Below, in pieces: positions 1 to 64,000 of a DNA stretch of 64,000 nt; the first letter of the stretch is position 1; every line of letters starts with the position of its first letter. The notes beneath the pieces were generated by a model. That model saw nothing but the letters and a program-made list of their open reading frames with translations. It made no database searches and was not told where the DNA came from. The stretch spans positions 498,927 through 562,926 of the forward strand of contig NZ_WTUY01000002.1 of NCBI RefSeq assembly GCF_009882945.1, read 5' to 3'. Source of the stretch: Alcanivorax sp. DP30. GTDB lineage: Bacteria; Pseudomonadota; Gammaproteobacteria; Pseudomonadales; Alcanivoracaceae. Position numbers and translations under genes: made by a program.

Positions 1-824
1 TGAAGAACCGGAAGATCCTCAGCAGTGACCTCGAAAGGCGAAGAACCTGACTGATCGTAAAGAATGTCAAAGGTGAGATGGAAATCGGTTCGACTACCCG
101 GTGCGCTCCTGACAATGATCCCGTCAGAGTCAACGCCGACAGCCCCCTGCTGCATATTAAAAAGAAAGCCTAAGTTATCAAGTACAAGTTCGGAAGAACC
201 TGCAATATTATTTTGAGCATAATAAAACTGGCTAGGGCTATTGATTGTCCAATTGCTCGGAGCGGGATCTGAAGCGTCGACAGAACCAAGGTTTATTAGA
301 AGCCCTGCATCAGTAGCCGTGGAGTTCAGAATCCCTCCATCACCTTTTAGAACAAATCGTCCGTTACTATCAAACGCCGCACGACCAAAGGTAGCGCTCG
401 TGTCATCAGCCATATATATCGCGCCTGTTGACACACGCATTCTTTCCCAAAAAAGATCAATTGCCAGGCTCGGCCTTCCTGAATTAGTGTTAGTAAAGGC
501 ATCAATAGCGACAGAAATATCTAGCGGAGAGGTTGCGACGCCCCCAAGAGGCCCAACAGGAACGATATCAATTTGGTCTACAAACAATGTATTGCTATCA
601 ACGACTGATGACTGGTCCGTTGCCCAAGAAATTTGGGAGATTTCTATACCGTTGCTCAGATCTGAGCTGTCACTTTGAAGGTTAATCGTCACCCCATCAC
701 GGCCCGAAACGGCAGACAGTTCGTGCTCTGAAAGAGAGTCCATTGCAACAACCTGCCCAGCAATCAAGAATAAAATTCCAGATCGGAGTGCTGTGCGAAT
801 CGTGTCAAGGTCAACTATAACCAT
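1..824 (-). CDS. Exported FilA/DUF6160-like header protein, C-terminus cut by the window edge
   Basis: The frame stays open from an ATG at 824 to the window edge (about 274 codons, stop not seen). I translated it through and found no stop. The start follows AAGGGG at a good distance. A signal peptide (hydrophobic LFLIAGQVVA) is followed at once by MDSLSEHELSAVSGRDG, the header shared with the next three genes and with the FilA-like gene at 20868. The rest is Asp/Ser/Thr/Gly-rich with short alternating hydrophobic stretches, as in exported beta-strand proteins. It lies 10 bases after the preceding gene, so it is probably the last visible gene of a four-gene operon. Function is unknown; by analogy it is a surface or pilus-like structural protein. 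The base composition is AT-richer than the prp genes. Confidence 0.75.
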   Translation of the reverse strand, partial: MVIVDLDTIRTALRSGILFLIAGQVVAMDSLSEHELSAVSGRDGVTINLQSDSSDLSNGIEISQISWATDQSSVVDSNTLFVDQIDIVPVGPLGGVATSPLDISVAIDAFTNTNSGRPSLAIDLFWERMRVSTGAIYMADDTSATFGRAAFDSNGRFVLKGDGGILNSTATDAGLLINLGSVDASDPAPSNWTINSPSQFYYAQNNIAGSSELVLDNLGFLFNMQQGAVGVDSDGIIVRSAPGSRTDFHLTFDILYDQSGSSPFEVTAEDLPVL

Positions 825-834
825 GATATTCCCC

Positions 835-1968
835 TTAACAGAATCTGTTGTTGCCGTAGCAGTTAATTGCCGGAGTCTGATTCAATTCAATATTTGTGAG
901 ATTAACCCCCTCCCCTAAGGCAGAGATTGCATCTAATAAGTTCAAGGTTACTTGCTCACCCTGAATATTAAGAACTTTCACATCAGGCACATTCATCCAC
1001 CAGCCTGTATTGGCAGTCTGAGTATATGCATTTTGATCAAAGTTTGGATAACTAATACGCTCACGCTGAAAAGATAGACCAAAATCACTTGTATCTTGCA
1101 AGGCGAAGCCGTGGATAAACCTTAGCGACTGAGAAATATCTGCACGAGCGGAACTAATCAGATCAAACAGGCCTCCGTTGTTTGTCAAATCCACATCTTG
1201 GAGACCGACTGCAGTCATTCTAGTACCCGTCACTTGCGTCGTAAATTTTTCCGAAGGGCCGCAGTCATCAGAGGTGTTCGCCGTATTACCGAAACATGCG
1301 ATACCCGAAAAGCCAGCCCCGAATAAAATATTTAGCTTAATGGGAACAGCGACAGACATTTCAACACCCAAGGCCCCGCTCAAATTATTAATGCCGGAAT
1401 GACAATTTAACGCATTACTCCCAGACCCGCACTGCCCGCCATTTTCATGATTTATTTGGCCGCTTTGATAGCGCCTGCCGATACTTACAAAGCCATCTGC
1501 GGACTGCGAACCAATTTTAATGCCCGCAATCTGTCGTAATGTTGGATTGTCATCGTTTTTAACTGCCAGCTCCACAAACGGACGAGTTAGCTTAAAATCA
1601 GATGTCACAGGACTCCCTGGACCACTGCCAACACGCCCCATAAAGCTGACGTAGTCGAAGTCAATATCACATCCCACAACCAGATTATCGTTCACGCCCC
1701 CACACCCCAAAGCGAGCTTGTCAATATTTGCGTTCATTGCAAGCTCAACATCAAGGCCCATGCGATAAAAACCAAATTCGTTATAAGGATCACCGTCATT
1801 GGTACCGACACCACTCACATAATCGGAAACAAACAAAGCCTGACCTGTTATATCGCTTAGTTCATCATCATCAAGGGATGTCATGGCTTTAGACGAGGGC
1901 GAGTTCAAAAACAAGCAAACCACGATCAATGAGATAGAACAGCCATGAATAAAAGCATTAACTTTCAT
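835..1968 (-). CDS. Exported FilA/DUF6160-like header protein with cysteine pairs
   Basis: The 377-residue protein has a signal peptide (positive MKVNAF start, hydrophobic ISLIVVCLFL, likely cut after SSKA) and then the header MTSLDDDELSDITGQA. Compared with the bacteriocin-type leader LSxxELxxIxGG, it matches at L, E, L, I and the first G, with Q in place of the last G. The mature part holds several paired cysteines (GCGG..GCD, QCG..NCH, CFG..DCG, CYG..RFC at the very end), which suggests periplasmic or surface disulfides. Its ATG overlaps the upstream stop by one base (TGATG), so translation is probably coupled. Its own stop is within the Shine-Dalgarno region of the next gene. No enzyme motif is seen. 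The specific role is unknown. Confidence 0.75.
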   Translation of the reverse strand: MKVNAFIHGCSISLIVVCLFLNSPSSKAMTSLDDDELSDITGQALFVSDYVSGVGTNDGDPYNEFGFYRMGLDVELAMNANIDKLALGCGGVNDNLVVGCDIDFDYVSFMGRVGSGPGSPVTSDFKLTRPFVELAVKNDDNPTLRQIAGIKIGSQSADGFVSIGRRYQSGQINHENGGQCGSGSNALNCHSGINNLSGALGVEMSVAVPIKLNILFGAGFSGIACFGNTANTSDDCGPSEKFTTQVTGTRMTAVGLQDVDLTNNGGLFDLISSARADISQSLRFIHGFALQDTSDFGLSFQRERISYPNFDQNAYTQTANTGWWMNVPDVKVLNIQGEQVTLNLLDAISALGEGVNLTNIELNQTPAINCYGNNRFC

Positions 1969-3281
1969 CAGTTGGCCCCCAAACTTGTGATTTTAAGATG
2001 TTGCACCAACAAGCCTTCAACCCGAGCATCTCCGAGGTTAAACGCATTTCCTGTCATTGAGTAATTAATACTGTTGTTGCCCTCAGGGGCAGAGTTATTT
2101 GTTCTTGCGTATGCCTGAAAGGTTTCACCTGCAGGGGCTTTAAAGTAGATGCCATCCGTTGTATTTGCATCAGAATTGTTGCTACTAGGGTCACCCCAAT
2201 AAACATAGCCATGGGTTTCATTATAACGTTCAGGTCGCCCCGTACGCTTGTATCCACAATCGACACCCGAATAAACCCCAGTGCAATCACTCGAGAAACT
2301 ATAAAAGTCGTTATAAATATTTGCGTCGTTACCAGGGAGTCGAGTGAGTTCTATCACAAAATTCCCGTCACCTGGTGCCACATTGTCTAAAGTAATCGCT
2401 TGATAATGAAGCTGCCCCAAAGGCAGGAAAGCATCTACGTTTTTGAAATGCACACCCTCATTATCATCAAAGTTCGGAACTTCATGTAAACCGTCTGGGC
2501 CTCCATCCGTCGAATGGGCTACTGAGAAACGAAAGTCACCAGACAGTGCACTTTGGTACATAAGCCCAAAGGTAGGATCAGCAGTATTTTCAACCTTCAG
2601 AAGTCTGAGAATTGCTGGTCGCCCATCAGCAGTAATGGGTTTACCATAAATGATGGTTTGGCTTTGAAGAAAAGTTGCCTCACTGTGGTTTGAACCAACA
2701 TCAGCGGGCGAACCAGCATTTCTGCCTACCTCAAGCTCCCCCAAGAAAGACCAGCGCCATGGATCGGGTACCTTACTTGGCCCAATCAACTCCAATACTG
2801 TTGGCATAGAATTAGCGGATCCGGGGGCTATTTGATTACGATACGTGCCTTGATAGTCATATCCTTCATACTGAAAAACTCGGAGGAGGAATGGGTTATA
2901 GACCGACGCAAAATCACTGATAGTCCCAACTCCTAACGGGCAAGAGAGAGGGTCGGCACTGGCGCAGCCATCACCATACCAGTCGGTCCCACTCCCTCCT
3001 CCTGTGAGAGAAAGGCCATAGTAACGAGCATCCCCACGCTGCCAATTTGCTCCTCCATCAGAGCCAGTTAGCTCAATATAGCTGGTCGGAGCCATTGCAA
3101 AACGAAAATCATCGAGAGCGACAGCAATACCTGCGCCACTAACACCAGACAATGCCTCATCACTAAGTGATGTCATCGCAGAAACATTAGTAGATATGGT
3201 GAAAATAGCTAGAAAGTTTAAAGCTGCTCTCCAGCTAAGATTGCAGCACCACCGGCCCATAGAGTTAGAAACCGAAGACAT
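1968..3281 (-). CDS. Exported FilA/DUF6160-like header protein (437 aa)
   Basis: I chose the ATG at 3281 because AGAGGGAG lies just upstream; an in-frame start at 3332 lacks such a site. The protein starts MSSVSNSMGRWCC, has a hydrophobic export segment (ALNFLAIFTISTNVSA) and then the header MTSLSDEALSGVSGAG. This copy has G-A at the place of the double glycine, a pair that C39 peptidases are known to accept. The mature region is rich in Asp, Gly, Asn and Tyr, with cysteine pairs (GCASADPLSC, DCTGVYSGVDC). It overlaps the upstream gene by 17 bases and the downstream gene by one, typical of a tightly coupled operon. No catalytic motif is visible; a structural surface protein is the best guess. 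Confidence 0.72.
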   Translation of the reverse strand: MSSVSNSMGRWCCNLSWRAALNFLAIFTISTNVSAMTSLSDEALSGVSGAGIAVALDDFRFAMAPTSYIELTGSDGGANWQRGDARYYGLSLTGGGSGTDWYGDGCASADPLSCPLGVGTISDFASVYNPFLLRVFQYEGYDYQGTYRNQIAPGSANSMPTVLELIGPSKVPDPWRWSFLGELEVGRNAGSPADVGSNHSEATFLQSQTIIYGKPITADGRPAILRLLKVENTADPTFGLMYQSALSGDFRFSVAHSTDGGPDGLHEVPNFDDNEGVHFKNVDAFLPLGQLHYQAITLDNVAPGDGNFVIELTRLPGNDANIYNDFYSFSSDCTGVYSGVDCGYKRTGRPERYNETHGYVYWGDPSSNNSDANTTDGIYFKAPAGETFQAYARTNNSAPEGNNSINYSMTGNAFNLGDARVEGLLVQHLKITSLGAN

Positions 3282-4026
3282 AAGCACTCCCTCTAACATC
3301 CGCCCCTGCATAAGCAGAGTTGTTATCAGCAATGCTTATCCCCAGAAATGAACCAAGGTTGTTCTGCGCATAGCCTGTGGCACCGTACTCTATTGAAGCA
3401 CCACCTATCGTCAGCCCCATCCTTATACTGTCGTAACCGGAACTAACCCCACCAGTTCCAGGGCTACCAGGGGTATACGTCGGGTCAGTGAATGCCCCCC
3501 CCGAATAAGAGCCGGGCATTCTCACCACCATCGCTGGAAGGTTCTCAAACCCTACTCCAGTCGACAGATCAGAACAGTCAATGCCATTGCCTAACAAGCA
3601 ATTCCCAGAGCTATCGAAGAATTTAGAGGAATCATAAGTTGCAGGATCACTATCAGCAGCTGACAAATAACCGCCATCTAGGTAGAGATTGTCAATTCGA
3701 AGGCTACCGTAGAAGTCTTTTAGAACTAGCCACTCGTTCGCTCTGTTCGCGAAATTTAGAGCCAACCTACAAGTTCCTGCAGGAGATGAATCAAAGTTTC
3801 CCAGACCGCACCCTGTTACTTGTTGAAATTGGCCATTATTAATATCAACAAGACCATCACCGTTAATGTCTACGACATTAATGTCTAGCTCGAGCCCGAT
3901 TGCGATGCCTGATTGGCCAGTTACACCCTGCAACACGAGATCATCGACAGGCTTCATATCTGCGCGACACAGGCCGCAAGCAGTCAGACTTAAGATTGAT
4001 GATGAGAGAAGCAAGAATGAGCGCAC
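3265..4026 (-). CDS. Exported FilA/DUF6160-like header protein, first gene of the four-gene set
   Basis: I favour a GTG start at 4026, preceded by GAGGT; the frame is open to 4122, but that start has no good ribosome site. The product then begins MRSFLLLSSSILSLTACGLCRADMKP. It carries both a lipobox-like LTAC and a possible signal peptidase I site at CRA/DMKP, so lipidation is possible but unproven. The header is MKPVDDLVLQGVTGQSG, followed by IAIGLELDINVVDINGDG, an alternating hydrophobic/Asp pattern like that of the FilA-like protein at 20868. Cysteine pairs (GCG..TC, NCLLGNGIDC) recur. It is the promoter-proximal gene of the operon running leftward to the window edge. Function is unknown. 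Confidence 0.7.
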   Translation of the reverse strand: MRSFLLLSSSILSLTACGLCRADMKPVDDLVLQGVTGQSGIAIGLELDINVVDINGDGLVDINNGQFQQVTGCGLGNFDSSPAGTCRLALNFANRANEWLVLKDFYGSLRIDNLYLDGGYLSAADSDPATYDSSKFFDSSGNCLLGNGIDCSDLSTGVGFENLPAMVVRMPGSYSGGAFTDPTYTPGSPGTGGVSSGYDSIRMGLTIGGASIEYGATGYAQNNLGSFLGISIADNNSAYAGADVRGSAYVFGF

Positions 4027-4737
4027 ATTGACCTCGGTGTTTTTTGTTATTTGCTGGCAGTAAACATTCCCTGCCTGGCAGTTTTGGTCATCTTTAATCG
4101 CAAGATTACACACGGCAACCACCTATCGCAACACTTGTTAACAGAAACAATACACAATGACGAGGTTATAAATTTAGGAATTTCAGCGGGTTAGAATTAC
4201 CCCATTGAAGTCACGCCAGATAGTGCACGATTGTGCTCATAATCTAGGCACGCACTACGTTACCAAAGTGCACAGTTATACATTTAGCGTTTATCCAGCA
4301 GCCTTGAAGGGGCGAAACTGGAGCCCGATAAGCGTTTATTAGCCACAAGGATAGGTAAATACTGAACACCGGTCCCATTTTCCTACAGAAAGCAGGTTTC
4401 TTGGATGATCAGAGGCTGGGCGGGCGTTTTTGGAGATGGATGTGGCTTATATGAGGTTCCAAGGGTGTCAGAGGACCAGAATACCCTTGGGTTAGTTGCC
4501 CTGGTGTGACTTTTGAGTCCTTCCCTGGATTTTCGCGTGCAAGCACGCTTCCACAGGGCTTTGTAGTGGCCTTTTGACTCAAGGGGTGGAGATTGCTGTG
4601 GAAGGCTGCTTGCAGGCGAAGGGTTTAAGTGGGCTTTTTCGTGGTGGAACCACCGCTCCTACAAACCGGGGATGTGGCAGGTATGGCGGAGATCGGCATT
4701 CGCCGATTTCCGCCCTACCCGTTTCAGCTGGCGTTGC
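4027..4737. other. Long intergenic gap between the header-gene operon and prpF
   Basis: I see no convincing gene in this stretch. The part near 4027-4300 is AT-rich and should hold the promoter of the leftward header-gene operon, but I could not fix a clear -35/-10 pair. The part near 4530-4680 holds REP-like repeats listed separately. No prpD gene is present, although P. aeruginosa has one next to prpF. Confidence 0.6.
4532..4620. repeat. REP-like inverted pair
   Basis: One arm reads TTCGCGTGCAAGCACGCTTC and the other is a diverged inverse copy (GTGGAAGGCTGCTTGCAGG then CGAA), about 45 bases apart. Each arm is itself partly palindromic (GCGTGCAAGCACGC). This is the REP-type family seen in many gaps of the window. 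Confidence 0.7.
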
Positions 4738-5916
4738 TTAGAAGCAGTCGCCGGGGATGCGGACGTTGCCTTCCATGAGGACACGTGCGCTGCGGCTCAT
4801 GCTGGCTTTGGTGGCGGTCCACTGGCCATTCTCTTCCTTGGCGCCGGCGCCGACGCGCAGGGTGCCGGAGGGGTGGCCGAAGGTGACGCTGTCACGCTCG
4901 CCGCCGCCGGCAGCCAGGTTCACCAAGGTGCCCGGTACCGCTGAGGCGCTGGCGATGGCGACAGCTGCGGTGCCCATCATGGCGTGGTGCAGTTTGCCCA
5001 TGGACAAGGCACGTACCAACAAGTCGATATCCCCTTCTCCAATCTGCTTGCCGCTGGAGGCTGCGTAGGCTTTCGGCTTGGAGACGAAGGCCACTTTCGG
5101 GGTGTGCTGGCGGGCTTCCGCTTCTTCGATGTTCTCGATCAGGCCCATGCGCTTGGCGCCGTAGGCACGGATGGTCTCAAACATGGCCAGAGCGTCCTTG
5201 TTTTCGTTGATGTCGCCCTGCAGCTCGGTACCGGTGTAGCCGATATCTTCTGCGTTAACGAAAACGGTGGGAATGCCGGCATTGATCATGGTGGCCGGGA
5301 AGGTGCCCACGCCGGGGACTTCCAGTTCATCAACCACATTGCCAGTGGGGAACATGGCGCCCTCCCCGTCTGCCGGGTCCATGAAGTCCACCTGCACTTC
5401 TGCCGCCGGGAAGGTCACGCCGTCCAGTTCGAAGTCACCGGTTTCCTGTACTTCACCATTGGTGATGGGCACGTGGGCAACAATGGTTTTCTGGATGTTC
5501 ACCTGCCAGATGCGCACCACGGCGATGCCGTTGTCCGGGATGCGGTCAGCGGCAACCAGGCCGTTACTGATGGCGAAAGAGCCCACCGCCGCAGTCAGGT
5601 TCCCGCAGTTTCCGCTCCAGTCCACAAACGGTTTGTCGATGGAGACCTGACCGAACAGGTAATCCACATCGTGATCCGCTTTTTCGCTTTTGGACAGAAT
5701 CACGCTCTTGCTGGTGCTGGAGGTGGCGCCGCCCATACCGTCGGTGTGTTTGCCGTAGGGGTCGGGGCTGCCGATCACCCGCAGCAGGATTTTGTCGCGG
5801 GCTTCGCCGGGGACCTGGGCCGCTTCGGGCAGATCATTGAGGCTGTAGAACACGCCCTTGCTGGTACCGCCACGCATGTAGGTGGCGGGAATCTTTATTT
5901 GGGGTGTATGAGCCAT
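4738..5916 (-). CDS. prpF: 2-methylaconitate cis-trans isomerase PrpF
   Basis: PrpF works with AcnD in the methylcitrate cycle: AcnD dehydrates 2-methylcitrate and PrpF isomerises the 2-methylaconitate so that it can be rehydrated. The 392-residue product starts MAHTPQIKIPATYMRGGTSK, and the early MRGGTSKG..F is the family signature; VDWSGNCGNLTAAVG is the conserved mid-protein motif with its cysteine. The length fits the family (about 395). I chose the ATG at 5916 because AAAGGAG lies seven bases upstream; the longer open frame to 5982 reads through low-complexity Pro codons. It is the last gene of the leftward prpR-prpB-prpC-acnD-prpF set but is separated from acnD by about 700 bases of repeats, which may affect its expression. 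Confidence 0.93.
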   Translation of the reverse strand: MAHTPQIKIPATYMRGGTSKGVFYSLNDLPEAAQVPGEARDKILLRVIGSPDPYGKHTDGMGGATSSTSKSVILSKSEKADHDVDYLFGQVSIDKPFVDWSGNCGNLTAAVGSFAISNGLVAADRIPDNGIAVVRIWQVNIQKTIVAHVPITNGEVQETGDFELDGVTFPAAEVQVDFMDPADGEGAMFPTGNVVDELEVPGVGTFPATMINAGIPTVFVNAEDIGYTGTELQGDINENKDALAMFETIRAYGAKRMGLIENIEEAEARQHTPKVAFVSKPKAYAASSGKQIGEGDIDLLVRALSMGKLHHAMMGTAAVAIASASAVPGTLVNLAAGGGERDSVTFGHPSGTLRVGAGAKEENGQWTATKASMSRSARVLMEGNVRIPGDCF

Positions 5917-6061
5917 GGTATTGCTCCTTTCAAAAAACCCCGGCGGTGGTACCGGCGGGGTTGGTTGTTCGCGTGCAAGCAAACTCCCACAGGGGCGTCT
6001 GCTTTAGTCCACGCTTCAACAGGGCCTGCTGATTAAGCCAGGCCCTACAGAGACTTCAGCC

Positions 6062-6112
6062 TTAGCCCGCTTCCGCCATGAGTTTCCTTAGCGAACTTCT
6101 GCAGAATGTCGG
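6062..6112 (-). pseudogene. Displaced copy 1 of the acnD C-terminal codons
   Basis: The piece matches the last 16 or so codons of acnD including the stop, with a one-base insertion in the middle, so the original frame is broken. No coding sequence enters it from upstream. It is a by-product of the tandem duplication and not a gene. Confidence 0.85.
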
Positions 6113-6339
6113 TTGTTCGCGTGCAAGCACGCTCCTACAGAAAGTCAGGCTGTGAGAGTCTGCCTGCAAGCGAAAAGATCGCCTGCAGGCAGGCTCCTAC
6201 GGCAGTCATTGGTGTCGTATGTGGGAGCGTGCTTGCACGCGAAGTTTCGTTTGCAAGCAAACTCCCACAGGGGCATCTGCTTTAGCCCACCCTTCAACAG
6301 GGCCTGCTGATTTGGCCAGGCCCTGCAAAGACTTCAGCC

Positions 6340-6390
6340 TCAGCCCGCTTCCGCCATGAACTCCTTGGCGAACTTCTGCAGAATGTCGGT
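6340..6390 (-). pseudogene. Displaced copy 2 of the acnD C-terminal codons
   Basis: This is nearly identical to the acnD end at 6621-6671, keeps the length and would still read QKFAKEFMAEAG, but the stop is TGA instead of TAA. It lacks any upstream coding sequence. Confidence 0.85.
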
Positions 6391-6620
6391 TGTTCGCGTG
6401 CAAGCACGCTCCTACAGAAAGTCAGGCTGTGGGAGTCTGCCTGCAAGCGAAAAGATCGCCTGCAGGCAGGCTCCTACGGGAGTCATTGGTGTCCTATGTG
6501 GGAGCGTGCTTGCACGCGAAGTTTCGTTCGTTTGCAAGCAAACTCCCACAGGGGCATCTGCTTTAGTCCACGCTTCAACAGGGCCTGCTGATTAAGCCAG
6601 GCCCTACAGAGACTTCAGCC

Positions 6621-9224
6621 TTAGCCCGCTTCCGCCATGAACTCCTTGGCGAATTTCTGCAGGATGCCGCCGTTGGTGTACACGGACACTTCTTCTTCGG
6701 TATCCAGTCGGCACAGCATCGGCACACGCTCCACGTCGCCATTCTGGCGAGTGATCACCAGCGTCAGAGTAGCGCGGGGAGACAGGTCGCCTTCCACGTC
6801 GTAGATCTCGGTGCCATCCAGCGCCAGGGTCTTGCGGGTGGTGCCTTCCTCGAACTGCAGGGGCATCACGCCCATGCCGATCAGGTTGGTGCGGTGGATT
6901 CGCTCGAAACCTTCGGCAGCAATCACTTCCACGCCGGCCAACGCCACACCCTTGGCCGCCCAGTCACGGGAAGAGCCCTGCCCATAGTCCGCGCCGGCCA
7001 CGATGATCAGCGGCTGCTTGCGTTCCATGTAGGTTTCAATGGCTTCCCACATGCGCATTTGCTCGCCTTCCGGCTCCACGCGAGCCAGAGACCCCTGGAT
7101 CACTTCGCCGTTCTCATCACGACACATCTCGTTGAACAGTTTCGGGTTCGCGAGCGTCGCACGCTGGGCGGTCAGGTGGTCACCACGGTGGGTCGCGTAG
7201 GAGTTAAAGTCCTCTTCCGGCAGGCCCATTTTGTGCAGGTAGGCACCCGCGGCGCTGTCCAGCAGGATGGCGTTGGACGGCGACAGGTGATCGGTGGTGA
7301 TGTTGTCCGGCAGGATCGCCAGCGGACGCATGCCCTTCATTTCACGCTGACCGGCCATGTTGCCTTCCCAATAGGGAGGACGACGGATGTAGGTGGACTG
7401 CGGACGCCAGTCGTACAGCGGGCTGGCTGCGCGCACACCGTCACCCTTCTTCTCGAACATGGGGATGTAGGTCTTGCGGAACTGCTCAGGCTTCACCGCA
7501 GATTTCACGATGGCATCGATCTCTTCATCAGAAGGCCAGATGTCCTTCAGGTAGATCGGGTTGCCGTCCTGGTCCTTGCCCAGCGCATCTTTTTCGATAT
7601 CGAAGCGCATGGTGCCGGCGATGGCATAGGCCACCACCAGTGGCGGTGACGCCAGGAACGCCTGCTTGGCGTAGGGGTGGATACGGCCGTCGAAGTTACG
7701 GTTGCCGGACAGTACTGCAGTGGCGTACAGGTCACGCTCGATGACTTCTTTCTGGATCTTGGGATCCAGCGCACCGGACATGCCGTTACAGGTGGTGCAG
7801 GCAAAGGCCACCACGTCAAAGCCCAGCGCCTGCAGTTCAGGCAGCAGACCGGACTCTTCCAGGTACATCTTCACGGTCTTGGAACCGGGAGCCAGGGAGC
7901 TCTTCACCCACGGCTTGCGTACCAGACCCAGCTTGTTGGCGTTACGGGCCAACAGGCCGGCGCCGATGATGTTGCGCGGATTGGAGGTGTTGGTACAGCT
8001 GGTGATGGCGGCGATGATCACGGCGCCATCGGGCATCAGACCGTCTTCTTCCTTCCACCCTTCCTGCCACTCTTTGGCGATACCACGGCTGCCCAACTCG
8101 GAGACCGGCAACAGTGCATGGGGGTTGGACGGGCCCGCCAGGTTACGTTCCACCTTGGACAGATCAAAGTGCAGTACGCGCTCGTACTCGGCACTCTTCA
8201 GGCTGTCGGCCCACAGGCCGGTTTCCTTGGCGAACGTTTCTACCAGGGCTACCTGCTCGTCTTCACGGCCGGTGAGCTTCAGGTAGTCGATGGTCTGGCC
8301 ATCAATGAAGAACATGCCGGCGGTGGCACCGTACTCCGGCGTCATGTTGGCGATGGTGGCACGGTCGCCCACGGTCAGGCTGTCTGCTCCTTCGCCGTAG
8401 AATTCCAGGTAGGCGCCTACCACGCGCTCACGGCGCAGGAACTCGGTCAGGCACAGCACCAGATCCGTACCGGTAATACCCGGCTTCAGTTTGCCGGTCA
8501 TTTCCACGCCAACGATGTCGGGCAGACGCATCATGGACGGATTGCCTAGCATTACGTTTTCGGCTTCCAGACCACCTACACCCACGGAAATCACGCCCAG
8601 GGCGTCAACCATGGGGGTGTGGCTGTCGGTGCCCACACAGGTATCCGGGAACGCCACACCATCGCGAACCTGCACCACCGGAGACATTTTCTCCAGGTTG
8701 ATCTGGTGCATGATGCCGTTACCTGGCGGGATCACGTCCACGTTATCGAACGCGGTCTTGGTCCAGTTGATGAAGTGGAAACGGTCGGCGTTGCGGCGCT
8801 CTTCCACGTCACGGTTTTTCTGGAAGGCGTCTTTATCGAAACCTGGGTGCTCAACCGCCAGGGAGTGATCCACGATCAGCTGGGTGGGCACCACCGGGTT
8901 TACTTTTGAAGGGTCACCGCCCTCTTCGGCGATGGCGTCACGCAGGCCAGCCAGATCCACCAGTGCGGTCTGGCCGAGAATGTCGTGACACACCACGCGC
9001 GCCGGGTACCAGGGAAAATCCATGGTGCGCTTGCGCTCAATCAGCTGCTTGAGGGAATCGGTCAGGGATTCCGGCGCACAGCGACGCACCAGCTGTTCGG
9101 CCAGGATGCGCGAGGTGAACGGGAGTTTGTCATAGGCCCCAGGCTGGATGGCGTCGACAGCCGCACGGGTGTCGAAATAGTCCAGCTGGGTGCCGGGAAG
9201 CTGCTTGCGATATTCAGTGTTCAT
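6621..9224 (-). CDS. acnD: Fe/S-dependent 2-methylisocitrate dehydratase AcnD
   Basis: AcnD is the aconitase-family enzyme that dehydrates 2-methylcitrate to 2-methylaconitate; PrpF is its required partner. The 867-residue protein starts MNTEYRKQLPGTQLDYFD, the usual AcnD N-terminus. Iron-sulphur ligands are in SCTNTSNP (near residue 410) and ACTTCNGMSG (two cysteines near 476-479). GADYGQGSSRDWAAKG in the C-terminal swivel domain is the substrate-binding serine loop. The length is typical of AcnD and shorter than AcnA. It lies downstream of prpC with a 145-base REP-containing gap. Its last 50 bases recur twice downstream. The ribosome site is modest (CCAGG). Confidence 0.96.
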   Translation of the reverse strand: MNTEYRKQLPGTQLDYFDTRAAVDAIQPGAYDKLPFTSRILAEQLVRRCAPESLTDSLKQLIERKRTMDFPWYPARVVCHDILGQTALVDLAGLRDAIAEEGGDPSKVNPVVPTQLIVDHSLAVEHPGFDKDAFQKNRDVEERRNADRFHFINWTKTAFDNVDVIPPGNGIMHQINLEKMSPVVQVRDGVAFPDTCVGTDSHTPMVDALGVISVGVGGLEAENVMLGNPSMMRLPDIVGVEMTGKLKPGITGTDLVLCLTEFLRRERVVGAYLEFYGEGADSLTVGDRATIANMTPEYGATAGMFFIDGQTIDYLKLTGREDEQVALVETFAKETGLWADSLKSAEYERVLHFDLSKVERNLAGPSNPHALLPVSELGSRGIAKEWQEGWKEEDGLMPDGAVIIAAITSCTNTSNPRNIIGAGLLARNANKLGLVRKPWVKSSLAPGSKTVKMYLEESGLLPELQALGFDVVAFACTTCNGMSGALDPKIQKEVIERDLYATAVLSGNRNFDGRIHPYAKQAFLASPPLVVAYAIAGTMRFDIEKDALGKDQDGNPIYLKDIWPSDEEIDAIVKSAVKPEQFRKTYIPMFEKKGDGVRAASPLYDWRPQSTYIRRPPYWEGNMAGQREMKGMRPLAILPDNITTDHLSPSNAILLDSAAGAYLHKMGLPEEDFNSYATHRGDHLTAQRATLANPKLFNEMCRDENGEVIQGSLARVEPEGEQMRMWEAIETYMERKQPLIIVAGADYGQGSSRDWAAKGVALAGVEVIAAEGFERIHRTNLIGMGVMPLQFEEGTTRKTLALDGTEIYDVEGDLSPRATLTLVITRQNGDVERVPMLCRLDTEEEVSVYTNGGILQKFAKEFMAEAG

Positions 9225-9295
9225 AGCCTGGGACTCTTTGTCAGGGACTCTATACAGGAGCTTGGGTCAAGCTGAGCCTGAGTAATGAATGAAAC

Positions 9296-9347
9296 TGTGG
9301 GAGTCTGCTTGCAGACGAAAGATTTCGCTTGCAAGCAAGCTCCTACA
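9296..9347. repeat. REP-like palindromic pair between prpC and acnD
   Basis: Two inverted arms lie side by side, TGTGGGAGTCTGCTTGCAG and CGCTTGCAAGCAAGCTCCTA, enclosing CGAAAGATTT. It can fold into a large hairpin in the prp transcript. Confidence 0.75.
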
Positions 9348-9369
9348 AAGGGCTATAAGCTAAAAGCGA

Positions 9370-10515
9370 TTAACCGCGCTCTGCGATCGGGGTGACCGGA
9401 CGCAGATCTTCACCGGTGTAATCCGCGCTCGGACGGATGATGCGGTTGTCAGCGCGCTGCTCCATTACGTGGCCAGCCCAGCCAGTCAGACGGCTCATCA
9501 CGAAGATCGGGGTGAACAGCTTGGTCGGAATACCCATGAAGTGATACGCAGATGCGTGGAAAAAGTCCGCATTACAGAACAGCTTCTTCTCACGCCACAT
9601 GACTTCTTCACAACGTACAGAAACCGGGTACAACACGGTGTCGCCCACGTCAGCCGCCAGCTTCTCGGACCATTCCTTGATGATGGCGTTACGCGGATCG
9701 GATTCGCTGTAGATCGCGTGACCGAAGCCCATGATCTTTTCCTTGCGCGCCAGCATGCCCATCATTTCCTGCTCGGCGTGATCGGCAGACGTGAACTTCT
9801 CGATCATGTCCATGGCCGCTTCGTTGGCGCCACCGTGCAGCGGACCACGCAGGGTGCCGATGGCACCGGTGATGCAGCTGTGGATGTCGGACAGGGTGGA
9901 CGCACACACCCGGGCGGTGAAGGTAGAGGCGTTGAACTCGTGCTCTGCGTACAGAATCAGGGACACGTTCATCACGCGCTCATGCAGCTCGTTGGGCTTT
10001 TCGCCACGGAGCATGTGCAGGAAGTGGGCTCCGATGGAGTCGTCGTCGGTGTTTTCATCAACACGCACACCATCATGGCTGAAACGGTACCAGTAGCAGA
10101 TGATGGACGGGAAACAGGCCAGCATGCGGTCGATGCACGCTTCCTGGGTCGGGAACTCACCCATTACCGTCGTGTCTTCCTGCTCCAGGTTGCCCAGCAT
10201 GGAGCAACCGGTGCGGATCACGTCCATGGGGTGGGCGTCAGCCGGGATGCGCTCCAGCACTTCTTTCAGGGCCTGGGGCAGGCTGCGCAGACCTTTGAGT
10301 TTGGTCTTGTAGGCATCCAGTTCCGCCTGGGTGGGCAAGTTGCCCTTCAGGATCAGGTGCGCCACTTCTTCGAACTGACAGTTTTCCGCCAGGTCCTTCA
10401 CGTCGTAACCGCGGTAGGTCAAACCGGAGCCGGATACACCCACGGTGGAGAGTGCGGTTTTACCTGCTACCTGGCCACGCAGGCCAGCGCCGCCGAGTTT
10501 TTTGCCTTCTGCCAT
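9370..10515 (-). CDS. prpC: 2-methylcitrate synthase PrpC
   Basis: PrpC condenses propionyl-CoA with oxaloacetate to 2-methylcitrate, the first step of the methylcitrate cycle. The 381-residue length fits the dimeric short citrate synthases. Visible family motifs are the early SGLTYRGYDV, LRGPLHGGANE with the catalytic histidine, and GFGHAIYSESDPRN with the second histidine; the catalytic aspartate is in FCNADFFHA. TAGGAG sits seven bases ahead of the ATG at 10515. It follows prpB after a 241-base gap that holds two REP-type elements. Ordinary citrate synthase is excluded by length and by the prp context. Confidence 0.95.
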   Translation of the reverse strand: MAEGKKLGGAGLRGQVAGKTALSTVGVSGSGLTYRGYDVKDLAENCQFEEVAHLILKGNLPTQAELDAYKTKLKGLRSLPQALKEVLERIPADAHPMDVIRTGCSMLGNLEQEDTTVMGEFPTQEACIDRMLACFPSIICYWYRFSHDGVRVDENTDDDSIGAHFLHMLRGEKPNELHERVMNVSLILYAEHEFNASTFTARVCASTLSDIHSCITGAIGTLRGPLHGGANEAAMDMIEKFTSADHAEQEMMGMLARKEKIMGFGHAIYSESDPRNAIIKEWSEKLAADVGDTVLYPVSVRCEEVMWREKKLFCNADFFHASAYHFMGIPTKLFTPIFVMSRLTGWAGHVMEQRADNRIIRPSADYTGEDLRPVTPIAERG

Positions 10516-10547
10516 TGTTTATCTCCTAATCAATCTGTTTGCTTTCC

Positions 10548-10598
10548 GTAGGAGCTTGCCTGCAAGCGAAAGTCATTCGCCTGCAAGCAGCCTCCTAC
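10548..10598. repeat. REP-like palindromic pair upstream of prpC
   Basis: GTAGGAGCTTGCCTGCAAGC and its inverse (GCCTGCAAGCAGCCTCCTAC) flank GAAAGTCATTC, making a near-perfect long inverted repeat. Confidence 0.8.
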
Positions 10599-10666
10599 AA
10601 TGAGGTACGGGCTGAACCTGGGTTTCAGGCTTAGAGCCCTGCACCGCTTATAAATACGATGCCTTT

Positions 10667-10748
10667 CTGTAGGAGCGCCTCTCGAGGCGCGAACCCCTGT
10701 CAGGGGAAATTCAAAGCCGAGTTCGCACCTCGATAGGTGCTCCTACAG
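10667..10748. repeat. Variant REP-like inverted repeat (CGAGGCGC type)
   Basis: The outer arms are CTGTAGGAGCGCCTCTCGAG and AGGTGCTCCTACAG; the inner part has CCCCTGTCAGGGG, which is itself a hairpin. The arms share the GTAGGAGC end of the other REP elements but have a different core, so this is a second subtype. Confidence 0.75.
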
Positions 10749-10756
10749 AGTGGCCA

Positions 10757-11647
10757 TTAACCCTTGTTCTGCGCGAAAAGTGCGTCCAGTTTCTGCTCAT
10801 AATCGTGGTAGTTGAGGAAATCATACAGCTCCATACGTGTCTGCATGATGTCCACCACGTCTTTCTGGTGACCGTTTTCGCGGATGCTCTGATAAACCTG
10901 AAGCGCCGCCTTGTTCATGGCACGGAACGCGCTCAGCGGGTACAGCACCATATCGGCACCAGCTTCAGCCAGCTCTTCACGGCTGAACAGCGGGGTCGCG
11001 CCGAACTCGGTGATGTTGGCCAGCAACGGCACGTCGCCCAGGCCCTCCTTGAACGCCTTGTAGTCTTCCAGGGTGTGTACCGCTTCCGCGAAGATGCCGT
11101 CTGCACCGGCTTCTATGCAGGCTTTGGCGCGGTCTACCGCAGATTCAAGGCCTTCCATCTGGAAGGCATCGGTACGGGCAATGATGAAGAAATCGTCGTC
11201 TGTCTTGCCATCGACGGCAGCCTTCACCCGGTCCACCATTTCCGCCTGGGTGACGATTTCCTTGTTGGGGCGGTGGCCACAGCGCTTCTGTGCCACCTGG
11301 TCCTCCAGGTGCACCGCGCCGGCACCGGCCTTGATCATTTCCTTCACGGTGCGGGAGATATTGAACGCCCCACCCCAACCGGTATCAATGTCCACCAACA
11401 GCGGCGTTTCTACTGCGCTGGAGATGCGACGCACGTCTTCCAGCACATCGTTCATGCTGGTCATGCCCAGATCAGGCATGCCATAGCTGGCGTTGGCCAC
11501 GCCACCGCCAGACAGGTAGATAGCACGGTAGCCAGTCTGCTCAGCCATCATGGCCGCGTAGGCGTTGATGGTACCCATGATTTGAAGGGGCTTTTCTTCC
11601 GCGAGCGCTTTACGGAAGCGGGCGCCGGCGGTCAGGTTTGCTGACAT
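10757..11647 (-). CDS. prpB: 2-methylisocitrate lyase PrpB
   Basis: PrpB cleaves 2-methylisocitrate to pyruvate and succinate, ending the methylcitrate cycle. The 296-residue length is exact for the family. The catalytic KRCGH motif has its cysteine near residue 122, and DIDTGWGG and HLEDQ supply the metal and substrate site of the PEP-mutase/isocitrate-lyase superfamily. TAGGAG lies about seven bases ahead of the ATG at 11647. It is the first enzyme gene after the regulator, nine bases from the stop of the GntR gene, so the two are co-transcribed. Confidence 0.96.
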
Positions 11648-11656
11648 GGCGTTCTC

Positions 11657-12355
11657 CTATTGGTCCGGTTTCAGATTTTCCGCCTTGTGGGCGGCATATT
11701 GGGTTTCAATGTTCTTGCGGGCACTGCTGATATGGCGGCGCATCAGCAGCTCCGCCATTTCGCCATCCCGGGACTCAATGGCCTCGACAATATGGCGATG
11801 TTCGTTGAGGGCTTTCTGGGGGCGATTGGCCACGGAACTGAACTGATAGCGGTACATGCGCACCAGGTGATACAGCTCGCCAATTAACATCTGGCTAAGC
11901 GTCGCGTTATGGCTACCCTGGATAATGCGGTAGTGAAAATCCAGATCGCCCTCACGCTGAAAATAGGCGGTATCTTCCCGAAGATCCTGTTGCTGCTCGT
12001 GCTGGCCCAGTACATCGTACAGGCCTCGCACTTCTGCCTGGGTCATGCACTCGGCAGCCAGACGCGCCGCCATGCCCTCAAGGGCTTCACGCACATGGTA
12101 GATTTCGATCAGGTCATCAAAGCTGAGTGAAGCCACGCGGGTGCCCACGTGGGCAACGCGCTCAAGCAGTTTGCGGGATTCAAGCCGACGAATGGCTTCA
12201 CGAAGAGGGCCACGGCTGACGCCGTAACGAGAGGCCAGCTCGGTTTCGCTGACCTTGGAACCGGGCGGGATCTCACCGCGCACAATATCGTCCTGCAGTC
12301 GGGCAAATACCCGGTCAGCAAGGGTTCGTGCACTTTCAGGAGAGGCAGCAGACAT
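11657..12355 (-). CDS. GntR/FCD-family regulator of the methylcitrate operon
   Basis: The 232-residue protein has an N-terminal winged helix (residues about 10-78, with SETELASRYGVSRGPLREAIRRLE as the DNA-binding helices) and an all-helical FCD effector domain after it. The FCD metal-site residues look present (E..L..MAARLA, HYRII, NEHRHIVEAI). The position in front of prpB matches the GntR gene of the P. aeruginosa prp locus (PA0797 as I recall). It probably binds the three sites listed at 12367-12473 and responds to a methylcitrate-type acid; that is inference. The ribosome site before 12355 is weak, so the level may be low. Confidence 0.9.
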   Translation of the reverse strand: MSAASPESARTLADRVFARLQDDIVRGEIPPGSKVSETELASRYGVSRGPLREAIRRLESRKLLERVAHVGTRVASLSFDDLIEIYHVREALEGMAARLAAECMTQAEVRGLYDVLGQHEQQQDLREDTAYFQREGDLDFHYRIIQGSHNATLSQMLIGELYHLVRMYRYQFSSVANRPQKALNEHRHIVEAIESRDGEMAELLMRRHISSARKNIETQYAAHKAENLKPDQ

Positions 12356-12366
12356 AAATCAGCCCG

Positions 12367-12378
12367 ATTGTTGACAAT
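12367..12378. promoter_or_regulatory. Operator-like palindrome 1 (ATTGTTGACAAT)
   Basis: A 12-base near-palindrome ATTGTTGACAAT lies 12 bases ahead of the regulator start. An identical copy is at 12430. FCD-type GntR proteins commonly bind ATTGTNNACAAT-like sites, so this is probably an autoregulatory site also controlling prpB onward. Confidence 0.6.
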
Positions 12379-12429
12379 CTATACAACCGGGCTGGACTTT
12401 ACGCCCCTGGACGGGATGTTTCAAGAGTG

Positions 12430-12441
12430 ATTGTTGACAAT
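12430..12441. promoter_or_regulatory. Operator-like palindrome 2 (ATTGTTGACAAT)
   Basis: This is an exact second copy of the 12-base site at 12367, 63 bases apart, or six helical turns, so two dimers could bind the same face of the DNA. Confidence 0.6.
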
Positions 12442-12457
12442 GGATGCTATCGAGTGG

Positions 12458-12473
12458 CAATTGAGGACAATTG
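12458..12473. promoter_or_regulatory. Operator-like palindrome 3 (CAATTG-AGGA-CAATTG)
   Basis: Two CAATTG half sites are separated by four bases, and GGACAATTG resembles the TTGACAAT half of the other two sites. It may be a third, weaker site. Confidence 0.4.
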
Positions 12474-12504
12474 GGCCTTCAAACAGAAGGCCCTCTGGAA
12501 AATG

Positions 12505-12575
12505 CTTCGCTTGCAAGCAATCTCTCACAATTTAGCCACCCTTGCCGTAGGGTAGGAACTTACCTGCAAGCGAAA
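12505..12575. repeat. REP-like inverted pair downstream of the filF-like gene
   Basis: The arms CGCTTGCAAGCAATCTCTCA and GTAGGAACTTACCTGCAAGC are inverted and lie about 22 bases apart, just past the stop of the filF-like gene. It may serve as a transcript end. Confidence 0.65.
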
Positions 12576-12583
12576 TCAGCCCA

Positions 12584-14527
12584 TTAGGGAATACAACCCT
12601 CTTCGGCGAACTGCACCGCACCAGACTGCAGGGAGGCAAACACCAGACGCTCAAGATCGGCAGGTGATTCCTGACTGGACCACCCTGAGCGCTGAATGGC
12701 CGGCAGGAATTGCAGATCAACCCAGCCTGCACGAATCTGGTCATCGAAATTGGCATCACCCAGGCGGTACATGGGTGAACAGGTGCCATCCAGATCGATG
12801 CGCCCTTGAATTTCCACGTTATAGTGCGGCGCCACCCCACGAACATCCAGCCCGGGCGCCAAACGCAGGAAGACATTGACGCTATTGGAGTCAGGCAAGG
12901 TACGGGTCACCATACCAACTTCATTGGCGGTGCCACAGGCGCCATTATCACCAGCGGTAATCAAACCATCAGAACCGATAGACAGACAAAAGTCCGCCAG
13001 ATCGTTTTCGTCTTCACGCACGCGCTCGGTGGTGATGTCCACGGTTGTGGATCCACGTGTGATGGATTCCGGATAGTTCGCGCCAATCTCAAGGGTTGGA
13101 TTAGGGATCGACTCGCACTCACTGCCATCATCAGACTCGCCAACACAGGGCCGCATCAGGCTCACCCGATAATCCCCGACCACCGATGCCAACACTGATG
13201 CATCAAGCGCAATCTCTACCGAGCCAGTTTTGGTGCCACGCACCGGCATTGGGCTTTCCGAAGTCCCGGGATCACCATCATCCGGCCGGGGTACAGCTCG
13301 GCCAAGCAGCTCTCCAGCTACTTCACCTTTTTCATTCCCCTGCACCGTGTAAGCGGTGTTTGGGTAATCCAGATCAAAGTCACTGCCTCCCCCGGTGGAT
13401 ATGCCCGTGTAAATGGTTTGCCCCAGAATCCTGCCCTGCAGCTGAGCATCCGTGTTTGAAGGAGGAGTATCGCCAATCCCGGCGCCGGTCAATTGTACTG
13501 TCTCGGTCAGGGTGTCGCTGTTTACCAGCAAAAGGGTATCGGACAAAGAAGCCGTGCTTTGCAGACCCACGAAATCTACTTCCGATTCCGTGTCCGTAGA
13601 ACGAATCAGCTGCCCACCCGCGAGCACCTTCCCAGTGGGAAGGACCAGGCTGTTCATGGCCAGGGCAAACCGGGAACCATCGTCAGCCCTGAAATCACAG
13701 TTATCAACCAGCAGGCACTCACCGGCACTTTCCAGTAAATAAAGCCCGGCACGGGTGCGGTTGGCTGCCTGTGTTATGCGCGCTTCATAGGCAGTTGTAT
13801 CGGCCTCAAATCTGGCGACGGAGTCCTTGGACTCTGCCGCGAGTGCAGCATCGACATTGTCCAACAGATCCTGCCAGGCCAGCACGAATGCATTGTAATC
13901 ACTATAACCATCAAACGGCTGGCTTGGGATGTCGCCAGCGTTTTCATCAATGACATCGTTAATGTCTACGCCTGTGCCCAGCTCCAGTTCTGCCGCGCTG
14001 CGTGTCTGAATGCTTACTTCATTATCCGCATCCCCATCATTGTCCAGCGCCTGAAGCAACGCAGAGCGATACAGCACCGAATCGTCGACAGCACTTCGGG
14101 TCGGGGGGAGAATCAGGTCAGCAACGGTGACCTGAAAGTTATCCTTGCGCAATTGCTGTGGAAAGAGGAAGGAACCGAGGGTTATCTTGTTGCCTTCAAA
14201 CAGGCCATTGCCAAGGAAAAATTCGATTTCCCGACTACTGGCCGGACAAAGCGCGGTGTAGGGAGGGATTACCGTAGCTTCACCATCCGTATCCGTGGTG
14301 GTACGCTCACTGTCCGAGGTGAAAAACACCACTTCAGTGCCAGTACAGCGATAACCCACATTACTAATCTTGGGCCCGGTGAGCTCAACAAATACCTCGC
14401 CACGCACAGTCTGGTCGCAAGGCGCTCCTGCTGGACATCCGGGAACGGTAGCATCAGAAAAGTCCTCGCCGCCATTACACCCCATCAGGGCCAGGGACAA
14501 GGTGGTCAGTGCAAACACAAAACGCAT
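12584..14527 (-). CDS. filF: Large lipoprotein, FilF-like (putative pilus-system protein)
   Basis: The 647-residue product starts MRFVFALTTLSLALMGCNGG, a clear lipoprotein signal (LMGC). I chose the ATG at 14527, which has AGGA seven bases upstream; a TTG two codons earlier does not. The body is Asp/Thr/Ser/Gly-rich with many cysteine pairs (GCPAGAPC, ECLLVDNCD, ECES) and no enzyme motif. It is the last gene of the cluster that runs from the FilA-like gene leftward. That order (header protein, C39 peptidase, two barrel-type proteins, lipoproteins) matches the fil cluster annotated in Acinetobacter as a putative pilus system. The filF name rests on position, size and character, not on a search. 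It may be a cell-surface adhesin or tip component. Confidence 0.6.
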   Translation of the reverse strand: MRFVFALTTLSLALMGCNGGEDFSDATVPGCPAGAPCDQTVRGEVFVELTGPKISNVGYRCTGTEVVFFTSDSERTTTDTDGEATVIPPYTALCPASSREIEFFLGNGLFEGNKITLGSFLFPQQLRKDNFQVTVADLILPPTRSAVDDSVLYRSALLQALDNDGDADNEVSIQTRSAAELELGTGVDINDVIDENAGDIPSQPFDGYSDYNAFVLAWQDLLDNVDAALAAESKDSVARFEADTTAYEARITQAANRTRAGLYLLESAGECLLVDNCDFRADDGSRFALAMNSLVLPTGKVLAGGQLIRSTDTESEVDFVGLQSTASLSDTLLLVNSDTLTETVQLTGAGIGDTPPSNTDAQLQGRILGQTIYTGISTGGGSDFDLDYPNTAYTVQGNEKGEVAGELLGRAVPRPDDGDPGTSESPMPVRGTKTGSVEIALDASVLASVVGDYRVSLMRPCVGESDDGSECESIPNPTLEIGANYPESITRGSTTVDITTERVREDENDLADFCLSIGSDGLITAGDNGACGTANEVGMVTRTLPDSNSVNVFLRLAPGLDVRGVAPHYNVEIQGRIDLDGTCSPMYRLGDANFDDQIRAGWVDLQFLPAIQRSGWSSQESPADLERLVFASLQSGAVQFAEEGCIP

Positions 14528-14557
14528 AGTCAATTCCTGTGATTCTGCAGGGGGTAA

Positions 14558-15409
14558 TCACTGGCCTATCAGGACCAGCTCCCCCTGCGTCACTTGTATT
14601 AATCCGTCGGTACCCGGCTGTTCTTCAGAATAGGGAAGGAAAACAACCAGATACTGTTGACCTGTTTCCCGCTCGAGGGTTCCCTGCAGATACCCGTAGC
14701 GGTACCAGGTTTCCGGGTATTTGCGGCTGAATGGCTGATCCACCAGCATGACTGGCGTACCCTTGGCATCCAGCCAGAGCAGCTCCACCGCCAGATACCC
14801 CTTCTTTTTCACAAAAGCATTCAATGTCAGGCCTGATAGCCCCTGATCCAGTTCGAATACCCTTGCCCGATAACCGTTTTCCCCTGTCATTCGGGGGCTA
14901 TCGGCATCGAACGCCACCAGATTCTCGCTGCCTGCGTCCAGAACCGTTGCTGTTTCCAGCATATGAACACAGCAATCCGCCCTTAGTGGACGGTAGGTTT
15001 CCATGAAACCGTCGGAGGCCACAGCCTCATAGGGTGCGGGGGCGGCCTGGGCGGCGGCACGCTCTGCCCCCATGTCTAGGGGACGGCTCACTAATTGACC
15101 GGTTTCATCAATATAGGTAACGAACCGCTGGTTTTCCCGCTCGACCAGCTCCTGGTCCACCTCTCCACTGGGGCGGTAGTCATCCAGATTATCCATCCCG
15201 GCGGGCGGGACTTCAGCAACTTTCGGATTGGAGGTAGTGGCGGATGGCTTCGCCGGAGGGCTGGCCACGACGTCCGGCTTGCGCTCCATGGTCACCAGGT
15301 TGCCCTGGGCATCGGTATAGACATACAGGCCACTGGATTGATCGCCTGTGGGCATGGAGCCCTGGCACCCTGCCAGAGCCACCAGAGCCAATGCAAGAAG
15401 ATGTCGCAT
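14558..15409 (-). CDS. filE: Lipoprotein, FilE-like by position
   Basis: The 283-residue lipoprotein has the lipobox LAGC at residues 12-15. Near residue 27 it has GLYVYTDAQGNLVTMERKP, resembling the DUF4124-type 'YxYTDxxG' start, and residue 108 on resembles it again (VTYIDETGQLVS). The C-terminal half (from about 150) looks like a compact beta domain. Its ATG overlaps the stop of the FadL-like gene by one base (TAATG), so the two are translationally coupled. The filE name is positional. A periplasm-facing outer-membrane accessory of the barrel protein is a fair inference; no catalytic residues are recognised. Confidence 0.55.
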   Translation of the reverse strand: MRHLLALALVALAGCQGSMPTGDQSSGLYVYTDAQGNLVTMERKPDVVASPPAKPSATTSNPKVAEVPPAGMDNLDDYRPSGEVDQELVERENQRFVTYIDETGQLVSRPLDMGAERAAAQAAPAPYEAVASDGFMETYRPLRADCCVHMLETATVLDAGSENLVAFDADSPRMTGENGYRARVFELDQGLSGLTLNAFVKKKGYLAVELLWLDAKGTPVMLVDQPFSRKYPETWYRYGYLQGTLERETGQQYLVVFLPYSEEQPGTDGLIQVTQGELVLIGQ

Positions 15410-17076
15410 TAAAATTTCGTTCTGAATGCCAGGCCGATCATGGTGATCTTGGCCTCAGTCTTGATATCAAGACCCGCGTACGGGTTATAGACCACGTTAT
15501 CGATACCGGTGCAGTTTGCCGCGCAGCTGGTATTCGCCGGTATCTCGTCCTTGCTGTGCAGCATACCAATACCCAGGTCGATATCGGTATCTTTATCCCA
15601 CTTGTAACCCAGACCCAGGCTGTAATAACGGGCCTCATTGATCGGTACCATGGGGCTGCGACGTTCTTCCGGGATCGCCGAGGCACGCGGCTCATAGCCC
15701 GCACGCAACTGGATACGGCCGGTCAGGTCATAGGCGGCACCGAACGCCAGGTTCCAGGTGGACTGGAAGTTCAGCGGGTAGCTGAGACGCGTGGGCGTAG
15801 AGCCCGGAGAGAACAGTCGTGCCAGGCTCAGCACGGCGGAACTGCGGTCGAACACGATATTGAACGCATCCCACTCCTTGTAGTCCGCCCACACCGCATC
15901 CACATTGAACTGGAGGCGCTCTGTGGGTTTGATCTTGATCCCGGTCTGGAAGGTAGCAGGCATGGTCAGATCCATGCTCACCCGCCCTACTTCGTCCTGG
16001 TCCACGTAAGACGGGACACCCAGCACAGCCAGGGCCAACGCACCGGTAGCCGAGCCACCAATACCATTGATGGTTTCCCGGGCGGCATTGGAATAAGAGA
16101 TCTTGTAATCGCCCTTCATGTGGGTTTTGGCTGCCGAACGCCAGGTGGCACCCCACGCGAACCGGTCATTCGGTTCCCAGAGAATGCCCAGGTTGTAGGA
16201 CGGGCTGAAACGCTGGTCCATGGACACATCCAGGGATGCCAGATTCTTGAAGGGCCCAAGCCCCTCCTGGGGGCGACAGATACCGAACAGGATCAAATCT
16301 AGTGCGATATTGGACTCGCCTGCGAACGGGGCACAGATACTTTCATCAATCACTCGAGCAAAGCCCAGCAGTTCGTTGGGTGCTCGAAAATCCTGCTCCA
16401 GCGCAATGGCCTGATAGCTCATGCCGATGGATGCACCGATGAACAGCTCATCATTGACCCGGTAACCAATGGACGGAGACAGATAGGTGATCCGCTCCAG
16501 CGCCACCCTCTCGCCCATGAAGTTACCGACGTCATCTTCGTCCCGGTAAAAGCCCGCTGCCAGCGGCAGATAGGTGGCCGTGGCAAACGTGAACTTGGAG
16601 CCCGCAGGGCGAATGGAAAATGCTGGCAAGGGGCCGGCAATCAGTGGCCCTGGCGGCAGATCCACGGTGTCATTCAGAAACGGGATATAAAGCGAGATAC
16701 CCTCAACTGAGCTTGTGGCCGTTTTGAAGCTTCGGCAGTAGTCCACCCCATCGTTCGGCACGTCATCACAGACCACCGGATCATCGGAGAAACCAAACAC
16801 ATTGTAGCCCGGCGGTGCGGAAAACTCGGATTCCAGCGTAAAGTCCGCCCCTACAAACTGAAGGTCCATGCGACGACCGTCCAGCTTGGCCAGACCTGCA
16901 GGGTTGAAGTGAATAGCAGAAATCCCGGGGGGATCTGCCGTCACCGCATGCCCCATGCTCATGGCTTTGACATCAATGGCAATGTTATTGGCGAGCTGCG
17001 CATTGCTAACGCCCGCCACCATTCCGAGCATGGCAGCAATCAGCCGCAACCCTGGCCGTTTATAATTATTCTTCAT
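15409..17076 (-). CDS. filD: FadL/OmpP1-family outer-membrane protein, FilD-like
   Basis: The 555-residue protein has a signal peptide (MLGMVAGVSNA, cut near residue 26). Behind it is the FadL-type N-terminus with AMSMGHAVTADPPGISAI and HFNPAGLAKL, the conserved 'NPAGL' hatch region. It ends in RTKF, a terminal Phe as in outer-membrane barrels. Alternating aromatic beta strands fill the rest (SIGYRVNDELFIGASIGMSY and others). Typical FadL is about 450 residues; the extra length is in loops with cysteines near residues 100 and 515. In hydrocarbon users FadL proteins import long-chain substrates, but here the gene is within the fil-like set and so may serve surface-protein assembly. Both roles are possible. 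Confidence 0.8.
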   Translation of the reverse strand: MKNNYKRPGLRLIAAMLGMVAGVSNAQLANNIAIDVKAMSMGHAVTADPPGISAIHFNPAGLAKLDGRRMDLQFVGADFTLESEFSAPPGYNVFGFSDDPVVCDDVPNDGVDYCRSFKTATSSVEGISLYIPFLNDTVDLPPGPLIAGPLPAFSIRPAGSKFTFATATYLPLAAGFYRDEDDVGNFMGERVALERITYLSPSIGYRVNDELFIGASIGMSYQAIALEQDFRAPNELLGFARVIDESICAPFAGESNIALDLILFGICRPQEGLGPFKNLASLDVSMDQRFSPSYNLGILWEPNDRFAWGATWRSAAKTHMKGDYKISYSNAARETINGIGGSATGALALAVLGVPSYVDQDEVGRVSMDLTMPATFQTGIKIKPTERLQFNVDAVWADYKEWDAFNIVFDRSSAVLSLARLFSPGSTPTRLSYPLNFQSTWNLAFGAAYDLTGRIQLRAGYEPRASAIPEERRSPMVPINEARYYSLGLGYKWDKDTDIDLGIGMLHSKDEIPANTSCAANCTGIDNVVYNPYAGLDIKTEAKITMIGLAFRTKF

Positions 17077-17105
17077 GGCTCACCCCATCCAACTGCATTC
17101 ACGGC

Positions 17106-18119
17106 TTAGGCACCGGGTTTCAGGCCGGAGAAATCAATCGGCATGGAAATTCCAAGCAGTACATCGGGGGAATCTTCGGTCAAACCGAAACCGAAGCTAA
17201 GGTTAACGATACGGTTGCTGGAGGTTCGCAGACCCAGAGAGGTATTCACCACACTGGACGTGGAATCTTCCGACGAAGCGGTGTAATCCTCAAAGATGAA
17301 GTCAGTTTCGAAGTTGTAGGACTGCTGGTAGCTGGCACTCAGCGAGACTTCATAGGACAGGGAATACGCCAGACCCATGGAGAAATTCAGGCTATCGCCC
17401 GGACTAACATCAGTCAGAATTTCGCCACCGCGCACCTGATTAAGGCCACTCACATCAAAGGCATAGGTGTACCCCAGTGAGCCAAACAGCACCACCGGGT
17501 CGATCACCTTGCTGACGCTCAGCCCTGCGCCCACAGAATAATAACCTGACCCACTGGAAACCTCCTCACGCACGTTCAGCTCGTAGGGGCTGTCGCCGGT
17601 CGGCGTGCTCAGGGTGGTGTAGAGGGTGGTGTTCATGGCGCCCGGCTTCACCGGGAACGGCTGAAAACGCAGACCAAAGGACACATCACCCAGCGCGGCC
17701 TGAGAGACATCCTTCTCGGTGTCGTACTTGTAGGACACCGGCAGACGGGTATTGAAGGTCAGGTTATTCCAGATGCCGTAGTCCAGGGAGAGCGACGAGG
17801 AAAAAGCATGCTGGGCATCCTGCTCGATGCGGAAACGGCTGATATTACCGGTATTTTCATCGATGGCGATATCGATGCGGTCATCACGGTAATAGTTGTA
17901 GTTCGCCGAGAAGTTCAGTGACATCTGGCCACTGGGCAGCAGTGAATACTGCTTCTCTGCAGCCTGGAACACCTCTTCCAGGTTCTTTTCCTGCGTGACA
18001 TCATCTTCTTGGGTCTGCAGCGCTTCACGGGCTTCATCCACGCTGTCTGCCGCCCAGGCAACATGCTGCGCCAACAAGAGTGCAGCCGCGGCGGCCACCT
18101 TCCCAGACATCATCTTCAT
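17106..18119 (-). CDS. filC: Outer-membrane beta-barrel-type protein, FilC-like
   Basis: The 337-residue protein has a clear signal peptide (AAAAALLLAQHVAWA, cut before ADSVDEA). A short charged helical stretch (residues 25-55, EEVFQAAEKQYSLLPSG) leads into a run of alternating strands (MSLNFSANYNYY, HAFSSSLSLDYG, FNTRLPVSYKYD) like transporter-type barrels of the 'meta-pathway of phenol degradation' group. AAGGAAGG precedes the ATG. It lies between the C39 peptidase and the FadL-like gene with short gaps (44 and 29 bases), so it is in one operon. The filC name is by order and character. Its exact function is unknown. Confidence 0.62.
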   Translation of the reverse strand: MKMMSGKVAAAAALLLAQHVAWAADSVDEAREALQTQEDDVTQEKNLEEVFQAAEKQYSLLPSGQMSLNFSANYNYYRDDRIDIAIDENTGNISRFRIEQDAQHAFSSSLSLDYGIWNNLTFNTRLPVSYKYDTEKDVSQAALGDVSFGLRFQPFPVKPGAMNTTLYTTLSTPTGDSPYELNVREEVSSGSGYYSVGAGLSVSKVIDPVVLFGSLGYTYAFDVSGLNQVRGGEILTDVSPGDSLNFSMGLAYSLSYEVSLSASYQQSYNFETDFIFEDYTASSEDSTSSVVNTSLGLRTSSNRIVNLSFGFGLTEDSPDVLLGISMPIDFSGLKPGA

Positions 18120-18163
18120 GCAAGCCTTCCTTTATTCTGTTTGTTATTTGCCACTGCAGGCTA

Positions 18164-18976
18164 TTACTTACGATAGTAGGTTCGGGTGGGAACATTAATG
18201 ACCCTTTCTGAGCCATTCTGGTCCGTCACGAGAACCCTTGTCAGTGTACTGGCCTTATCCGCCCAGTTTTCTATTGGCGCAGTAAACACCGGAAAAACTT
18301 CAAACGCCCAGCGATTGATGGTTCGTTCATCCAGCAAACGCAGGTCGTAATCGGTCAGCTCCAGACCATCCTGGGGCTCAAAACCGTTTGGAAACACAAT
18401 AAACAGGACGTTCTGATCCCAGATTTGCAGAAACTTGCTTTCCGTAAAGCTGATATTCCCCAACGCAGGGTCTGCCACGAAAATGTGGCCATCCTGGTAT
18501 TTCTTGAGAACCACGAAGTGTTTGAAACCGCCATAGGCGATGGGAACAATCGCCGGGTGATCAAGCTCCCGGATATCGTCCATCTCGGCGCGGAAGCCAC
18601 CACTGGGGTGACCCAGTGCGGTAGCCAGGCGTTTCATGTCCAGCAGGGAAAAGCCCCGGCGCTCCACGATCTTGTCGGTCTCACCGAAGCGCAGCAGCCC
18701 TTCCATGATCTGACGCTCCTGGAACTGACGTCCAAGATATTGATTAAGTACGGTGGTCAGGGCAGCGGAGCCACAGGAGTAATCGTAGGCCTGGCGCACG
18801 ACATTGTGGTAGCGAAACTCGGAAACCGGCTTCTCAACCACGATGCCGCGGTCTCTCAGAGGAGCAGGACTGGTCGGGTGCTCGTAGTAGATCTCCCCTT
18901 TCTTGGGGGGCTCGATCACCACGGACTCGTTGGCAGCAAAGTAGATCAGCGCCACACCCAGCATGGAAGTCAGCAT
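18164..18976 (-). CDS. filB: Stand-alone C39-family cysteine peptidase, FilB-like
   Basis: The 270-residue protein has the C39 (bacteriocin-leader peptidase) fold signature: Gln62 and Cys68 in RQAYDYSCGSAAL, His153 in GGFKHFVVL and Asp169 in FVADPALG, so the catalytic set is complete. It lacks the ABC-transporter parts to which C39 domains are usually fused. A short N-terminal hydrophobic stretch (MLGVALIYFAA) suggests membrane anchoring or export, placing the catalytic domain in the periplasm. It belongs to the fil-like operon; Acinetobacter FilB is annotated as a C39 peptidase. Likely substrates are the header-bearing proteins encoded at 20868-21698 and 1-4026, whose N-termini resemble double-glycine leaders. 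That link is my inference. Confidence 0.82.
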   Translation of the reverse strand: MLTSMLGVALIYFAANESVVIEPPKKGEIYYEHPTSPAPLRDRGIVVEKPVSEFRYHNVVRQAYDYSCGSAALTTVLNQYLGRQFQERQIMEGLLRFGETDKIVERRGFSLLDMKRLATALGHPSGGFRAEMDDIRELDHPAIVPIAYGGFKHFVVLKKYQDGHIFVADPALGNISFTESKFLQIWDQNVLFIVFPNGFEPQDGLELTDYDLRLLDERTINRWAFEVFPVFTAPIENWADKASTLTRVLVTDQNGSERVINVPTRTYYRK

Positions 18977-19203
18977 GTAATGGCATCCAGCGTTATTGTT
19001 ATTGTGTGTTTCTTATATGGTGACACATGTTAACTAGGTCCCACCTTGCAGGCAACCATGAAGATTCGCCGAAAAGGCAACCCATAAAGCCCAAGGGCCA
19101 CCTTGAGGGATACAAAAACGGGCTTTATAAATCAAAAAGTTATATCCCGCACCTTATTCTCGCCTGTTCGACATCGTGATTTCGACCTGACTGGTCGTGC
19201 GGA

Positions 19204-20793
19204 TCACAAAGAGAGATCGTACCCATAGCGCTCCGCAGCCTCCTTGAAATGAGGCAGCACCGGAGCCATCCACTCTGCATAGTTACGCCACCGCTCCTTG
19301 GAACTATCATAAATCTTCTGAGTCACTCCTTGGTAACTTGGCGTCGCCAAGGTCCCTCGCTGTTTAGCATGCTCGTCGTAATTAAGCACGGCATCATCCC
19401 AAGGCAACCCAAGGAAATCCAGCGCCTTTCGAGCCTCCCCTTCCAGATCCATAACCAGATCCTCATAACGGATATAGTGCATGCGATCCTTGAGATCGAA
19501 CACCTCCTCATACTGCCAGAGAAGCTTCATAACGTGCTTGTAAAAACTGGCGGCGTTGTCCAAATCAAGGAAGTTAGCCATGGCATCATTCATTTTAAAG
19601 TTCTGCATATACCCACTGAGCACGCAATCGGCAGGATGACGCAGCGAGACAATAAATTTCGCATCCGGGAACAGGCGTAAGATCAAGCCTATATCGACGG
19701 TATTCAAAGGCATCTTTTCTATTAAGACACTGTTCTCACGAAGCTGAAGCTCCTGATCCACAACTTTGAAGTACGTTTCACGAAACCCCCTCACCTGCTC
19801 CTCACCAATAGCCTTGATATAGTCCATCACCGACAGCCATTGAGACTTCCATCCTGAAGACTTATGCAATAAGCCAGCTTGCGTCGCCATGGCTTGCATC
19901 CATGACGTACTCTGCCGAAGCACCGTCGCCATCGTGGGCGGCTCTTCCATGGCCTGAATTTCCGGATGAGAATCCAGTACCTGCTCAAGCAAAGTCGTCC
20001 CTGAGCGGGGAAATCCAAGCATGAAAACCGGGGTACGAGACGGACTTGACAGCTCAGACCAAGAACCCACCCAATCCTTGGTAAAAAGTGTCCTAAAAAC
20101 CTCAACCCGACGGCGTATCGCGTTTTTTGAAACAAGACGAGATTCTATTTTCGATTGAATCTGATTGCCTTTAGTAGCAGCAGAAAAGGCTGCGCCATAT
20201 TCTCCTTTGGCGTCCAAGGCCTTACCCAGCACCTTAAGGACTCCCCCCATATACCGATCTGCCTTTTTCCCATTGAGCCTCTGAGGAAGCTGATCGATTA
20301 ACGCTTTATAGTTTTTCTTTTGAAGCTGGACATTGCCCCACAGGAGCAAGGCTCTTGATTCCGCGCCTTTGTCATTAAGCTTATCGAGCTCTGCCAGCTC
20401 CTTCAGCGCGCTGTCTGGATCAAGCAATCGCTCATAAGCTTCTGCCCTCGCAAGGAAGTACTCAGCATTTATTGAGTCAGACCATTTACGAACTTTTGAA
20501 AGAGCAGTCAAAGCATCCTGCCACCGCGCATCTGCATGGTAAGCCTGGTACATCAACTGCCAGCTTCTCCAGTCTTTTGGAGCCACCCGTACAATTGGCT
20601 CAGCCAGATCATAAATTTGCTGGACATCGTCATAACCCAATGCCGATCTAAAACAGAAATCAGCAGCGCCATAATCTACATAGCCTTTCGCCACGAAACG
20701 CAATACCAGCTGAGACGCACTTTTATAATCGCCTTTTTCACACAGAATTTTAACCGAAGAAGGGAGCTCTTTTGCCGTCAAGACTTGCTTCAT
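19204..20793 (-). CDS. TPR-containing sulfotransferase
   Basis: Residues 1-220 form helical tetratricopeptide-like repeats (for example NAEYFLARAEAYERLLDPD), followed by a sulfotransferase domain. The phosphate loop of the PAPS site is GFPRSGTT near residue 256, and the 3'-phosphate motif is in VSLRHPADCVLSGY near 385. The family moves sulfate from PAPS to sugars, tyrosines or other acceptors. I chose the ATG at 20793 because AAGAG lies six bases upstream; this falls just past the filA terminator. The gene is AT-richer than its neighbours (42% GC in a 60-base line I counted) and separates filA from filB, so it may be a later insertion. The acceptor is unknown; a header protein is one possibility. 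Confidence 0.85.
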   Translation of the reverse strand: MKQVLTAKELPSSVKILCEKGDYKSASQLVLRFVAKGYVDYGAADFCFRSALGYDDVQQIYDLAEPIVRVAPKDWRSWQLMYQAYHADARWQDALTALSKVRKWSDSINAEYFLARAEAYERLLDPDSALKELAELDKLNDKGAESRALLLWGNVQLQKKNYKALIDQLPQRLNGKKADRYMGGVLKVLGKALDAKGEYGAAFSAATKGNQIQSKIESRLVSKNAIRRRVEVFRTLFTKDWVGSWSELSSPSRTPVFMLGFPRSGTTLLEQVLDSHPEIQAMEEPPTMATVLRQSTSWMQAMATQAGLLHKSSGWKSQWLSVMDYIKAIGEEQVRGFRETYFKVVDQELQLRENSVLIEKMPLNTVDIGLILRLFPDAKFIVSLRHPADCVLSGYMQNFKMNDAMANFLDLDNAASFYKHVMKLLWQYEEVFDLKDRMHYIRYEDLVMDLEGEARKALDFLGLPWDDAVLNYDEHAKQRGTLATPSYQGVTQKIYDSSKERWRNYAEWMAPVLPHFKEAAERYGYDLSL

Positions 20794-20809
20794 AACCAAC
20801 TCTTTTTAA

Positions 20810-20838
20810 ACAAAAACGCCCGGCAAAGAGCCGGGCGT
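20810..20838 (-). terminator. Strong intrinsic terminator directly after filA
   Basis: Read on the minus strand: CGCCCGGC-TCTTT-GCCGGGCG followed by TTTTTGTTT, a textbook rho-independent terminator. It ends about 17 bases before the ATG of the sulfotransferase gene, leaving no room for a promoter, so downstream genes probably depend on read-through or on an internal promoter. Confidence 0.93.
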
Positions 20839-20867
20839 TTCAGAATAGCACCAAAGTGCTGTGGAAC

Positions 20868-21698
20868 TTAGTGACCAGAGATAGTGATGGTTTGGCCAGA
20901 AAGATCCAGACCAGTAATGTAAACATTACCGATAGCCGGTGCAGAGCCGTCGTCAGCACCAAAAGCAACACCCATGGCAGCAATATTGATGCCTGAGAGA
21001 GCGGTGTTTGTAGCGATTTCCAGGCCAGAGGTAGTGATGTTGCCGGTAATGCCGTTAACATCTACGTTCCGAATGGAGATCTGATCAGCAACCAATGCGC
21101 CACCACCGCCAGCACTCTGATCACGCAGAGTGAGGTTATCGGTAGCATTACCCAGCGTACCAATGTCGATGGTCAAAACAGAAGTTGTAGAAAGCGCAAA
21201 GAAGTTGGCGGCCTCGGAGCCCAGCTGCACGGCAAGATCAACGTTATCCAGAGTCAGGCTTACGCTATCCAGCAACGGATCACCTGCCCCCAATGCTGTC
21301 AGCTCAGTCCCAACCTTGGCAATACCTGCAGCCACATCACTACCGTCCGTACCTTGGCCGACGTAAATATCACCTGTATCAATGGTCAGAGAAGGCACAG
21401 AAATATAGGCCTGCAGAACACCACCACCGGAAGCGGTACTGGAAGAATCGATCTCGATAGTGATGTCACCAGTAAGACCCATGTTGTCGATCAAGATCAT
21501 ACCTTCGCCAGTGTTAGTGCCGAAGCCATCAGTGTCTTCAATACCCACGTCCAATTGGGCGTTCAGGCTCAGACCAATAGAAATACCATCCTGACCAGTT
21601 ACGCTGGACAGGGCTTCGTCCTGCATGGGCTCGAGAGCCAGGGCGCTCATGGGCGCGGCGGCTACGGCAGCTGCAAGAGCAAGTTTCTTAAAACCCAT
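20868..21698 (-). CDS. filA: FilA-like (DUF6160-type) exported header protein
   Basis: I chose the ATG at 21698, preceded by GAGGAGA at six bases. The signal peptide (MGFKKLALAAAVAAAPMSALA) is followed by LEPMQDEALSSVTGQDG, the header conserved in FilA-type proteins and in the four proteins at 1-4026. The 276-residue product then has long repetitive alternating stretches rich in Asp, Gly, Ser and Thr (ISIGLSLNAQLDV, GDITIEID, SLTIDTGDIYV, ILTIDIGTLG) with no cysteine in the mature part, consistent with a secreted beta-solenoid or a fibre subunit. A good ribosome site and a strong terminator right after the gene fit a highly expressed major subunit. It heads the fil-like cluster. The actual structure is unknown. 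Confidence 0.78.
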   Translation of the reverse strand: MGFKKLALAAAVAAAPMSALALEPMQDEALSSVTGQDGISIGLSLNAQLDVGIEDTDGFGTNTGEGMILIDNMGLTGDITIEIDSSSTASGGGVLQAYISVPSLTIDTGDIYVGQGTDGSDVAAGIAKVGTELTALGAGDPLLDSVSLTLDNVDLAVQLGSEAANFFALSTTSVLTIDIGTLGNATDNLTLRDQSAGGGGALVADQISIRNVDVNGITGNITTSGLEIATNTALSGINIAAMGVAFGADDGSAPAIGNVYITGLDLSGQTITISGH

Positions 21699-22008
21699 TG
21701 TTGTTCTCCTCGTGTGCACAACGTGTGTTTTTTGTAATCCTTATACGCGCCCCGGTTCTCGCAAGGCACGTATCAACGTTAACACAACAGTTACAAAAAC
21801 AAATGGGTTCGTTACAAAGAAATTCCAGCACAGACAATCCTCACAAACCATTGTATTCATTGGGGTTTAGTGAAATTGAGACGAATGTCTTAGTTATATT
21901 TTTACGATACAACCCCGGCACAAGCGTCCGCAGTGTTACGCTCAGTAACAAGGTTGGGAAGATTTTCTGTAACAGGTACACTGGCCCACCCTGTTTTGAC
22001 GCCAGACC
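21699..22008. other. Intergenic gap upstream of filA and pabB
   Basis: This AT-rich stretch must contain the divergent promoters of filA (leftward) and pabB (rightward). I see no gene and no -35/-10 pair that I trust. Confidence 0.5.
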
Positions 22009-23118
22009 ATGACTTTCAGCTGCCTTTTTCCTCTTGATGGGCATATCGTCGCCCTGCCCGACCCGGATCTGACCCTGCGCGCAGAGTCAGCGGGGGATGT
22101 GCCGGCGCTGATTGAACAGATCCATTCCCGGATGGCGAGCGAGTTTGTGTTTGCCGCCGGGCTGATGCCTTATGAGTTGAACCCTGTCGTCTCCGGGGCT
22201 GGCGCCATGGTGGTCCATTTATACAAGACGGCCCCTCAGCGGCTGGAAGACCTCCCCCCGGCAGCAGTTCCACCCTTCTCTCTGGATCTTCCATTCCAGC
22301 CAGAGCAATCCAAAGATGCCTATCTAGCCAGCCTTGCAAGGATCAAGGCATATTTGGCTGCGGGCGACTGTTATCAAGTGAACCTGGCACAGCGCTTTGT
22401 GTCTTCTTATACAGGCAGCCCACTCACTGCCTGGCTGGCCCTTCAGTCCCGACACCCTGCCCCGCACAGTTGTTATTTCGATGCCGGCAATGCTCAGGTT
22501 TTTGGAGTATCTCCCGAGCGTTTTCTGTCTGTGACCGGTCGGCAGGTGGTGACTGAACCTATCAAGGGCTCTCGCCCCAGGGGAAACACGCCTGTTGAGG
22601 ATGACGCTCTGGGTATCGAGTTGCGCAACAACCCCAAGGATCAGGCCGAGAACTTGATGATTGTGGATCTGCTTCGCAATGACCTTGGCGCCTGTTGCGA
22701 GCCCGGCACGGTGACCGCAACGCCTCTGTTCGAACTGCGCCGTTTCAGCAATGTCCAGCACCTGGTCAGCACGATTAGTGGCGTGCTTAAAGAGGACTTG
22801 TCGCCGCTGCATGCGCTATGGCAGGCGTTCCCCGGTGGATCAATCACCGGCGCTCCGAAAAAACGTGCCATGGAGATTATTGCCGAGCTGGAGCCCGTCC
22901 CCCGCGGCGCCTATTGCGGCAGCTTCTTCTGGATGGACAACAAGGGCAACCTGGACAGCAATATCCTGATCCGCACCCTGCAGACCGATGGCAACAAGTT
23001 GTACTGCCACGGCGGAGGCGGGATTGTGTTTGATTCGGACCCCCAGTCAGAATACGAGGAGAGTCGCTTCAAGGTGGAGAAGTTGATGGGGGCGCTGGAG
23101 GAGCGGTTTCTGGAATAA
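22009..23118 (+). CDS. pabB: Aminodeoxychorismate synthase component I PabB
   Basis: PabB converts chorismate plus ammonia (from PabA) to 4-amino-4-deoxychorismate for folate synthesis. The chorismate-binding domain fills residues about 95-369, with PIKGSRPRG carrying the active-site lysine, NPKDQAENLMIVDLLRNDLG, and PGGSITGAPKKRAMEII. The 369-residue length is shorter than E. coli PabB (453) because the N-terminal beta domain is reduced. Trp/anthranilate synthase is less likely because PIKG carries the lysine typical of PabB where TrpE has PIAG. The gene stands alone and diverges from filA. Confidence 0.88.
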   Translation: MTFSCLFPLDGHIVALPDPDLTLRAESAGDVPALIEQIHSRMASEFVFAAGLMPYELNPVVSGAGAMVVHLYKTAPQRLEDLPPAAVPPFSLDLPFQPEQSKDAYLASLARIKAYLAAGDCYQVNLAQRFVSSYTGSPLTAWLALQSRHPAPHSCYFDAGNAQVFGVSPERFLSVTGRQVVTEPIKGSRPRGNTPVEDDALGIELRNNPKDQAENLMIVDLLRNDLGACCEPGTVTATPLFELRRFSNVQHLVSTISGVLKEDLSPLHALWQAFPGGSITGAPKKRAMEIIAELEPVPRGAYCGSFFWMDNKGNLDSNILIRTLQTDGNKLYCHGGGGIVFDSDPQSEYEESRFKVEKLMGALEERFLE

Positions 23119-23149
23119 CGCGACAGGCCACGCGACACACAAAAACCCC

Positions 23150-23220
23150 GTAGGAGCCAGCCTGCAGGCGAATGGGTTTAGCCCATGGAACAAGGCTTCG
23201 CTTGCAGGCAAGCTCCCACA
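23150..23220. repeat. REP-like inverted pair between pabB and thrH
   Basis: Arms GTAGGAGCCAGCCTGCAGGC and CTTGCAGGCAAGCTCCCACA are separated by about 30 bases that include the hairpin GGGTTTAGCCC. It lies between converging genes. Confidence 0.75.
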
Positions 23221-23234
23221 GCTTGCCGCATCCC

Positions 23235-23852
23235 TTACAGCGGGATATCCCGTGGGCTCGCCTTGACGATTTCCTTTTTCAGGTCTTCGTAGCTGTGCAC
23301 CGCCGGGAACTGTGGGAATTCTGCAATCACGTTGTCCGGCGCATGGAACAGGATGCCCTGCTCAGCTTCGGCCAGCATGGTGGTGTCGTTGTAGGAGTCA
23401 CCGGCTGAGATGCAGTGGTAGTTCAGGCTGTGGAAGGCCTTGATGGACATACGCTTGGGATCTTTCTGGCGCAGTTTGTAATCGGTGATCTTGCCGTTCT
23501 CGTCCACTTCCAGACGGTGGCAAAACAGCGTCGGCCAGCCCAGCTTCTTCATCAGCGGCTTGGCAAACTCGTAGAACGTGTCGGACAGGATGATCAGCTG
23601 GAAGTTCTCGCGAGCCCAGTCGACAAACTCCTTGGCGCCGTCCAGCGGGTCCAGGGTGTCGATGACCTCCTGGATGTCTGGCAGGCCATAGCCGTTCTCG
23701 TCCAGGATACGCAGGCGCATCTGCATGAGTTCGTCGTAATCCGGGATATCCCGGGTGGTGGCACGGAGCTCTTCAATTCCGGTTTTTTCAGCAAAGTTGA
23801 TCCAGATTTCCGGGATCAGGACCCCTTCCAGGTCCAGACACAGCAATTCCAC
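23235..23852 (-). CDS. thrH: Phosphoserine phosphatase / homoserine phosphotransferase ThrH
   Basis: ThrH is a HAD-family enzyme that dephosphorylates phosphoserine and can pass the phosphate to homoserine. The 205-residue protein starts MELLCLDLEGVLIPEIW; DLEGVL (Asp7) replaces the usual DxDGT, as known for ThrH. ILSDTFYEF is motif II, and AGDSYNDTTML is motif III/IV with the metal-binding aspartates. The length is exact for the family. Ordinary SerB is longer and has DMDST. The gene is monocistronic between a REP element and the cysB region. Confidence 0.94.
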   Translation of the reverse strand: MELLCLDLEGVLIPEIWINFAEKTGIEELRATTRDIPDYDELMQMRLRILDENGYGLPDIQEVIDTLDPLDGAKEFVDWARENFQLIILSDTFYEFAKPLMKKLGWPTLFCHRLEVDENGKITDYKLRQKDPKRMSIKAFHSLNYHCISAGDSYNDTTMLAEAEQGILFHAPDNVIAEFPQFPAVHSYEDLKKEIVKASPRDIPL

Positions 23853-23946
23853 AGCATTCCCCTAGGGTTGATCAGGCGCGCACAATGTAGCCGCGGCACC
23901 TGTAGAAATCAATTGGCGTGGGTTTAAGACAGGATTTGAGACAGGG

Positions 23947-24143
23947 TTTACCACAGAGATCACCGAGGAAAACCTTCAACTGGCTGGTGGGTGCGTTTTC
24001 CCGTGGGAACGGAGCCTTGAAAGCAAATGGGAACCCACTTGGTCAGGACAGCCATTGGGCAATACATGTCTACTGATGAGGCACAGAGCAACCGATTAAG
24101 CCGGGGTTTCAATCAGTGATCTCCGTGCCCTCTGTGGTAAAAA
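23947..24143. repeat. Inverted 'ACCACAGAG' repeat arms
   Basis: TTTACCACAGAGATCACCGA at 23947 and its diverged inverse (TCCGTGCCCTCTGTGGTAAA, ending 24143) enclose about 150 bases with no gene. The right arm lies next to the cysB stop. This resembles a widespread small inverted repeat of gammaproteobacteria. Confidence 0.55.
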
Positions 24144-24147
24144 GGGT

Positions 24148-25149
<1,002 letters not shown>

Positions 25150-25215
25150 TTATAAGAATATAAGTAATTATGCAGCAAAAGCATAGCAACGTAACGCGCC
25201 GTCACTGCCGAACTG

Positions 25216-26130
25216 CTATTGACCACCGTTGGCCAGATTGGATATGCCGTGGGGCACATGCCCGGCCGCCACGTGTTCAGCGGCCGATTCACAGTGCCCC
25301 TGCTGGTCATCGAAGAACATGTCAGCACCAAATGCCCGCAGGAAATCCCCTTTCGGCAAACCACCCAGAAACAGACTCTCGTCCAGACGAATATCCCATT
25401 CCCGCAGGGTGCGCACCACCCGCTCATGGGCCGGGGCACTGCGCGCCGTTACCAGGGCGGTACGGATCGGGCACTGATCATGGGGGAAGCTTTTCTGCAA
25501 TTGATGTAACGCAGCCAGGAACGGCTTGAAGGGGCCACCATTCATAGGTGTGCGTGCAGAACGCTTTTCATTTTCGGTGAACGCGGCCAGGCCATCACTC
25601 TGGAAGATCTGCTCGGACTCATCAGAAAACAATACTGCATCCCCATCGAAGGCCACACGCAATACCCCATCCTCTCGCTGACACTGGCCACCGGACAGAA
25701 TAGTTGCGGCTGCATAGCCAGCCTCAAGCACCTGACGCACATCATCCGGATCCGTGGACAGAAACAGGTGTGCCCCGAACGCGGAAACATATCGGTGCGG
25801 GCTTTCACCACTGGCAAAGGCCGCACGGGTAATTGGCAGGCCATAGTGCTCAATGGAGTTGAAAACACGCAGGCCGGTATCAGAGCTGTTCCTGGAAAGC
25901 AGGATCACTTCTACCCTGCCCTCGCCGTCTGCCAGATCATTGATGGCCAGCAGTTTCTTCGCCAGCGGGAAGGCATCGCCGGGTTTAAGCACCTCTTCCT
26001 CGTGTTCGATCTGGTAATCCTGAAAAGCATCCAGACCCTGCTCCAGATAGACTTTATGGCTATCTGAAAGATCGAAGAGCGCTCGCGAACTGATCGCCAC
26101 CACCAGCTTCCCATCAAACGACACAGGCAT
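25216..26130 (-). CDS. 5'-nucleotidase (PF06189-type)
   Basis: The 304-residue protein matches the cytosolic 5'-nucleotidase family of bacteria: VVAISSRALFDLSDSHKVY near the start, LLSRNSSDTGLRVFNSIEHYGLPI, RAAFASGESPHRYVSAFGAHLFLST, and VAFDGDAVLFSDESE, where FDGDAV provides the catalytic aspartates. PMNGGPFKPFL and TARSAPAHERVVRTLREW complete the pattern. It dephosphorylates nucleoside monophosphates, probably for purine turnover. It is transcribed leftward alone behind the divergent H1-like gene. Substrate preference cannot be read from sequence. Confidence 0.85.
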   Translation of the reverse strand: MPVSFDGKLVVAISSRALFDLSDSHKVYLEQGLDAFQDYQIEHEEEVLKPGDAFPLAKKLLAINDLADGEGRVEVILLSRNSSDTGLRVFNSIEHYGLPITRAAFASGESPHRYVSAFGAHLFLSTDPDDVRQVLEAGYAAATILSGGQCQREDGVLRVAFDGDAVLFSDESEQIFQSDGLAAFTENEKRSARTPMNGGPFKPFLAALHQLQKSFPHDQCPIRTALVTARSAPAHERVVRTLREWDIRLDESLFLGGLPKGDFLRAFGADMFFDDQQGHCESAAEHVAAGHVPHGISNLANGGQ

Positions 26131-26343
26131 GATTAATCTCTTTTCAGTCTAATGCCGTCAGTATCCTGCTGTAGGTTTCAAAGCGCAATGTGATGATTGA
26201 TCGCGGTAAAAATGCCTATTCTGTCCGACACAAATTGATCAATGGTTGTTCAGGTCATAGTTGTGGCATAGAGTTGCTTAAGCGCTGTTCGCAGCGTCAT
26301 GCCAAGCTGTTTCATACCATCCGAAGGGGAAAGGGAGTCGTCC

Positions 26344-26967
26344 ATGGCTGCTAACAAGGTTAAAGATACCGTTGAGGAACTTCAGGCGCAGATCCGCAAG
26401 TTGGCTGAGCGCTTTGATAAAGAACGTGAGAAGCAAATCGGCCAGCTGGAGAAACAGCTGGAAAACGTGCGTGACCGCCTCAACAAGGAAATGGAGCGTC
26501 GTCGCGAATACCTGAACAAACTCGAATCCCTGCAGGCCGAGTACCGTGAGAAGGCGACCTCCACGGTGAAACGCCAGCTGGAACGCGCACGCAAGGCTGC
26601 TGATGATGCCCGCAGCCAAGTCGATGATTCACAGGCTCGCAAGCGTATTCTGGAAACCGAGGTTAAAGTGCTGAAAGCCACCGCCAAGCAGGCTCACAGC
26701 CTGGCTCGGGTAATTGGCCAGTACGAAAAGGATCTGGAAAAGCGCGCCAAGGAAATTGAAAAGAAGGTAGCGCCGAAGAAAGCGGCCAGTCGCAAAGCGC
26801 CCGCCAAGAAAAAAGCGGCAGCCAAAAAAGCACCGGCCAAGAAAGCCGCTGCCAAGAAGGTAACGGCGAAGAAAGCGCCTGCCAAGAAGAAGGCGGCCGC
26901 TAAAAAAGCCCCGGCCAAGAAGAAGGCTGCAGCTAAAAAGGCGCCTGCGCCAAAAGCTGAAGGCTAA
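26344..26967 (+). CDS. Histone H1-like / AlgP-type protein with Lys-Ala-Pro repeats
   Basis: I chose the ATG at 26344, behind AAAGGGAG. The first 145 residues are a charged coiled coil (EELQAQIRKLAERFDKEREKQ). The C-terminal 60 residues are tandem KAPAKKKAAAKK units, as in P. aeruginosa AlgP and eukaryotic H1 tails, so it probably binds DNA non-specifically. AlgP is linked to alginate and chromatin-like control in Pseudomonas. Repeat number is likely to vary between strains through slippage. A strong terminator follows. The role here is inferred from tail composition only. Confidence 0.82.
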   Translation: MAANKVKDTVEELQAQIRKLAERFDKEREKQIGQLEKQLENVRDRLNKEMERRREYLNKLESLQAEYREKATSTVKRQLERARKAADDARSQVDDSQARKRILETEVKVLKATAKQAHSLARVIGQYEKDLEKRAKEIEKKVAPKKAASRKAPAKKKAAAKKAPAKKAAAKKVTAKKAPAKKKAAAKKAPAKKKAAAKKAPAPKAEG

Positions 26968-26993
26968 GACTTCTTACTGAGTCTGGAATACAG

Positions 26994-27026
26994 AAAAGCC
27001 CCTTCCTCACGGTTGGGGCTTTTTTG
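26994..27026 (+). terminator. Intrinsic terminator of the H1-like gene
   Basis: AAAAGCCCC-TTCCTCACGGTT-GGGGCTTTTTT: an eight-pair stem followed by six T residues, 27 bases after the stop codon. Confidence 0.9.
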
Positions 27027-27077
27027 TGTTTGCACACGGATTCACGTAGCAGGAACACCCACTGCGGGGCCTGGCAG

Positions 27078-27464
27078 TCAGGCCTTGCCGGGAAGCACCT
27101 CTTCCATCCCCGCCAGATAGCGAATCTGGTGTTGATCCGATTCTCCCGCCACTTCCTTGAGTGTCTGGTAGGTGCGCAACCCCAGACGATAGGCCTGGCC
27201 CGCCCGCTGGCAACTGACTACTTCCGCATCCACCTGTCGCAGGATCATGGCTGGGGAATAGAGATCCAGCTTGATTCGAGCACCTGGTGACAGGCGCACC
27301 GGAGAGGTAACACCCAGCCCGAAGCGGTTGTAATCCAGCGCCTTGGCGCGGGTGACAAAACGCCAGCCGCCAAACAAACGATGACGAAACACATCCACGC
27401 GCATCTGTGTGTTGATACGTGCCAGCTTGCGCCGATTGGCGCCACGGGATTCTCTGTTGTCCAT
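27078..27464 (-). CDS. PilZ-like domain protein
   Basis: The 128-residue protein fits a single PilZ domain, a beta barrel that binds cyclic di-GMP. The N-terminal arginine motif is present as RRKLARI (R-x-x-x-R near residues 12-16). The second motif, usually D/N-x-S-x-x-G, appears as DYNRFGLG, with N for S, so ligand binding may be weaker. VVSCQRAGQAYRLGLR is the usual last strand. It may be a regulator of motility or surface traits; the partner is unknown. It is transcribed leftward alone. Confidence 0.7.
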   Translation of the reverse strand: MDNRESRGANRRKLARINTQMRVDVFRHRLFGGWRFVTRAKALDYNRFGLGVTSPVRLSPGARIKLDLYSPAMILRQVDAEVVSCQRAGQAYRLGLRTYQTLKEVAGESDQHQIRYLAGMEEVLPGKA

Positions 27465-27685
27465 ACTCTTTCCGTGTCTGTTCTTTTACGGGCAACGCCA
27501 TCCTGGCGCTGTTGGTGGTCAAGTCTGTCTCACTGTGTGTCACGACCCGGTTACAAATATTAACATGGCAGTCGGCATCTGACAGAGAAAAAAAGCCGCC
27601 TTTCGGGCCATCATGCAGTCACTGGCGACCCTCTGCGACCATGGTATGATCAGGCCACATTTTTTCGGACCAGGATCACAGGGAC

Positions 27686-28477
27686 GTGACAATTATTGCC
27701 CGTTTTGCGCCGCTGCCAGCCCTGTTCAGCATGATGCTGATCAGTGACTCCGCCTTCACCGACACCGGCGACAGTCGTGCAAAAGCCCCGGAATCTCTTT
27801 TCCCTGCCGCACTGCCCGAAGTGGAAGCCTCCTACCGTGTTGTCGTCAACGGCATTCCTCTCGGCCTCAACGCCACGATTCGCCTGACCCAGGAAGCCGA
27901 CAATTATCAACTGCACTTCAAGGTTGAGAACCGTCTGTTTCGCCATGAGGAAATTGCCCGGTTCGACTGGGATAACTGCGTTGCCAGGCCCCACCATTAC
28001 AGCCACGAGAGTGCAGGCTTCGGCATAAATCGCGGTGGTGAGATTGTGTTTGACTGGGAAAGCGGTACCGCAAAAGGCAGCAAGGCGGTCTACCCGCTGG
28101 TTGCCGATGCACTGGATGCGCTTAGCGTTGCCATGGTGTCACGGTGCAACATGGCCAAGGCAGATCCTGCTTTCGCCTATACCGTGGCAGAACCGGATGG
28201 GCTGGACAAATACCACTACCGTGCACTTGAACCGGAAACCATCAAGACACCGGCGGGAGAATGGCAGGCCACCGGTCTGGAGCGCGACTACGAGGAACGA
28301 GGACGCAAATCCCGTTTCTGGGCAGCGCAAGAACTGGATTACTTCATGATCCGCATGGACCATCAGGAAAACCCGTTTGTGCGTGGCCGTATTGAATTAA
28401 CCGAGTTTCGTTACCTGAACGAATCCGTCGCACCCAACCCGGAACGCCAGGCGGGCAGCACGGTTTCCAGTCGCTGA
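27686..28477 (+). CDS. DUF3108 periplasmic protein
   Basis: The 263-residue product begins at GTG 27686 (AGGA about ten bases upstream) with a probable signal region (APLPALFSMMLISDSAF). The core matches DUF3108: YRVVVNGIPLGLNATIRLT, FRHEEIARFDWDNCVARPHHYSHE, VFDWESGTAKG and DALSVAM. The family is a periplasmic or outer-membrane-associated beta protein often seen in gammaproteobacteria; its function is not established. The last 67 bases overlap the convergent DUF2489 gene on the other strand. The exact start is uncertain. Confidence 0.75.
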   Translation: MTIIARFAPLPALFSMMLISDSAFTDTGDSRAKAPESLFPAALPEVEASYRVVVNGIPLGLNATIRLTQEADNYQLHFKVENRLFRHEEIARFDWDNCVARPHHYSHESAGFGINRGGEIVFDWESGTAKGSKAVYPLVADALDALSVAMVSRCNMAKADPAFAYTVAEPDGLDKYHYRALEPETIKTPAGEWQATGLERDYEERGRKSRFWAAQELDYFMIRMDHQENPFVRGRIELTEFRYLNESVAPNPERQAGSTVSSR

Positions 28478-28884
28478 GCGCAGGCCTCCAGCCGCCCCTG
28501 GTATTCTTCTTCCAGTTGCCAGCGGTAACTGTCTTGCTGATGGCGCATTCGGGGCGTCAGTGCCTTGCGGGCATTGCCCCGGTCAAACTGCTGGCAGGTT
28601 TGCGCGAACTGGTGAAAATCAGACAGATCCACCTTGGGTGAAATACTGTCCGGCAGAGTATCCAGCAAGGCGCTGATGCGGATGGCAGCTTCACTGAGCT
28701 CCACCTGTTTCTGTGCCAATGCCATGCACAGCACTTCCAGGCTGTCGAGCACGGCCACCTGTTGGCTCAACACCTCTTCCCGCTGCTTGCGAGCCATCCA
28801 GAGCCGCCACACCATCAACCCCAGCACGGTGCCAATGACCAGGCCAGTCACGGCGGCAATAACGATCTGCCAGGCTAACGTCAT
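28411..28884 (-). CDS. DUF2489-type membrane protein
   Basis: I chose the ATG at 28884, with GGAGG four bases upstream; the frame is open further up without a ribosome site. The 157-residue product has one N-terminal membrane span (IVIAAVTGLVIGTVLGLMVW) and a helical cytoplasmic part with DLSDFHQFAQTCQQFDRGNARKALTPRMR, typical of DUF2489. Function is unknown. Its 3' end overlaps that of the convergent DUF3108 gene by 67 bases, so the two transcripts are antisense there. Confidence 0.72.
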   Translation of the reverse strand: MTLAWQIVIAAVTGLVIGTVLGLMVWRLWMARKQREEVLSQQVAVLDSLEVLCMALAQKQVELSEAAIRISALLDTLPDSISPKVDLSDFHQFAQTCQQFDRGNARKALTPRMRHQQDSYRWQLEEEYQGRLEACAQRLETVLPAWRSGLGATDSFR

Positions 28885-28990
28885 GAAACCTCCAGGAAGT
28901 TGATGCGTTGGGGAAAATAGGGTTTGAAAAAAACAGAAGCCGGTACCATTGTAGCCATCAGACACGCTCTGTTCACCCCGGAGACACTAT

Positions 28991-29446
28991 TTGACCCTCT
29001 CATTACCTGACTGGCTTGCCCCGATTGCCAATCAGCTGGAACCCTGGCTGCCCGCTCTCACTGGTACCGGGATCCTCATGGCAATTGCCTCAGTAGTGGC
29101 CATACCGCTGTTCATTGCACGGGTACCTGAGAACTACTTCACCGAGCAATACCTCCCCCATACAAACCGCAACTTGCTGGGGTGGCTTCTGTGGTTCATA
29201 CGCAACCTGTTTGCGCTGATTCTATTGGTGGCAGGCATCCTTATGCTGGTACTGCCCGGGCAAGGATTGCTCACTATTCTGATAGCTATCATGACCAGTA
29301 CTTTTCCGGGGAAATACCGTCTCGAACGCGCTATTATGCGCCGCCCCGGGGTATACCGGGCAGCAAACTGGATCCGCCACAAATACCGGCGCACGCCGCT
29401 GCAGCATCCTGATGGAACGAGTGAGGACAGGATCAATGGTGATTAA
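28991..29446 (+). CDS. PGPGW-family small membrane protein
   Basis: The TTG start at 28991 has GGAG seven bases upstream. The 151-residue protein has membrane spans at about residues 24-44 and 65-105, and the motif LPGQGLLTILIAIM, a variant of the 'LPGPGW' signature of this family. A basic C-terminal tail (KYRLERAIMRRPGVYRAANWIRHKYRR) faces the cytoplasm. It overlaps mtnA by 11 bases, so it is the first gene of the methionine salvage operon, but no known salvage role exists for the family. Confidence 0.78.
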   Translation: MTLSLPDWLAPIANQLEPWLPALTGTGILMAIASVVAIPLFIARVPENYFTEQYLPHTNRNLLGWLLWFIRNLFALILLVAGILMLVLPGQGLLTILIAIMTSTFPGKYRLERAIMRRPGVYRAANWIRHKYRRTPLQHPDGTSEDRINGD

Positions 29447-30467
29447 CAGTGCCGCCATTCGCTGGCATGGTGATTTTCTCGAACTACTGGATCAGCGAGC
29501 CCTGCCCGCTGAAACCCTGTGGCTGCCTGTACGCAACAGCCAGGAGGCCGCCCAGGCCATTCGCGACATGGTAGTTCGCGGCGCTCCGGCCATCGGCATC
29601 ACCGCCGCCTACGGACTCGCCCTGGAAGCCGCGCTCCAGGAAAGTAACGCCAGCCTGGACAATCTGGCCGACGCCATCGCTACCCTTGCTGCCAGCCGCC
29701 CCACTGCCGTCAACCTGTTCTGGGCCCTGGAACGCCTGCAGACCACTGGACAATCCCTTCAAGGTGCCGAACTGGCAGACACCCTGCTTAGGGATGCCGA
29801 GGCCATACACCGGGAGGACATTGCCGCCAACCATGCCCTTGGCGAGTTTGGCGCCGCCCTGCTACCCGACAGTGCCACGGTCTACACTCACTGCAACACC
29901 GGTGCACTGGCGACTGGCGGGCACGGCACCGCGCTGGGCATCATTCGTACTGCTTGGCAGCAAAAGCGCTTGCAAGGGGTGTATGCGGGAGAGACCCGCC
30001 CCTGGCTGCAAGGCAGCCGGCTAACCAGCTGGGAACTGAGTAATGATGGCATTCCGGTCACCCTGGTGGCCGACAGCACCGCCGGTCAGCTCATGGCCCA
30101 GGGCAAGATTCAGGCGGTGATTGTTGGTGCAGACCGGATCACCGCCAACGGCGATACCGCCAACAAGATTGGCACCTATAACCTGGCGGTACTGGCCAGG
30201 CATCACGGTATCCCCTTTATCGTTGCCGCGCCGGTCTCTACGCTGGATCCAGCACTGCCTGACGGTTCCCATATTGTCATTGAGGAACGGGATGGCAACG
30301 AAGTGCGGCAGATTCAGGGCAAGACCGTTGCACCCAGTGACGTACCGGTTTACAACCCGGCTTTCGATGTCACGCCCGGCGAGCTGATCACCGCCATCGT
30401 CACAGAACGGGGAGTGATTCAGGCACCAAACACTGACAAGGTTCTGGCCCATTTGCGCGGGCAATAA
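29436..30467 (+). CDS. mtnA: S-methyl-5-thioribose-1-phosphate isomerase MtnA
   Basis: MtnA opens methylthioribose-1-phosphate to methylthioribulose-1-phosphate in methionine salvage. The 343-residue protein has MVVRGAPAIGITAAYGLAL near the N-terminus, the catalytic cysteine in THCNTGALATGG and the catalytic aspartate in VGADRITANGDTANKIGTY. The length is typical. I chose ATG 29436 because it matches the family start; a longer frame to 29412 adds eight residues. It is followed at 13 bases by mtnB. The eIF2B-alpha relatives lack the cysteine motif, so the call is firm. Confidence 0.95.
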   Translation: MVINSAAIRWHGDFLELLDQRALPAETLWLPVRNSQEAAQAIRDMVVRGAPAIGITAAYGLALEAALQESNASLDNLADAIATLAASRPTAVNLFWALERLQTTGQSLQGAELADTLLRDAEAIHREDIAANHALGEFGAALLPDSATVYTHCNTGALATGGHGTALGIIRTAWQQKRLQGVYAGETRPWLQGSRLTSWELSNDGIPVTLVADSTAGQLMAQGKIQAVIVGADRITANGDTANKIGTYNLAVLARHHGIPFIVAAPVSTLDPALPDGSHIVIEERDGNEVRQIQGKTVAPSDVPVYNPAFDVTPGELITAIVTERGVIQAPNTDKVLAHLRGQ

Positions 30468-30480
30468 TGCGGAGAAAGCA

Positions 30481-31116
30481 ATGATCGAACGTCCCTATTC
30501 CACCGCCGATTTCCGCGAAGCCAGCCGGGCTCTGGCAGCAACCGGCCAGCGGATTTATCGCAATGGCTGGTCACCGGCTACCAGCAGCAATTACTCCGTA
30601 CGGCTGAATGAAACCCATGTTGCGGTCACCCAATCCGGCAAGGACAAGGGCCTGCTGCGCGAGACCGACATTATGGCGGTGGACATGCAGGGGCAGCCCG
30701 CCAGTGCCGGCAAGCCCTCCGCCGAAACCTTGCTACATACCCAGCTATATCGCCGCTACCCCGACGTGGGCGCCGTACTGCATACCCACAGCCACGCCAG
30801 CACTGTGCTGACCATGCACTGGCCGGCCAATTCCCTCACTCTCGAGGGCTACGAATTATTGAAGGCACTGGATGGCTTCACCACCCATGAAAGTCGGCTG
30901 GTCATTCCGGTATTCAACAATACCCAGGACATCGCGGCCCTTGCCAATGAGGTGGATGACGCCATGGCGCAGGGTGCTGCCAGCCACTGCTATCTGATCC
31001 GTGGCCACGGGCTGTACACCTGGGCGTCCGATTTGCCAACCTGCTATCGACAACTTGAAGCGCTGGAAGTCCTGCTTGCCATCGAACTGGACCGTCGGCG
31101 CCTGAGTGGAGTGTAA
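30481..31116 (+). CDS. mtnB: Methylthioribulose-1-phosphate dehydratase MtnB
   Basis: MtnB removes water from methylthioribulose-1-phosphate to give the diketo compound used by MtnC. The 211-residue class II aldolase-like protein has the zinc histidines in LHTHSHAST, and SGKDKGLLRETDIMAVD and IRGHGLYTWA are family motifs. GGAGA lies seven bases before the ATG. It lies in mtnA-mtnB-mtnD-mtnC order, which separates it from fuculose aldolases. Confidence 0.95.
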   Translation: MIERPYSTADFREASRALAATGQRIYRNGWSPATSSNYSVRLNETHVAVTQSGKDKGLLRETDIMAVDMQGQPASAGKPSAETLLHTQLYRRYPDVGAVLHTHSHASTVLTMHWPANSLTLEGYELLKALDGFTTHESRLVIPVFNNTQDIAALANEVDDAMAQGAASHCYLIRGHGLYTWASDLPTCYRQLEALEVLLAIELDRRRLSGV

Positions 31117-31120
31117 GAAT

Positions 31121-31663
31121 ATGAGTGAACTGAAAATCTTCCAGGCAGATAAACCGGCCGAGCCGGAACAGCACCTGACGGACAAGCAGGCCATGGCCGA
31201 AGCCCTGGCCGCAGCCGGTGTGCGCTATGAACAGTGGCAAGCCTCCGCCCCGCTGTCAGAAAATCCGTCCCAGGATGAAGTTATCGCAGCCTACAAGGCC
31301 GATATTGACCGGCTGATGAAAAACGAAGGCTACCAGACCGTGGATGTGGTCAGCATGGTGCCGGATCATCCCGAAAAAGAGGCCTTTCGAAAGAAGTTCC
31401 TGGACGAGCATCGTCACAGTGAAGACGAGGTTCGCTTCTTTGTGGAAGGCCAGGGGCTGTTCACCCTGCATATCGACGACAGGGTCTACGAGGTACTGTG
31501 CACCAAGGGCGATCTGATCAGCGTCCCGGCCAACACCCCGCACTGGTTCGACATGGGCTCTCAGCCACGTTTCGTGGCCATTCGCCTGTTCAACAATACC
31601 GAGGGCTGGGTGGCCAACTTTACTGGCAGCGACATCGCCAGCCAGTTCAGTCGGCTGGACTGA
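31121..31663 (+). CDS. mtnD: Acireductone dioxygenase MtnD
   Basis: MtnD oxidises acireductone to the keto-acid precursor of methionine plus formate (Fe form), or off-pathway with Ni. The 180-residue cupin has metal ligands in EHRHSEDEVRFFVEG (two His and Glu) and NTPHWFD (third His). I chose ATG 31121, with GGAG nine bases before it; a start at 31106 would overlap mtnB. It is four bases past the mtnB stop. The ligand metal cannot be told from sequence. Confidence 0.95.
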   Translation: MSELKIFQADKPAEPEQHLTDKQAMAEALAAAGVRYEQWQASAPLSENPSQDEVIAAYKADIDRLMKNEGYQTVDVVSMVPDHPEKEAFRKKFLDEHRHSEDEVRFFVEGQGLFTLHIDDRVYEVLCTKGDLISVPANTPHWFDMGSQPRFVAIRLFNNTEGWVANFTGSDIASQFSRLD

Positions 31664-31673
31664 CCTTATCTCC

Positions 31674-31725
31674 GTAGGAGCCTGCATGCAGGCGATCAGA
31701 CTTTCGCTTGCAGGGAGGCTCCTGC
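31674..31725. repeat. REP-like inverted pair between mtnD and mtnC
   Basis: GTAGGAGCCTGCATGCAGGC and its inverse CGCTTGCAGGGAGGCTCCTG sit inside the mtn operon, about 30 bases ahead of mtnC, and may lower or process the transcript there. Confidence 0.7.
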
Positions 31726-31755
31726 ATCGCTTCTCGCCTCTTAACGGACAACACC

Positions 31756-32436
31756 ATGATCAAGGCCATCGTCACCGACATCGAAGGCACCACCAGCAGC
31801 ATTTCCTTCGTCAAGGAAGTCCTGTTCCCCTATGCGGCCCGTGAATTCCCGGCCTTTCTGGCGGCACATTGGGATGAGCCTGCGATTCGGGAACAGGTTA
31901 TGGCGGCGGCACAGGAAAGTGGTCTTCAACTGAACGATCCCGTGTCTGCCAGTGCCCTGTTCCAGCAATGGATTGCCGAAGATCGCAAGGCCACACCACT
32001 GAAAACCCTGCAAGGCATGATCTGGAAACACGGCTACCAGAATGGCGATTACACCGCGCATCTTTACCCGGATACCGCCGCCGCTCTGCGGCAATGGAAA
32101 GCCCAGGGCCTTGACCTGTATGTCTATTCCTCCGGTTCCATCGCTGCCCAGAAGCTGTTCTTCGGTTTCAGTGACGACGGCGATCTGACAGCCCTCTTCA
32201 GCGGATATTTTGATACTACCTCTGGCCACAAGCAGGAAACCCGGAGCTATCACAACATCCAGCAAGCTATTGGCCTGCCTGCCACACGGCTGTTGTTCCT
32301 GTCAGACGTGGAAGCCGAACTGGACGCTGCTGCCGACGCCGGCTACCACACCATTCGCCTGGACCGTGAAGGCAGCCAGGGCGAAAGCAAACACACCGTT
32401 GTGAGTGCTTTCAACGAGATCGAACTGCCGAAGTAA
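31756..32436 (+). CDS. mtnC: Enolase-phosphatase E1 MtnC
   Basis: MtnC enolises and dephosphorylates the diketo intermediate to acireductone, the substrate of MtnD. The 226-residue HAD protein starts [19 protein letters not shown], the E1 signature with the aspartate nucleophile; [16 protein letters not shown] and [16 protein letters not shown] are motifs II and IV. I chose the ATG at 31756; the frame extends upstream only through the REP element. The ribosome site is weak (ACGGA). It closes the salvage set, which still needs an MTA phosphorylase and an aminotransferase elsewhere. Confidence 0.95.
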
Positions 32437-32469
32437 TCCGACGCTTTTCGCAAGTCCATGTTTTCATGT

Positions 32470-32574
32470 CGAGGGGTCGCTGCAGGAGTTTGCCTGCAGC
32501 TGCTGCCTGGAAAAGCCGAGGATTTGGGGAGTTTTTTCTGGTTTTCTCAATCCAGGCGTAGCTTGTGGCTCAGC
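32470..32574. repeat. Dispersed intergenic element next to the rlmG stop
   Basis: A REP half (GCAGGAGTTTGCCTGCAG) is followed by GGGGAGTTTTTTCTGG and GCGTAGCTTGTGGCTCAG. The same order of pieces is found at 58979-59107 next to the dnaQ stop, so this is a repeated intergenic element. Confidence 0.55.
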
Positions 32575-33690
32575 CTATTTCGGCGCCCTGCAGGAAAACA
32601 CTACAAACTTCTTGTTACTGCCTGCCACCTGCACATCGCTGAACAATCTTCCCAGCACCTTGTGATAACCGAGATGGCGGTTGCCGATGACTCTCAGCTC
32701 TCCGCCTTCCGCAAGCTGCTTGCTGGCCTGACGAAATAGGCGCCGGGCCACATGATCGCCGACAGTATGCCCGTCATGAAATGGCGGATTGAGCAAGATG
32801 CAGTCAAAACGATCGTTAACCCCGCTGAGGCCGTCACCGTGGTGGAAGGTTACTGTCGCGTGCGGACAATATTGACCAACATTCTCGCGGGCGCTTTTGA
32901 GCGCCAACCAGGATTCATCGCAAAAAGTCAGCTGCACATGCGGATAACGCCGCAGGATGCCTAGACCGATCACCCCGTTGCCACAACCAAGGTCTGCCAC
33001 CGTTGCCTTTTCTGGCAGAGATTCCGGCAAATGCTCAAGAAAGAAACGCGCACCGATATCCAGTTGTTGCTGGGAAAACACACCCGCATGCACAACCAAC
33101 GGCCCAGCGGGGCCCTCCACCTTGCAGGGAAAAGGTGCTTCGACCAGTATCTTGCCAGGAGCCGTCGCGCTGAACAGACGTGCCTTCTTCCAGCCGTACT
33201 CCGCCTGACCGTTCCCCAGATACCGCTGCATCATGGGTACCAGCTGCCTGGGCAGATGCTTGTCCATGCCACTCAGCCATACCGGTGTACCCTCAGGAAG
33301 CTGGCTTCCCAGCCAGGCCAGCTGGGACTCCAGCAATGCCAGCGACTTGGGCACTCGCATCACTACCTGATCAGGGGCCGCGTCCAATGGCTCATCAGGC
33401 CAACAGTGACGTATCGGCGCCATACTGTTTTCGTCAGCATTCTGTTGAATGTTGTACTGCGCCAGCCAGGAGTCGCCACTATGAATCACCGCCCCCCTCT
33501 GCCCGGCGGCCAGTGACAGCGCCCCGTGGCTGTCGTTGATCACCAGAGTCTCCTTGCCTTGCTGAGCCCGTGCTTCCAGGGTGTTGAGAAGATATTGATC
33601 CGCATTGTCCCAGGCCTGCAGGGTTTCGTTGCGACGGCGAGGCCAACGGTACAGGCTGAGTGTTCCCCAGGGGTGGGTCAGTTCATACAT
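32575..33690 (-). CDS. rlmG: 23S rRNA (guanine-1835 N2) methyltransferase RlmG
   Basis: The 371-residue protein has the two-domain plan of RlmG/RsmC: a degenerate N-terminal methyltransferase-like half (residues 1-180) and a catalytic C-terminal half with VADLGCGNGVIGLGIL (SAM motif I) and ILLNPPFHDGHTVGDHVA (motif IV, NPPF, which marks base-amine methylation). The N-terminus MYELTHPWGTLSLYRWPRR resembles RlmG better than RsmC. It runs leftward and is divergent from the tRNA gene. Confidence 0.88.
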   Translation of the reverse strand: MYELTHPWGTLSLYRWPRRRNETLQAWDNADQYLLNTLEARAQQGKETLVINDSHGALSLAAGQRGAVIHSGDSWLAQYNIQQNADENSMAPIRHCWPDEPLDAAPDQVVMRVPKSLALLESQLAWLGSQLPEGTPVWLSGMDKHLPRQLVPMMQRYLGNGQAEYGWKKARLFSATAPGKILVEAPFPCKVEGPAGPLVVHAGVFSQQQLDIGARFFLEHLPESLPEKATVADLGCGNGVIGLGILRRYPHVQLTFCDESWLALKSARENVGQYCPHATVTFHHGDGLSGVNDRFDCILLNPPFHDGHTVGDHVARRLFRQASKQLAEGGELRVIGNRHLGYHKVLGRLFSDVQVAGSNKKFVVFSCRAPK

Positions 33691-33794
33691 GTTGGCGGGC
33701 TCCGGGTGGACGGCTGGGTAGGTGCCGCATTCTGCCTGTCACCGAGCCGGTTGGCCATATAATGCGCAAACGGCCCTCATGGCAGTATTTAGGT

Positions 33795-33823
33795 ATGGCA
33801 TTTTCGAAATTCGCTGCTAGAAT
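33795..33823 (+). promoter_or_regulatory. Probable promoter of tRNA-Pro
   Basis: ATGGCA (33795), 17 bases and TAGAAT (33818) are followed by GCGCC, the GC-rich discriminator common in stable-RNA promoters. The tRNA starts 17 bases after the -10 box. Confidence 0.5.
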
Positions 33824-33839
33824 GCGCCAGCACAAGATC

Positions 33840-33916
33840 CGGAATATAGCTCAGCCTGGTAGAGCACTACGTTCGGGACGTAGGGGTCGCAGGTTCGAAT
33901 CCTGCTATTCCGACCA
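33840..33916 (+). tRNA. tRNA-Pro (anticodon CGG)
   Basis: The 77-base cloverleaf has the acceptor stem CGGAATA/TATTCCG, a D arm (GCTC..GAGC), an anticodon stem CTACG/CGTAG with loop TTCGGGA (anticodon CGG at positions 34-36), a T arm with GTTCGAATC, and an encoded CCA end. The first base C paired with the last G of the acceptor stem is typical of bacterial tRNA-Pro. Confidence 0.97.
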
Positions 33917-33920
33917 ATTG

Positions 33921-33951
33921 AAAAGGCCGCTCAAATGAGCGGCCTTTTTTA
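33921..33951 (+). terminator. Intrinsic terminator after tRNA-Pro
   Basis: AAAAGGCCGCTC-AAAT-GAGCGGCCTTTTTT: a strong stem with a T run four bases after the tRNA. Confidence 0.95.
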
Positions 33952-33960
33952 TTGCAGCGA

Positions 33961-33985
33961 CTCGCGTGCAGGCACGCTCCCACAA
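33961..33985. repeat. Single REP-like palindrome
   Basis: CGCGTGCAGGCACGCTCCCA is one arm of the REP family, located just after the tRNA terminator. Confidence 0.55.
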
Positions 33986-34007
33986 GGGGAAGACGCGCCG
34001 CTCTCCC

Positions 34008-34634
34008 TTACGCCAGTCGCGGGTTCAGGGTGTAAGTGCAGGTAATACTGGCAGAATCCAGAGCATGGGCCTTGATAGTCTCTACCAGGGCTGCGCCACT
34101 GAAGTCGTTTCCTGCCGGCAGGGTGTCTACATCCAGCGCGTACACTGTGAATACATAACGGTGGATGATGCTGTCGTTCCAGGGCGGGCACGGGCCGTCG
34201 TAACCGAAGTAGTCCCCTTCCATATCCGCATCGCCAGCAAACCAGCCGGTGTAGTCATTCTTGCCGTGACTCAGGCCGTTACCGGCCTCCGGACCGTTCT
34301 TGCCACGAGGGGTGATGCCGTTGCAATGTGCGCCCTCCTCCAGACGGGTCTGATCAGCAGGAATATCGAACAGGGTCCAGTGATAGAAATCCACCCGTGG
34401 CAGGGACTCCGGCACTTCCCGCCCTTCCTGATTCACATCATCCCCGGCGCTTGGCACGTCGGGATCATGGACCACCACGGCAAAGGAGCGCGTCCCCTCG
34501 GGCGCACCGGACCATGCCAGATGGGGATTGTGATTATCCGAAAGGGCAACGTGGTTTTTCGGGTCGATGATGGCAAACGCATACTTTTTATCAATCGCCG
34601 TCCCATCGGTCAGACTGTCGCTGACTAGCTGCAT
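34008..34634 (-). CDS. YbhB/YbcL-type phosphatidylethanolamine-binding-like protein
   Basis: I chose ATG 34634 because AAGGAG lies seven bases upstream; the frame is open to 34700. The 208-residue protein has the PEBP anion-site motifs AVVVHDPDVPSAGD and FYHWTLFDIPA, plus YDGPCPPWNDSIIHRYVFTVYALD. It is longer than E. coli YbhB (158) owing to inserts near residue 60-80 and 110-135. Ligand and role are unknown in bacteria. It lies 62 bases downstream of thpR on the same strand and may be co-transcribed with it. Confidence 0.85.
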   Translation of the reverse strand: MQLVSDSLTDGTAIDKKYAFAIIDPKNHVALSDNHNPHLAWSGAPEGTRSFAVVVHDPDVPSAGDDVNQEGREVPESLPRVDFYHWTLFDIPADQTRLEEGAHCNGITPRGKNGPEAGNGLSHGKNDYTGWFAGDADMEGDYFGYDGPCPPWNDSIIHRYVFTVYALDVDTLPAGNDFSGAALVETIKAHALDSASITCTYTLNPRLA

Positions 34635-34696
34635 GATTTCACTCCTTAACAGTGCAATTGCGTTCTCTTGCAAGCATGCGGCACCTGAAGCCAAAT

Positions 34697-35209
34697 TCAA
34701 CCATCCGCAAGCGCAAATCTGGACAATGGCCGGTAACTGGGGGCTCCACCCTGCTGGCCCGGCTCGCTGGCATAGAGGCAGATTTCATTAACCGGTAGCG
34801 GCCACTGTCCCTCTTTGATGCTCATACTCTGCCCGGGTTTGGCAAGGGTGATATGCGGCCTGAGAGCCCGGGATTCTCGGATCACACCGAAGTTTACCAA
34901 CGTGTCCCAAATCCGTTGGTGCAGAACCAGAAGCTGGGGGGGAGCGTCCGTGGTCAAGGCCAGAAAAGGCCCCTGAGCAGCAGGGAACGGCTCACAGCGG
35001 TCAAAAGTCAGTGTAAAAGGAGACGTTTGTGCTGCGGTAACGGACAGTGCGGGACATAACTTATCGATGAAGCCCTGCGGCCGCTCTCCCAGAAATGCCA
35101 GGGTCATGTGAAGATTCGGCCTGGGTGTTGCGGCCGGCAATCCCATGGCGAGCATGCGGCAGTCTTGACTCAACCTGCCTGCGACGTGAACTCCGATAAA
35201 ACAGCGCAT
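34697..35209 (-). CDS. thpR: RNA 2',3'-cyclic phosphodiesterase ThpR
   Basis: ThpR is a 2H phosphoesterase acting on 2',3'-cyclic phosphate or 2'-5' bonds in RNA. Both HxTx motifs are present: HMTLAFLGE near residue 34 and HITLAKPG near 122. The N-terminus [10 protein letters not shown] and the 170-residue length fit. It is read leftward, divergent from rimO. Confidence 0.88.
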
Positions 35210-35339
35210 TCAACCTCCTGATCTACCACCCTCTGGTGGCTTCACGGCAAGGACAGCGGTAGAATTTCGCCCCCATCACTACAGTCAATCAGCCAGCCGC
35301 GTAGTCTTCAGCACACGGCCGCCAATCTTGAGGTGTTCT

Positions 35340-36665
35340 ATGTCCGGTAAAGTCGGTTTCGTCAGCCTGGGTTGCCCCAAGGCGCTGGTGGACTCTGAAC
35401 GCATTCTCACCCAGCTTCGCACCGAAGGCTACGAGGTGAGCCCCAGTTATGATGATGCCGACGTGGTGGTGGTGAACACCTGTGGCTTTATTGATGATGC
35501 CAAAGCCGAATCCCTGGATGCCATTGGCGAAGCCCTGAATGAAAATGGCAAGGTGATTGTAACAGGCTGTATGGGCGTGGAAGAGGATGTGATCCGCCAG
35601 GTTCACCCCTCCGTTCTGTCTGTCAGTGGCCCGCAGCAGTATGAGCAGGTGGTCAACGCCGTTCACGATGTGATACCACCCAGCCAGAACCATGATCCGT
35701 TCCTGGATCTGGTGCCCCCCCAGGGCATCAAGCTTACCCCGCGACACTATGCCTACCTGAAGATATCCGAGGGCTGCAACCACAAGTGCAGTTTCTGCAT
35801 CATCCCATCCATGCGCGGCAAGCTGGATTCCCGCCCCATTGGCGATGTGATGGATGAAGCGGATCGCCTGGTGAAAGCCGGGGTTCAGGAATTACTGGTG
35901 ATCAGTCAGGACACCAGCGCCTATGGTGTGGACCGCAAATACCAGACCGGTTTCTGGCAGGGCATGCCAGTGAAAACCCGCATGCTGGAGATGTGTCAGG
36001 CACTGGGGCAGCTCGGGGCCTGGGTGCGCCTGCATTACGTTTACCCTTACCCGCACGTGGACGAAATTATCCCGATGATGGCCGAAGGCCATATTCTCCC
36101 CTATCTGGATATCCCGTTTCAGCATGCCAGCCCGGCTGTACTGAAAAACATGAAGCGCCCCGCCCACGCGGAAAACACTCTGGAGCGTATCCGTCGCTGG
36201 CGGGAGATCTGTCCGGATATTACCCTGCGCAGCACGTTCATCACCGGCTTCCCCGGGGAAACGGATGCTGATTTTGAGATCCTGCTCGACTGGCTGGAGG
36301 AGGCTCAGCTGGACCGGGTGGGCTGCTTCACCTATTCCCCGGTGGAAGGTGCACCAGCCAACGCCCTGCCCGACCCGGTAGACCCGGACATTGCCGAAGA
36401 GCGCCGCGAGCGCTTCATGAATGTTCAAGCGCGCATCAGCGCCGACAAACTACAGAAAAAAATCGGCAAGACCCTGGAAGTGCTGGTGGATGAAGTGGAC
36501 GAGGAAGGCGCCATTGCCCGTTCCAAGGCCGATGCTCCAGAGATTGATGGGCTCGTGTACCTCAATGGGGAAACCAGTCTCAAGCCGGGGCAGCGCCTTC
36601 AGGTCACCATCGAGCATGCCGACGAACACGATCTGTGGGGCACACCCGTGCCCAGTGACGCCTGA
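35340..36665 (+). CDS. rimO: Ribosomal protein S12 methylthiotransferase RimO
   Basis: RimO methylthiolates the conserved aspartate of ribosomal protein S12 (uS12). The 441-residue protein has the UPF0004 N-domain with cysteines in [21 protein letters not shown] and VTGCMG (cluster ligands), the radical-SAM CNHKCSFC motif near residue 147, and a C-terminal TRAM domain. RGKLDSRP follows the radical-SAM motif as usual. I chose ATG 35340, with GAGGT five bases upstream, over a TTG at 35328. The gene after it starts four bases past the stop. Confidence 0.96.
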
Positions 36666-36668
36666 CGC

Positions 36669-37520
36669 GTGAATGACCAACCCCTGAAAGGTGCCTTGCT
36701 ACTGGTACTCGGTGAAGGTCTGTTGGCCGTCATGGCCGCCATGATCAAGACACTGTCCGATCACCTCGACACCGAGGTGATCGTCTTCGCCCGCAATCTG
36801 TTCGGGCTGATGTTTCTGATCCCCATCATCATGCACCGGGGAGGCTTCGGACAGCTGAAAACCGGTAATCTCCATCTTCACCTGATTCGCGCCTTTACCG
36901 GCGTGTCGGCCATGTTCTGTTTTTTCTACACCATCGGACACATTGCTCTTGCCGAGGCCGTGCTGGTGAAGATGACAGTGCCTTTTTTTCTACCGGTGGT
37001 GGGCTGGCTTTGGGTCAAGGAACGCATCACTACCCGTAGCTGGATTGCAATACTGGTGGGCTTCGTGGGTGTGGCCATCATCATGCGCGCGGACAGCGGG
37101 CAGATCGACCCGGTAATGTGGGTGGCGCTGGCGGGCGCAGCCATCATGAGTGTCGCCAAGGTGAGTATACGGCGCATGGCCGTTACCGAACCGGCACAAC
37201 GGGTGGTTTTTTACTTTGCTCTCTTCGCTACCCTGTTCTCTGCCATTCCGTTGTTGTGGGTGCATACCTTCCCCGAAGGCAGCGACTATCTGTGGCTGAT
37301 GGGTATCGGTCTGGTTGCTACGGGTGGCCAGTTTGCCCTGACCAATGCCTATCAGATGGCAAGCCCTGGTCAGGTAGGCGTCTATAACTACTCAGCGGTT
37401 GTCTGGGCAGCGCTGCTGGGTTGGCTGTTCTGGGGGGAAACCCTGGTGATCACCACGGTATTGGGCACCTTGCTGATTGTTGCGGCAGGGGTGTGGAACC
37501 TGAAGTCCAAATCAAGGTAG
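36669..37520 (+). CDS. EamA/DMT-family membrane transporter
   Basis: The 283-residue protein has ten predicted membrane spans in two EamA repeats (residues about 5-140 and 150-280). The family exports amino acids, nucleotides or other small metabolites. The GTG start at 36669 is three bases after the rimO stop; the nearby ATG at 36673 is out of frame. The small gap suggests one transcript with rimO. Substrate cannot be told. Confidence 0.82.
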   Translation: MNDQPLKGALLLVLGEGLLAVMAAMIKTLSDHLDTEVIVFARNLFGLMFLIPIIMHRGGFGQLKTGNLHLHLIRAFTGVSAMFCFFYTIGHIALAEAVLVKMTVPFFLPVVGWLWVKERITTRSWIAILVGFVGVAIIMRADSGQIDPVMWVALAGAAIMSVAKVSIRRMAVTEPAQRVVFYFALFATLFSAIPLLWVHTFPEGSDYLWLMGIGLVATGGQFALTNAYQMASPGQVGVYNYSAVVWAALLGWLFWGETLVITTVLGTLLIVAAGVWNLKSKSR

Positions 37521-37579
37521 TGTTGCCTGCGGGCAATCGTCCGACAAGCCAACTACCCGGCATCAACTAGCGCTCTAGA

Positions 37580-38569
37580 ATGCTGCACACACTTATGGAT
37601 CGAGTACTGCACATGGCACTCCCGTATCGCCCTTTTCTTCTCTTGCTGACAACAATCTTCCTTGCCCTGCTGGCTGGCTGCGACAATGCGGCCCAGCGCG
37701 CGTATGACATGGGACTGAATCTGGAAAAGTCCCGAGCTGGTCTGATCGGCACACAGCTGGACACGCCGGACGACATCCGCTGGAACCTGTTGACCTCCGA
37801 AGGGGAGATCGACAAACCGGTGGTGCTACTGATTCATGGCTTTGGTGCTGACGCCAGTAACTGGCTCCGTTTTGCCGGCGAGCTGGAAGGCGAATTCTAC
37901 TTTGTGGTGCCGGACCTGCCCGGCCATGGGAATACTACCCGAGACCCGACCCTCAATTACCGCATGGCCGCGCAGTCCCGCCGGCTGCTGACCCTGATGG
38001 ATCAACTGGGCATCGACAAGTTTCATGTGGCCGGCAACTCCATGGGCGGCGCCATATCGCTGTCCCTGACACGACAAGCCCCCGAAAGAATCATCTCCAT
38101 GGGCCTGATCGATTCAGCCGGCCTCACCCGTCAGACAAAGGAGTTCCGCGAGCTGCTGGCCAATAGTGATTCCAACCCGCTTATCCCGCGCAGCCCGGAC
38201 GATTTCAACACAACGCTGCAGTGGGCCATGGAGGATCCACCTTATATGCCGGAATTCTTCATCGACATCATGGGTCAGGAAAAGGCCCGGAATGCCACGG
38301 TAGCACAGGCTATCTTTGAACAACTCGATGCGGACCCCGGCATGAACCTGGAAGGTACCGGCAAATTGGCCGACGTGAACACCCCGGCACTGGTGGTTTG
38401 GGGGCGCAAGGACCGCCTGCTGGGGGTGGACAACGTGGAGGCATTTCTTGCAGAACTTCCCAATGCCCGAGCAGCCATTCTTGATGACATCGGCCATCTA
38501 CCCATGACCGAAGCGCCGGAAAAAACCGCGGATTTGTTCAGGACCTTTTGGCAGGAAGCCCGCCACTAA
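37580..38569 (+). CDS. Lipoprotein alpha/beta hydrolase
   Basis: The 329-residue protein has a lipobox (LALLAGCD near residues 28-35) and the alpha/beta-hydrolase core: HGFGADASNW (oxyanion loop), the nucleophile in AGNSMGGA, the acid in WGRKDRLLG and the catalytic histidine in DIGHLPM. It resembles esterase/lipase proteins of Psychrobacter and Moraxella type that are anchored on the cell surface. Likely substrates are esters or lipids. The start could instead be the Met at 37613. The last four bases overlap the convergent ABC1 kinase gene. Confidence 0.82.
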   Translation: MLHTLMDRVLHMALPYRPFLLLLTTIFLALLAGCDNAAQRAYDMGLNLEKSRAGLIGTQLDTPDDIRWNLLTSEGEIDKPVVLLIHGFGADASNWLRFAGELEGEFYFVVPDLPGHGNTTRDPTLNYRMAAQSRRLLTLMDQLGIDKFHVAGNSMGGAISLSLTRQAPERIISMGLIDSAGLTRQTKEFRELLANSDSNPLIPRSPDDFNTTLQWAMEDPPYMPEFFIDIMGQEKARNATVAQAIFEQLDADPGMNLEGTGKLADVNTPALVVWGRKDRLLGVDNVEAFLAELPNARAAILDDIGHLPMTEAPEKTADLFRTFWQEARH

Positions 38570-39828
38570 CCCTCAACGGAGGCCTCCGCAGCAGCGACTT
38601 TGCGCTGCTCCGGTGGCGTCCAGTCAAATGGCACCTCGTAGCTCATCAGAAAGCCACCCAGGGTGATCAATACCCGGGAAATGCCGATATAGGAATCCGG
38701 AATACTGATGCGCTCTTCGCGGAAACGCTCCATGAGCTCCCCCATGGCCGCCACAGGCCCCTGCTTGCGCATTTGATCAGTGAGAACGAACAAAGCCAGC
38801 GCCTCCAGGGTTTCAGGGGAACCACCCTTGAAACCGGCCTGGACAAACAACTCACCGATATCGACCTGCCCTTCAAAACCCATCAGCCCGTAGAGCAACC
38901 GTGAGTATCGCCGCACCTCATCCGGTGTGAGGATCCCAATAGCACCGAAGTCGAGAATCACCACCTGGCCAGCATCATTCACCAGAAAATTACCCGGGTG
39001 GGGATCTGCCTGGTAAATACCAAAACGGGTCACTTGCTGGAGGTAGCTGGTCAGCAGTACGCCCAGCAAATCAGCGGCCTTGTCACGATGATCATCCAGA
39101 TAGTCACGCAAGCGGGTCTCGCCTTCCCAGCTGGTGACCAAAATGCGCTCATTGCAAAGTGGCTTGATCAGCTCCGGGATACGAATCCGGGGGTGATGGG
39201 GCTGTCGTGAAAAACGCAGCATGTTGGCCGCTTCATTTCTGAAATCCAGCTCGATGGCGGTCATGGACAGCAATTGCTCAATTGCCTGGCGTAAATCGAA
39301 CTCGCGAAAGCGTGGTGCGACTACTGCCGCTACCGCGCGGAATACCTTGGCATCCTGTTCAAACAGTTTCTTTACCTTGGGCAGCCGCACCTTGATCGCC
39401 ACGTCCTGGCCATCCTTGAGCCTGGCACGGTGCACCTGGGCGATGGATGCAACCGCCACAGGGACTTCCTGGACCCACAGAAACTGGTCACGCCAATCCT
39501 TGCCCCAGGAACGAGAGAACACCTTTTCCACTGCAGAAAACGGTACCGGGTGGGCATCATTCTGTAGTTGCTGAAAGGCTTCGATATACTCGCGGGGCAA
39601 CACATCAGGACGGCAGCTGAAAAACTGGGCCGCCTTGACCCAGAAACCTCCATTGCGACGACAAAGGCGAGTCAGGATCTCGGCGCCCCGGCGGTGGCTT
39701 TCACTCTTGTCGCCAAGCCCCCCGGCTGCGTATACCGCCACCAGCTGGCTCAGGGCTGCCATCGCCCTCAAATAACGCGTGCGTCCGGCAGCAATTCCCG
39801 ACAGTCCGACGACACCTTCTTTAATCAT
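38566..39828 (-). CDS. ABC1/UbiB-family atypical kinase
   Basis: The 420-residue protein belongs to the ABC1 (ADCK/UbiB) family: GFWVKAAQFFSCRPDVLP (the family KxGQ motif, here KAAQ), VAVASIAQVHRARLKDGQDVAIKVRLP with the lysine, IELDFRNEAANM, QADPHPGNFLV and VILDFGAIG with the metal aspartate. These proteins support ubiquinone synthesis or lipid handling and may work as ATPases. It has no C-terminal membrane span, unlike UbiB, so it is a paralogue. A second ABC1 gene lies at 44337. Confidence 0.85.
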   Translation of the reverse strand: MIKEGVVGLSGIAAGRTRYLRAMAALSQLVAVYAAGGLGDKSESHRRGAEILTRLCRRNGGFWVKAAQFFSCRPDVLPREYIEAFQQLQNDAHPVPFSAVEKVFSRSWGKDWRDQFLWVQEVPVAVASIAQVHRARLKDGQDVAIKVRLPKVKKLFEQDAKVFRAVAAVVAPRFREFDLRQAIEQLLSMTAIELDFRNEAANMLRFSRQPHHPRIRIPELIKPLCNERILVTSWEGETRLRDYLDDHRDKAADLLGVLLTSYLQQVTRFGIYQADPHPGNFLVNDAGQVVILDFGAIGILTPDEVRRYSRLLYGLMGFEGQVDIGELFVQAGFKGGSPETLEALALFVLTDQMRKQGPVAAMGELMERFREERISIPDSYIGISRVLITLGGFLMSYEVPFDWTPPEQRKVAAAEASVEG

Positions 39829-39953
39829 TATTTATCACCCAGCCCCTGTCGTCATACGGTTCAATATTATGCACAAGTTGCAATTCGCTTTCCGGACTTG
39901 AATCGCACCGGCCTTGACCGTACTGTTTCAGGCTTTTACGGCAGTGAGCGATT

Positions 39954-40595
39954 ATGTCAGCTTCAGGGTTAGTTATACGGGCAGGAGAGCCCCACACCAT
40001 TCGCACCCGTGGCATCACCCTGCTGCGCTCCGGCCATAAGGAAATCCGCCGGCTCAAGCGTGCAAACCACACCCCCTCCATTCATGGCAACAAAGTGTGG
40101 AACTCCAGCTTCCTGATCATGGATCACCTCACCCGCCAGAAGGTCACCGCTGATCAGCATCTTCTTGATATCGGCTGCGGCTGGGGGCCCCTCTCCATCT
40201 TCGCCGCCAGGCGCTTTGGCTGCCCGGTGACCGCGGTGGATGCGGATGAGGATGTTTTCCCCTATCTGGACCTGCATGCCCGGATCAACAAGGTAAACAT
40301 TGATCAGAAAGTCATGCGCTTCGAGAAAATCAGTCAAAAAATGCTCGCCGATGTGAACATCATGGCGGGGGCCGACATCTGCTTCTGGGACGAGCTTACC
40401 CCGGTGCTCTTCAAGCTGATTCGCCGGGCTCTGCGCGCAGGAGTAAAAGAGATCATTATTGCCGACCCTGGCAGAAGCCCCTTCTACGATTTGGCCAACC
40501 TGTGCGAGGACGCGGGCCTGGACTCCCGTGTCGTCGAGCGCAGGACAAAAACACCAAAGTCACTGTGCGCAGATCTTCTCATCATCAACAATTGA
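39954..40595 (+). CDS. Class I SAM-dependent methyltransferase
   Basis: The 213-residue protein carries SAM motif I as HLLDIGCGWGPLSIFAARRFG and the acidic loop TAVDADEDVF. The C-terminal part (DICFWDELTPVLFKLIRRAL, EIIIADPGRSPFYDLAN) resembles the nicotinamide-type ETFB lysine/small-molecule methyltransferases. The target is unknown. It lies 51 bases upstream of the lon paralogue. Confidence 0.75.
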   Translation: MSASGLVIRAGEPHTIRTRGITLLRSGHKEIRRLKRANHTPSIHGNKVWNSSFLIMDHLTRQKVTADQHLLDIGCGWGPLSIFAARRFGCPVTAVDADEDVFPYLDLHARINKVNIDQKVMRFEKISQKMLADVNIMAGADICFWDELTPVLFKLIRRALRAGVKEIIIADPGRSPFYDLANLCEDAGLDSRVVERRTKTPKSLCADLLIINN

Positions 40596-40646
40596 ATTTT
40601 TCGACAGTGCCACCATGTTGTCCCCAGTTGAACGGGAAGTGACACC

Positions 40647-43016
40647 ATGACAGACGACACCCAGAATGCCGAACAAATCCCGCAGGGCAACCTGGCCCTG
40701 CCGGACCAGCTTAAACCCCAGCGCATTTACCTTATCCCGGTGCGCTATCGCCCCTTTATGCCCGGCCTGGTACAGCCGGTCATGCTCGACAAGGAAACCT
40801 GGACACAAACCCTGGAGCGCGTCAGCCAGACCCCGCACCAGTCATTGGGCCTGGTGTATGTCGGCGACAAGGATCCTGACTCCGTCACAGCGGAAGATTT
40901 CCCTGAATATGGGTGCCAGGTAAAAGTACATGCCCTGAACGAAGAGAACGACCACTTTCAACTGGTCGCCCAGGGAGCTGCGCGTTTTCGTATTGAAGGT
41001 TGGCTGAACCGTAAACGCCCCTTCATGGCTGAAGTCAGCTACCCGGAACCGGCAAAAGAATCCGATGAGACCATTCGTGCCTACGGCATGGCCATCATCA
41101 ACACCATCAAGGAATTGCTGCCGTTAAATCCGCTCTACAACGAGGGACTGCGCCACTACCTGCAGAATTTTTCCCCTACCGAGCCCTCTCCGCTTACAGA
41201 CTTTGCCGCGGCGCTGACCAGCGCCAGCGGGGACGAACTTCAGGCGATTCTGGAAACCGTCCCACTGCGCCCACGCATGGAAAAGGTGCTGACGCTGGTA
41301 AAGAAAGAGCTGGAAGTCGCACGGCTGCAAAGTGAAATCACCGAAGAGGTGAACGAGAAGGTCAGCAAGCATCAGCGCGAGTTCTTTTTGCGTGAGCAGC
41401 TCAAGATCATCCAGCGCGAACTGGGCTTGAGCAAGGACGACAAGACCGCTGAGGCCGATGAATTCCGGGAACGGATGAACGCACTGGCACCACCGGAGCC
41501 CGTTCTCAAACGCTTTGAAGACGAACTTCACAAGCTCTCTGTCCTTGAAACCGGCTCACCGGAGTACGGTGTCACCCGCAATTATCTGGACTGGCTAACC
41601 AGTGTCCCCTGGGGGCAGTACAGTGATGACAATCTTGACCTGAAACACGCCAAGAACGTGCTCGAACAACATCACAGCGGACTGGATGATGTGAAAGACC
41701 GCATCGTGGAATTTCTTGCCGTAGGCGCGCTACGTGGCGAAGTGAAAGGCTCCATCATCCTGCTGGTGGGCCCCCCCGGGGTGGGCAAGACCAGTATCGG
41801 CAAGTCCATCGCTGAAGCGCTGGGGCGGAAGTTCTACCGGTTCAGTCTTGGCGGCATGCGTGATGAGGCAGAGATCAAGGGCCATCGCCGCACATACATA
41901 GGCGCCATGCCTGGCAAGTTGGTGCAATCTCTCAAGGAGGCCGGCACCGCCAACCCGGTGATCATGCTTGATGAGATCGACAAGCTCGGCCAGTCCTTTC
42001 AGGGCGACCCAGCGTCTGCCCTGCTTGAGGTACTGGACCCTGAGCAGAATCAGGATTTTCTGGATCACTATCTGGATGAACCTCTGGATCTCAGCCATGC
42101 CCTGTTCGTATGTACTGCCAATACCCTGGACAGTATTCCCGGGCCGCTACTGGACCGCATGGAAGTCATTCGTCTGTCTGGCTACATCACCGAAGAAAAA
42201 GTGGAAATCGCCCGCAAGCATCTCTGGCCACGGGCCCTTGAACGGGCCGGCGTCAAGCCCGCCCAGCTCAAGATCAGCGATAGCGCCCTGCGCCAGATTA
42301 CCGAGGGCTATGCCCGTGAAGCCGGTGTGCGCAACCTTGAGAAGCAGCTCAACAAGATCATTCGCAAAGCGGCTGTCCGTCTCATGGGCGGCGAGAAAAA
42401 ACTCAGCATCAGTGGCAAGAACCTGACGGATTTCCTGGGCCAGCCCTATTTCCAGACGGAAAAGACCCAGCGTGGTATTGGTGTCGTTACCGGCCTGGCC
42501 TGGACCAGCATGGGCGGAGCCACCCTCTCTGTCGAAGCCAGTCTGGTTCACAGCCGCCAGCGAGGTTTCAAATTGACCGGGCAGCTGGGCGATGTCATGA
42601 AGGAATCCGCCGAGATCGCCTACAGCTATGTGGCCAGCCATTTGCAGGATTTTGGCCTTCCGCAGGACATTCTCGACGAAGCTTTCATCCATCTGCATGT
42701 CCCGGAAGGCGCCACCCCCAAGGACGGGCCCAGTGCAGGCATCACCATGGCCTCTGCCCTTCTGTCGCTGCTGATGAAAAAGCGGCTACCGCGCAAGGTT
42801 GCCATGACTGGCGAACTGACACTGACCGGCCAGGTGCTGGCCGTGGGCGGGATACGTGAAAAAGTGATTGCCGCCCGCCGCGTTGGCATTCGCGAACTGA
42901 TCCTGCCAGAAGCCTGCCAGCGGGACTTCGATGAACTGCCTGGCTATCTGAAAGAAGGGCTGACCATTCACTTTGCCGGGCAGTACAGCGATGTCTTCCA
43001 CATCCTCTGGGGCTGA
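40647..43016 (+). CDS. lon: ATP-dependent Lon-family protease
   Basis: The 789-residue protein has the LonA plan: N-terminal substrate domain (residues 20-210), coiled coil, AAA+ module with GPPGVGKTS (Walker A near 375) and MLDEIDKLG (Walker B near 440), and the protease domain with the catalytic serine in DGPSAGITMA (near 695) and lysine in GIREKVIAARR. It is not next to clpX or hupB, where the main lon usually lies, and its N-domain is atypical, so it may be the paralogue known as AsrA in Pseudomonas. It degrades damaged or regulatory proteins in the cytoplasm. The end overlaps the pseudouridine synthase gene. Confidence 0.93.
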   Translation: MTDDTQNAEQIPQGNLALPDQLKPQRIYLIPVRYRPFMPGLVQPVMLDKETWTQTLERVSQTPHQSLGLVYVGDKDPDSVTAEDFPEYGCQVKVHALNEENDHFQLVAQGAARFRIEGWLNRKRPFMAEVSYPEPAKESDETIRAYGMAIINTIKELLPLNPLYNEGLRHYLQNFSPTEPSPLTDFAAALTSASGDELQAILETVPLRPRMEKVLTLVKKELEVARLQSEITEEVNEKVSKHQREFFLREQLKIIQRELGLSKDDKTAEADEFRERMNALAPPEPVLKRFEDELHKLSVLETGSPEYGVTRNYLDWLTSVPWGQYSDDNLDLKHAKNVLEQHHSGLDDVKDRIVEFLAVGALRGEVKGSIILLVGPPGVGKTSIGKSIAEALGRKFYRFSLGGMRDEAEIKGHRRTYIGAMPGKLVQSLKEAGTANPVIMLDEIDKLGQSFQGDPASALLEVLDPEQNQDFLDHYLDEPLDLSHALFVCTANTLDSIPGPLLDRMEVIRLSGYITEEKVEIARKHLWPRALERAGVKPAQLKISDSALRQITEGYAREAGVRNLEKQLNKIIRKAAVRLMGGEKKLSISGKNLTDFLGQPYFQTEKTQRGIGVVTGLAWTSMGGATLSVEASLVHSRQRGFKLTGQLGDVMKESAEIAYSYVASHLQDFGLPQDILDEAFIHLHVPEGATPKDGPSAGITMASALLSLLMKKRLPRKVAMTGELTLTGQVLAVGGIREKVIAARRVGIRELILPEACQRDFDELPGYLKEGLTIHFAGQYSDVFHILWG

Positions 43017-43692
43017 GTCCCCAGCGGCCCCAGCCCCTTACTACATCGTGCCCCCCTGCCACGAGCGGGTGGGCATTGTGTATCAGGATGCCGATATCCT
43101 GCTGATCAACAAACCCGCCTTTCTGCTCAGCGTTCCCGGCCGGGCACCGGAGAACAAGGACTGCGCCATCACCCGGCTCAAACAGCAGTTTGAAGATATT
43201 CGACTGGTGCACCGGCTGGATCTGGATACCTCCGGCATTATGGTGTTTGCCCTCAGCCGCGCCGGCCAGAGTCAACTCAGCCGCCTTTTTCAGCAACGTA
43301 CCGTCAAGAAACGCTATCAAGCAGTGGTTCATGGTCTGGTTGAAGAAGATCAAGGCAGCATCGAACTGCCATTGATTGCTGACTGGCCCAATCGCCCACT
43401 GCAAAAGGTCTGTCATGACACCGGCAAACCTGCCCTGACCCACTATCGGGTACTTGAGCGTGACAGGGATCGCAATCGCACTCGGGTTGCGCTGAGCCCG
43501 GTGACGGGTCGCAGCCATCAGCTGCGTATCCACTGCCGCGAACTGGGCCATCCCATCATCGGCTGCGACATGTACGCCCCGCCTGAAATCGAGGCACTCA
43601 GCCCAAGACTTCTCCTGCACGCCGAATGGCTGGCCTTTAATCACCCCATCACCGGGTTATGGAGCGAATTCACGTCCCCCTGCCCGTTCTGA
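42991..43692 (+). CDS. RluA-family pseudouridine synthase
   Basis: The protein (233 residues from ATG 42991) has the catalytic loop VHRLDLDTSGIMVFAL with the active aspartate (second D of RLDLD), ADILLINKPAFLLSVPG as motif I, and VTGRSHQLRIHCRELGHPIIGCDMY as motif III. It modifies uridine in rRNA or tRNA; which site cannot be read from sequence. It lacks an S4 domain, so RluA/TruC-type is likely. An earlier in-frame ATG at 42973 is possible. It overlaps the lon end by 26 bases. Confidence 0.85.
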   Translation: MSSTSSGAESPAAPAPYYIVPPCHERVGIVYQDADILLINKPAFLLSVPGRAPENKDCAITRLKQQFEDIRLVHRLDLDTSGIMVFALSRAGQSQLSRLFQQRTVKKRYQAVVHGLVEEDQGSIELPLIADWPNRPLQKVCHDTGKPALTHYRVLERDRDRNRTRVALSPVTGRSHQLRIHCRELGHPIIGCDMYAPPEIEALSPRLLLHAEWLAFNHPITGLWSEFTSPCPF

Positions 43693-43741
43693 AACATTCT
43701 TGAAATTTAAGGTTTTCGGGACTCAAAACTCGCTACTCGCG

Positions 43742-43860
43742 TCTCTGGAATCCCTACCTCGCCCTGGCTTGGATCGCTTGCAGGCAAGTTATTCGCTTCG
43801 CTCACCCCTTCGGGGCCGCACTCCGTGCGTTACTCCACTGCGCTACGTTCCTGCAGCAGC
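43742..43860. repeat. Dispersed repeat fragment with REP half and GC hairpins
   Basis: TCTGGAATC..TACCTCGC..GGATCGCTTGCAGGCAAG recurs near 58981. It is followed by CGCTTCGCTCACCCCTTCGG and CGCACTCCGTGCG, which form small hairpins. It lies between converging genes and no coding is seen. Confidence 0.5.
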
Positions 43861-43918
43861 CATGTAGCTGTTTTTGATTTTAGCTATTAACTATTCGCTG
43901 TTAACTATCAACTGCTTT

Positions 43919-44254
43919 TCATTCCCACTCATCACCATAATCATGCAGCAGTTCTTCCCCCGCCTTGATCTTCTTCAGCGCCACAACGGTCAGATCATCG
44001 TAGTAAGCCACATTGGGTTGCTTGCCATGATTGATGTATTTGAGATCACAAAGCACCTGGTATTTCTCGTTCCCGTGATCATCAATCCACAGAACATGGG
44101 CCCCTTCACCCTTGGTGGCTCTAGCCCTGCACAATCCCAGCTCGGTCCCTTTGGTAATAGACTTCGCGGCAAACAGCCCTCTTCCATGGAGTTTACTCTC
44201 GCGGACTTCCAGCAGGTCGTCACGTAAATATGGCTTGGACATATTCTTCATCAT
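43919..44254 (-). CDS. Small SET-domain protein
   Basis: The 111-residue protein consists of a minimal SET domain: SKLHGRGLFAAKSITKGTEL at the N-terminus, then LKYINHGKQPNVAYYDD (the pseudoknot NHxxxPN motif) and GEELLHDYGDEW with the catalytic tyrosine. SET proteins methylate lysines; some bacterial ones act on ribosomal or secreted proteins. The start is uncertain among Met1, Met2 and Met5 (AGGA is placed near the first ATG). It is divergent from the UbiB-like gene. Its target is unknown. Confidence 0.78.
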   Translation of the reverse strand: MMKNMSKPYLRDDLLEVRESKLHGRGLFAAKSITKGTELGLCRARATKGEGAHVLWIDDHGNEKYQVLCDLKYINHGKQPNVAYYDDLTVVALKKIKAGEELLHDYGDEWE

Positions 44255-44336
44255 TCCTGTTTATTGTCGCTCTGGCATTTTGCCAGAGAATGTCACAGTC
44301 TTCAGGGAATCACTTTTTTATGACAGGGAAACGTTT

Positions 44337-45998
44337 GTGAATCTGATGCATACCGGCAAAGATCTGCTGCGCATGAACGAGCTGGCCACAATATTGTTTC
44401 GATACGGCTTTGCTGATGTCATTCGTCGTCTCGGGCTGGCCACCCCCATTGAGCAGGCGGGAAAACTTGTTCGCAGTCCGGTCAAGGGCGACATGCTGCG
44501 AATGGGTACGGCAGAAAGGCTCCGTCACGCCATGGAAGAGATGGGGCCAACCTATGTGAAGCTGGGCCAGGTACTCGCTACCCGGGTTGATCTGTTCCCC
44601 ATGGACTGGATCAGCGAATTCGAAAAACTACAGGATCAGGCATCGCCAATTCCTTTCCATGATCTCAGCCCACAAATCGAGAGTGCTCTCGGCAAGCCCA
44701 TCGACACCCTGTTCGCGCGCATTGACCCCGAGCCCATAGGCGTGGCCTCCATTGGCCAGGTACACAGTGCACTGACTCGGCGCGGCCAGAAGGTGGTGCT
44801 TAAAGTGCAGAAACCCGGCATTCGCGAAAAGATTGAATCGGACCTGCGCCTGCTCGACCAGCTGGCCAAGCTGGCCTCCGATAATTCCGTAGAACTGCGC
44901 CGCTATCGCCCGGTGGAGCTGGTGCGGGAGTTTCGCCGCTCCCTGTTACGGGAGCTGGATTTCACCATTGAAGCCCGCAACGCTGATCGCATTCGCAAGA
45001 ACATGCGCTCACTGAAGTGGCTGACCATTCCGCGGGTTCATTGGGATCTGTCTTCCGCCACCGTACAGGTACAGGATCTGGTTCAGGGCATTCCTGCCCG
45101 GGCCGTGAAGCAGCTTGAAGAAGCGGGGCTTGATCGCAAGCTGGTGGCACGCCGGGGAGCCCTGGCTGCCTGGAAGATGGTACTGGAAGACGGTTTTTTC
45201 CATGCAGACCCCCACCCCGGTAATTTCATCATCCTGCAGGGCAATCGGATCGCCATGCTGGATTTCGGCATGGTCGGCAAGCTCAGTCATAGTCGCCGCG
45301 AACAGATTCTGCAACTGACCCGATCCGTGGTGTTAAGAGAGGCCGAACAATGCGCAGCCGTACTGGCAAACTGGTCTGACGGACAACCGATCAAATTCGA
45401 TCAGCTGGTGTCAGATGTGGAGGATGTCATCAGCCAGTACCACGGCGTGTCCCTTGCGCAGCTGGATATCACTGCACTACTGGCCGATGTCACCGCCATG
45501 GTGCGCAACCATAATCTGGTGCTGCCCAGTGATATCGCCTTGCTGATCAAGGCCATTATTACCCTGGAAGGCTTCGGGCGACTGCTGAACCCGGACTTCG
45601 ACCTGATGACGGAGGCGGAACCACTGCTCAAGCGCATGATCCGCACCCGCTATTCGCCGGCAAGACTGGCGAAGAGCCTGAGCCTCAAGGCTCTGGATGT
45701 GGTCGACAAGGTGTACGCTCCACCACCGGTGCCGGGCCATGGTGCAGCACAGGAGAGTGGAATTGACCCCCGTCACCTGGAGCGACTGGTCACCCGGCTG
45801 GAGCGTGGCCAGTATCGACAGGTTCAGGCACTGTTAGTACTTGCAGGCTTCATCGGTGGCAGTATCCTGTTGGCCGGCAAGGTTGCACCTGCCCCCTGGG
45901 GGGTTTCCGTACTCGGGCTGATGGTGTTTATGGGTAGTGCTGGCTGGGCTAGCTGGCTGATGTTTGTTTCCCGGCGTTTCCTGAGGGAATGGGAGTAA
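44337..45998 (+). CDS. UbiB-like ABC1-family kinase with C-terminal membrane anchor
   Basis: I chose GTG 44337 because AGGGA lies seven bases upstream; the frame is open well to the left but runs over the divergent gene. The 553-residue protein has YVKLGQVLATRVDLFP (KxGQ intact, residues about 73-90), IGVASIGQVHSA and VVLKVQKPG with the lysine, ADPHPGNFI and MLDFGMVG, then two C-terminal membrane spans (residues about 498-548). That matches UbiB/AarF, needed for ubiquinone synthesis. It is not in a ubiE-ubiJ-ubiB operon, so the window may carry a second UbiB-type gene. Confidence 0.86.
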   Translation: MNLMHTGKDLLRMNELATILFRYGFADVIRRLGLATPIEQAGKLVRSPVKGDMLRMGTAERLRHAMEEMGPTYVKLGQVLATRVDLFPMDWISEFEKLQDQASPIPFHDLSPQIESALGKPIDTLFARIDPEPIGVASIGQVHSALTRRGQKVVLKVQKPGIREKIESDLRLLDQLAKLASDNSVELRRYRPVELVREFRRSLLRELDFTIEARNADRIRKNMRSLKWLTIPRVHWDLSSATVQVQDLVQGIPARAVKQLEEAGLDRKLVARRGALAAWKMVLEDGFFHADPHPGNFIILQGNRIAMLDFGMVGKLSHSRREQILQLTRSVVLREAEQCAAVLANWSDGQPIKFDQLVSDVEDVISQYHGVSLAQLDITALLADVTAMVRNHNLVLPSDIALLIKAIITLEGFGRLLNPDFDLMTEAEPLLKRMIRTRYSPARLAKSLSLKALDVVDKVYAPPPVPGHGAAQESGIDPRHLERLVTRLERGQYRQVQALLVLAGFIGGSILLAGKVAPAPWGVSVLGLMVFMGSAGWASWLMFVSRRFLREWE

Positions 45999-46002
45999 CT
46001 AA

Positions 46003-46791
46003 ATGAAATTACATGGAAAAATTCTGATCACGGTAATGGCTGGCACCCTGGCAGCCTGTGCCACCTCGCCATTGGGCCGCAATCAGTTTCTGCTGATGCC
46101 GGAAGACCAGATGAGCGAAATGGGCGCCACCGCCTATGCACAGATCAAGCAGGACACCCCGGTAAGTGGCGATCAGGGCCAAACCGCCTATGTTCGCTGT
46201 GTGGCCAATGCCATTACCTCTACCCTGACGGACAAGCAAGCCTGGGAAGTGAATCTGTTCGAGGACAATGCCGCCAACGCCTTTGCCTTGCCCGGCGGCA
46301 AGATCGGTGTCAACACCGGTCTGCTCAAGGTGGCCAGGAACCAATCACAGCTTGCCACGGTCATTGGCCATGAAATTGGCCATGTCCAGGCACACCATTC
46401 CAACGAGCGCATGTCGCTGGAGTATGCCACACAGAATGGTCTTGGCCTGCTGGGGGCCATTGCCGGTCAGGATACAGCCGTCAAACAGGGCATCTTTGCG
46501 GCCCTAGGCATGGGCGCTCAATACGGTGTTGCCCTGCCCTTCAGCCGCAAGCACGAAGCGGAGGCCGACATCATAGGTCTGCAACTGATGGCCAAAGCCG
46601 GCTTTGACCCCCGTGAAAGCATCAATTTGTGGGTCAACATGGCCGCCTCAAACGGCAACGAGCCCCCCGAGTTCATGTCCACGCACCCTTCCAATGAAAC
46701 CCGTATCAACGGCCTGCAGTCCAAACTGCCCGAAGTCATGCCACTGTATAACAAGGCCAGGGCAGCGGGCCGCAATCCAAGCTGCGGCTAA
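46003..46791 (+). CDS. M48-family periplasmic metallopeptidase (lipoprotein)
   Basis: The 262-residue lipoprotein has the lipobox LAAC (residues 15-18) and the zinc motif IGHEIGHVQAHH (HExxH near 123), with the third ligand in the EAEADIIGLQLMAKAGFDP helix. PGGKIGVNTGLL is the usual strand before the motif. It resembles LoiP/BepA-type outer-membrane quality-control peptidases but lacks the TPR part of BepA, so LoiP-like is the better fit. GGGAG lies before the ATG, four bases past the UbiB-like stop. An intrinsic terminator follows. Confidence 0.88.
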   Translation: MKLHGKILITVMAGTLAACATSPLGRNQFLLMPEDQMSEMGATAYAQIKQDTPVSGDQGQTAYVRCVANAITSTLTDKQAWEVNLFEDNAANAFALPGGKIGVNTGLLKVARNQSQLATVIGHEIGHVQAHHSNERMSLEYATQNGLGLLGAIAGQDTAVKQGIFAALGMGAQYGVALPFSRKHEAEADIIGLQLMAKAGFDPRESINLWVNMAASNGNEPPEFMSTHPSNETRINGLQSKLPEVMPLYNKARAAGRNPSCG

Positions 46792-46834
46792 AGAGCAGCT
46801 ACCTGCTTCTAGCGACGAGTAAAACCCGCAAACA

Positions 46835-46859
46835 AAAAACGCAGCCAAGGCTGCGTTTT
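46835..46859. terminator. Intrinsic (probably bidirectional) terminator between M48 gene and nfuA
   Basis: AAAACGCAGCC-AA-GGCTGCGTTTT: an 11-pair stem flanked by A and T runs on either side, so it can stop both converging transcripts. Confidence 0.85.
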
Positions 46860-46901
46860 AGGTTTTACTAGTAGCTCGACGCTCGTAGCTCGCAGCTGCA
46901 C

Positions 46902-47495
46902 CTAACTGTAGTAGGCATTATCCGTAACGGTATGATCTGTCTTGTCCCGTACACCGCTGAGTTCAGGGATACGCTCCTTCAGGGTTTTCTCAACACCGTC
47001 GCGCAGAGTCACATCCACCACTGAGCAACCCTGGCAGCCACCACCGAATTCCAGAACCGCCACCATGTCCTCGGTCAGTTCCAGCAACTGAACACTGCCA
47101 CCATGGCTGGCCAGGTTCGGGTTGATCTCGGCGTACAGGACATAGTTGATCTTCTCTTCAACAGAGGCATCTTCGCTGATATCCGGCACCCGCGACTTGG
47201 GGGCACGGAAAGTCAGCTGGCCACCCATGCTGTCTTTCTTGTAGTCGATCACCGCGTCTTCCAGGTAACGAACGCTTTTGCCCTCAATCCAGGCGTGAAA
47301 GCCTTCGTAGTCAAGACGGACATCATCCGCTTCCTGCTCACCATCCGGGCAGTAGGCCATGCAACACTCTGCATGCGGGGTGCCCGGACGCTCGACGAAA
47401 ATACGTACACCGATGCCGTCCTGGTCCTGCTTGCTGAGCAAATCACGCAGGTAGTCCTGAGCGGGTTCAGTAATATCGATCAACAGCTCTGCCAT
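46902..47495 (-). CDS. nfuA: Fe/S biogenesis protein NfuA
   Basis: NfuA carries a 4Fe-4S cluster to apo-proteins. The 197-residue protein has the degenerate A-type scaffold N-domain (MAELLIDITEPAQDYLRDLL to about 100) and the C-terminal Nfu domain with GGCQGCSVVDVTLRDGVE, in which the CxxC cysteines bind the cluster. The length is close to E. coli NfuA (191). It runs leftward, convergent with the M48 gene. Confidence 0.94.
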   Translation of the reverse strand: MAELLIDITEPAQDYLRDLLSKQDQDGIGVRIFVERPGTPHAECCMAYCPDGEQEADDVRLDYEGFHAWIEGKSVRYLEDAVIDYKKDSMGGQLTFRAPKSRVPDISEDASVEEKINYVLYAEINPNLASHGGSVQLLELTEDMVAVLEFGGGCQGCSVVDVTLRDGVEKTLKERIPELSGVRDKTDHTVTDNAYYS

Positions 47496-47693
47496 TACGC
47501 TTCCTGATCCGGGTATATGACCGCCAGACGCGCCAAACGCCTGCGGGACTATCCTGACTATTTTAGTCAGGTACTCGGCAGTTGCAAATGATCTCCTCTG
47601 CCAGATTGGCGGTCAGGCTGTAAGTCCAGATTATGGAGGCGTAGAATACGGCTCTCACAGACAGGCCAGTTGGCAGTTAACAGCGGGACAGCA

Positions 47694-47921
47694 ATGACCG
47701 AACGTAACGACAGCGACAAGCAGGACAAACCCACCCTGATACAGACTATTCAGAGCATCCTGGCAGCCCTGCTGGGCGTACAGAGCGGCAAGAATCGGGA
47801 GCGGGACTTCACCAAAGGTGATGCAGGCAGCTACATTGGGGTTTACGTGGTGCTGGTGATTGCGCTGGTGATCGGCATGATCATCACCGTCAATATGGTT
47901 CTCGATGCTGCAGCCAAGTAA
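47694..47921 (+). CDS. DUF2970 small membrane protein
   Basis: I chose ATG 47694, with GGGA five bases before it. The 75-residue protein has the DUF2970 core (QSILAALLGVQSGKNRERDF) and one C-terminal membrane span (IGVYVVLVIALVIGMIITVNMVL). The function of the family is unknown. It lies between nfuA (divergent) and cysI, with a 151-base gap to cysI that probably holds the cysI promoter. Confidence 0.8.
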   Translation: MTERNDSDKQDKPTLIQTIQSILAALLGVQSGKNRERDFTKGDAGSYIGVYVVLVIALVIGMIITVNMVLDAAAK

Positions 47922-48072
47922 TTTCCCGTCTATTTTAAGCGTCCCACGTTATAGAGATATGCCAAGATATTTCTTTTAACTATAAGGGCGCTTTGCTAGA
48001 GTGCCGCTCTGCCTGTAGTGGGCACTCCTTACCTATTGAATTTTCAAGCATTTAAGGACGGTATACGGTCCC

Positions 48073-49722
48073 ATGTACGTTTATCAGGAACATGATCAGC
48101 AATTGCTGGAAGAGCGGGTGGCACAGTTTCGTGACCAGACCCGTCGCTACCTGGCCGGTGAACTGAGCGAAGACGAGTTTCTCGCCCTGCGCCTGCAGAA
48201 TGGTCTCTATGTTCAACGCTATGCGCCGATGATGCGCATTGCCGTTCCTTATGGCTTGCTGTCCAGCACTCAGCTGCGTCGCCTGGCGCATATCACCCGT
48301 GCCTATGACAAGGGTTTCTGTCATGTGAGCACCCGCCAGAACATCCAGCTCAACTGGCCTGCGCTGGAAGATGTGCCGGACATTCTTGCCGAACTGGCTG
48401 ACGTGCAGATGCACGCTATTCAGACCAGTGGCAACTGTATCCGTAACACCACCACCGATGAACTGGCTGGTGTGAATCCGAAAGAGATTGAAGACCCACG
48501 TCCCTGGTGCGAAATCATTCGTCAGTGGTCCACCTTCAATCCCGAATTTGCCTATTTGCCGCGCAAGTTCAAGATCGCTGTGAACGCGGTCCCGGATGAA
48601 GACCCTGCCATTATTGGTGTTCACGATATTGGTGTGCAGATCGTCCACAACGATGCCGGCGAAATCGGCTTTGAAGTCTGGGCCGGCGGCGGCCTGGGCC
48701 GCACCCCGATGACCGGCGCTGTGATTGGCGAATTCGTGCCATGGCAGCACCTGCTTTCCTATCTGGAAGCCATCCTGCGGGTGTACAACAAGTACGGTAA
48801 TCGTGACAACAAGTACAAGGCCCGCATCAAGATCCTGGTGAAGGCGCTGGGCGCAGACAAGTATCGCGAACTGGTTGAGCAGGAATTTGCCGAGCTCAAA
48901 GACGGTCCCATGACCCTCACCGAGCAAGAGGTAGAACGGATCCAGAAGTGCTTCACGGCGCAGGATTATCGCTCCGAGATAGATAGCAGTGATCTGGAAG
49001 CCCGTCTGGCTGATAACAAGGCATTCAGCCGCTGGTATCACACCAATACCCACGCTCACAAAAAGCCGGGTTACCGCGCTGTCACCCTGACCCTGAAGAA
49101 AACCTCCCGGGTTCCTGGTGACATTACCCACGAGCAGCTGGATGCTGTGGCCGATCTGGCAGACCAGTACAGCTTTGGCGAAATTCGCAACAGCCACCAG
49201 CAGAACATGGTGCTGGCGGATGTGGCAGCCAGCGATCTGTTTGTCCTGTGGCAACAACTGGATACTCTGGGTTTTGCGACCCCCAACCTGGGCCTCCTCA
49301 CTGACATGGTCTGCTGCCCCGGTGGTGACCTCTGTGCCCTGGCCAATGCCAAATCCATTCCCATCGCGGAATCTATCCAGCATCGCTTCTCAGATCTGGA
49401 TTACCTGCATGATCTGGGGACGCTGGATCTGAATATTTCCGGTTGCATGAACGCCTGTGGTCACCATCACATTGGCCATATCGGCATTCTCGGGGTCGAC
49501 AAGAAAGGCAAGGAGTTCTATCAGATCACACTGGGTGGACGCGGCGACAAGTTCACGCGTGTCGGTGAGAAGCTTGGCCCCTCATTCGAGGCCGACGAAG
49601 TCACTGACGTGATCGAGAAGATCATCAACCTCTACGTGGAAAAACGCCACGAGAACGAACCTTTCATCGATACTTACGAACGCATTGGAATGGACACGTT
49701 CAAGGAGCGCATCTATGGGTAA
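48073..49722 (+). CDS. cysI: Sulfite reductase hemoprotein CysI
   Basis: CysI reduces sulfite to sulfide. The 549-residue protein has the two ferredoxin-like halves of nitrite/sulfite reductases, with the ARG-type siroheme contacts (ISTRQNIQLNW as HVSTRQNIQ) and the four cluster cysteines in CCPGGDLCALAN and SGCMNACGHHHIGHIG. It lies just ahead of the DUF934 gene, as in Pseudomonas, and such single-subunit enzymes usually take electrons from ferredoxin or a separate reductase. Expression is probably under CysB control, encoded at 24148. Assimilatory nitrite reductase is a less likely alternative. Confidence 0.9.
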   Translation: MYVYQEHDQQLLEERVAQFRDQTRRYLAGELSEDEFLALRLQNGLYVQRYAPMMRIAVPYGLLSSTQLRRLAHITRAYDKGFCHVSTRQNIQLNWPALEDVPDILAELADVQMHAIQTSGNCIRNTTTDELAGVNPKEIEDPRPWCEIIRQWSTFNPEFAYLPRKFKIAVNAVPDEDPAIIGVHDIGVQIVHNDAGEIGFEVWAGGGLGRTPMTGAVIGEFVPWQHLLSYLEAILRVYNKYGNRDNKYKARIKILVKALGADKYRELVEQEFAELKDGPMTLTEQEVERIQKCFTAQDYRSEIDSSDLEARLADNKAFSRWYHTNTHAHKKPGYRAVTLTLKKTSRVPGDITHEQLDAVADLADQYSFGEIRNSHQQNMVLADVAASDLFVLWQQLDTLGFATPNLGLLTDMVCCPGGDLCALANAKSIPIAESIQHRFSDLDYLHDLGTLDLNISGCMNACGHHHIGHIGILGVDKKGKEFYQITLGGRGDKFTRVGEKLGPSFEADEVTDVIEKIINLYVEKRHENEPFIDTYERIGMDTFKERIYG

Positions 49723-50203
49723 GGTAATCATTGATGGTGCCATCGTGGACAACCAGTGGCAGCGTCTGGAAAGTGACTCTCTGGAAAACGGCCTGCCTGA
49801 CGGCAAGGTAATGGTTCCCCTCGCCTACTGGCAGGCCAACCGTGATGCCTTGCTGGCCCGTGGCGATGTAGCCGTATGGCTGGCTCCGGGTGAAGAGCCC
49901 CGTGATCTGGAAGAGGATCTGGAGCAGTTTTCCCTGATCGCCATCCACTTTCCGGCGTTCAAGGATGGCCGCGGCTATTCCTACGCGCGCGAGCTGCGTA
50001 CCCGTTACAACTTCAAGGGAGAAATTCGTGCCACCGGCGATGTGCTGCGTGATCAGCTGTTCTATCTGCAGCGCTGCGGGTTCAACGCCTTCGAAGTCCG
50101 CGCAGACCGCAGCATTGAAGAAGCCGTCGCCGGACTGCGCGACTTCACCGTGACCTACCAGGGCGACGTAGCCGACCCGCGACCGATTTACCGTCGCGCC
50201 TGA
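49715..50203 (+). CDS. DUF934 protein, CysI partner
   Basis: The ATG at 49715 overlaps the cysI stop by eight bases, so translation is coupled. The 162-residue protein has the DUF934 pattern LAPGEEPRDLEEDLEQFSLIAIHFPAFKDGRGYSYARELR followed by GEIRATGDVLRDQLFYLQRCGFNAFEVR. The family is always linked to cysI and is thought to help sulfite reduction (sometimes named CysX); its mechanism is not established. The terminator follows within 20 bases. Confidence 0.88.
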   Translation: MGKVIIDGAIVDNQWQRLESDSLENGLPDGKVMVPLAYWQANRDALLARGDVAVWLAPGEEPRDLEEDLEQFSLIAIHFPAFKDGRGYSYARELRTRYNFKGEIRATGDVLRDQLFYLQRCGFNAFEVRADRSIEEAVAGLRDFTVTYQGDVADPRPIYRRA

Positions 50204-50220
50204 TTGCGCTAGCGCCCCAC

Positions 50221-50255
50221 CGAAAACGCCGCTGTCACAACCAGCGGCGTTTTCG
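50221..50255. terminator. Bidirectional intrinsic terminator between cysI-DUF934 and zntB
   Basis: CGAAAACGCCGCTG-TCACAAC-CAGCGGCGTTTTCG is a 14-pair perfect stem with A/T flanks. It overlaps the last codons of the convergent zntB gene by about 20 bases. Confidence 0.85.
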
Positions 50256-51191
50256 CATCCAGATCACTACGCCCAAGGCAATCACGCTCATCCCGCCGCA
50301 GAACCACCAGAACGCACGATCATTCTCCAGGCCCGGCAACCCGCCTACATTGATCCCGAACAGGCCTGTCAGGAAGCCCAGCGGCAGAAACAGGGCCGAG
50401 ATAATCGCCAAAAGGTACATACGATCATTGATGGCTTCATTCTGAACGGCAAACACTTCTTCCTGGAGTAACGTGGCGTGCTCACGAGCCGCATCCAGAT
50501 CCTCCACCAGGCGCAACAGCCGGTCCGTTGCCTCACGGATCTGAATCACATCGCTATCCGAAAATAGCCGGTCGCTCTGCAACTTCACCAACGCTTCGCG
50601 CTGGGGAGTCAGATAGCGCCGCAGGGTGATGGCTCTGCGTCTCAACAACCCCAATTGCGAGGTCAGTGAAGCCGTGGGAGAGGCATCCAGTTGTTCTGCA
50701 CAGGTTTCTACCTCTGTCTCCAGATTCTCGATCACGTCTTCCATCAGCCAGGTCAGCTCATCCACCAGTGCAGCCACCAACTGGGTGGCCGACATGGCGC
50801 CCTCCCCTGCTTTCAGGGCTGCCTCTACCGTCTGCACAGATACGAGGGTGCGCTTCTGGGTACTGATGACGCCATGGGGGCCTAACCACAGGCGCAAGGC
50901 AATCATGTCTTCAGGTCGAGCGCCTGGTTGCAGGTTGACGCCGCGCAGGTAAACCAGAAGCCCACCAGCCACCTCAATGGCCCGTGGTCGGGTTTCAGCC
51001 GCAGTGAGCGCTTCAATTACCCGGCCCGGCACACCATTGGCTTCCATCCAGGACACTGTCTGTGGATGCGTATAATCAAGATGCGCCCAGTAGCACTGAT
51101 CCGACTTGAGGCGCTCCTCGGGCCCAAATGTGGTGCCGCCTCCCTCGCCATCAAGGTAGCAGCCAATCTTTAACCAACTGTTGTTATCCAT
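50235..51191 (-). CDS. zntB: Zinc transporter ZntB (CorA family)
   Basis: The 318-residue protein has the CorA fold: an N-terminal cytoplasmic funnel (residues 1-255) and two C-terminal membrane spans (LAIISALFLPLGFLTGLFGINVGG and FWWFCGGMSVIALGVVIW). The pore signature is GINVGG, the ZntB form of the CorA 'GMN' motif. Function is Zn2+ movement across the inner membrane. The long helix with DELTWLMEDVIENLETEVE is typical. It runs leftward, convergent with the sulfite reductase pair. Confidence 0.88.
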   Translation of the reverse strand: MDNNSWLKIGCYLDGEGGGTTFGPEERLKSDQCYWAHLDYTHPQTVSWMEANGVPGRVIEALTAAETRPRAIEVAGGLLVYLRGVNLQPGARPEDMIALRLWLGPHGVISTQKRTLVSVQTVEAALKAGEGAMSATQLVAALVDELTWLMEDVIENLETEVETCAEQLDASPTASLTSQLGLLRRRAITLRRYLTPQREALVKLQSDRLFSDSDVIQIREATDRLLRLVEDLDAAREHATLLQEEVFAVQNEAINDRMYLLAIISALFLPLGFLTGLFGINVGGLPGLENDRAFWWFCGGMSVIALGVVIWMRKRRWL

Positions 51192-51477
51192 TCAGCATCC
51201 CAGAGAAACGGCAAGATTCTTCACCTGAATAATGGAGCATTCAGGGTGCTGGAATCCACTGCAAAGGAGCAATGAACAACCGAAAGGCATTATTGACATG
51301 AAAGGCTTAAGCACGGGTAAGGAGGATTGATCTTTAGGGGATGCCAGGACGTCGAATCCACCAGAACGTTGATCCGGTTTTCCCGGCATTTGCACCAAGC
51401 TGTATCGGCCTCTCTACAACGCGGGGAAACCTGCCGGAAATGCGCGGCCAGAAGGCCGCACAAGGGCAAAAAAACAA
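51192..51477. other. Intergenic gap between acuI and zntB
   Basis: It lies downstream of acuI and upstream of zntB, both leftward. It should hold the zntB promoter. No REP element, terminator or gene is recognised. Confidence 0.5.
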
Positions 51478-52467
51478 TCAGGGTAGTCGGACTACTACGC
51501 GGCCCCGGACGCCGCCTTTGAGAATTTTGCTGACCCATTCATTCACTTCTTCCAGGCCGATCTCAGCCGCTTCGAGCTTGCTCATGCCACCGGGAATCCA
51601 TTCATCAGCCAGTAGCTGCCACATCTGCTGCTTGATCTCCACGGGCAACTCCACACTGTCCACGCCGAGCAGATTGACGCCACGAAGAATGAACGGGAAT
51701 ACCGTCATGTTGAGTTCCGGAGAGCCAGCCAGACCGCAACAAGCCACGCTGCCACCGTATTTCACGCTTTTCAGGGCAGTGGTGAGCGCGTCACCGCCGA
51801 CGCAATCCACAGCGCCAGACCACTGCTCCTTGAGCATGGGCTTGCAGGCATTCTCCAGGAAGGCTTCACGACTGATCACGTCGGAAGCACCGAGCTCCTT
51901 CAGCCATTCAACCGCATCCGGCTTGCCGGAAACCGCAACCACGTCAAAGCCCAGCTTGGCCAGAATCGCAACGCTGACGCTACCCACACCACCAGTGGCC
52001 CCCGTGACCAGCACCGGTCCCTGGTCAGGGTTGACCCCGGTGTCCAGCAAGGATTCGACACACAACGCAGCAGTGAGTCCAGCCGTACCCAGCAGCATGG
52101 CATCACGCGCAGCCAAGCCCTCCGGTAACGGCACCAACCATTCTTCAGGCACACGAATGAATTGTGCCAGGCCGCCATCGGTATTCATCCCCAGGTCATA
52201 ACCGGTACAGATCACCGCGTCACCTTTTGAGAAAGGGCCGTCCCCAGCCTCTTCCACCACCCCCACAGCATCAATACCCGGTGTATGAGGGAAATTCCGG
52301 GTCACACCCTTGTTACCCGTGGCAGACAACGCATCCTTGTAGTTCAGAGAAGACCACTGGACTCGCACCAGAACACCATTACTGCCCAGTTCGGACAACT
52401 CACGATCAATCAGATCTGTCTGGTAGCCGCCGTCAACTTCTCGTGTCTGTAGAGCCTGAAATGTCAT
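51478..52467 (-). CDS. acuI: Acryloyl-CoA reductase-type MDR oxidoreductase AcuI/YhdH
   Basis: The 329-residue medium-chain reductase has the AcuI/YhdH pattern: SSLNYKDALSATGNKGVTRNFPHTPGIDAVG near the N-terminus, VTGATGGVGSVSVAILAKLG as the NADPH-binding loop and GGSVACCGLAGSPELNMTVFPFILRGVNLLG. No catalytic zinc cysteines are present. It reduces acryloyl-CoA to propionyl-CoA, which would feed the methylcitrate operon in this same window. YhdH of other roles is possible, as substrate cannot be proven from sequence. Confidence 0.85.
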   Translation of the reverse strand: MTFQALQTREVDGGYQTDLIDRELSELGSNGVLVRVQWSSLNYKDALSATGNKGVTRNFPHTPGIDAVGVVEEAGDGPFSKGDAVICTGYDLGMNTDGGLAQFIRVPEEWLVPLPEGLAARDAMLLGTAGLTAALCVESLLDTGVNPDQGPVLVTGATGGVGSVSVAILAKLGFDVVAVSGKPDAVEWLKELGASDVISREAFLENACKPMLKEQWSGAVDCVGGDALTTALKSVKYGGSVACCGLAGSPELNMTVFPFILRGVNLLGVDSVELPVEIKQQMWQLLADEWIPGGMSKLEAAEIGLEEVNEWVSKILKGGVRGRVVVRLP

Positions 52468-52493
52468 CGGTCTTCTCCTGAACGTTAGGGGTT

Positions 52494-53546
52494 TCAGTGA
52501 ATCTGGCGCTGGCTGCCACGATGCCAGATTTTCTCAACGACGCGCTGCAGAGCGGATTCCATGGAGAAACCCAAACGTTCGCCCAGCTTGCGCTTCACTT
52601 CCCAGTTCACCTGATACAGGGTGACGGAATCCTTGCGTTGCTGCAGCAGTTCGTCACTGGTCATGATTTCGTCCACCAACCCCAGGTCCTTCGCCTGGGA
52701 GCCAAACCAGTGCTCACCGGTGGCCACCTTGTCGAGATCCAGACCACGGCGATTTTCACGCACAAAATCCTTGAACAGGCGATGGGTATCTTCCAGTTCT
52801 TCCTGGAATTTTTCCCGGCCCTTGTCGGTGTTCTCGCCCAGCATGGTCAGGGTACGCTTGTATTCACCCGCTGTCATAAGCTCCACGTCGATATCGTTCT
52901 TCTTCAGCAGCCGGTGGAAATTAGGGATCTGGGCAACTACGCCGATGGAGCCAATGATGGAAAACGGCGCTGCGACGATACGGTCTGCGATGCAGGCCAT
53001 CATGTAGCCACCACTGGCAGCCACACGATCCACCGCGACCGTCAGCTTGATACCGGCGTTACGGATACGTCGCAGCTGGGAAGCCGCCAGACCATAGCTG
53101 TGAACCAACCCACCTGGGCTTTCCAGACGCACCAGCACTTCATCATTCTGATTGGCTACCTGCAGCACAGCGCTAATCTCGCGTCGCAGGGTCTCCACAT
53201 CGCTGGCCTGCACATCACCGTCGAAATCCAGCACAAACAGTCTGGGCGGAAGTTTGTCTTCAGTGCCGGCTTTCTTTTTCTGCTTGGCCTCGCGCTTTTC
53301 CTGCTTCTGCTTTTCCTTGTGCGCCTTCTTGCGCTGCGCTTCTGGCAGAATTTCAGCTTCCAGGGCATCTTTCAGATCATCAAACTCATCGTTCAGATGC
53401 CGTACCTTGAGCTCTCCGTCCTCGCCACTCTTGTGACGGCCACGGGAGGCGGAGGCAGCAATGCCACCGATAATGAACAACAGAGCGACCACCAGGGTGG
53501 CGACTTTGGCGAGAAACATGCCGTATTCAGAAAGAAACGCGATCAC
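52494..53546 (-). CDS. sohB: Inner-membrane S49 protease SohB
   Basis: The 350-residue protein has an N-terminal membrane span (VATLVVALLFIIGGIAA), a Lys/Glu-rich coiled stretch (residues 65-95), and the S49 protease domain. The catalytic serine is in VAASGGYMMACIAD and the lysine in EYKRTLTMLGEN, with SIIGSIGVVAQIPN between. The length equals E. coli SohB (349). It faces the periplasm and digests signal peptides or membrane fragments. It follows the hypothetical gene of the fimL-nudC group with a 124-base gap. Confidence 0.93.
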   Translation of the reverse strand: MIAFLSEYGMFLAKVATLVVALLFIIGGIAASASRGRHKSGEDGELKVRHLNDEFDDLKDALEAEILPEAQRKKAHKEKQKQEKREAKQKKKAGTEDKLPPRLFVLDFDGDVQASDVETLRREISAVLQVANQNDEVLVRLESPGGLVHSYGLAASQLRRIRNAGIKLTVAVDRVAASGGYMMACIADRIVAAPFSIIGSIGVVAQIPNFHRLLKKNDIDVELMTAGEYKRTLTMLGENTDKGREKFQEELEDTHRLFKDFVRENRRGLDLDKVATGEHWFGSQAKDLGLVDEIMTSDELLQQRKDSVTLYQVNWEVKRKLGERLGFSMESALQRVVEKIWHRGSQRQIH

Positions 53547-53670
53547 GAGGTACCTGCTAGATTCAAGATGACTGCCTGCCTTACAGGCGGAATTCGGGTG
53601 ATTCTACCGAAGCCAGGCGGCCGGGGATACGGAAGAGCGGACCAACCGGGGAGATTGGCCCGGAGTGAAA

Positions 53671-54318
53671 TCAGTTCCAGCCGGAAATGGCTTGCTGGGC
53701 ACTGCCATTCATGGGGCGAGCCACCAAGCCTGTTTGCCCGGCGGTCACCTCGAACAAGGCACCATCCGCCATCGGCAGATAGGCTGCGCTGCCGTAACGT
53801 GCATCAATCAGAAGACTCCAGCCATCCTTTGCCATTTTCCACACATCCAGCCCCACCGGGTCGCGATGAAGGCTGTAAACAGTTCGATCCTGGGAGCGCT
53901 CATCTTCCAGGGCGTAGTAACGGCCGGAGATCCGATCCAGCTGATAACCCGGCTTCAGGCCCAGAAGCGCAAACGGCATCTTCCACTTGATGACACGCGC
54001 ATCCAGCTGCCACTGATCGCCTTTAAGGCGAAAATCTTCAGCGATGCCGTCGGTCCGTGTGACCGTGGCAATGAACGACTGCTCACCGGATTGGCGGAAG
54101 CTGACCGTCGCCACCGGGACTTCCTGAGCATATTCACGGTAGCCATAAATATTAAGTGCGAAGACACTCAAGTAGACCGCTACCCCTACCAGCAGCAGGC
54201 CGCCGGTTCCCTTCAGCCATTGCAGCAGCCACTTCTGGCGCAACAATATCCAGGCGCCAGCGATAACAAAAAACAGGCTGAAGCCAAACAAAATCAGAGG
54301 GGCAAGGGTGTAATTCAT
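53671..54318 (-). CDS. Conserved hypothetical membrane protein of the fimL-nudC operon
   Basis: The 215-residue protein has two N-terminal membrane spans (PLILFGFSLFFVIAGAWILL and GGLLLVGVAVYLSVFALNIYG) followed by a periplasmic beta domain with VATVSFRQSGEQSFIATVT, KWKMPFALLGLKPGYQLDRISGRYY and DAALYLPMADG-like strands. The ATG overlaps the nudC stop by four bases, so translation is coupled. I do not recognise a function; it resembles a multidrug/cation efflux-annotated hypothetical of pseudomonads. Confidence 0.72.
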   Translation of the reverse strand: MNYTLAPLILFGFSLFFVIAGAWILLRQKWLLQWLKGTGGLLLVGVAVYLSVFALNIYGYREYAQEVPVATVSFRQSGEQSFIATVTRTDGIAEDFRLKGDQWQLDARVIKWKMPFALLGLKPGYQLDRISGRYYALEDERSQDRTVYSLHRDPVGLDVWKMAKDGWSLLIDARYGSAAYLPMADGALFEVTAGQTGLVARPMNGSAQQAISGWN

Positions 54319-55130
54319 GATGGGTCCTTCGACTCCAGGCCGGCAATCCAGCTGTCAATCAGGGTGCGGGCAATGCTCCCGCGGGGCGGTATCTTGGGTA
54401 AGGATTGGTAATGAAACCAGTCCGCAGCAACGATCTCGTCATCGTCGATAACGATGTCTCCTCCGGCATAATCTGCATGAAACGCCAGCATCAAAGAATG
54501 CGGAAAGGGCCACGACTGGCTGCCAAGATAGGACAGACGCCCCACCTCCACACCGGTTTCTTCGCGCACCTCACGAACCAGCGCCTGCTCGGCACTCTCC
54601 CCCGCTTCCATGAAACCCGCCAGACAGGAATACATGCCGTTGGGGAAACGGGCAGAACGGCCCAGCAAGGCGTGATCACCCCGGGTAACGAGGGTGATAA
54701 TACAGGGCGTAATACGCGGGTACTGGGTATACCCGCAATGGCTGCACTGCATACACAACTCTTTGCCATGAGTTTGAGTCGGACTGCCACAGCGGCTACA
54801 AAAACGGTGGTTCTTTTGCCAGCTGAGAAACTGCAGCGCCCGGCTAAACATGGTGAAAGCCGCTTCATCCAGATCCCCGGCCAGCATATGACGCTGTGGC
54901 ACGGGCTGCAGACCGCCATCATCAAGCTCATGACGTGCCTGCTCACAGACATAGCAGGGCTCACCGTTCAGCCAGCCAAGGAAGTGATAATCCGGATGTT
55001 GCCGCAACAGAAAAGCCGGCATGGATGGCACTTCCAGACTGGTGTCCAGCAAGATGCTTTGATCATGGATCACATAACAACGGGCATTATCAGCGTCGCC
55101 ACTCTCAGGGCGTGACAGATCAATCATCAT
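54315..55130 (-). CDS. nudC: NADH pyrophosphatase / NAD-cap hydrolase NudC
   Basis: NudC cleaves NADH and removes NAD caps from RNA. The 271-residue protein has a zinc ribbon (RFCSRCGSPTQTHGKELCMQCSHCGY near residues 105-130), the Nudix box GFMEAGESAEQALVREVREETGVEVG and the NudC-specific motif SQSWPFPHSLM (usual SQPWPFP; here S for P). It overlaps fimL by four bases and the hypothetical gene by four, so all three are one operon, as in Pseudomonas. Confidence 0.93.
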   Translation of the reverse strand: MMIDLSRPESGDADNARCYVIHDQSILLDTSLEVPSMPAFLLRQHPDYHFLGWLNGEPCYVCEQARHELDDGGLQPVPQRHMLAGDLDEAAFTMFSRALQFLSWQKNHRFCSRCGSPTQTHGKELCMQCSHCGYTQYPRITPCIITLVTRGDHALLGRSARFPNGMYSCLAGFMEAGESAEQALVREVREETGVEVGRLSYLGSQSWPFPHSLMLAFHADYAGGDIVIDDDEIVAADWFHYQSLPKIPPRGSIARTLIDSWIAGLESKDPS

Positions 55131-56806
55131 GCCACCTTGTTAACGGGGTAACCCAGTGCCTTCATGCTTTCCTCTGCAACTTCCAGCACACCATCACCGA
55201 TGGGCTTCTGCTCTTCCATGCTTTCCAGGTAATAATCTACCCCGGTCAGGGCATCGGCCAGGGTTTCCATATGCTCACGAGTCGGCGCCGTGGAGCCTTC
55301 TATCAACTGCTGGACGATGTATTTATGGCAGGACTCGGTCACGCTCTTGGCGCGCTCAAGATCCAGGAACATCAGGCCACCGGCAATGGACGCAAAGGTT
55401 CCGGGCAAATTGGACAGGTGCATGGCATCCCAGTTGCTGTCCATGAAGGAGCTAATGGAACGCTTGGCCAGGGCCAGGCCGGCCCGGCATTCTCCCACCA
55501 CGGTCATTCGGGCGTCATCGAGCTGGTAGAGAGAAATGGCCGAATTGGACGCCGCGCGATGCACATCATCTTCGGGAGCCAGGCTGCGCTCCAGATTGGC
55601 CGCAACATTTTCCACCGTCAGCAAGTCGTCCACCAGAGACTGAAACGCCTCACTTTCAACACTTTGATCCGCCGCCCATTTGGCCACTTCGGCCCCACGC
55701 TGCTTGAGCGCGCTGGCCTCATCATCCTTGCCAATCATGGACAGAGTGCTGCCAAGCCGCTGAAGACTTTCTCCCACCTGCCGGTAGTCGGTATCTGCAA
55801 CACCCTGGGAAGCCATGTCCAGGCTATTCTTGAGCTCACCGATTTCATCGCGCATGGCACTGGCAACGGAACGAATCACCGAGCCGCTGGCACCGGTCAT
55901 CAGCGACAGCTCTCGCTGAAGCTCCTCATCCGAGATGTTGTTCTTCAAGGAAAATGCGGTCTTTATTTCATCGACCACGCCTGTGTCCAGTTGACTCAGC
56001 GAGACCAGGAACAGGCTTTCTTTCACCAGCAGCAGCGGCGCTTCCGCATCGAAGGCCTGCTCGCCCCCGTATACAAGGCTCTTCAGCTGACGATCATACT
56101 GTGACAAGAGTGCCTTGCGCGCTGGGGTCATTGCCATGTCATCGCTGAACATGGCCGTGAGCACACCCTGAGCAACCCACAGGAAGCGGCTCATGCCACA
56201 GGGGCCCGCAGCCTTGTCCAGGCGCGCCAGCGCCCGGGCCATGAGCTTGAGATTGGGTCTGGAAGCTTCATTACGAAGGATGCCAAGCAGACCCACCTGG
56301 TACATATGGCGCAGACGACGCGACAGTGCGGGCAACTCGGAACGTTTCAACTCGCTGACCTTGGCAGTCGGCGTGCGGGCAACGGACAAATCCGCACTGA
56401 AGAAATGACTTTCCTGGATCAGAGGCTTGCCATTGGCACGACGCAAGTCATTAAGACCGCCAATCAGCAAGGCCGGTAGCGTTCGATTCTTGAGCTGAAC
56501 GTAATCGAAATAACGGGTAAGCAGGACAATGGCATTACCCAGAGCCTGAACGCGAGCATCTGACACCTTCTCTCGCAGCTCTCGGGCCGCCAGGCTCATC
56601 TCTTCGCTCATCAGCGCTGCTGCCGGCAGTTCCACCACCTGGCAGATGCCGCGCAATTGCTGGAACGAATCGGCGATGTAAGTCAGCTCTTCCTGGAGGC
56701 TGTGATTCTCGGAAAACACTTCCAGGCGGTTCTCCGCCTCGGTCAGAGTGCTATCGATCGCTTCCTTCAGAAACGTCAGGGAGGTGGTATTTGTTATGGC
56801 AACCAT
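55127..56806 (-). CDS. fimL: FimL, type IV pilus/cyclic AMP regulator
   Basis: FimL supports twitching motility and virulence-factor control by helping activate adenylate cyclase in P. aeruginosa. The 559-residue length matches P. aeruginosa FimL (about 556). The sequence resembles the N-terminal part of the chemosensory kinase ChpA but without phosphorylatable HPT histidines: LREKVSDARVQALGNAIVLLTRYFDYVQLKNRTLP and FLWVAQGVLTAMFSDDMAM. It is all-helical. The neighbour nudC and order match Pseudomonas, which strengthens the call. It runs leftward from the 392-base gap before nhaB. Confidence 0.85.
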   Translation of the reverse strand: MVAITNTTSLTFLKEAIDSTLTEAENRLEVFSENHSLQEELTYIADSFQQLRGICQVVELPAAALMSEEMSLAARELREKVSDARVQALGNAIVLLTRYFDYVQLKNRTLPALLIGGLNDLRRANGKPLIQESHFFSADLSVARTPTAKVSELKRSELPALSRRLRHMYQVGLLGILRNEASRPNLKLMARALARLDKAAGPCGMSRFLWVAQGVLTAMFSDDMAMTPARKALLSQYDRQLKSLVYGGEQAFDAEAPLLLVKESLFLVSLSQLDTGVVDEIKTAFSLKNNISDEELQRELSLMTGASGSVIRSVASAMRDEIGELKNSLDMASQGVADTDYRQVGESLQRLGSTLSMIGKDDEASALKQRGAEVAKWAADQSVESEAFQSLVDDLLTVENVAANLERSLAPEDDVHRAASNSAISLYQLDDARMTVVGECRAGLALAKRSISSFMDSNWDAMHLSNLPGTFASIAGGLMFLDLERAKSVTESCHKYIVQQLIEGSTAPTREHMETLADALTGVDYYLESMEEQKPIGDGVLEVAEESMKALGYPVNKVA

Positions 56807-57198
56807 GGACTCTCCGCAAGCACCAAGCTGTTATTATCTTCAGAACCTTTCCCCAGGTGCACAGGAAACTGTAAAAAATCAGTCTCCAAAGGCACGCTCA
56901 AACGCCTTTCAGAGAGCAAACTCACGGCTCCCTGAATGTAAAACAAGGCGCGACAACTTTGGCATGCGATTAAACAATGAGTCAACTTTCATTTGTAAGC
57001 AACTGATTTATTGGATTTTTGTTAACCTATCCACACTCTGTCGACGGGGCCAACTTTCCTCCCGCTACACCGAGGGCACAGCCCACTCAATAAGACCTTG
57101 ATCTAGGACAATATGTCCCACCTTTGCACTGTACTGGGTCATGGCAAGTCCTTATCATTGCGCCGCCTCCTCCTCTATACACTCGACGTCAGCAGGTA
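56807..57198. other. Intergenic gap between divergent fimL and nhaB
   Basis: AT-rich stretch with the two divergent promoters. I see no gene of its own and no trustworthy -35/-10 pair. Confidence 0.5.
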
Positions 57199-58794
57199 AT
57201 GATGATGCCCGCGTCCTTTGGCCGTGCTTTCTTGCAAAACTTCCTGGGTCAGGCCCCTGCCTGGTACAAATACACCATCATGGGTTTCCTGGCGATCAAC
57301 CCGCTGATCGCCTTCACGTTGGGACCGGTCGCTGCGGGCTGGCTGCTGCTGGCTGAATTCATCTTCACCCTTGCCATGGCCCTGAAATGCTACCCACTCC
57401 AGCCCGGCGGGCTGCTGGCCATCGAGGCGGTATTGATTGGGCTGACCTCGGCGGACACGGTGCTTCACAAGGTGGAAAGCAACCTGGAAGTCATGTTGCT
57501 GCTGATTTTCATGGTGGCAGGCATCTTCTTCCTGAAAGACCTGTTGCTGTTCATGTTTACCCGCATTCTGCTGGGTGTGAAATCCAAGGTGCGACTGAGC
57601 CTGCTGTTCTGTATCGCCGCCGCCCTGCTTTCTGCGTTCCTTGATGCCCTGACGGTCACCGCCGTAGTCATTGCGGTATGCACCGGCTTTTATGGCATCT
57701 ATCACAAGGTAGCTTCCGGCAAGACCTTCCAGCAAAAGCATGACCACGGTGACGATACCGGTGTGGAGGAGCTGCACCGCGAAGATTTACGCCGTTTCCG
57801 CTCCTTCCTGCGAAGCCTGCTTATGCATGCTGCAGTCGGTACCGCGCTGGGGGGTGTTTGCACCCTGGTAGGCGAGCCCCAGAACCTGCTGATTGCCAAC
57901 AAAGCCGGTTGGGAGTTCGGAGAGTTCTTCCTGCGGATGGCGCCTATCACCATTCCGGTTCTCATTATCGGTCTGATGACCTGTATATTTCTGGAAATCA
58001 GCGGCAGCTTCGGTTACGGCGAAGACATCCCCGAGAAGGTCCGCGGCATCATGCGCCAGTACGCCCTGGAGCAGGATCGCAAGCGCACCACACAGAATCG
58101 CGCGGCCCTGGTCATTCAGGCACTTACTGCCGTCTGGCTGGTGATCGGGCTGGCTACCCATGCGGCGTCCGTGGGTCTGGTTGGCCTCACCGTGATCATC
58201 CTGGCTACCTCATTCACTGGCATTATCGAAGAGCATCGCCTTGGCGCGGCCTTCGAAGAAGCGCTGCCCTTCACTGCCCTGCTGACCGTATTCTTCGCCG
58301 TGGTAGCGGTGATTGCCGACCAGCAACTGTTTGCCCCCGTCATTGAATACGTACTGAGCCTCGAAAAATCCGTCCAGGGCCCGGCCTTCTATATGGCCAA
58401 CGGAGTACTGTCCGCCGTATCCGACAATGTCTTCGTTGCCACGGTGTACGTGGACGAAGTCGGCCAGGCGTTGATGAAGGGTGAGATCAACCGGGATACG
58501 TTTGATTTGCTGGCCGTTGCCATCAATACCGGCACTAACATCCCCTCGGTAGCAACACCGAATGGACAGGCCGCGTTTCTGTTCCTGCTGACTTCAGCCC
58601 TGGCTCCGCTGGTGCGGCTGTCATACGGACGCATGGTGGTCATGGCCCTGCCCTACACCATCGTCATGTCCATCACCGGCCTGATCATGACCGCCACCGC
58701 TCTGGAGCCGGCCACGGACTACATGTACGAGAATGGCTGGATCACGCACCACTCCGCCAGCGAGTTCACTGACAAGCCGGAGCCGTCGCACTAG
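57199..58794 (+). CDS. nhaB: Na+/H+ antiporter NhaB
   Basis: NhaB exchanges sodium for protons across the inner membrane, helping salt and pH balance in marine cells. The 531-residue protein has about 12 membrane spans. [35 protein letters not shown] and [32 protein letters not shown] match E. coli NhaB nearly word for word. The open frame begins at 57124, but the family start [12 protein letters not shown] falls just after three ATG codons at 57199-57207; AGCAGG favours the third. A strong terminator follows at 58844. Confidence 0.95.
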
Positions 58795-58843
58795 ATTAAT
58801 GCTTCACGCATCACTCAACATGCTGCACGCTCAGGAAAACAAT

Positions 58844-58879
58844 AAGGCCGCCCCGGACTAATCCGGGGCGGCCTTTTTT
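58844..58879 (+). terminator. Intrinsic terminator of nhaB
   Basis: AAGGCCGCCCCGG-ACTAAT-CCGGGGCGGCCTTTTTT: a 13-pair GC-rich stem with a T run, 50 bases past the stop. Confidence 0.95.
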
Positions 58880-58978
58880 GTAAGCGTTCCGCTTGAGAGA
58901 CAAATCCTGACGATAGTGAGGAGAATAGACGCATGGGCAGCCTAAGCCTCTGCCTGCGTCGCTACCGGACATAATCAA

Positions 58979-59107
58979 GGCTCTGGAATCGTTACCTCGC
59001 TTGGGCGAGGATCGCTTGCAGGCAAGCTCCTACAGCAGCTCCGGAGAAAAGAGGAGTTTTCTGGGAACTTTTTGTGGTGTTCCTATCCAATCGAGCGTAG
59101 CTCGTAG
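58979..59107. repeat. Dispersed intergenic element next to the dnaQ stop
   Basis: Pieces in order: TCTGGAATC..TACCTCGC, CGCTTGCAGGCAAGCTCCTA, GGAGTTTTCTGGG and GAGCGTAGCTCGTAGCTCAG. The REP and GTAGCTCAG parts recur at 32470-32574, the first part recurs at 43742. Confidence 0.6.
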
Positions 59108-59108
59108 C

Positions 59109-59843
59109 TCAGTGAAGCTCCCCCCGCTCCAGCTTCTCCCATAAAGTCGGTTCGCCGTTGCTGCCACCTATGGCGCTCAGTTTGTCGTTGTGGCGACTGA
59201 CTTCGGACTCGGTGGCACGCACCACCTTCGCCGGGGGGCGGCTGGCATCCAGCCGGCGTATAGCTTCTGCCTGCACTGCGCCGCCCTGCTCCGAGGCATC
59301 ACCGCCCCCCAGTGACAACCGAGTCTGGCCACCCGTCATCGCCAGGTAAACATCCGCCAGAATTTCCGCATCCAGCAAGGCACCATGCAATTCCCGGTGC
59401 CCGTTCTCCACATCGTAACGACGACACAGGGCATCCAGATTGTTCTTCTGTCCCGGGTGCTTCTGTCGCGCCATCACCAGGGTATCCAGCACCCCGCAGC
59501 GCTGCTCGATGGAGCCATACGACGAGCCCAGGCGTCGCAATTCGTGGTTAAGAAAGCCCACGTCAAAGGGGGCGTTGTGGATCACCAGCTCGGCACCATC
59601 CACAAAGGCAAGAAACTGGTCCACAACCTTGTCGAAAGTGGGCTTGTCGGCCAGAAATTCGGTGGAAATCCCGTGTACTGCCAGTGCCCCCTCATCGATA
59701 TCGCGCTCGGGATTGAGGTACAGGTGCAAGTTGTTCCCGGTGATTCTGCGATTAATCACTTCCACGCAGCCGATCTCAATGACCCTGTGGCCATCATTGG
59801 GCTCAAGGCCGGTTGTTTCCGTATCCAGTACCACCTGACGCAT
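59109..59843 (-). CDS. dnaQ: DNA polymerase III epsilon subunit DnaQ
   Basis: DnaQ is the 3'-5' proofreading exonuclease of the replicase. The 244-residue protein has exo motif I QVVLDTETTGLEP (Asp and Glu), motif II VIHNAPFDVGFLNHEL and motif III HRELHGALLDAEILADVYL. The C-terminal tail (residues 180-244) binds the alpha subunit in this family. The length equals E. coli (243). Its ATG overlaps the rnhA stop by one base, although in E. coli the pair is divergent. Confidence 0.95.
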   Translation of the reverse strand: MRQVVLDTETTGLEPNDGHRVIEIGCVEVINRRITGNNLHLYLNPERDIDEGALAVHGISTEFLADKPTFDKVVDQFLAFVDGAELVIHNAPFDVGFLNHELRRLGSSYGSIEQRCGVLDTLVMARQKHPGQKNNLDALCRRYDVENGHRELHGALLDAEILADVYLAMTGGQTRLSLGGGDASEQGGAVQAEAIRRLDASRPPAKVVRATESEVSRHNDKLSAIGGSNGEPTLWEKLERGELH

Positions 59844-60304
59844 TAGGCGATCCCTTTCTGTCGATTCATTTCATCAATACCCTTGTTTGCCAGCGCATCT
59901 GCACGCTCATTCTCAGGGTGCCCGCTGTGCCCTTTCACCCACTGCCAGTCAATATTGTGGGGCTGGGTAGCTGCATCCAATCGTTGCCACAGGTCAACAT
60001 TCTTGACCGGTTGGCGCGAGGCGGTCTTCCAGCCCCTTCGCTTCCAGTTAGGCATCCACCGGGTTACGCCATCCATCACGTAGCGGGAATCGGTGGTCAG
60101 CACCACCTCACAGGGCTGCCGCAAGGCTTCAAGCCCGGCAATGGCGGCCATCAACTCCATGCGGTTGTTGGTGGTTTCCGCTTCACCGCCATGCATTTCC
60201 TTTTCCTTGTCGCCGTAACGCAGCACCACGCCCCAGCCTCCCGGACCGGGATTGCCGCGACAGGCGCCATCCGTAAACATTGCGACTTGCTTAACTTGCT
60301 TCAA
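59843..60304 (-). CDS. rnhA: Ribonuclease HI RnhA
   Basis: RNase HI removes RNA from RNA-DNA hybrids. I place the start at TTG 60304, giving [20 protein letters not shown]; this yields 153 residues, matching E. coli (155), and lies four bases after the methyltransferase stop. A start at ATG 60280 would drop the first strand. Catalytic residues are all present: Asp in FTDGACRG, Glu in NNRMEL, Asp in LTTDSRYV and Asp in [10 protein letters not shown]. The tight spacing makes it an operon with the methyltransferase and dnaQ. Confidence 0.93.
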
Positions 60305-60308
60305 AAAG

Positions 60309-61091
60309 TCAGGACTCCCGATTCTGTTGACCCCAGCGGGCCACTGGCACCGGCACCACGGTATTGCGGGGTGCCTTGCGTTGGCGTGACGGCAGCGGCC
60401 GCACGATCCCGGCTCGCTTGCGAGCCACCAGAAGATAGGCGCTGCCATGGCGGGGCCAGAGCAGGCTGCCAAGCCATTCCAGCAAACGCATACGCTGCCT
60501 GCCTTGCTGGCCAAACGGCATAGTATAGAAGCCACTGGCCATCCCATCGACCTCAAATCCCAGAACCTGCAACCATTCGGTTACCCGGTTGGGACGGTAA
60601 AAACGCCCCGCCCAGCCAGGCCGCCCCCGCCAGTAGAACCAGCGAGCCAGCCCCATCATGCTTAGCGGATGAAAGCCGACGATGGCGATCTGGCCACCAG
60701 GCGCGATGGAACGGCAGGCTTCACGCAGTACCTGATGGGGATCCCGGGAGAAGTCGAGGACGTGATGAAGAAGCACCACATCCATACTGCTTTTGGCCAG
60801 TGGCAGACTGTCCAGTCGGCTTTGTACTGTCACGCCGGGAAATCCCACCGGTCCCACCGACATTTTCCAGCGCAACGGGCTGTCACGAAGCAGGTCCTGC
60901 TCGCGACTGCTGTAAACCGCCACGGCTCGCTGGCCCACCTGCCGGCGCATCCAGTCTTCGAGCATGGTACGCTCTGCATCCAACAAGGCCTGTCCGGGCT
61001 CACTGTCCAGCCAGGCATCGAAGTGCTTTTCCAGATCATGGTTACCGGCACTGAACGAGATCCGGTTGAGTGGTGGCAGCTGCATCAGCAC
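60309..61091 (-). CDS. Class I SAM methyltransferase of the rnhA-dnaQ operon
   Basis: The 260-residue protein contains [39 protein letters not shown], the usual post-motif I and III part of methyltransferases with an aromatic-helix ending. Classical motif I is weak ([12 protein letters not shown]), as in the YafS-type family. It corresponds to the PA1814-type gene between gloB and rnhA in Pseudomonas. The substrate is unknown. It is divergent from gloB. Confidence 0.8.
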
Positions 61092-61135
61092 AATACCTCT
61101 TCAATCAAAGGCTTATTTCAGGAGCGTAACACGTC

Positions 61136-61909
61136 ATGTTAGCCAGCCCCATCGCCATTCCCGCATTTACTGACAACTATATCTGGGCAATCTGCCATCA
61201 GAATCAATGTGTTGTGGTAGATCCCGGTGATGCGGCACCGGTGGAGGGTTTTCTTGAGGAAAAAGGACTGAATCTGGCCGCCATTCTGGTGACACATCAT
61301 CATCCTGATCATGTTGCCGGCATTGCCGCCCTGACTCGCAACCGGGAAATCCCCGTTTACGGGCCAGCCAATGAAACCATTCCCTGCATGACCCAACCCC
61401 TCAAAGACAACCAGATAATCAAGCTGGACTCACTGGGCATCACCCTGAAGGTAATGGACGTCCCTGGTCACACCCTTGGGCATATTGCTTACCATGACGC
61501 GGAAAATGGCTGGCTGTTCTGTGGCGACACCCTGTTTGCCGGCGGCTGCGGCAGACTGTTTGAGGGAACGCCGTCACAAATGCATACATCCCTGCACAGG
61601 CTGGCCGAACTACCCGCGCAGACCCTGGTCTACTGCACCCATGAGTACACCCTCGCCAATCTTGAATTTGCCATCGCGGTTACTCCCCACGACCAACGGG
61701 TTCAGGCCCGGCTGGCCGCGGTGAAATCAGCACGGAAAAATGGCCAGATTACCCTGCCCACAACAGTGGCCGAGGAATGCCGTACCAACCCGTTTTTGCG
61801 CACCGCTGACACGGACATCCAGAATGCCTGTGAAGCCCGTGAACCAGGCGCCTCAGGCAGTAATGTGCAATGCTTTGCATCCTTGCGTCGCTGGAAAGAT
61901 AACTTTTAG
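61136..61909 (+). CDS. gloB: Hydroxyacylglutathione hydrolase GloB (glyoxalase II)
   Basis: GloB hydrolyses S-D-lactoylglutathione, ending methylglyoxal detoxification. The 257-residue protein has the metal motif VTHHHPDHVAG, the ligands in GHTLGHIAY and LFCGDTLFAGGCGRLFEG, and YCTHEYTLANLEFA with the last histidine. The C-terminal glutathione-binding part includes NPFLRT. Length fits the family. It is divergent from the methyltransferase. Confidence 0.95.
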   Translation: MLASPIAIPAFTDNYIWAICHQNQCVVVDPGDAAPVEGFLEEKGLNLAAILVTHHHPDHVAGIAALTRNREIPVYGPANETIPCMTQPLKDNQIIKLDSLGITLKVMDVPGHTLGHIAYHDAENGWLFCGDTLFAGGCGRLFEGTPSQMHTSLHRLAELPAQTLVYCTHEYTLANLEFAIAVTPHDQRVQARLAAVKSARKNGQITLPTTVAEECRTNPFLRTADTDIQNACEAREPGASGSNVQCFASLRRWKDNF

Positions 61910-61978
61910 CAATTTCGCCTTGCTGGGCTCTGATCCCATTCCCTAAAATTAACGAAAATATTTGCTGTCCTTATTATT

Positions 61979-63586
61979 ATGAAAAGAATTTTAACCGTGG
62001 CCATTCTGGTCAGCCTCGGCATTGTTTCCGGCTGCGCCAGCAACCGTTCAGTGGACGAACTCCCCCCCATGCCGGCTGCAGAGCCGTCAGTGGATGACAT
62101 GGATCTGGCCAACGGCATGGATGAACCCGCCCCGGTGGAGGCAAGCACCCAAACGCTCCCCGCCACCGAGAACGAAGACCTCTGGATACGTCTCAGAGCT
62201 GGCTATGGCCTGGACCTTTCAGTGGAGAATGATCGAATCCGGGTGCAGCGCGACTGGTACGCCCGACATCCCAAGTATTTTCAACGCGTTACCACCCGTG
62301 GCGAACGCTACCTGCATTACATCGTGGAACAGGCAGAGGCACGAGACATGCCGCTGGAGCTGGCCCTGCTCCCCATCGTGGAAAGCGCCTTCGACCCCTT
62401 CGCCTACTCCCATGGCCGTGCTGCCGGTCCCTGGCAGTTTATCCCCTCCACCGGGGATTACTTCGGCCTCCATCGTACCTGGTGGGAAGACCAGCGCCGT
62501 GATGTGATCAAATCCACCAACGCCGCGCTGGATTATCTGCAAAAACTGGCCAATCGCTTCGATGGTGACTGGTTGCTGGCCCTGGCTTCCTATAATGCCG
62601 GCGGCGGCACCGTTTCCCGCGCCATTCGCCGCAACGAAGAAGCCGGCAAGCCCACCGATTTCTGGAGCCTGAAGTTGCCGCGGGAGACCACCGCCTATGT
62701 GCCCAAACTGATCGCAATCGCACAAATCGTAAAGGACCCGGAAGCCTACGAGATTCCCCTGCAGCCCGTCCGCAACGAGCCCTATTTTGCGGAAGTTGAT
62801 ACCGGCGGCCAGATTGATCTGGCCCAGGCGGCCAAGCTGGCGGATATTTCCATCGAAGAACTCTACCTGCTCAACCCGTCCTACAACCGCTGGGCCACTG
62901 CCCCCGATGGACCACATCGTCTGCTGATTCCCGCTGAGCGTGCAGAACGGTTCCGCCTGGCACTGGCAGATCTCCCGGCTGATCAGCGAATGCAGTGGGC
63001 TCGCTACGAAATTCGTCCCGGCGACAATCTTGGCGCCATTGCCCGACGCTACCGCACCACCCCCGAAGTGCTGCGCAGCATCAATCACCTGAAAAACAAC
63101 ACCATCATCGCTGGCCGCACCCTGCTAATCCCGGGCCCGGCAGCAGGCAAAGACACCTATACCCTGAGCGCAGACTCGCGCCTGGCGGACAACCAGAACC
63201 GGCAACGGGACGGACGCCAGAAAATCAGTCACACCGTCCGTTCCGGCGATACCCTCTGGGAGATCTCCCGACAGTACAAGGTCGGCGTCAAGGAACTGGC
63301 GCGCTGGAACAATATGGCTCCAGGCGACAAGCTCAGCATTGGCCAGTCTCTGGCGGTTTGGACCAAGGGAGCAGCCCCCACCACCGTTGCCAGCCGCAGC
63401 GACAGCAACATGGTCCGTCAGGTCCGATATTCCGTACGCAACGGAGATTCCTTGTATGCCATTGCAGACCGCTTTAATGTATCGGTGAATGACATCCGCA
63501 GCTGGAACAGTAAAGTCGCCAGCAAACGATACTTACAACCCGGGCAACGGCTGACACTCTACGTTGATATTCGCCAATCCTTCTAA
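61979..63586 (+). CDS. mltD: Membrane-bound lytic transglycosylase D MltD
   Basis: MltD cuts peptidoglycan to anhydromuropeptides. The 535-residue lipoprotein has the lipobox VSGC (residues 15-18), an SLT domain with ALLPIVESAFDPFAYSHGRAAGPWQFIPSTG (catalytic Glu in ESAF), and YNAGGGTV. Three LysM repeats follow, beginning at YEIRPGDNLGAIARRY (near 342), HTVRSGDTLWEISRQY (near 418) and YSVRNGDSLYAIADRF (near 482); E. coli MltD is shorter (452) with two. It lies 69 bases past gloB, matching the Pseudomonas order. Confidence 0.95.
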   Translation: MKRILTVAILVSLGIVSGCASNRSVDELPPMPAAEPSVDDMDLANGMDEPAPVEASTQTLPATENEDLWIRLRAGYGLDLSVENDRIRVQRDWYARHPKYFQRVTTRGERYLHYIVEQAEARDMPLELALLPIVESAFDPFAYSHGRAAGPWQFIPSTGDYFGLHRTWWEDQRRDVIKSTNAALDYLQKLANRFDGDWLLALASYNAGGGTVSRAIRRNEEAGKPTDFWSLKLPRETTAYVPKLIAIAQIVKDPEAYEIPLQPVRNEPYFAEVDTGGQIDLAQAAKLADISIEELYLLNPSYNRWATAPDGPHRLLIPAERAERFRLALADLPADQRMQWARYEIRPGDNLGAIARRYRTTPEVLRSINHLKNNTIIAGRTLLIPGPAAGKDTYTLSADSRLADNQNRQRDGRQKISHTVRSGDTLWEISRQYKVGVKELARWNNMAPGDKLSIGQSLAVWTKGAAPTTVASRSDSNMVRQVRYSVRNGDSLYAIADRFNVSVNDIRSWNSKVASKRYLQPGQRLTLYVDIRQSF

Positions 63587-64000
63587 AACGTTATTTCGCA
63601 CACTGTTCTGCCTGTGCCTCAGCGCTTCATCGCTGACACAGGCGGAAGAGCCCGGCACCACCCGCAGCCACGGTTATCACCCCTTCGGCGACCTCAAATA
63701 CCCCGCCGACTTTACGCACTTCGATTACGTCAATCCCGTTGCTCCCAAGGGCGGCAGCATTACTCTGTTCGGCAATGGCACCTTCGACAGCCTCAATCCC
63801 TACATTCTTAAAGGCATCAGTCCCGCTGATACGCCTGGCATCCAGATGTATGGGGTGACAGAAATTGCCGACAGCCTGCTGATGGGTAACCAGCCCCATA
63901 ACCCGTTAGGTGACGAGGCCGGTGCGGCCTATGGCCTCATCGCCGACTGGATCGAATACCCTGCGGACCGCAGCTGGGCCACCTTTCATCTACGTGATCA
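63564..64000 (+). CDS. Oligopeptide-type extracellular solute-binding protein, N-terminal part
   Basis: The frame overlaps the mltD end; a TTG at 63564 gives IFANPSKTLFRTLFCLCLSA, a signal-peptide-like start, but the ribosome site is weak and another start may be used. The sequence HGYHPFGDLKYPADFTHFDYVNPVAPKGGS and LNPYILKG matches family 5 solute-binding proteins of the YejA/microcin-C type. It is cut by the window end at about 145 codons. The protein would bind peptides in the periplasm for an ABC transporter encoded further right. The order mltD-SBP matches Pseudomonas PA1812-PA1811. Confidence 0.78.
   Translation, partial: MIFANPSKTLFRTLFCLCLSASSLTQAEEPGTTRSHGYHPFGDLKYPADFTHFDYVNPVAPKGGSITLFGNGTFDSLNPYILKGISPADTPGIQMYGVTEIADSLLMGNQPHNPLGDEAGAAYGLIADWIEYPADRSWATFHLRD

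Follow-up and report, generated by a model that had tools for sequence, protein, structure and literature searches.

A leader-like header on exported proteins and its pairing with the stand-alone C39 peptidase FilB in Alcanivorax

In the window, the 64-kb stretch of Alcanivorax DNA analysed here, five genes on the minus strand encode exported proteins with a short conserved segment (the header) behind the signal peptide. This header is probably a leader that is cut off in the periplasm by a FilB/FapD-type C39 peptidase before the protein is secreted via a FilC/FapF-type channel; its recognition, its cleavage, the exact bond and the passage through FilC are what we infer from the evidence below. 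The genome as a whole has 13 header genes, namely filA and a four-gene cassette present in three copies, two of which lie beyond the window, alongside a single FilB. The first-pass annotation, which had described the five headers of the window, was thus right about each of them and too low for the genome.

Detection and position profile of the header

A 15-residue profile was built from 38 headers and scanned over the window. At a threshold of 9 with a signal-peptide filter, the sole matches are the five known headers, at the genes where they had first been noticed; seven matches appear at this threshold when the filter is dropped, and the same five remain unfiltered at thresholds of 12, 15 and 18. 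With a profile made from other genomes only (25 headers), the five score 16.1 to 33.0 bits. Each single motif is short, and Leu, acidic and Gly residues could commonly form such motifs after signal peptides, but the probability of a mere chance likeness is negligible: residue-shuffled controls gave 0.0–0.3 matches per window against the five real ones, and the Pfam family DUF6160 (PF19657) at E ≤ 0.001 is absent from 14 control genomes and from 268 of the 274 genomes of the class. Relaxing the search to E ≤ 1 brought up DUF6160 matches in 3 of the 14 control genomes, none over the cut-off of 27 bits, which two of the five window proteins exceed (Table 1). The gene ending at 824 is incomplete and extends past the edge of the window.

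Across eight genomes, 61 header proteins fall into 33 groups whose downstream parts lack BLASTP similarity at E ≤ 0.01. Counted back from the supposed cut, the header has L/M at -15, M/L at -12, L/M at -7, V/I at -4 and G at -2. Taking the best-scoring member of each group, the residues at -15, -12 and -7 are hydrophobic and G is present at -2 in all 33, with V/I at -4 in 31 and Gln at -1 in 29. The information content is 2.1–3.2 bits at the key positions, 0.87 at +1 and approximately 0.3–0.6 from +5, a sharp stop at -1 that is partly built in by selection on DUF6160 or header score and by the choice of the best-scoring member. The positions first proposed (-12, -8 or -9, -7, -4 and -2) hold apart from one detail, as VDDLVLQGVTGQ lacks an acidic residue at -8 or -9, and the conserved hydrophobic residue at -15 is additional to them.

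The likeness to leaders cut by C39 peptidases, on which the first-pass annotation had built its reading, extends position by position to the published ones: the ComA motif is given as Phe(-15), Ile(-12), Leu(-7) and Ile(-4), with LahT reading -4/-7/-12 (PMC10885120), and the PCAT1 consensus as L(-12)xxxE(-8)L(-7)xxxxG(-2)G(-1), with a leader helix from -10 to -4 (PMC6959990). Two features set the header apart from these double-glycine leaders. All headers counted come after a signal-peptide-like segment of Sec type (the same segment being a selection filter), and none is an N-terminal leader on a cytosolic precursor without a Sec signal peptide. C39 peptidases are described in the same two papers as cutting after GG, GA or GS via a narrow cleft, whereas the header has Gln at -1 in 29 of the 33 groups. 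Judged by its residues, the header therefore has the spacing of a ComA/LahT-type leader and departs from it in the Gln at -1.

The header could instead be a conserved N-terminus that DUF6160/FilA proteins share by descent, a capping helix of their beta domain, with the C39 peptidase acting elsewhere. Pfam does count signal peptide and header within one family, which all five window proteins match at least weakly, but we regard this as improbable given the 33 unrelated downstream groups. Among eight small cargo proteins, all match DUF6160 (five above its cut-off) and no other Pfam family over cut-off, and in seven the match stops at profile position 38–48, at or shortly past the end of the header. 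In the model of the FilA-like protein, the header is of low confidence and lies outside the beta domain, with the first strand from residue 39 and a low-confidence helix at residues 27–34, which spans -10 to -3 as compared with -10 to -4 for the helix of the PCAT1 leader. Header and FilB are also gained and lost together, even within a genus (see below). No solved relative of the FilA-like protein was found by profile search (best E 0.16, a polygalacturonase), and Foldseek with its model returned nothing significant (best E 0.13, the pilus-like filament 9xfv).

FilB and its operon

Table 1. Features of the fil operon and header genes in the 64-kb window
Feature	Position	Strand	Observations
Header gene H1 (P0006)	3..824	-	header MDSLSEHELSAVSGR at 699-743, profile score 27.0; DUF6160 25.2 bits, below cut-off
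Header gene H2 (P0003)	835..1968	-	header MTSLDDDELSDITGQ at 1840-1884, profile score 34.3; DUF6160 19.4 bits, below cut-off
Header gene H3 (P0004)	1968..3281	-	header MTSLSDEALSGVSGA at 3132-3176, profile score 29.6; DUF6160 15.9 bits, below cut-off
Header gene H4 (P0005)	3265..4026	-	header MKPVDDLVLQGVTGQ at 3913-3957, profile score 26.1; DUF6160 32.8 bits
filF position, lipoprotein-like gene	12584..14533	-	matches in Alcanivorax-type loci only
filE position, lipoprotein-like gene	14558..15409	-	weak MalM and DUF903 matches, both below cut-off
filD, FadL/OmpP1-type outer-membrane protein	15409..17076	-	Toluene_X 230 bits; pilus_FilD 773 bits, below cut-off 970
filC, outer-membrane barrel related to amyloid channel FapF	17106..18119	-	pilus_FilC 360 bits; FapF 73.1 bits, E 1.9e-20; both below cut-off
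filB (P0001, 270 aa), stand-alone C39 peptidase with N-terminal hydrophobic helix	18164..18976	-	Peptidase_C39, pilus_FilB
Sulfotransferase gene between filA and filB	19204..20799	-	Pfam Sulfotransfer_3 147.9 bits
filA-like gene (P0002, 276 aa)	20868..21698	-	Sec-type signal peptide, header, beta-rich domain; DUF6160 57.1 bits (cut-off 27); pilus_FilA (NCBIfam) 122 bits, E 2.5e-35, below cut-off 220
FilA-like header (residues 22-36)	21591..21635	-	LEPMQDEALSSVTGQ, profile score 37.1

The Pfam family Peptidase_C39 matches FilB over residues 58–193 with 71.9 bits against a cut-off of 22. This is the sole Pfam match in the 270 residues of the protein, with no ABC-transporter fusion as in PCAT, which agrees with the earlier description of a peptidase without such a domain; the Q62, C68, H153 and D169 listed there are invariant across 26 of 26 aligned relatives. 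The protein aligns over its full length with pilus_FilB (NF050078; 299.6 bits, below the curated cut-off of 475) and more weakly with FapD (NF058616; 121.4 bits, cut-off 330). By sequence comparison, FilB is the peptidase of a “fil” operon and a relative of FapD from the amyloid operon, an identity with which the neighbours FilC and FilD agree despite the sub-cut-off score. The C39 fold is predicted for it: although the model is modest overall (mean pLDDT 66.0, pTM 0.54), the blocks at residues 71–200 reach pLDDT 79–89 and the core matches PCAT1, ComA and LahT in Foldseek at E 1.4e-7 to 5e-6. FilB thus resembles these enzymes in predicted fold and active-site residues, as the header resembles their leaders at -15/-12/-7/-4/-2, and differs from them in having no ABC domain and in being presumably periplasmic and not cytosolic. 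The N-terminal helix of FilB has no basic n-region and its topology is not clear-cut. The -1 pocket was read from one pairwise alignment, in which I59 of the hydrophobic knot of PCAT1 falls on a conserved Lys (K115) of FilB; this gave no firm result.

The gene order filA-filB-filC-filD is that of the “putative pilus” described by the NCBIfam models FilA to FilD, all four of which are matched over long stretches; the models are narrow and all four scores stay below their curated cut-offs, and in the window a sulfotransferase gene splits filA from filB. FilD was found at 79 of 80 FilB loci. Relatives of the sulfotransferase gave tblastn matches in 8 of the 80, in the same place in some Alcanivorax-type loci. 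The gene in the filE position has strong matches among the FilB loci in the Alcanivorax-type ones only, and the one in the filF position has no Pfam or NCBIfam match. FilF and FilC are reported as raised in the pellicle or biofilm of Acinetobacter baumannii (PMC3203104, PMC8792954). A header gene lies upstream of FilB, on the same strand and within approximately 3.5 kb, at 71 of the 80 named loci; none is within reach at the other nine, seven of which have at least 4 kb of upstream sequence.

Co-occurrence of header and FilB across genomes

Header proteins widespread in genomes lacking this kind of C39 peptidase would speak against the proposed link, and the genome surveys did not find them, with one exception. 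Among the 274 genomes of the class, the six with DUF6160/header matches are exactly the six with FilB above 200 bits. Among 145 genomes of the order, FilB exceeds 150 bits in 17 of the 19 with DUF6160; the other two are a 75%-complete MAG (G278) and G330, which was rejected as an exception because its matched frame has no header. In a nine-genome order, FilB is present in all six header genomes, and in the genus g274 both are present in two genomes and both absent from four (the FilB match of G650, one of the two, spans a stop codon). G331, a candidate for FilB without header, was likewise rejected because it does have a header gene, which scores 11.8 bits with the profile. The one clear exception is G511 (90% complete), which has a real-looking header protein and no FilB-like match at E ≤ 1e-10; its C39 frames are of ABC-transporter length, plus one of 334 residues. 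Summed over the searches, 28 genomes have both, 3 have a header without FilB, 1 has FilB without a header and 397 have neither, a table that assumes the same genomes in paired searches, with four shared, and includes genomes chosen after the fact. As related genomes are not independent, the Fisher p-value of this table was not taken as evidence. The near-confinement of the header to genomes with an exported C39 peptidase and an outer-membrane channel suggests, at the level of sequence, a common route of trimming and secretion.

FilB might act on a substrate inside the fil operon only (FilA, or part of FilC), the scattered header proteins being handled otherwise. The usual place of filA is upstream of filB, and cleavage by FapD at the FapF linker has been suggested (PMC5557850). 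We rate this as hardly probable, though, given that the scattered proteins have the same header as FilA and that G138 and G251 retain 15 and 18 scattered header genes with one FilB each (a 10.3-bit match in G251 left out). One leader on many unrelated and distantly encoded cargo proteins would act in trans. FilD was considered as a part missing from such header-rich genomes and set aside: G138 has no FilD near FilB, with more than 9 kb of sequence available past FilC, but the contigs of G251 and G010 end just past FilC.

Some type 1 systems have inactive C39-like domains that serve as docking sites, and the header might similarly be a targeting tag that FilB or FilC binds for docking and that stays uncut on the mature protein. 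A FilC homologue is found at all 80 FilB loci, so co-occurrence cannot tell which of the two reads the header, and C39 cleavage next to a Gln at -1 would be unusual. We nevertheless think an uncut tag unlikely: the catalytic residues, invariant in all 26 FilB sequences, would be superfluous in a domain that served docking alone, and in the related Fap system a Cys-to-Ala mutant of FapD abolishes secretion of FapC (PMC5557850). Removal of the header by FilB thus remains the reading that we follow below.

Related systems and the proposed route

The Fap system of Pseudomonas (FapA-F) resembles fil in that the gene of an exported C39 peptidase adjoins that of a FapF-type outer-membrane barrel, and secretion of FapC is described as needing FapD catalytically intact and periplasmic (PMC5557850). 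Fifteen FapD-like loci were opened, and a header-like segment was present in exported proteins at all of them. At 14 it is carried, behind a signal-peptide-like stretch, by a FapE-type protein; 11 of these were identified with a FapE profile, which also caught FapB- and FapC-like proteins, and three (L156, L161, L163) were named by eye. At the 15th locus it occurs in three other exported proteins. The FapE of L208, which scores above the NCBIfam cut-off, has the segment LKDQELAQLRGK. These segments sit some residues past the signal-peptide-like stretch, not directly after it. A header-like segment in a FapB (L153, GDALAGVNGA) was set aside, as the amyloid repeats of FapB and FapC contain the pattern NALxxVxG as well. 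Among the Fap proteins, complete processing of the N-terminus is described for FapE alone (PMC5557850, PMC6173800), and the FapE-type header proteins are candidate targets of FapD. Mass spectrometry of FapE found the first ~70 residues lost, whereas the header of the L208 protein ends at residue 40.

Unlike Fap, fil has the FadL-type FilD and many unlinked cargo genes, and its header ends in Gln where the Fap one ends in Gly, Lys or Arg followed by Phe or Tyr; among ten window proteins scanned, none matched the amyloid subunits FapB or FapC. The nap island of Neisseria, compared here by description only, similarly combines a stand-alone C39 peptidase (NapP), a FapF homologue (NapF) and double-glycine cargo (NapA-C), for which its authors propose periplasmic cleavage followed by secretion; its cargo, unlike that of fil, consists of small cationic peptides with a true GG (PMC11798529).

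In the proposed route, the precursor would cross the inner membrane via Sec and signal peptidase I would take off the signal peptide, which would leave the header of approximately 15–16 residues exposed as the N-terminus in the periplasm. FilB, anchored in the inner membrane probably by its N-terminal hydrophobic helix, would bind the header as a short helix via the hydrophobic residues at -15, -12, -7 and -4 and cut at or beside G(-2)-Q(-1), a cut that would commit the protein to export through the FapF-type outer-membrane channel FilC. We give an even chance to a broader version, a general post-Sec route in Proteobacteria in which a degenerate double-glycine leader on dozens of unrelated proteins per genome serves a periplasmic C39 peptidase and a FapF/FilC channel, with P1 shifted from Gly to Gln in the FilB clade and FapE as the substrate of FapD. 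That C39 peptidase and channel are paired is already published, whereas searches of the literature turned up neither the shared leader and its breadth nor the Gln variant.

On this reading, the header supplies a reason for the peptidase in the Fil operon, and DUF6160 turns from a “family of unknown function” into a probable leader. FapE would gain an exact candidate bond for FapD, whose target is called unclear in print (PMC5557850, PMC6173800). The cargo of a C39/FapF-type channel would become listable from sequence alone, and numerous small exported proteins that lack a known domain would be predicted to leave the cell. Should the Gln at -1 truly be cut, the known specificity of C39 peptidases would be widened.

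Header segments and the spacing of C39 leaders

Within the window's first 21.7 kb, five minus-strand genes encode a signal-peptide-like stretch followed directly by a 15-residue header (LEPMQDEALSSVTGQ, MKPVDDLVLQGVTGQ, MTSLSDEALSGVSGA, MTSLDDDELSDITGQ, MDSLSEHELSAVSGR; positions are numbered back from its last residue, −1). The first-pass annotation had described five exported proteins with a leader-like header, and exactly these five genes were matched in the window by a profile of 38 headers with a signal-peptide filter, against 0.0–0.3 matches in shuffled-residue controls. A profile search of the whole genome (3.6 Mb) gave 13 header genes: one is filA, and the others form a four-gene cassette, H4-H3-H2-H1, present three times, each gene being mutually similar across the copies. 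Genomes G138 and G251 possess 15 and 18 header proteins, mostly small (about 65–250 residues) and spread over many contigs, with one FilB per genome; one 10.3-bit match in G251 was excluded as chance.

Pfam covers the header as the front part of DUF6160, and of eight small proteins scanned, seven show a match ending at profile position 38–48, 0–9 residues past the header end. When 61 header proteins (score of at least 13) from eight genomes were clustered by the sequence behind the header, 33 groups resulted, with no BLASTP similarity between groups at E ≤ 0.01. Information content, computed on the best-scoring member of each group, was 3.2 bits at −12, 3.1 at −1, 3.0 at −2, 2.5 at both −10 and −7, 2.4 at −4 and 2.1 at −15, heights that are partly circular because the proteins were picked by DUF6160 or header score, and 0.87 at +1 and about 0.3–0.6 from +5 on. 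The absence of downstream similarity is not affected by that circularity. Judged by sequence, the header resembles a leader rather than a protein family.

In the text available from PMC10885120, the motif given for ComA reads Phe(−15), Ile(−12), Leu(−7), and Ile(−4), LahT recognizes hydrophobic residues at −4, −7, and −12, and C39 cuts come after GG, GA, or GS; that from PMC6959990 gives L(−12), E(−8), L(−7), G(−2), and G(−1) for PCAT1, whose leader is helical between −10 and −4 and whose cleft is narrow at the cut site. Among the 33 groups, −15 is L/M in 30 and −12 is M/L in 31 (both hydrophobic in all 33), −10 is Asp in most, −8 is E/A/D in 32, −7 is L/M in all, −4 is V/I in 31, −2 is G in all, and −1 is Q in 29. 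In the predicted FilA model, residues −10 to −3 form a low-confidence helix that is not part of the beta-rich domain; the first strand of that domain begins at residue 39, three residues past the header end. From its residue pattern, the header appears to have the spacing of a C39 leader. It departs from the ComA, LahT, and PCAT1 leaders by the Sec-type signal peptide ahead of it and at −1, mostly Gln; the candidate cut would fall at or next to G(−2)-Q(−1).

FilB, its neighborhood, and its co-occurrence with headers

The stand-alone C39 peptidase reported near the headers is confirmed, as Pfam finds a C39 domain and no ABC domain in the filB product. The “putative pilus” models match FilA, FilB, FilC, and FilD with 122, 300, 360, and 773 bits; all matches are long, yet under the cut-offs of these narrow models. 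Also under cut-off, FilB and FilC match the FapD (121 bits) and FapF (73 bits) models of the Pseudomonas amyloid system Fap. The closest named FilB in the scan (Alcanivorax sp. S6407) is 96% identical, active-site residues are invariant in 26/26 relatives, and the core of the predicted FilB model matches PCAT1, ComA, and LahT (mean pLDDT of the entire model 66.0).

A search with a FilB alignment gave 498 confirmed matches, the best 80 of which were examined as named loci. Among these best 80, a same-strand header gene lies upstream of FilB at 71, FilC adjoins FilB at all 80, and FilD is next at 79, the other locus (L069) being truncated. Two of the nine contigs without an upstream header gene end 1.0–1.6 kb upstream of FilB; the locus sequence searched contained no header gene at the other seven. 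Loci L088, L089, L090, L108, L105, L130, and L132 show FilB-FilC-FilD with no header gene adjoining. FilD was not found near FilB-FilC in G138; the contigs of G251 and G010 stop too soon after FilB-FilC to judge it. Given FilC at 80/80 loci and the G138 arrangement, peptidase and FapF-like channel are the constant pair.

A sulfotransferase gene (Sulfotransfer_3, 147.9 bits) lies between filA and filB, with relatives in the same position at eight of the best 80 FilB loci. In Xanthomonas raxST-raxB, as far as the available text of PMC3897388 goes, a sulfotransferase likewise adjoins a C39-bearing exporter, a parallel by which FilA may be sulfated.

Feature coordinates in the window, its genome (G000), and compared genomes and loci
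Feature	Location	Position	Strand
Cassette H4-H3-H2-H1, copy 1	window	3–4026	minus
Cassette copies 2 and 3	G000 contig C22	about 526–530 kb; 630–635 kb	
filB	window	18164–18976	
Sulfotransferase gene	window	19204–20799	minus
Second C39-like frame	G007 C6	66612	
Second C39-like frame	G138 C37	8181	
Second C39-like frame	G251 C7	69049	
Second C39-like frame	G511 C319	5737	
LxDADMDxVTAG-type headers	L167	6630–7990	

The first-pass annotation had linked the headers to the C39 peptidase, and the two do co-occur. Within the class sample (274 genomes), DUF6160 (E ≤ 0.001) and FilB (>200 bits) were found in the identical six; 33 more genomes have weaker FilB-model matches (26 to 131 bits) and no DUF6160 match. 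The order sample (145 genomes) has DUF6160 in 19, FilB (>150 bits) in 18, and both in 17, with headers and no FilB in G278, a genome 75% complete. Two apparent exceptions were rejected: the DUF6160 match of G330 carries no header, and a header gene was detected by profile in G331, a candidate for FilB without header. In the order of G138 (nine genomes), both were found in the identical six. In the phylum sample (299 genomes), FilB was found in nine of the 11 DUF6160 genomes, with some of the other 288 also searched for FilB; the match in G650 is interrupted by one stop codon, and the two without FilB are G330 and G511. In genus g274, G581 and G650 have header and FilB, and G334, G526, G626, and G674 have neither; three of these four show a weaker FilB-model match (96–109 bits), a strength also seen for FapD-like peptidases. 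G511 (90% complete) encodes a real-looking header protein, LTAITDKDMDDVTGQ, and gave no FilB match at E ≤ 1e-10; its C39 frames include ones as long as an ABC transporter and a 334-residue one. It stands as the sole clear exception among the genomes compared. Co-occurrence cannot discriminate FilB from FilC as the header reader. Four genomes possess a second C39-like frame of 322–361 residues, separate from FilB, that of G138 scoring under cut-off.

A parallel pattern at Fap loci

FapD-like loci were examined in 15 of the 33 weaker-match genomes, taken from the better-scoring end. A FilC/FapF-like barrel lies within 10 kb of the peptidase at 15/15, and a FapE-type protein with [LVI]xxxx[LM]xx[LMI]RG[GKR][FY] (e.g. 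LSDEELGGLRGRY, LSDDTLDTLRGGF) occurs at 14/15; in all 14 the pattern is preceded by a start codon and a hydrophobic, signal-peptide-like stretch, with some residues separating stretch and pattern. Over all ORFs of the 15 loci, a looser version of it gave 23 occurrences versus 3.6 in shuffles, and 14 of the 23 are the FapE-type proteins. Several small exported neighbors carry similar headers (e.g. LSAQELGEVSGA in L163). At the 15th locus, L167, LSDADMDGVTAG-like segments lie in three other exported proteins near the C39 peptidase; with A-G in place of G-Q, these LxDADMDxVTAG-type headers are possibly a further leader type. Adjoining copies of FapD-like loci were seen in G375 C78 and G333 C11 (L210, L207).

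FapE of locus L208 scores 348 bits against an NCBIfam cut-off of 250 and carries LKDQELAQLRGK at residues 29–40; the neighboring FapC, the amyloid, is likewise above its cut-off. According to the available text of PMC5557850 and PMC6173800, FapC secretion requires FapD to be periplasmic and catalytically intact, complete N-terminal processing was seen for FapE alone, its first ~70 residues yielding no peptides, and the FapD target is described as unclear, with no canonical C39 site observed. A cut at the FapE header would agree in kind with this processing, although 40 and ~70 differ.

Precedents and a candidate route

An exported C39 peptidase beside a FapF-type channel is an already known arrangement: the text available from PMC6173800 describes co-localized fapD-fapF in five phyla beyond that of Fap, and for the Neisseria nap island the authors propose that NapP cuts GG peptides in the periplasm and NapF secretes (PMC11798529, likewise in part). 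We found no report in the open-licence literature searched of a shared leader behind a Sec signal peptide, of its link to DUF6160/FilA and multi-cargo use, or of the Gln variant and FapE header; “DUF6160” appears there in one paper only, within an unrelated list. By analogy with FapD, FilB would be periplasmic. The best reading is a candidate route in which header proteins would leave the cytoplasm by Sec and be acted on by signal peptidase I, FilB would recognize and remove the header in the periplasm, and the trimmed protein would pass through FilC.
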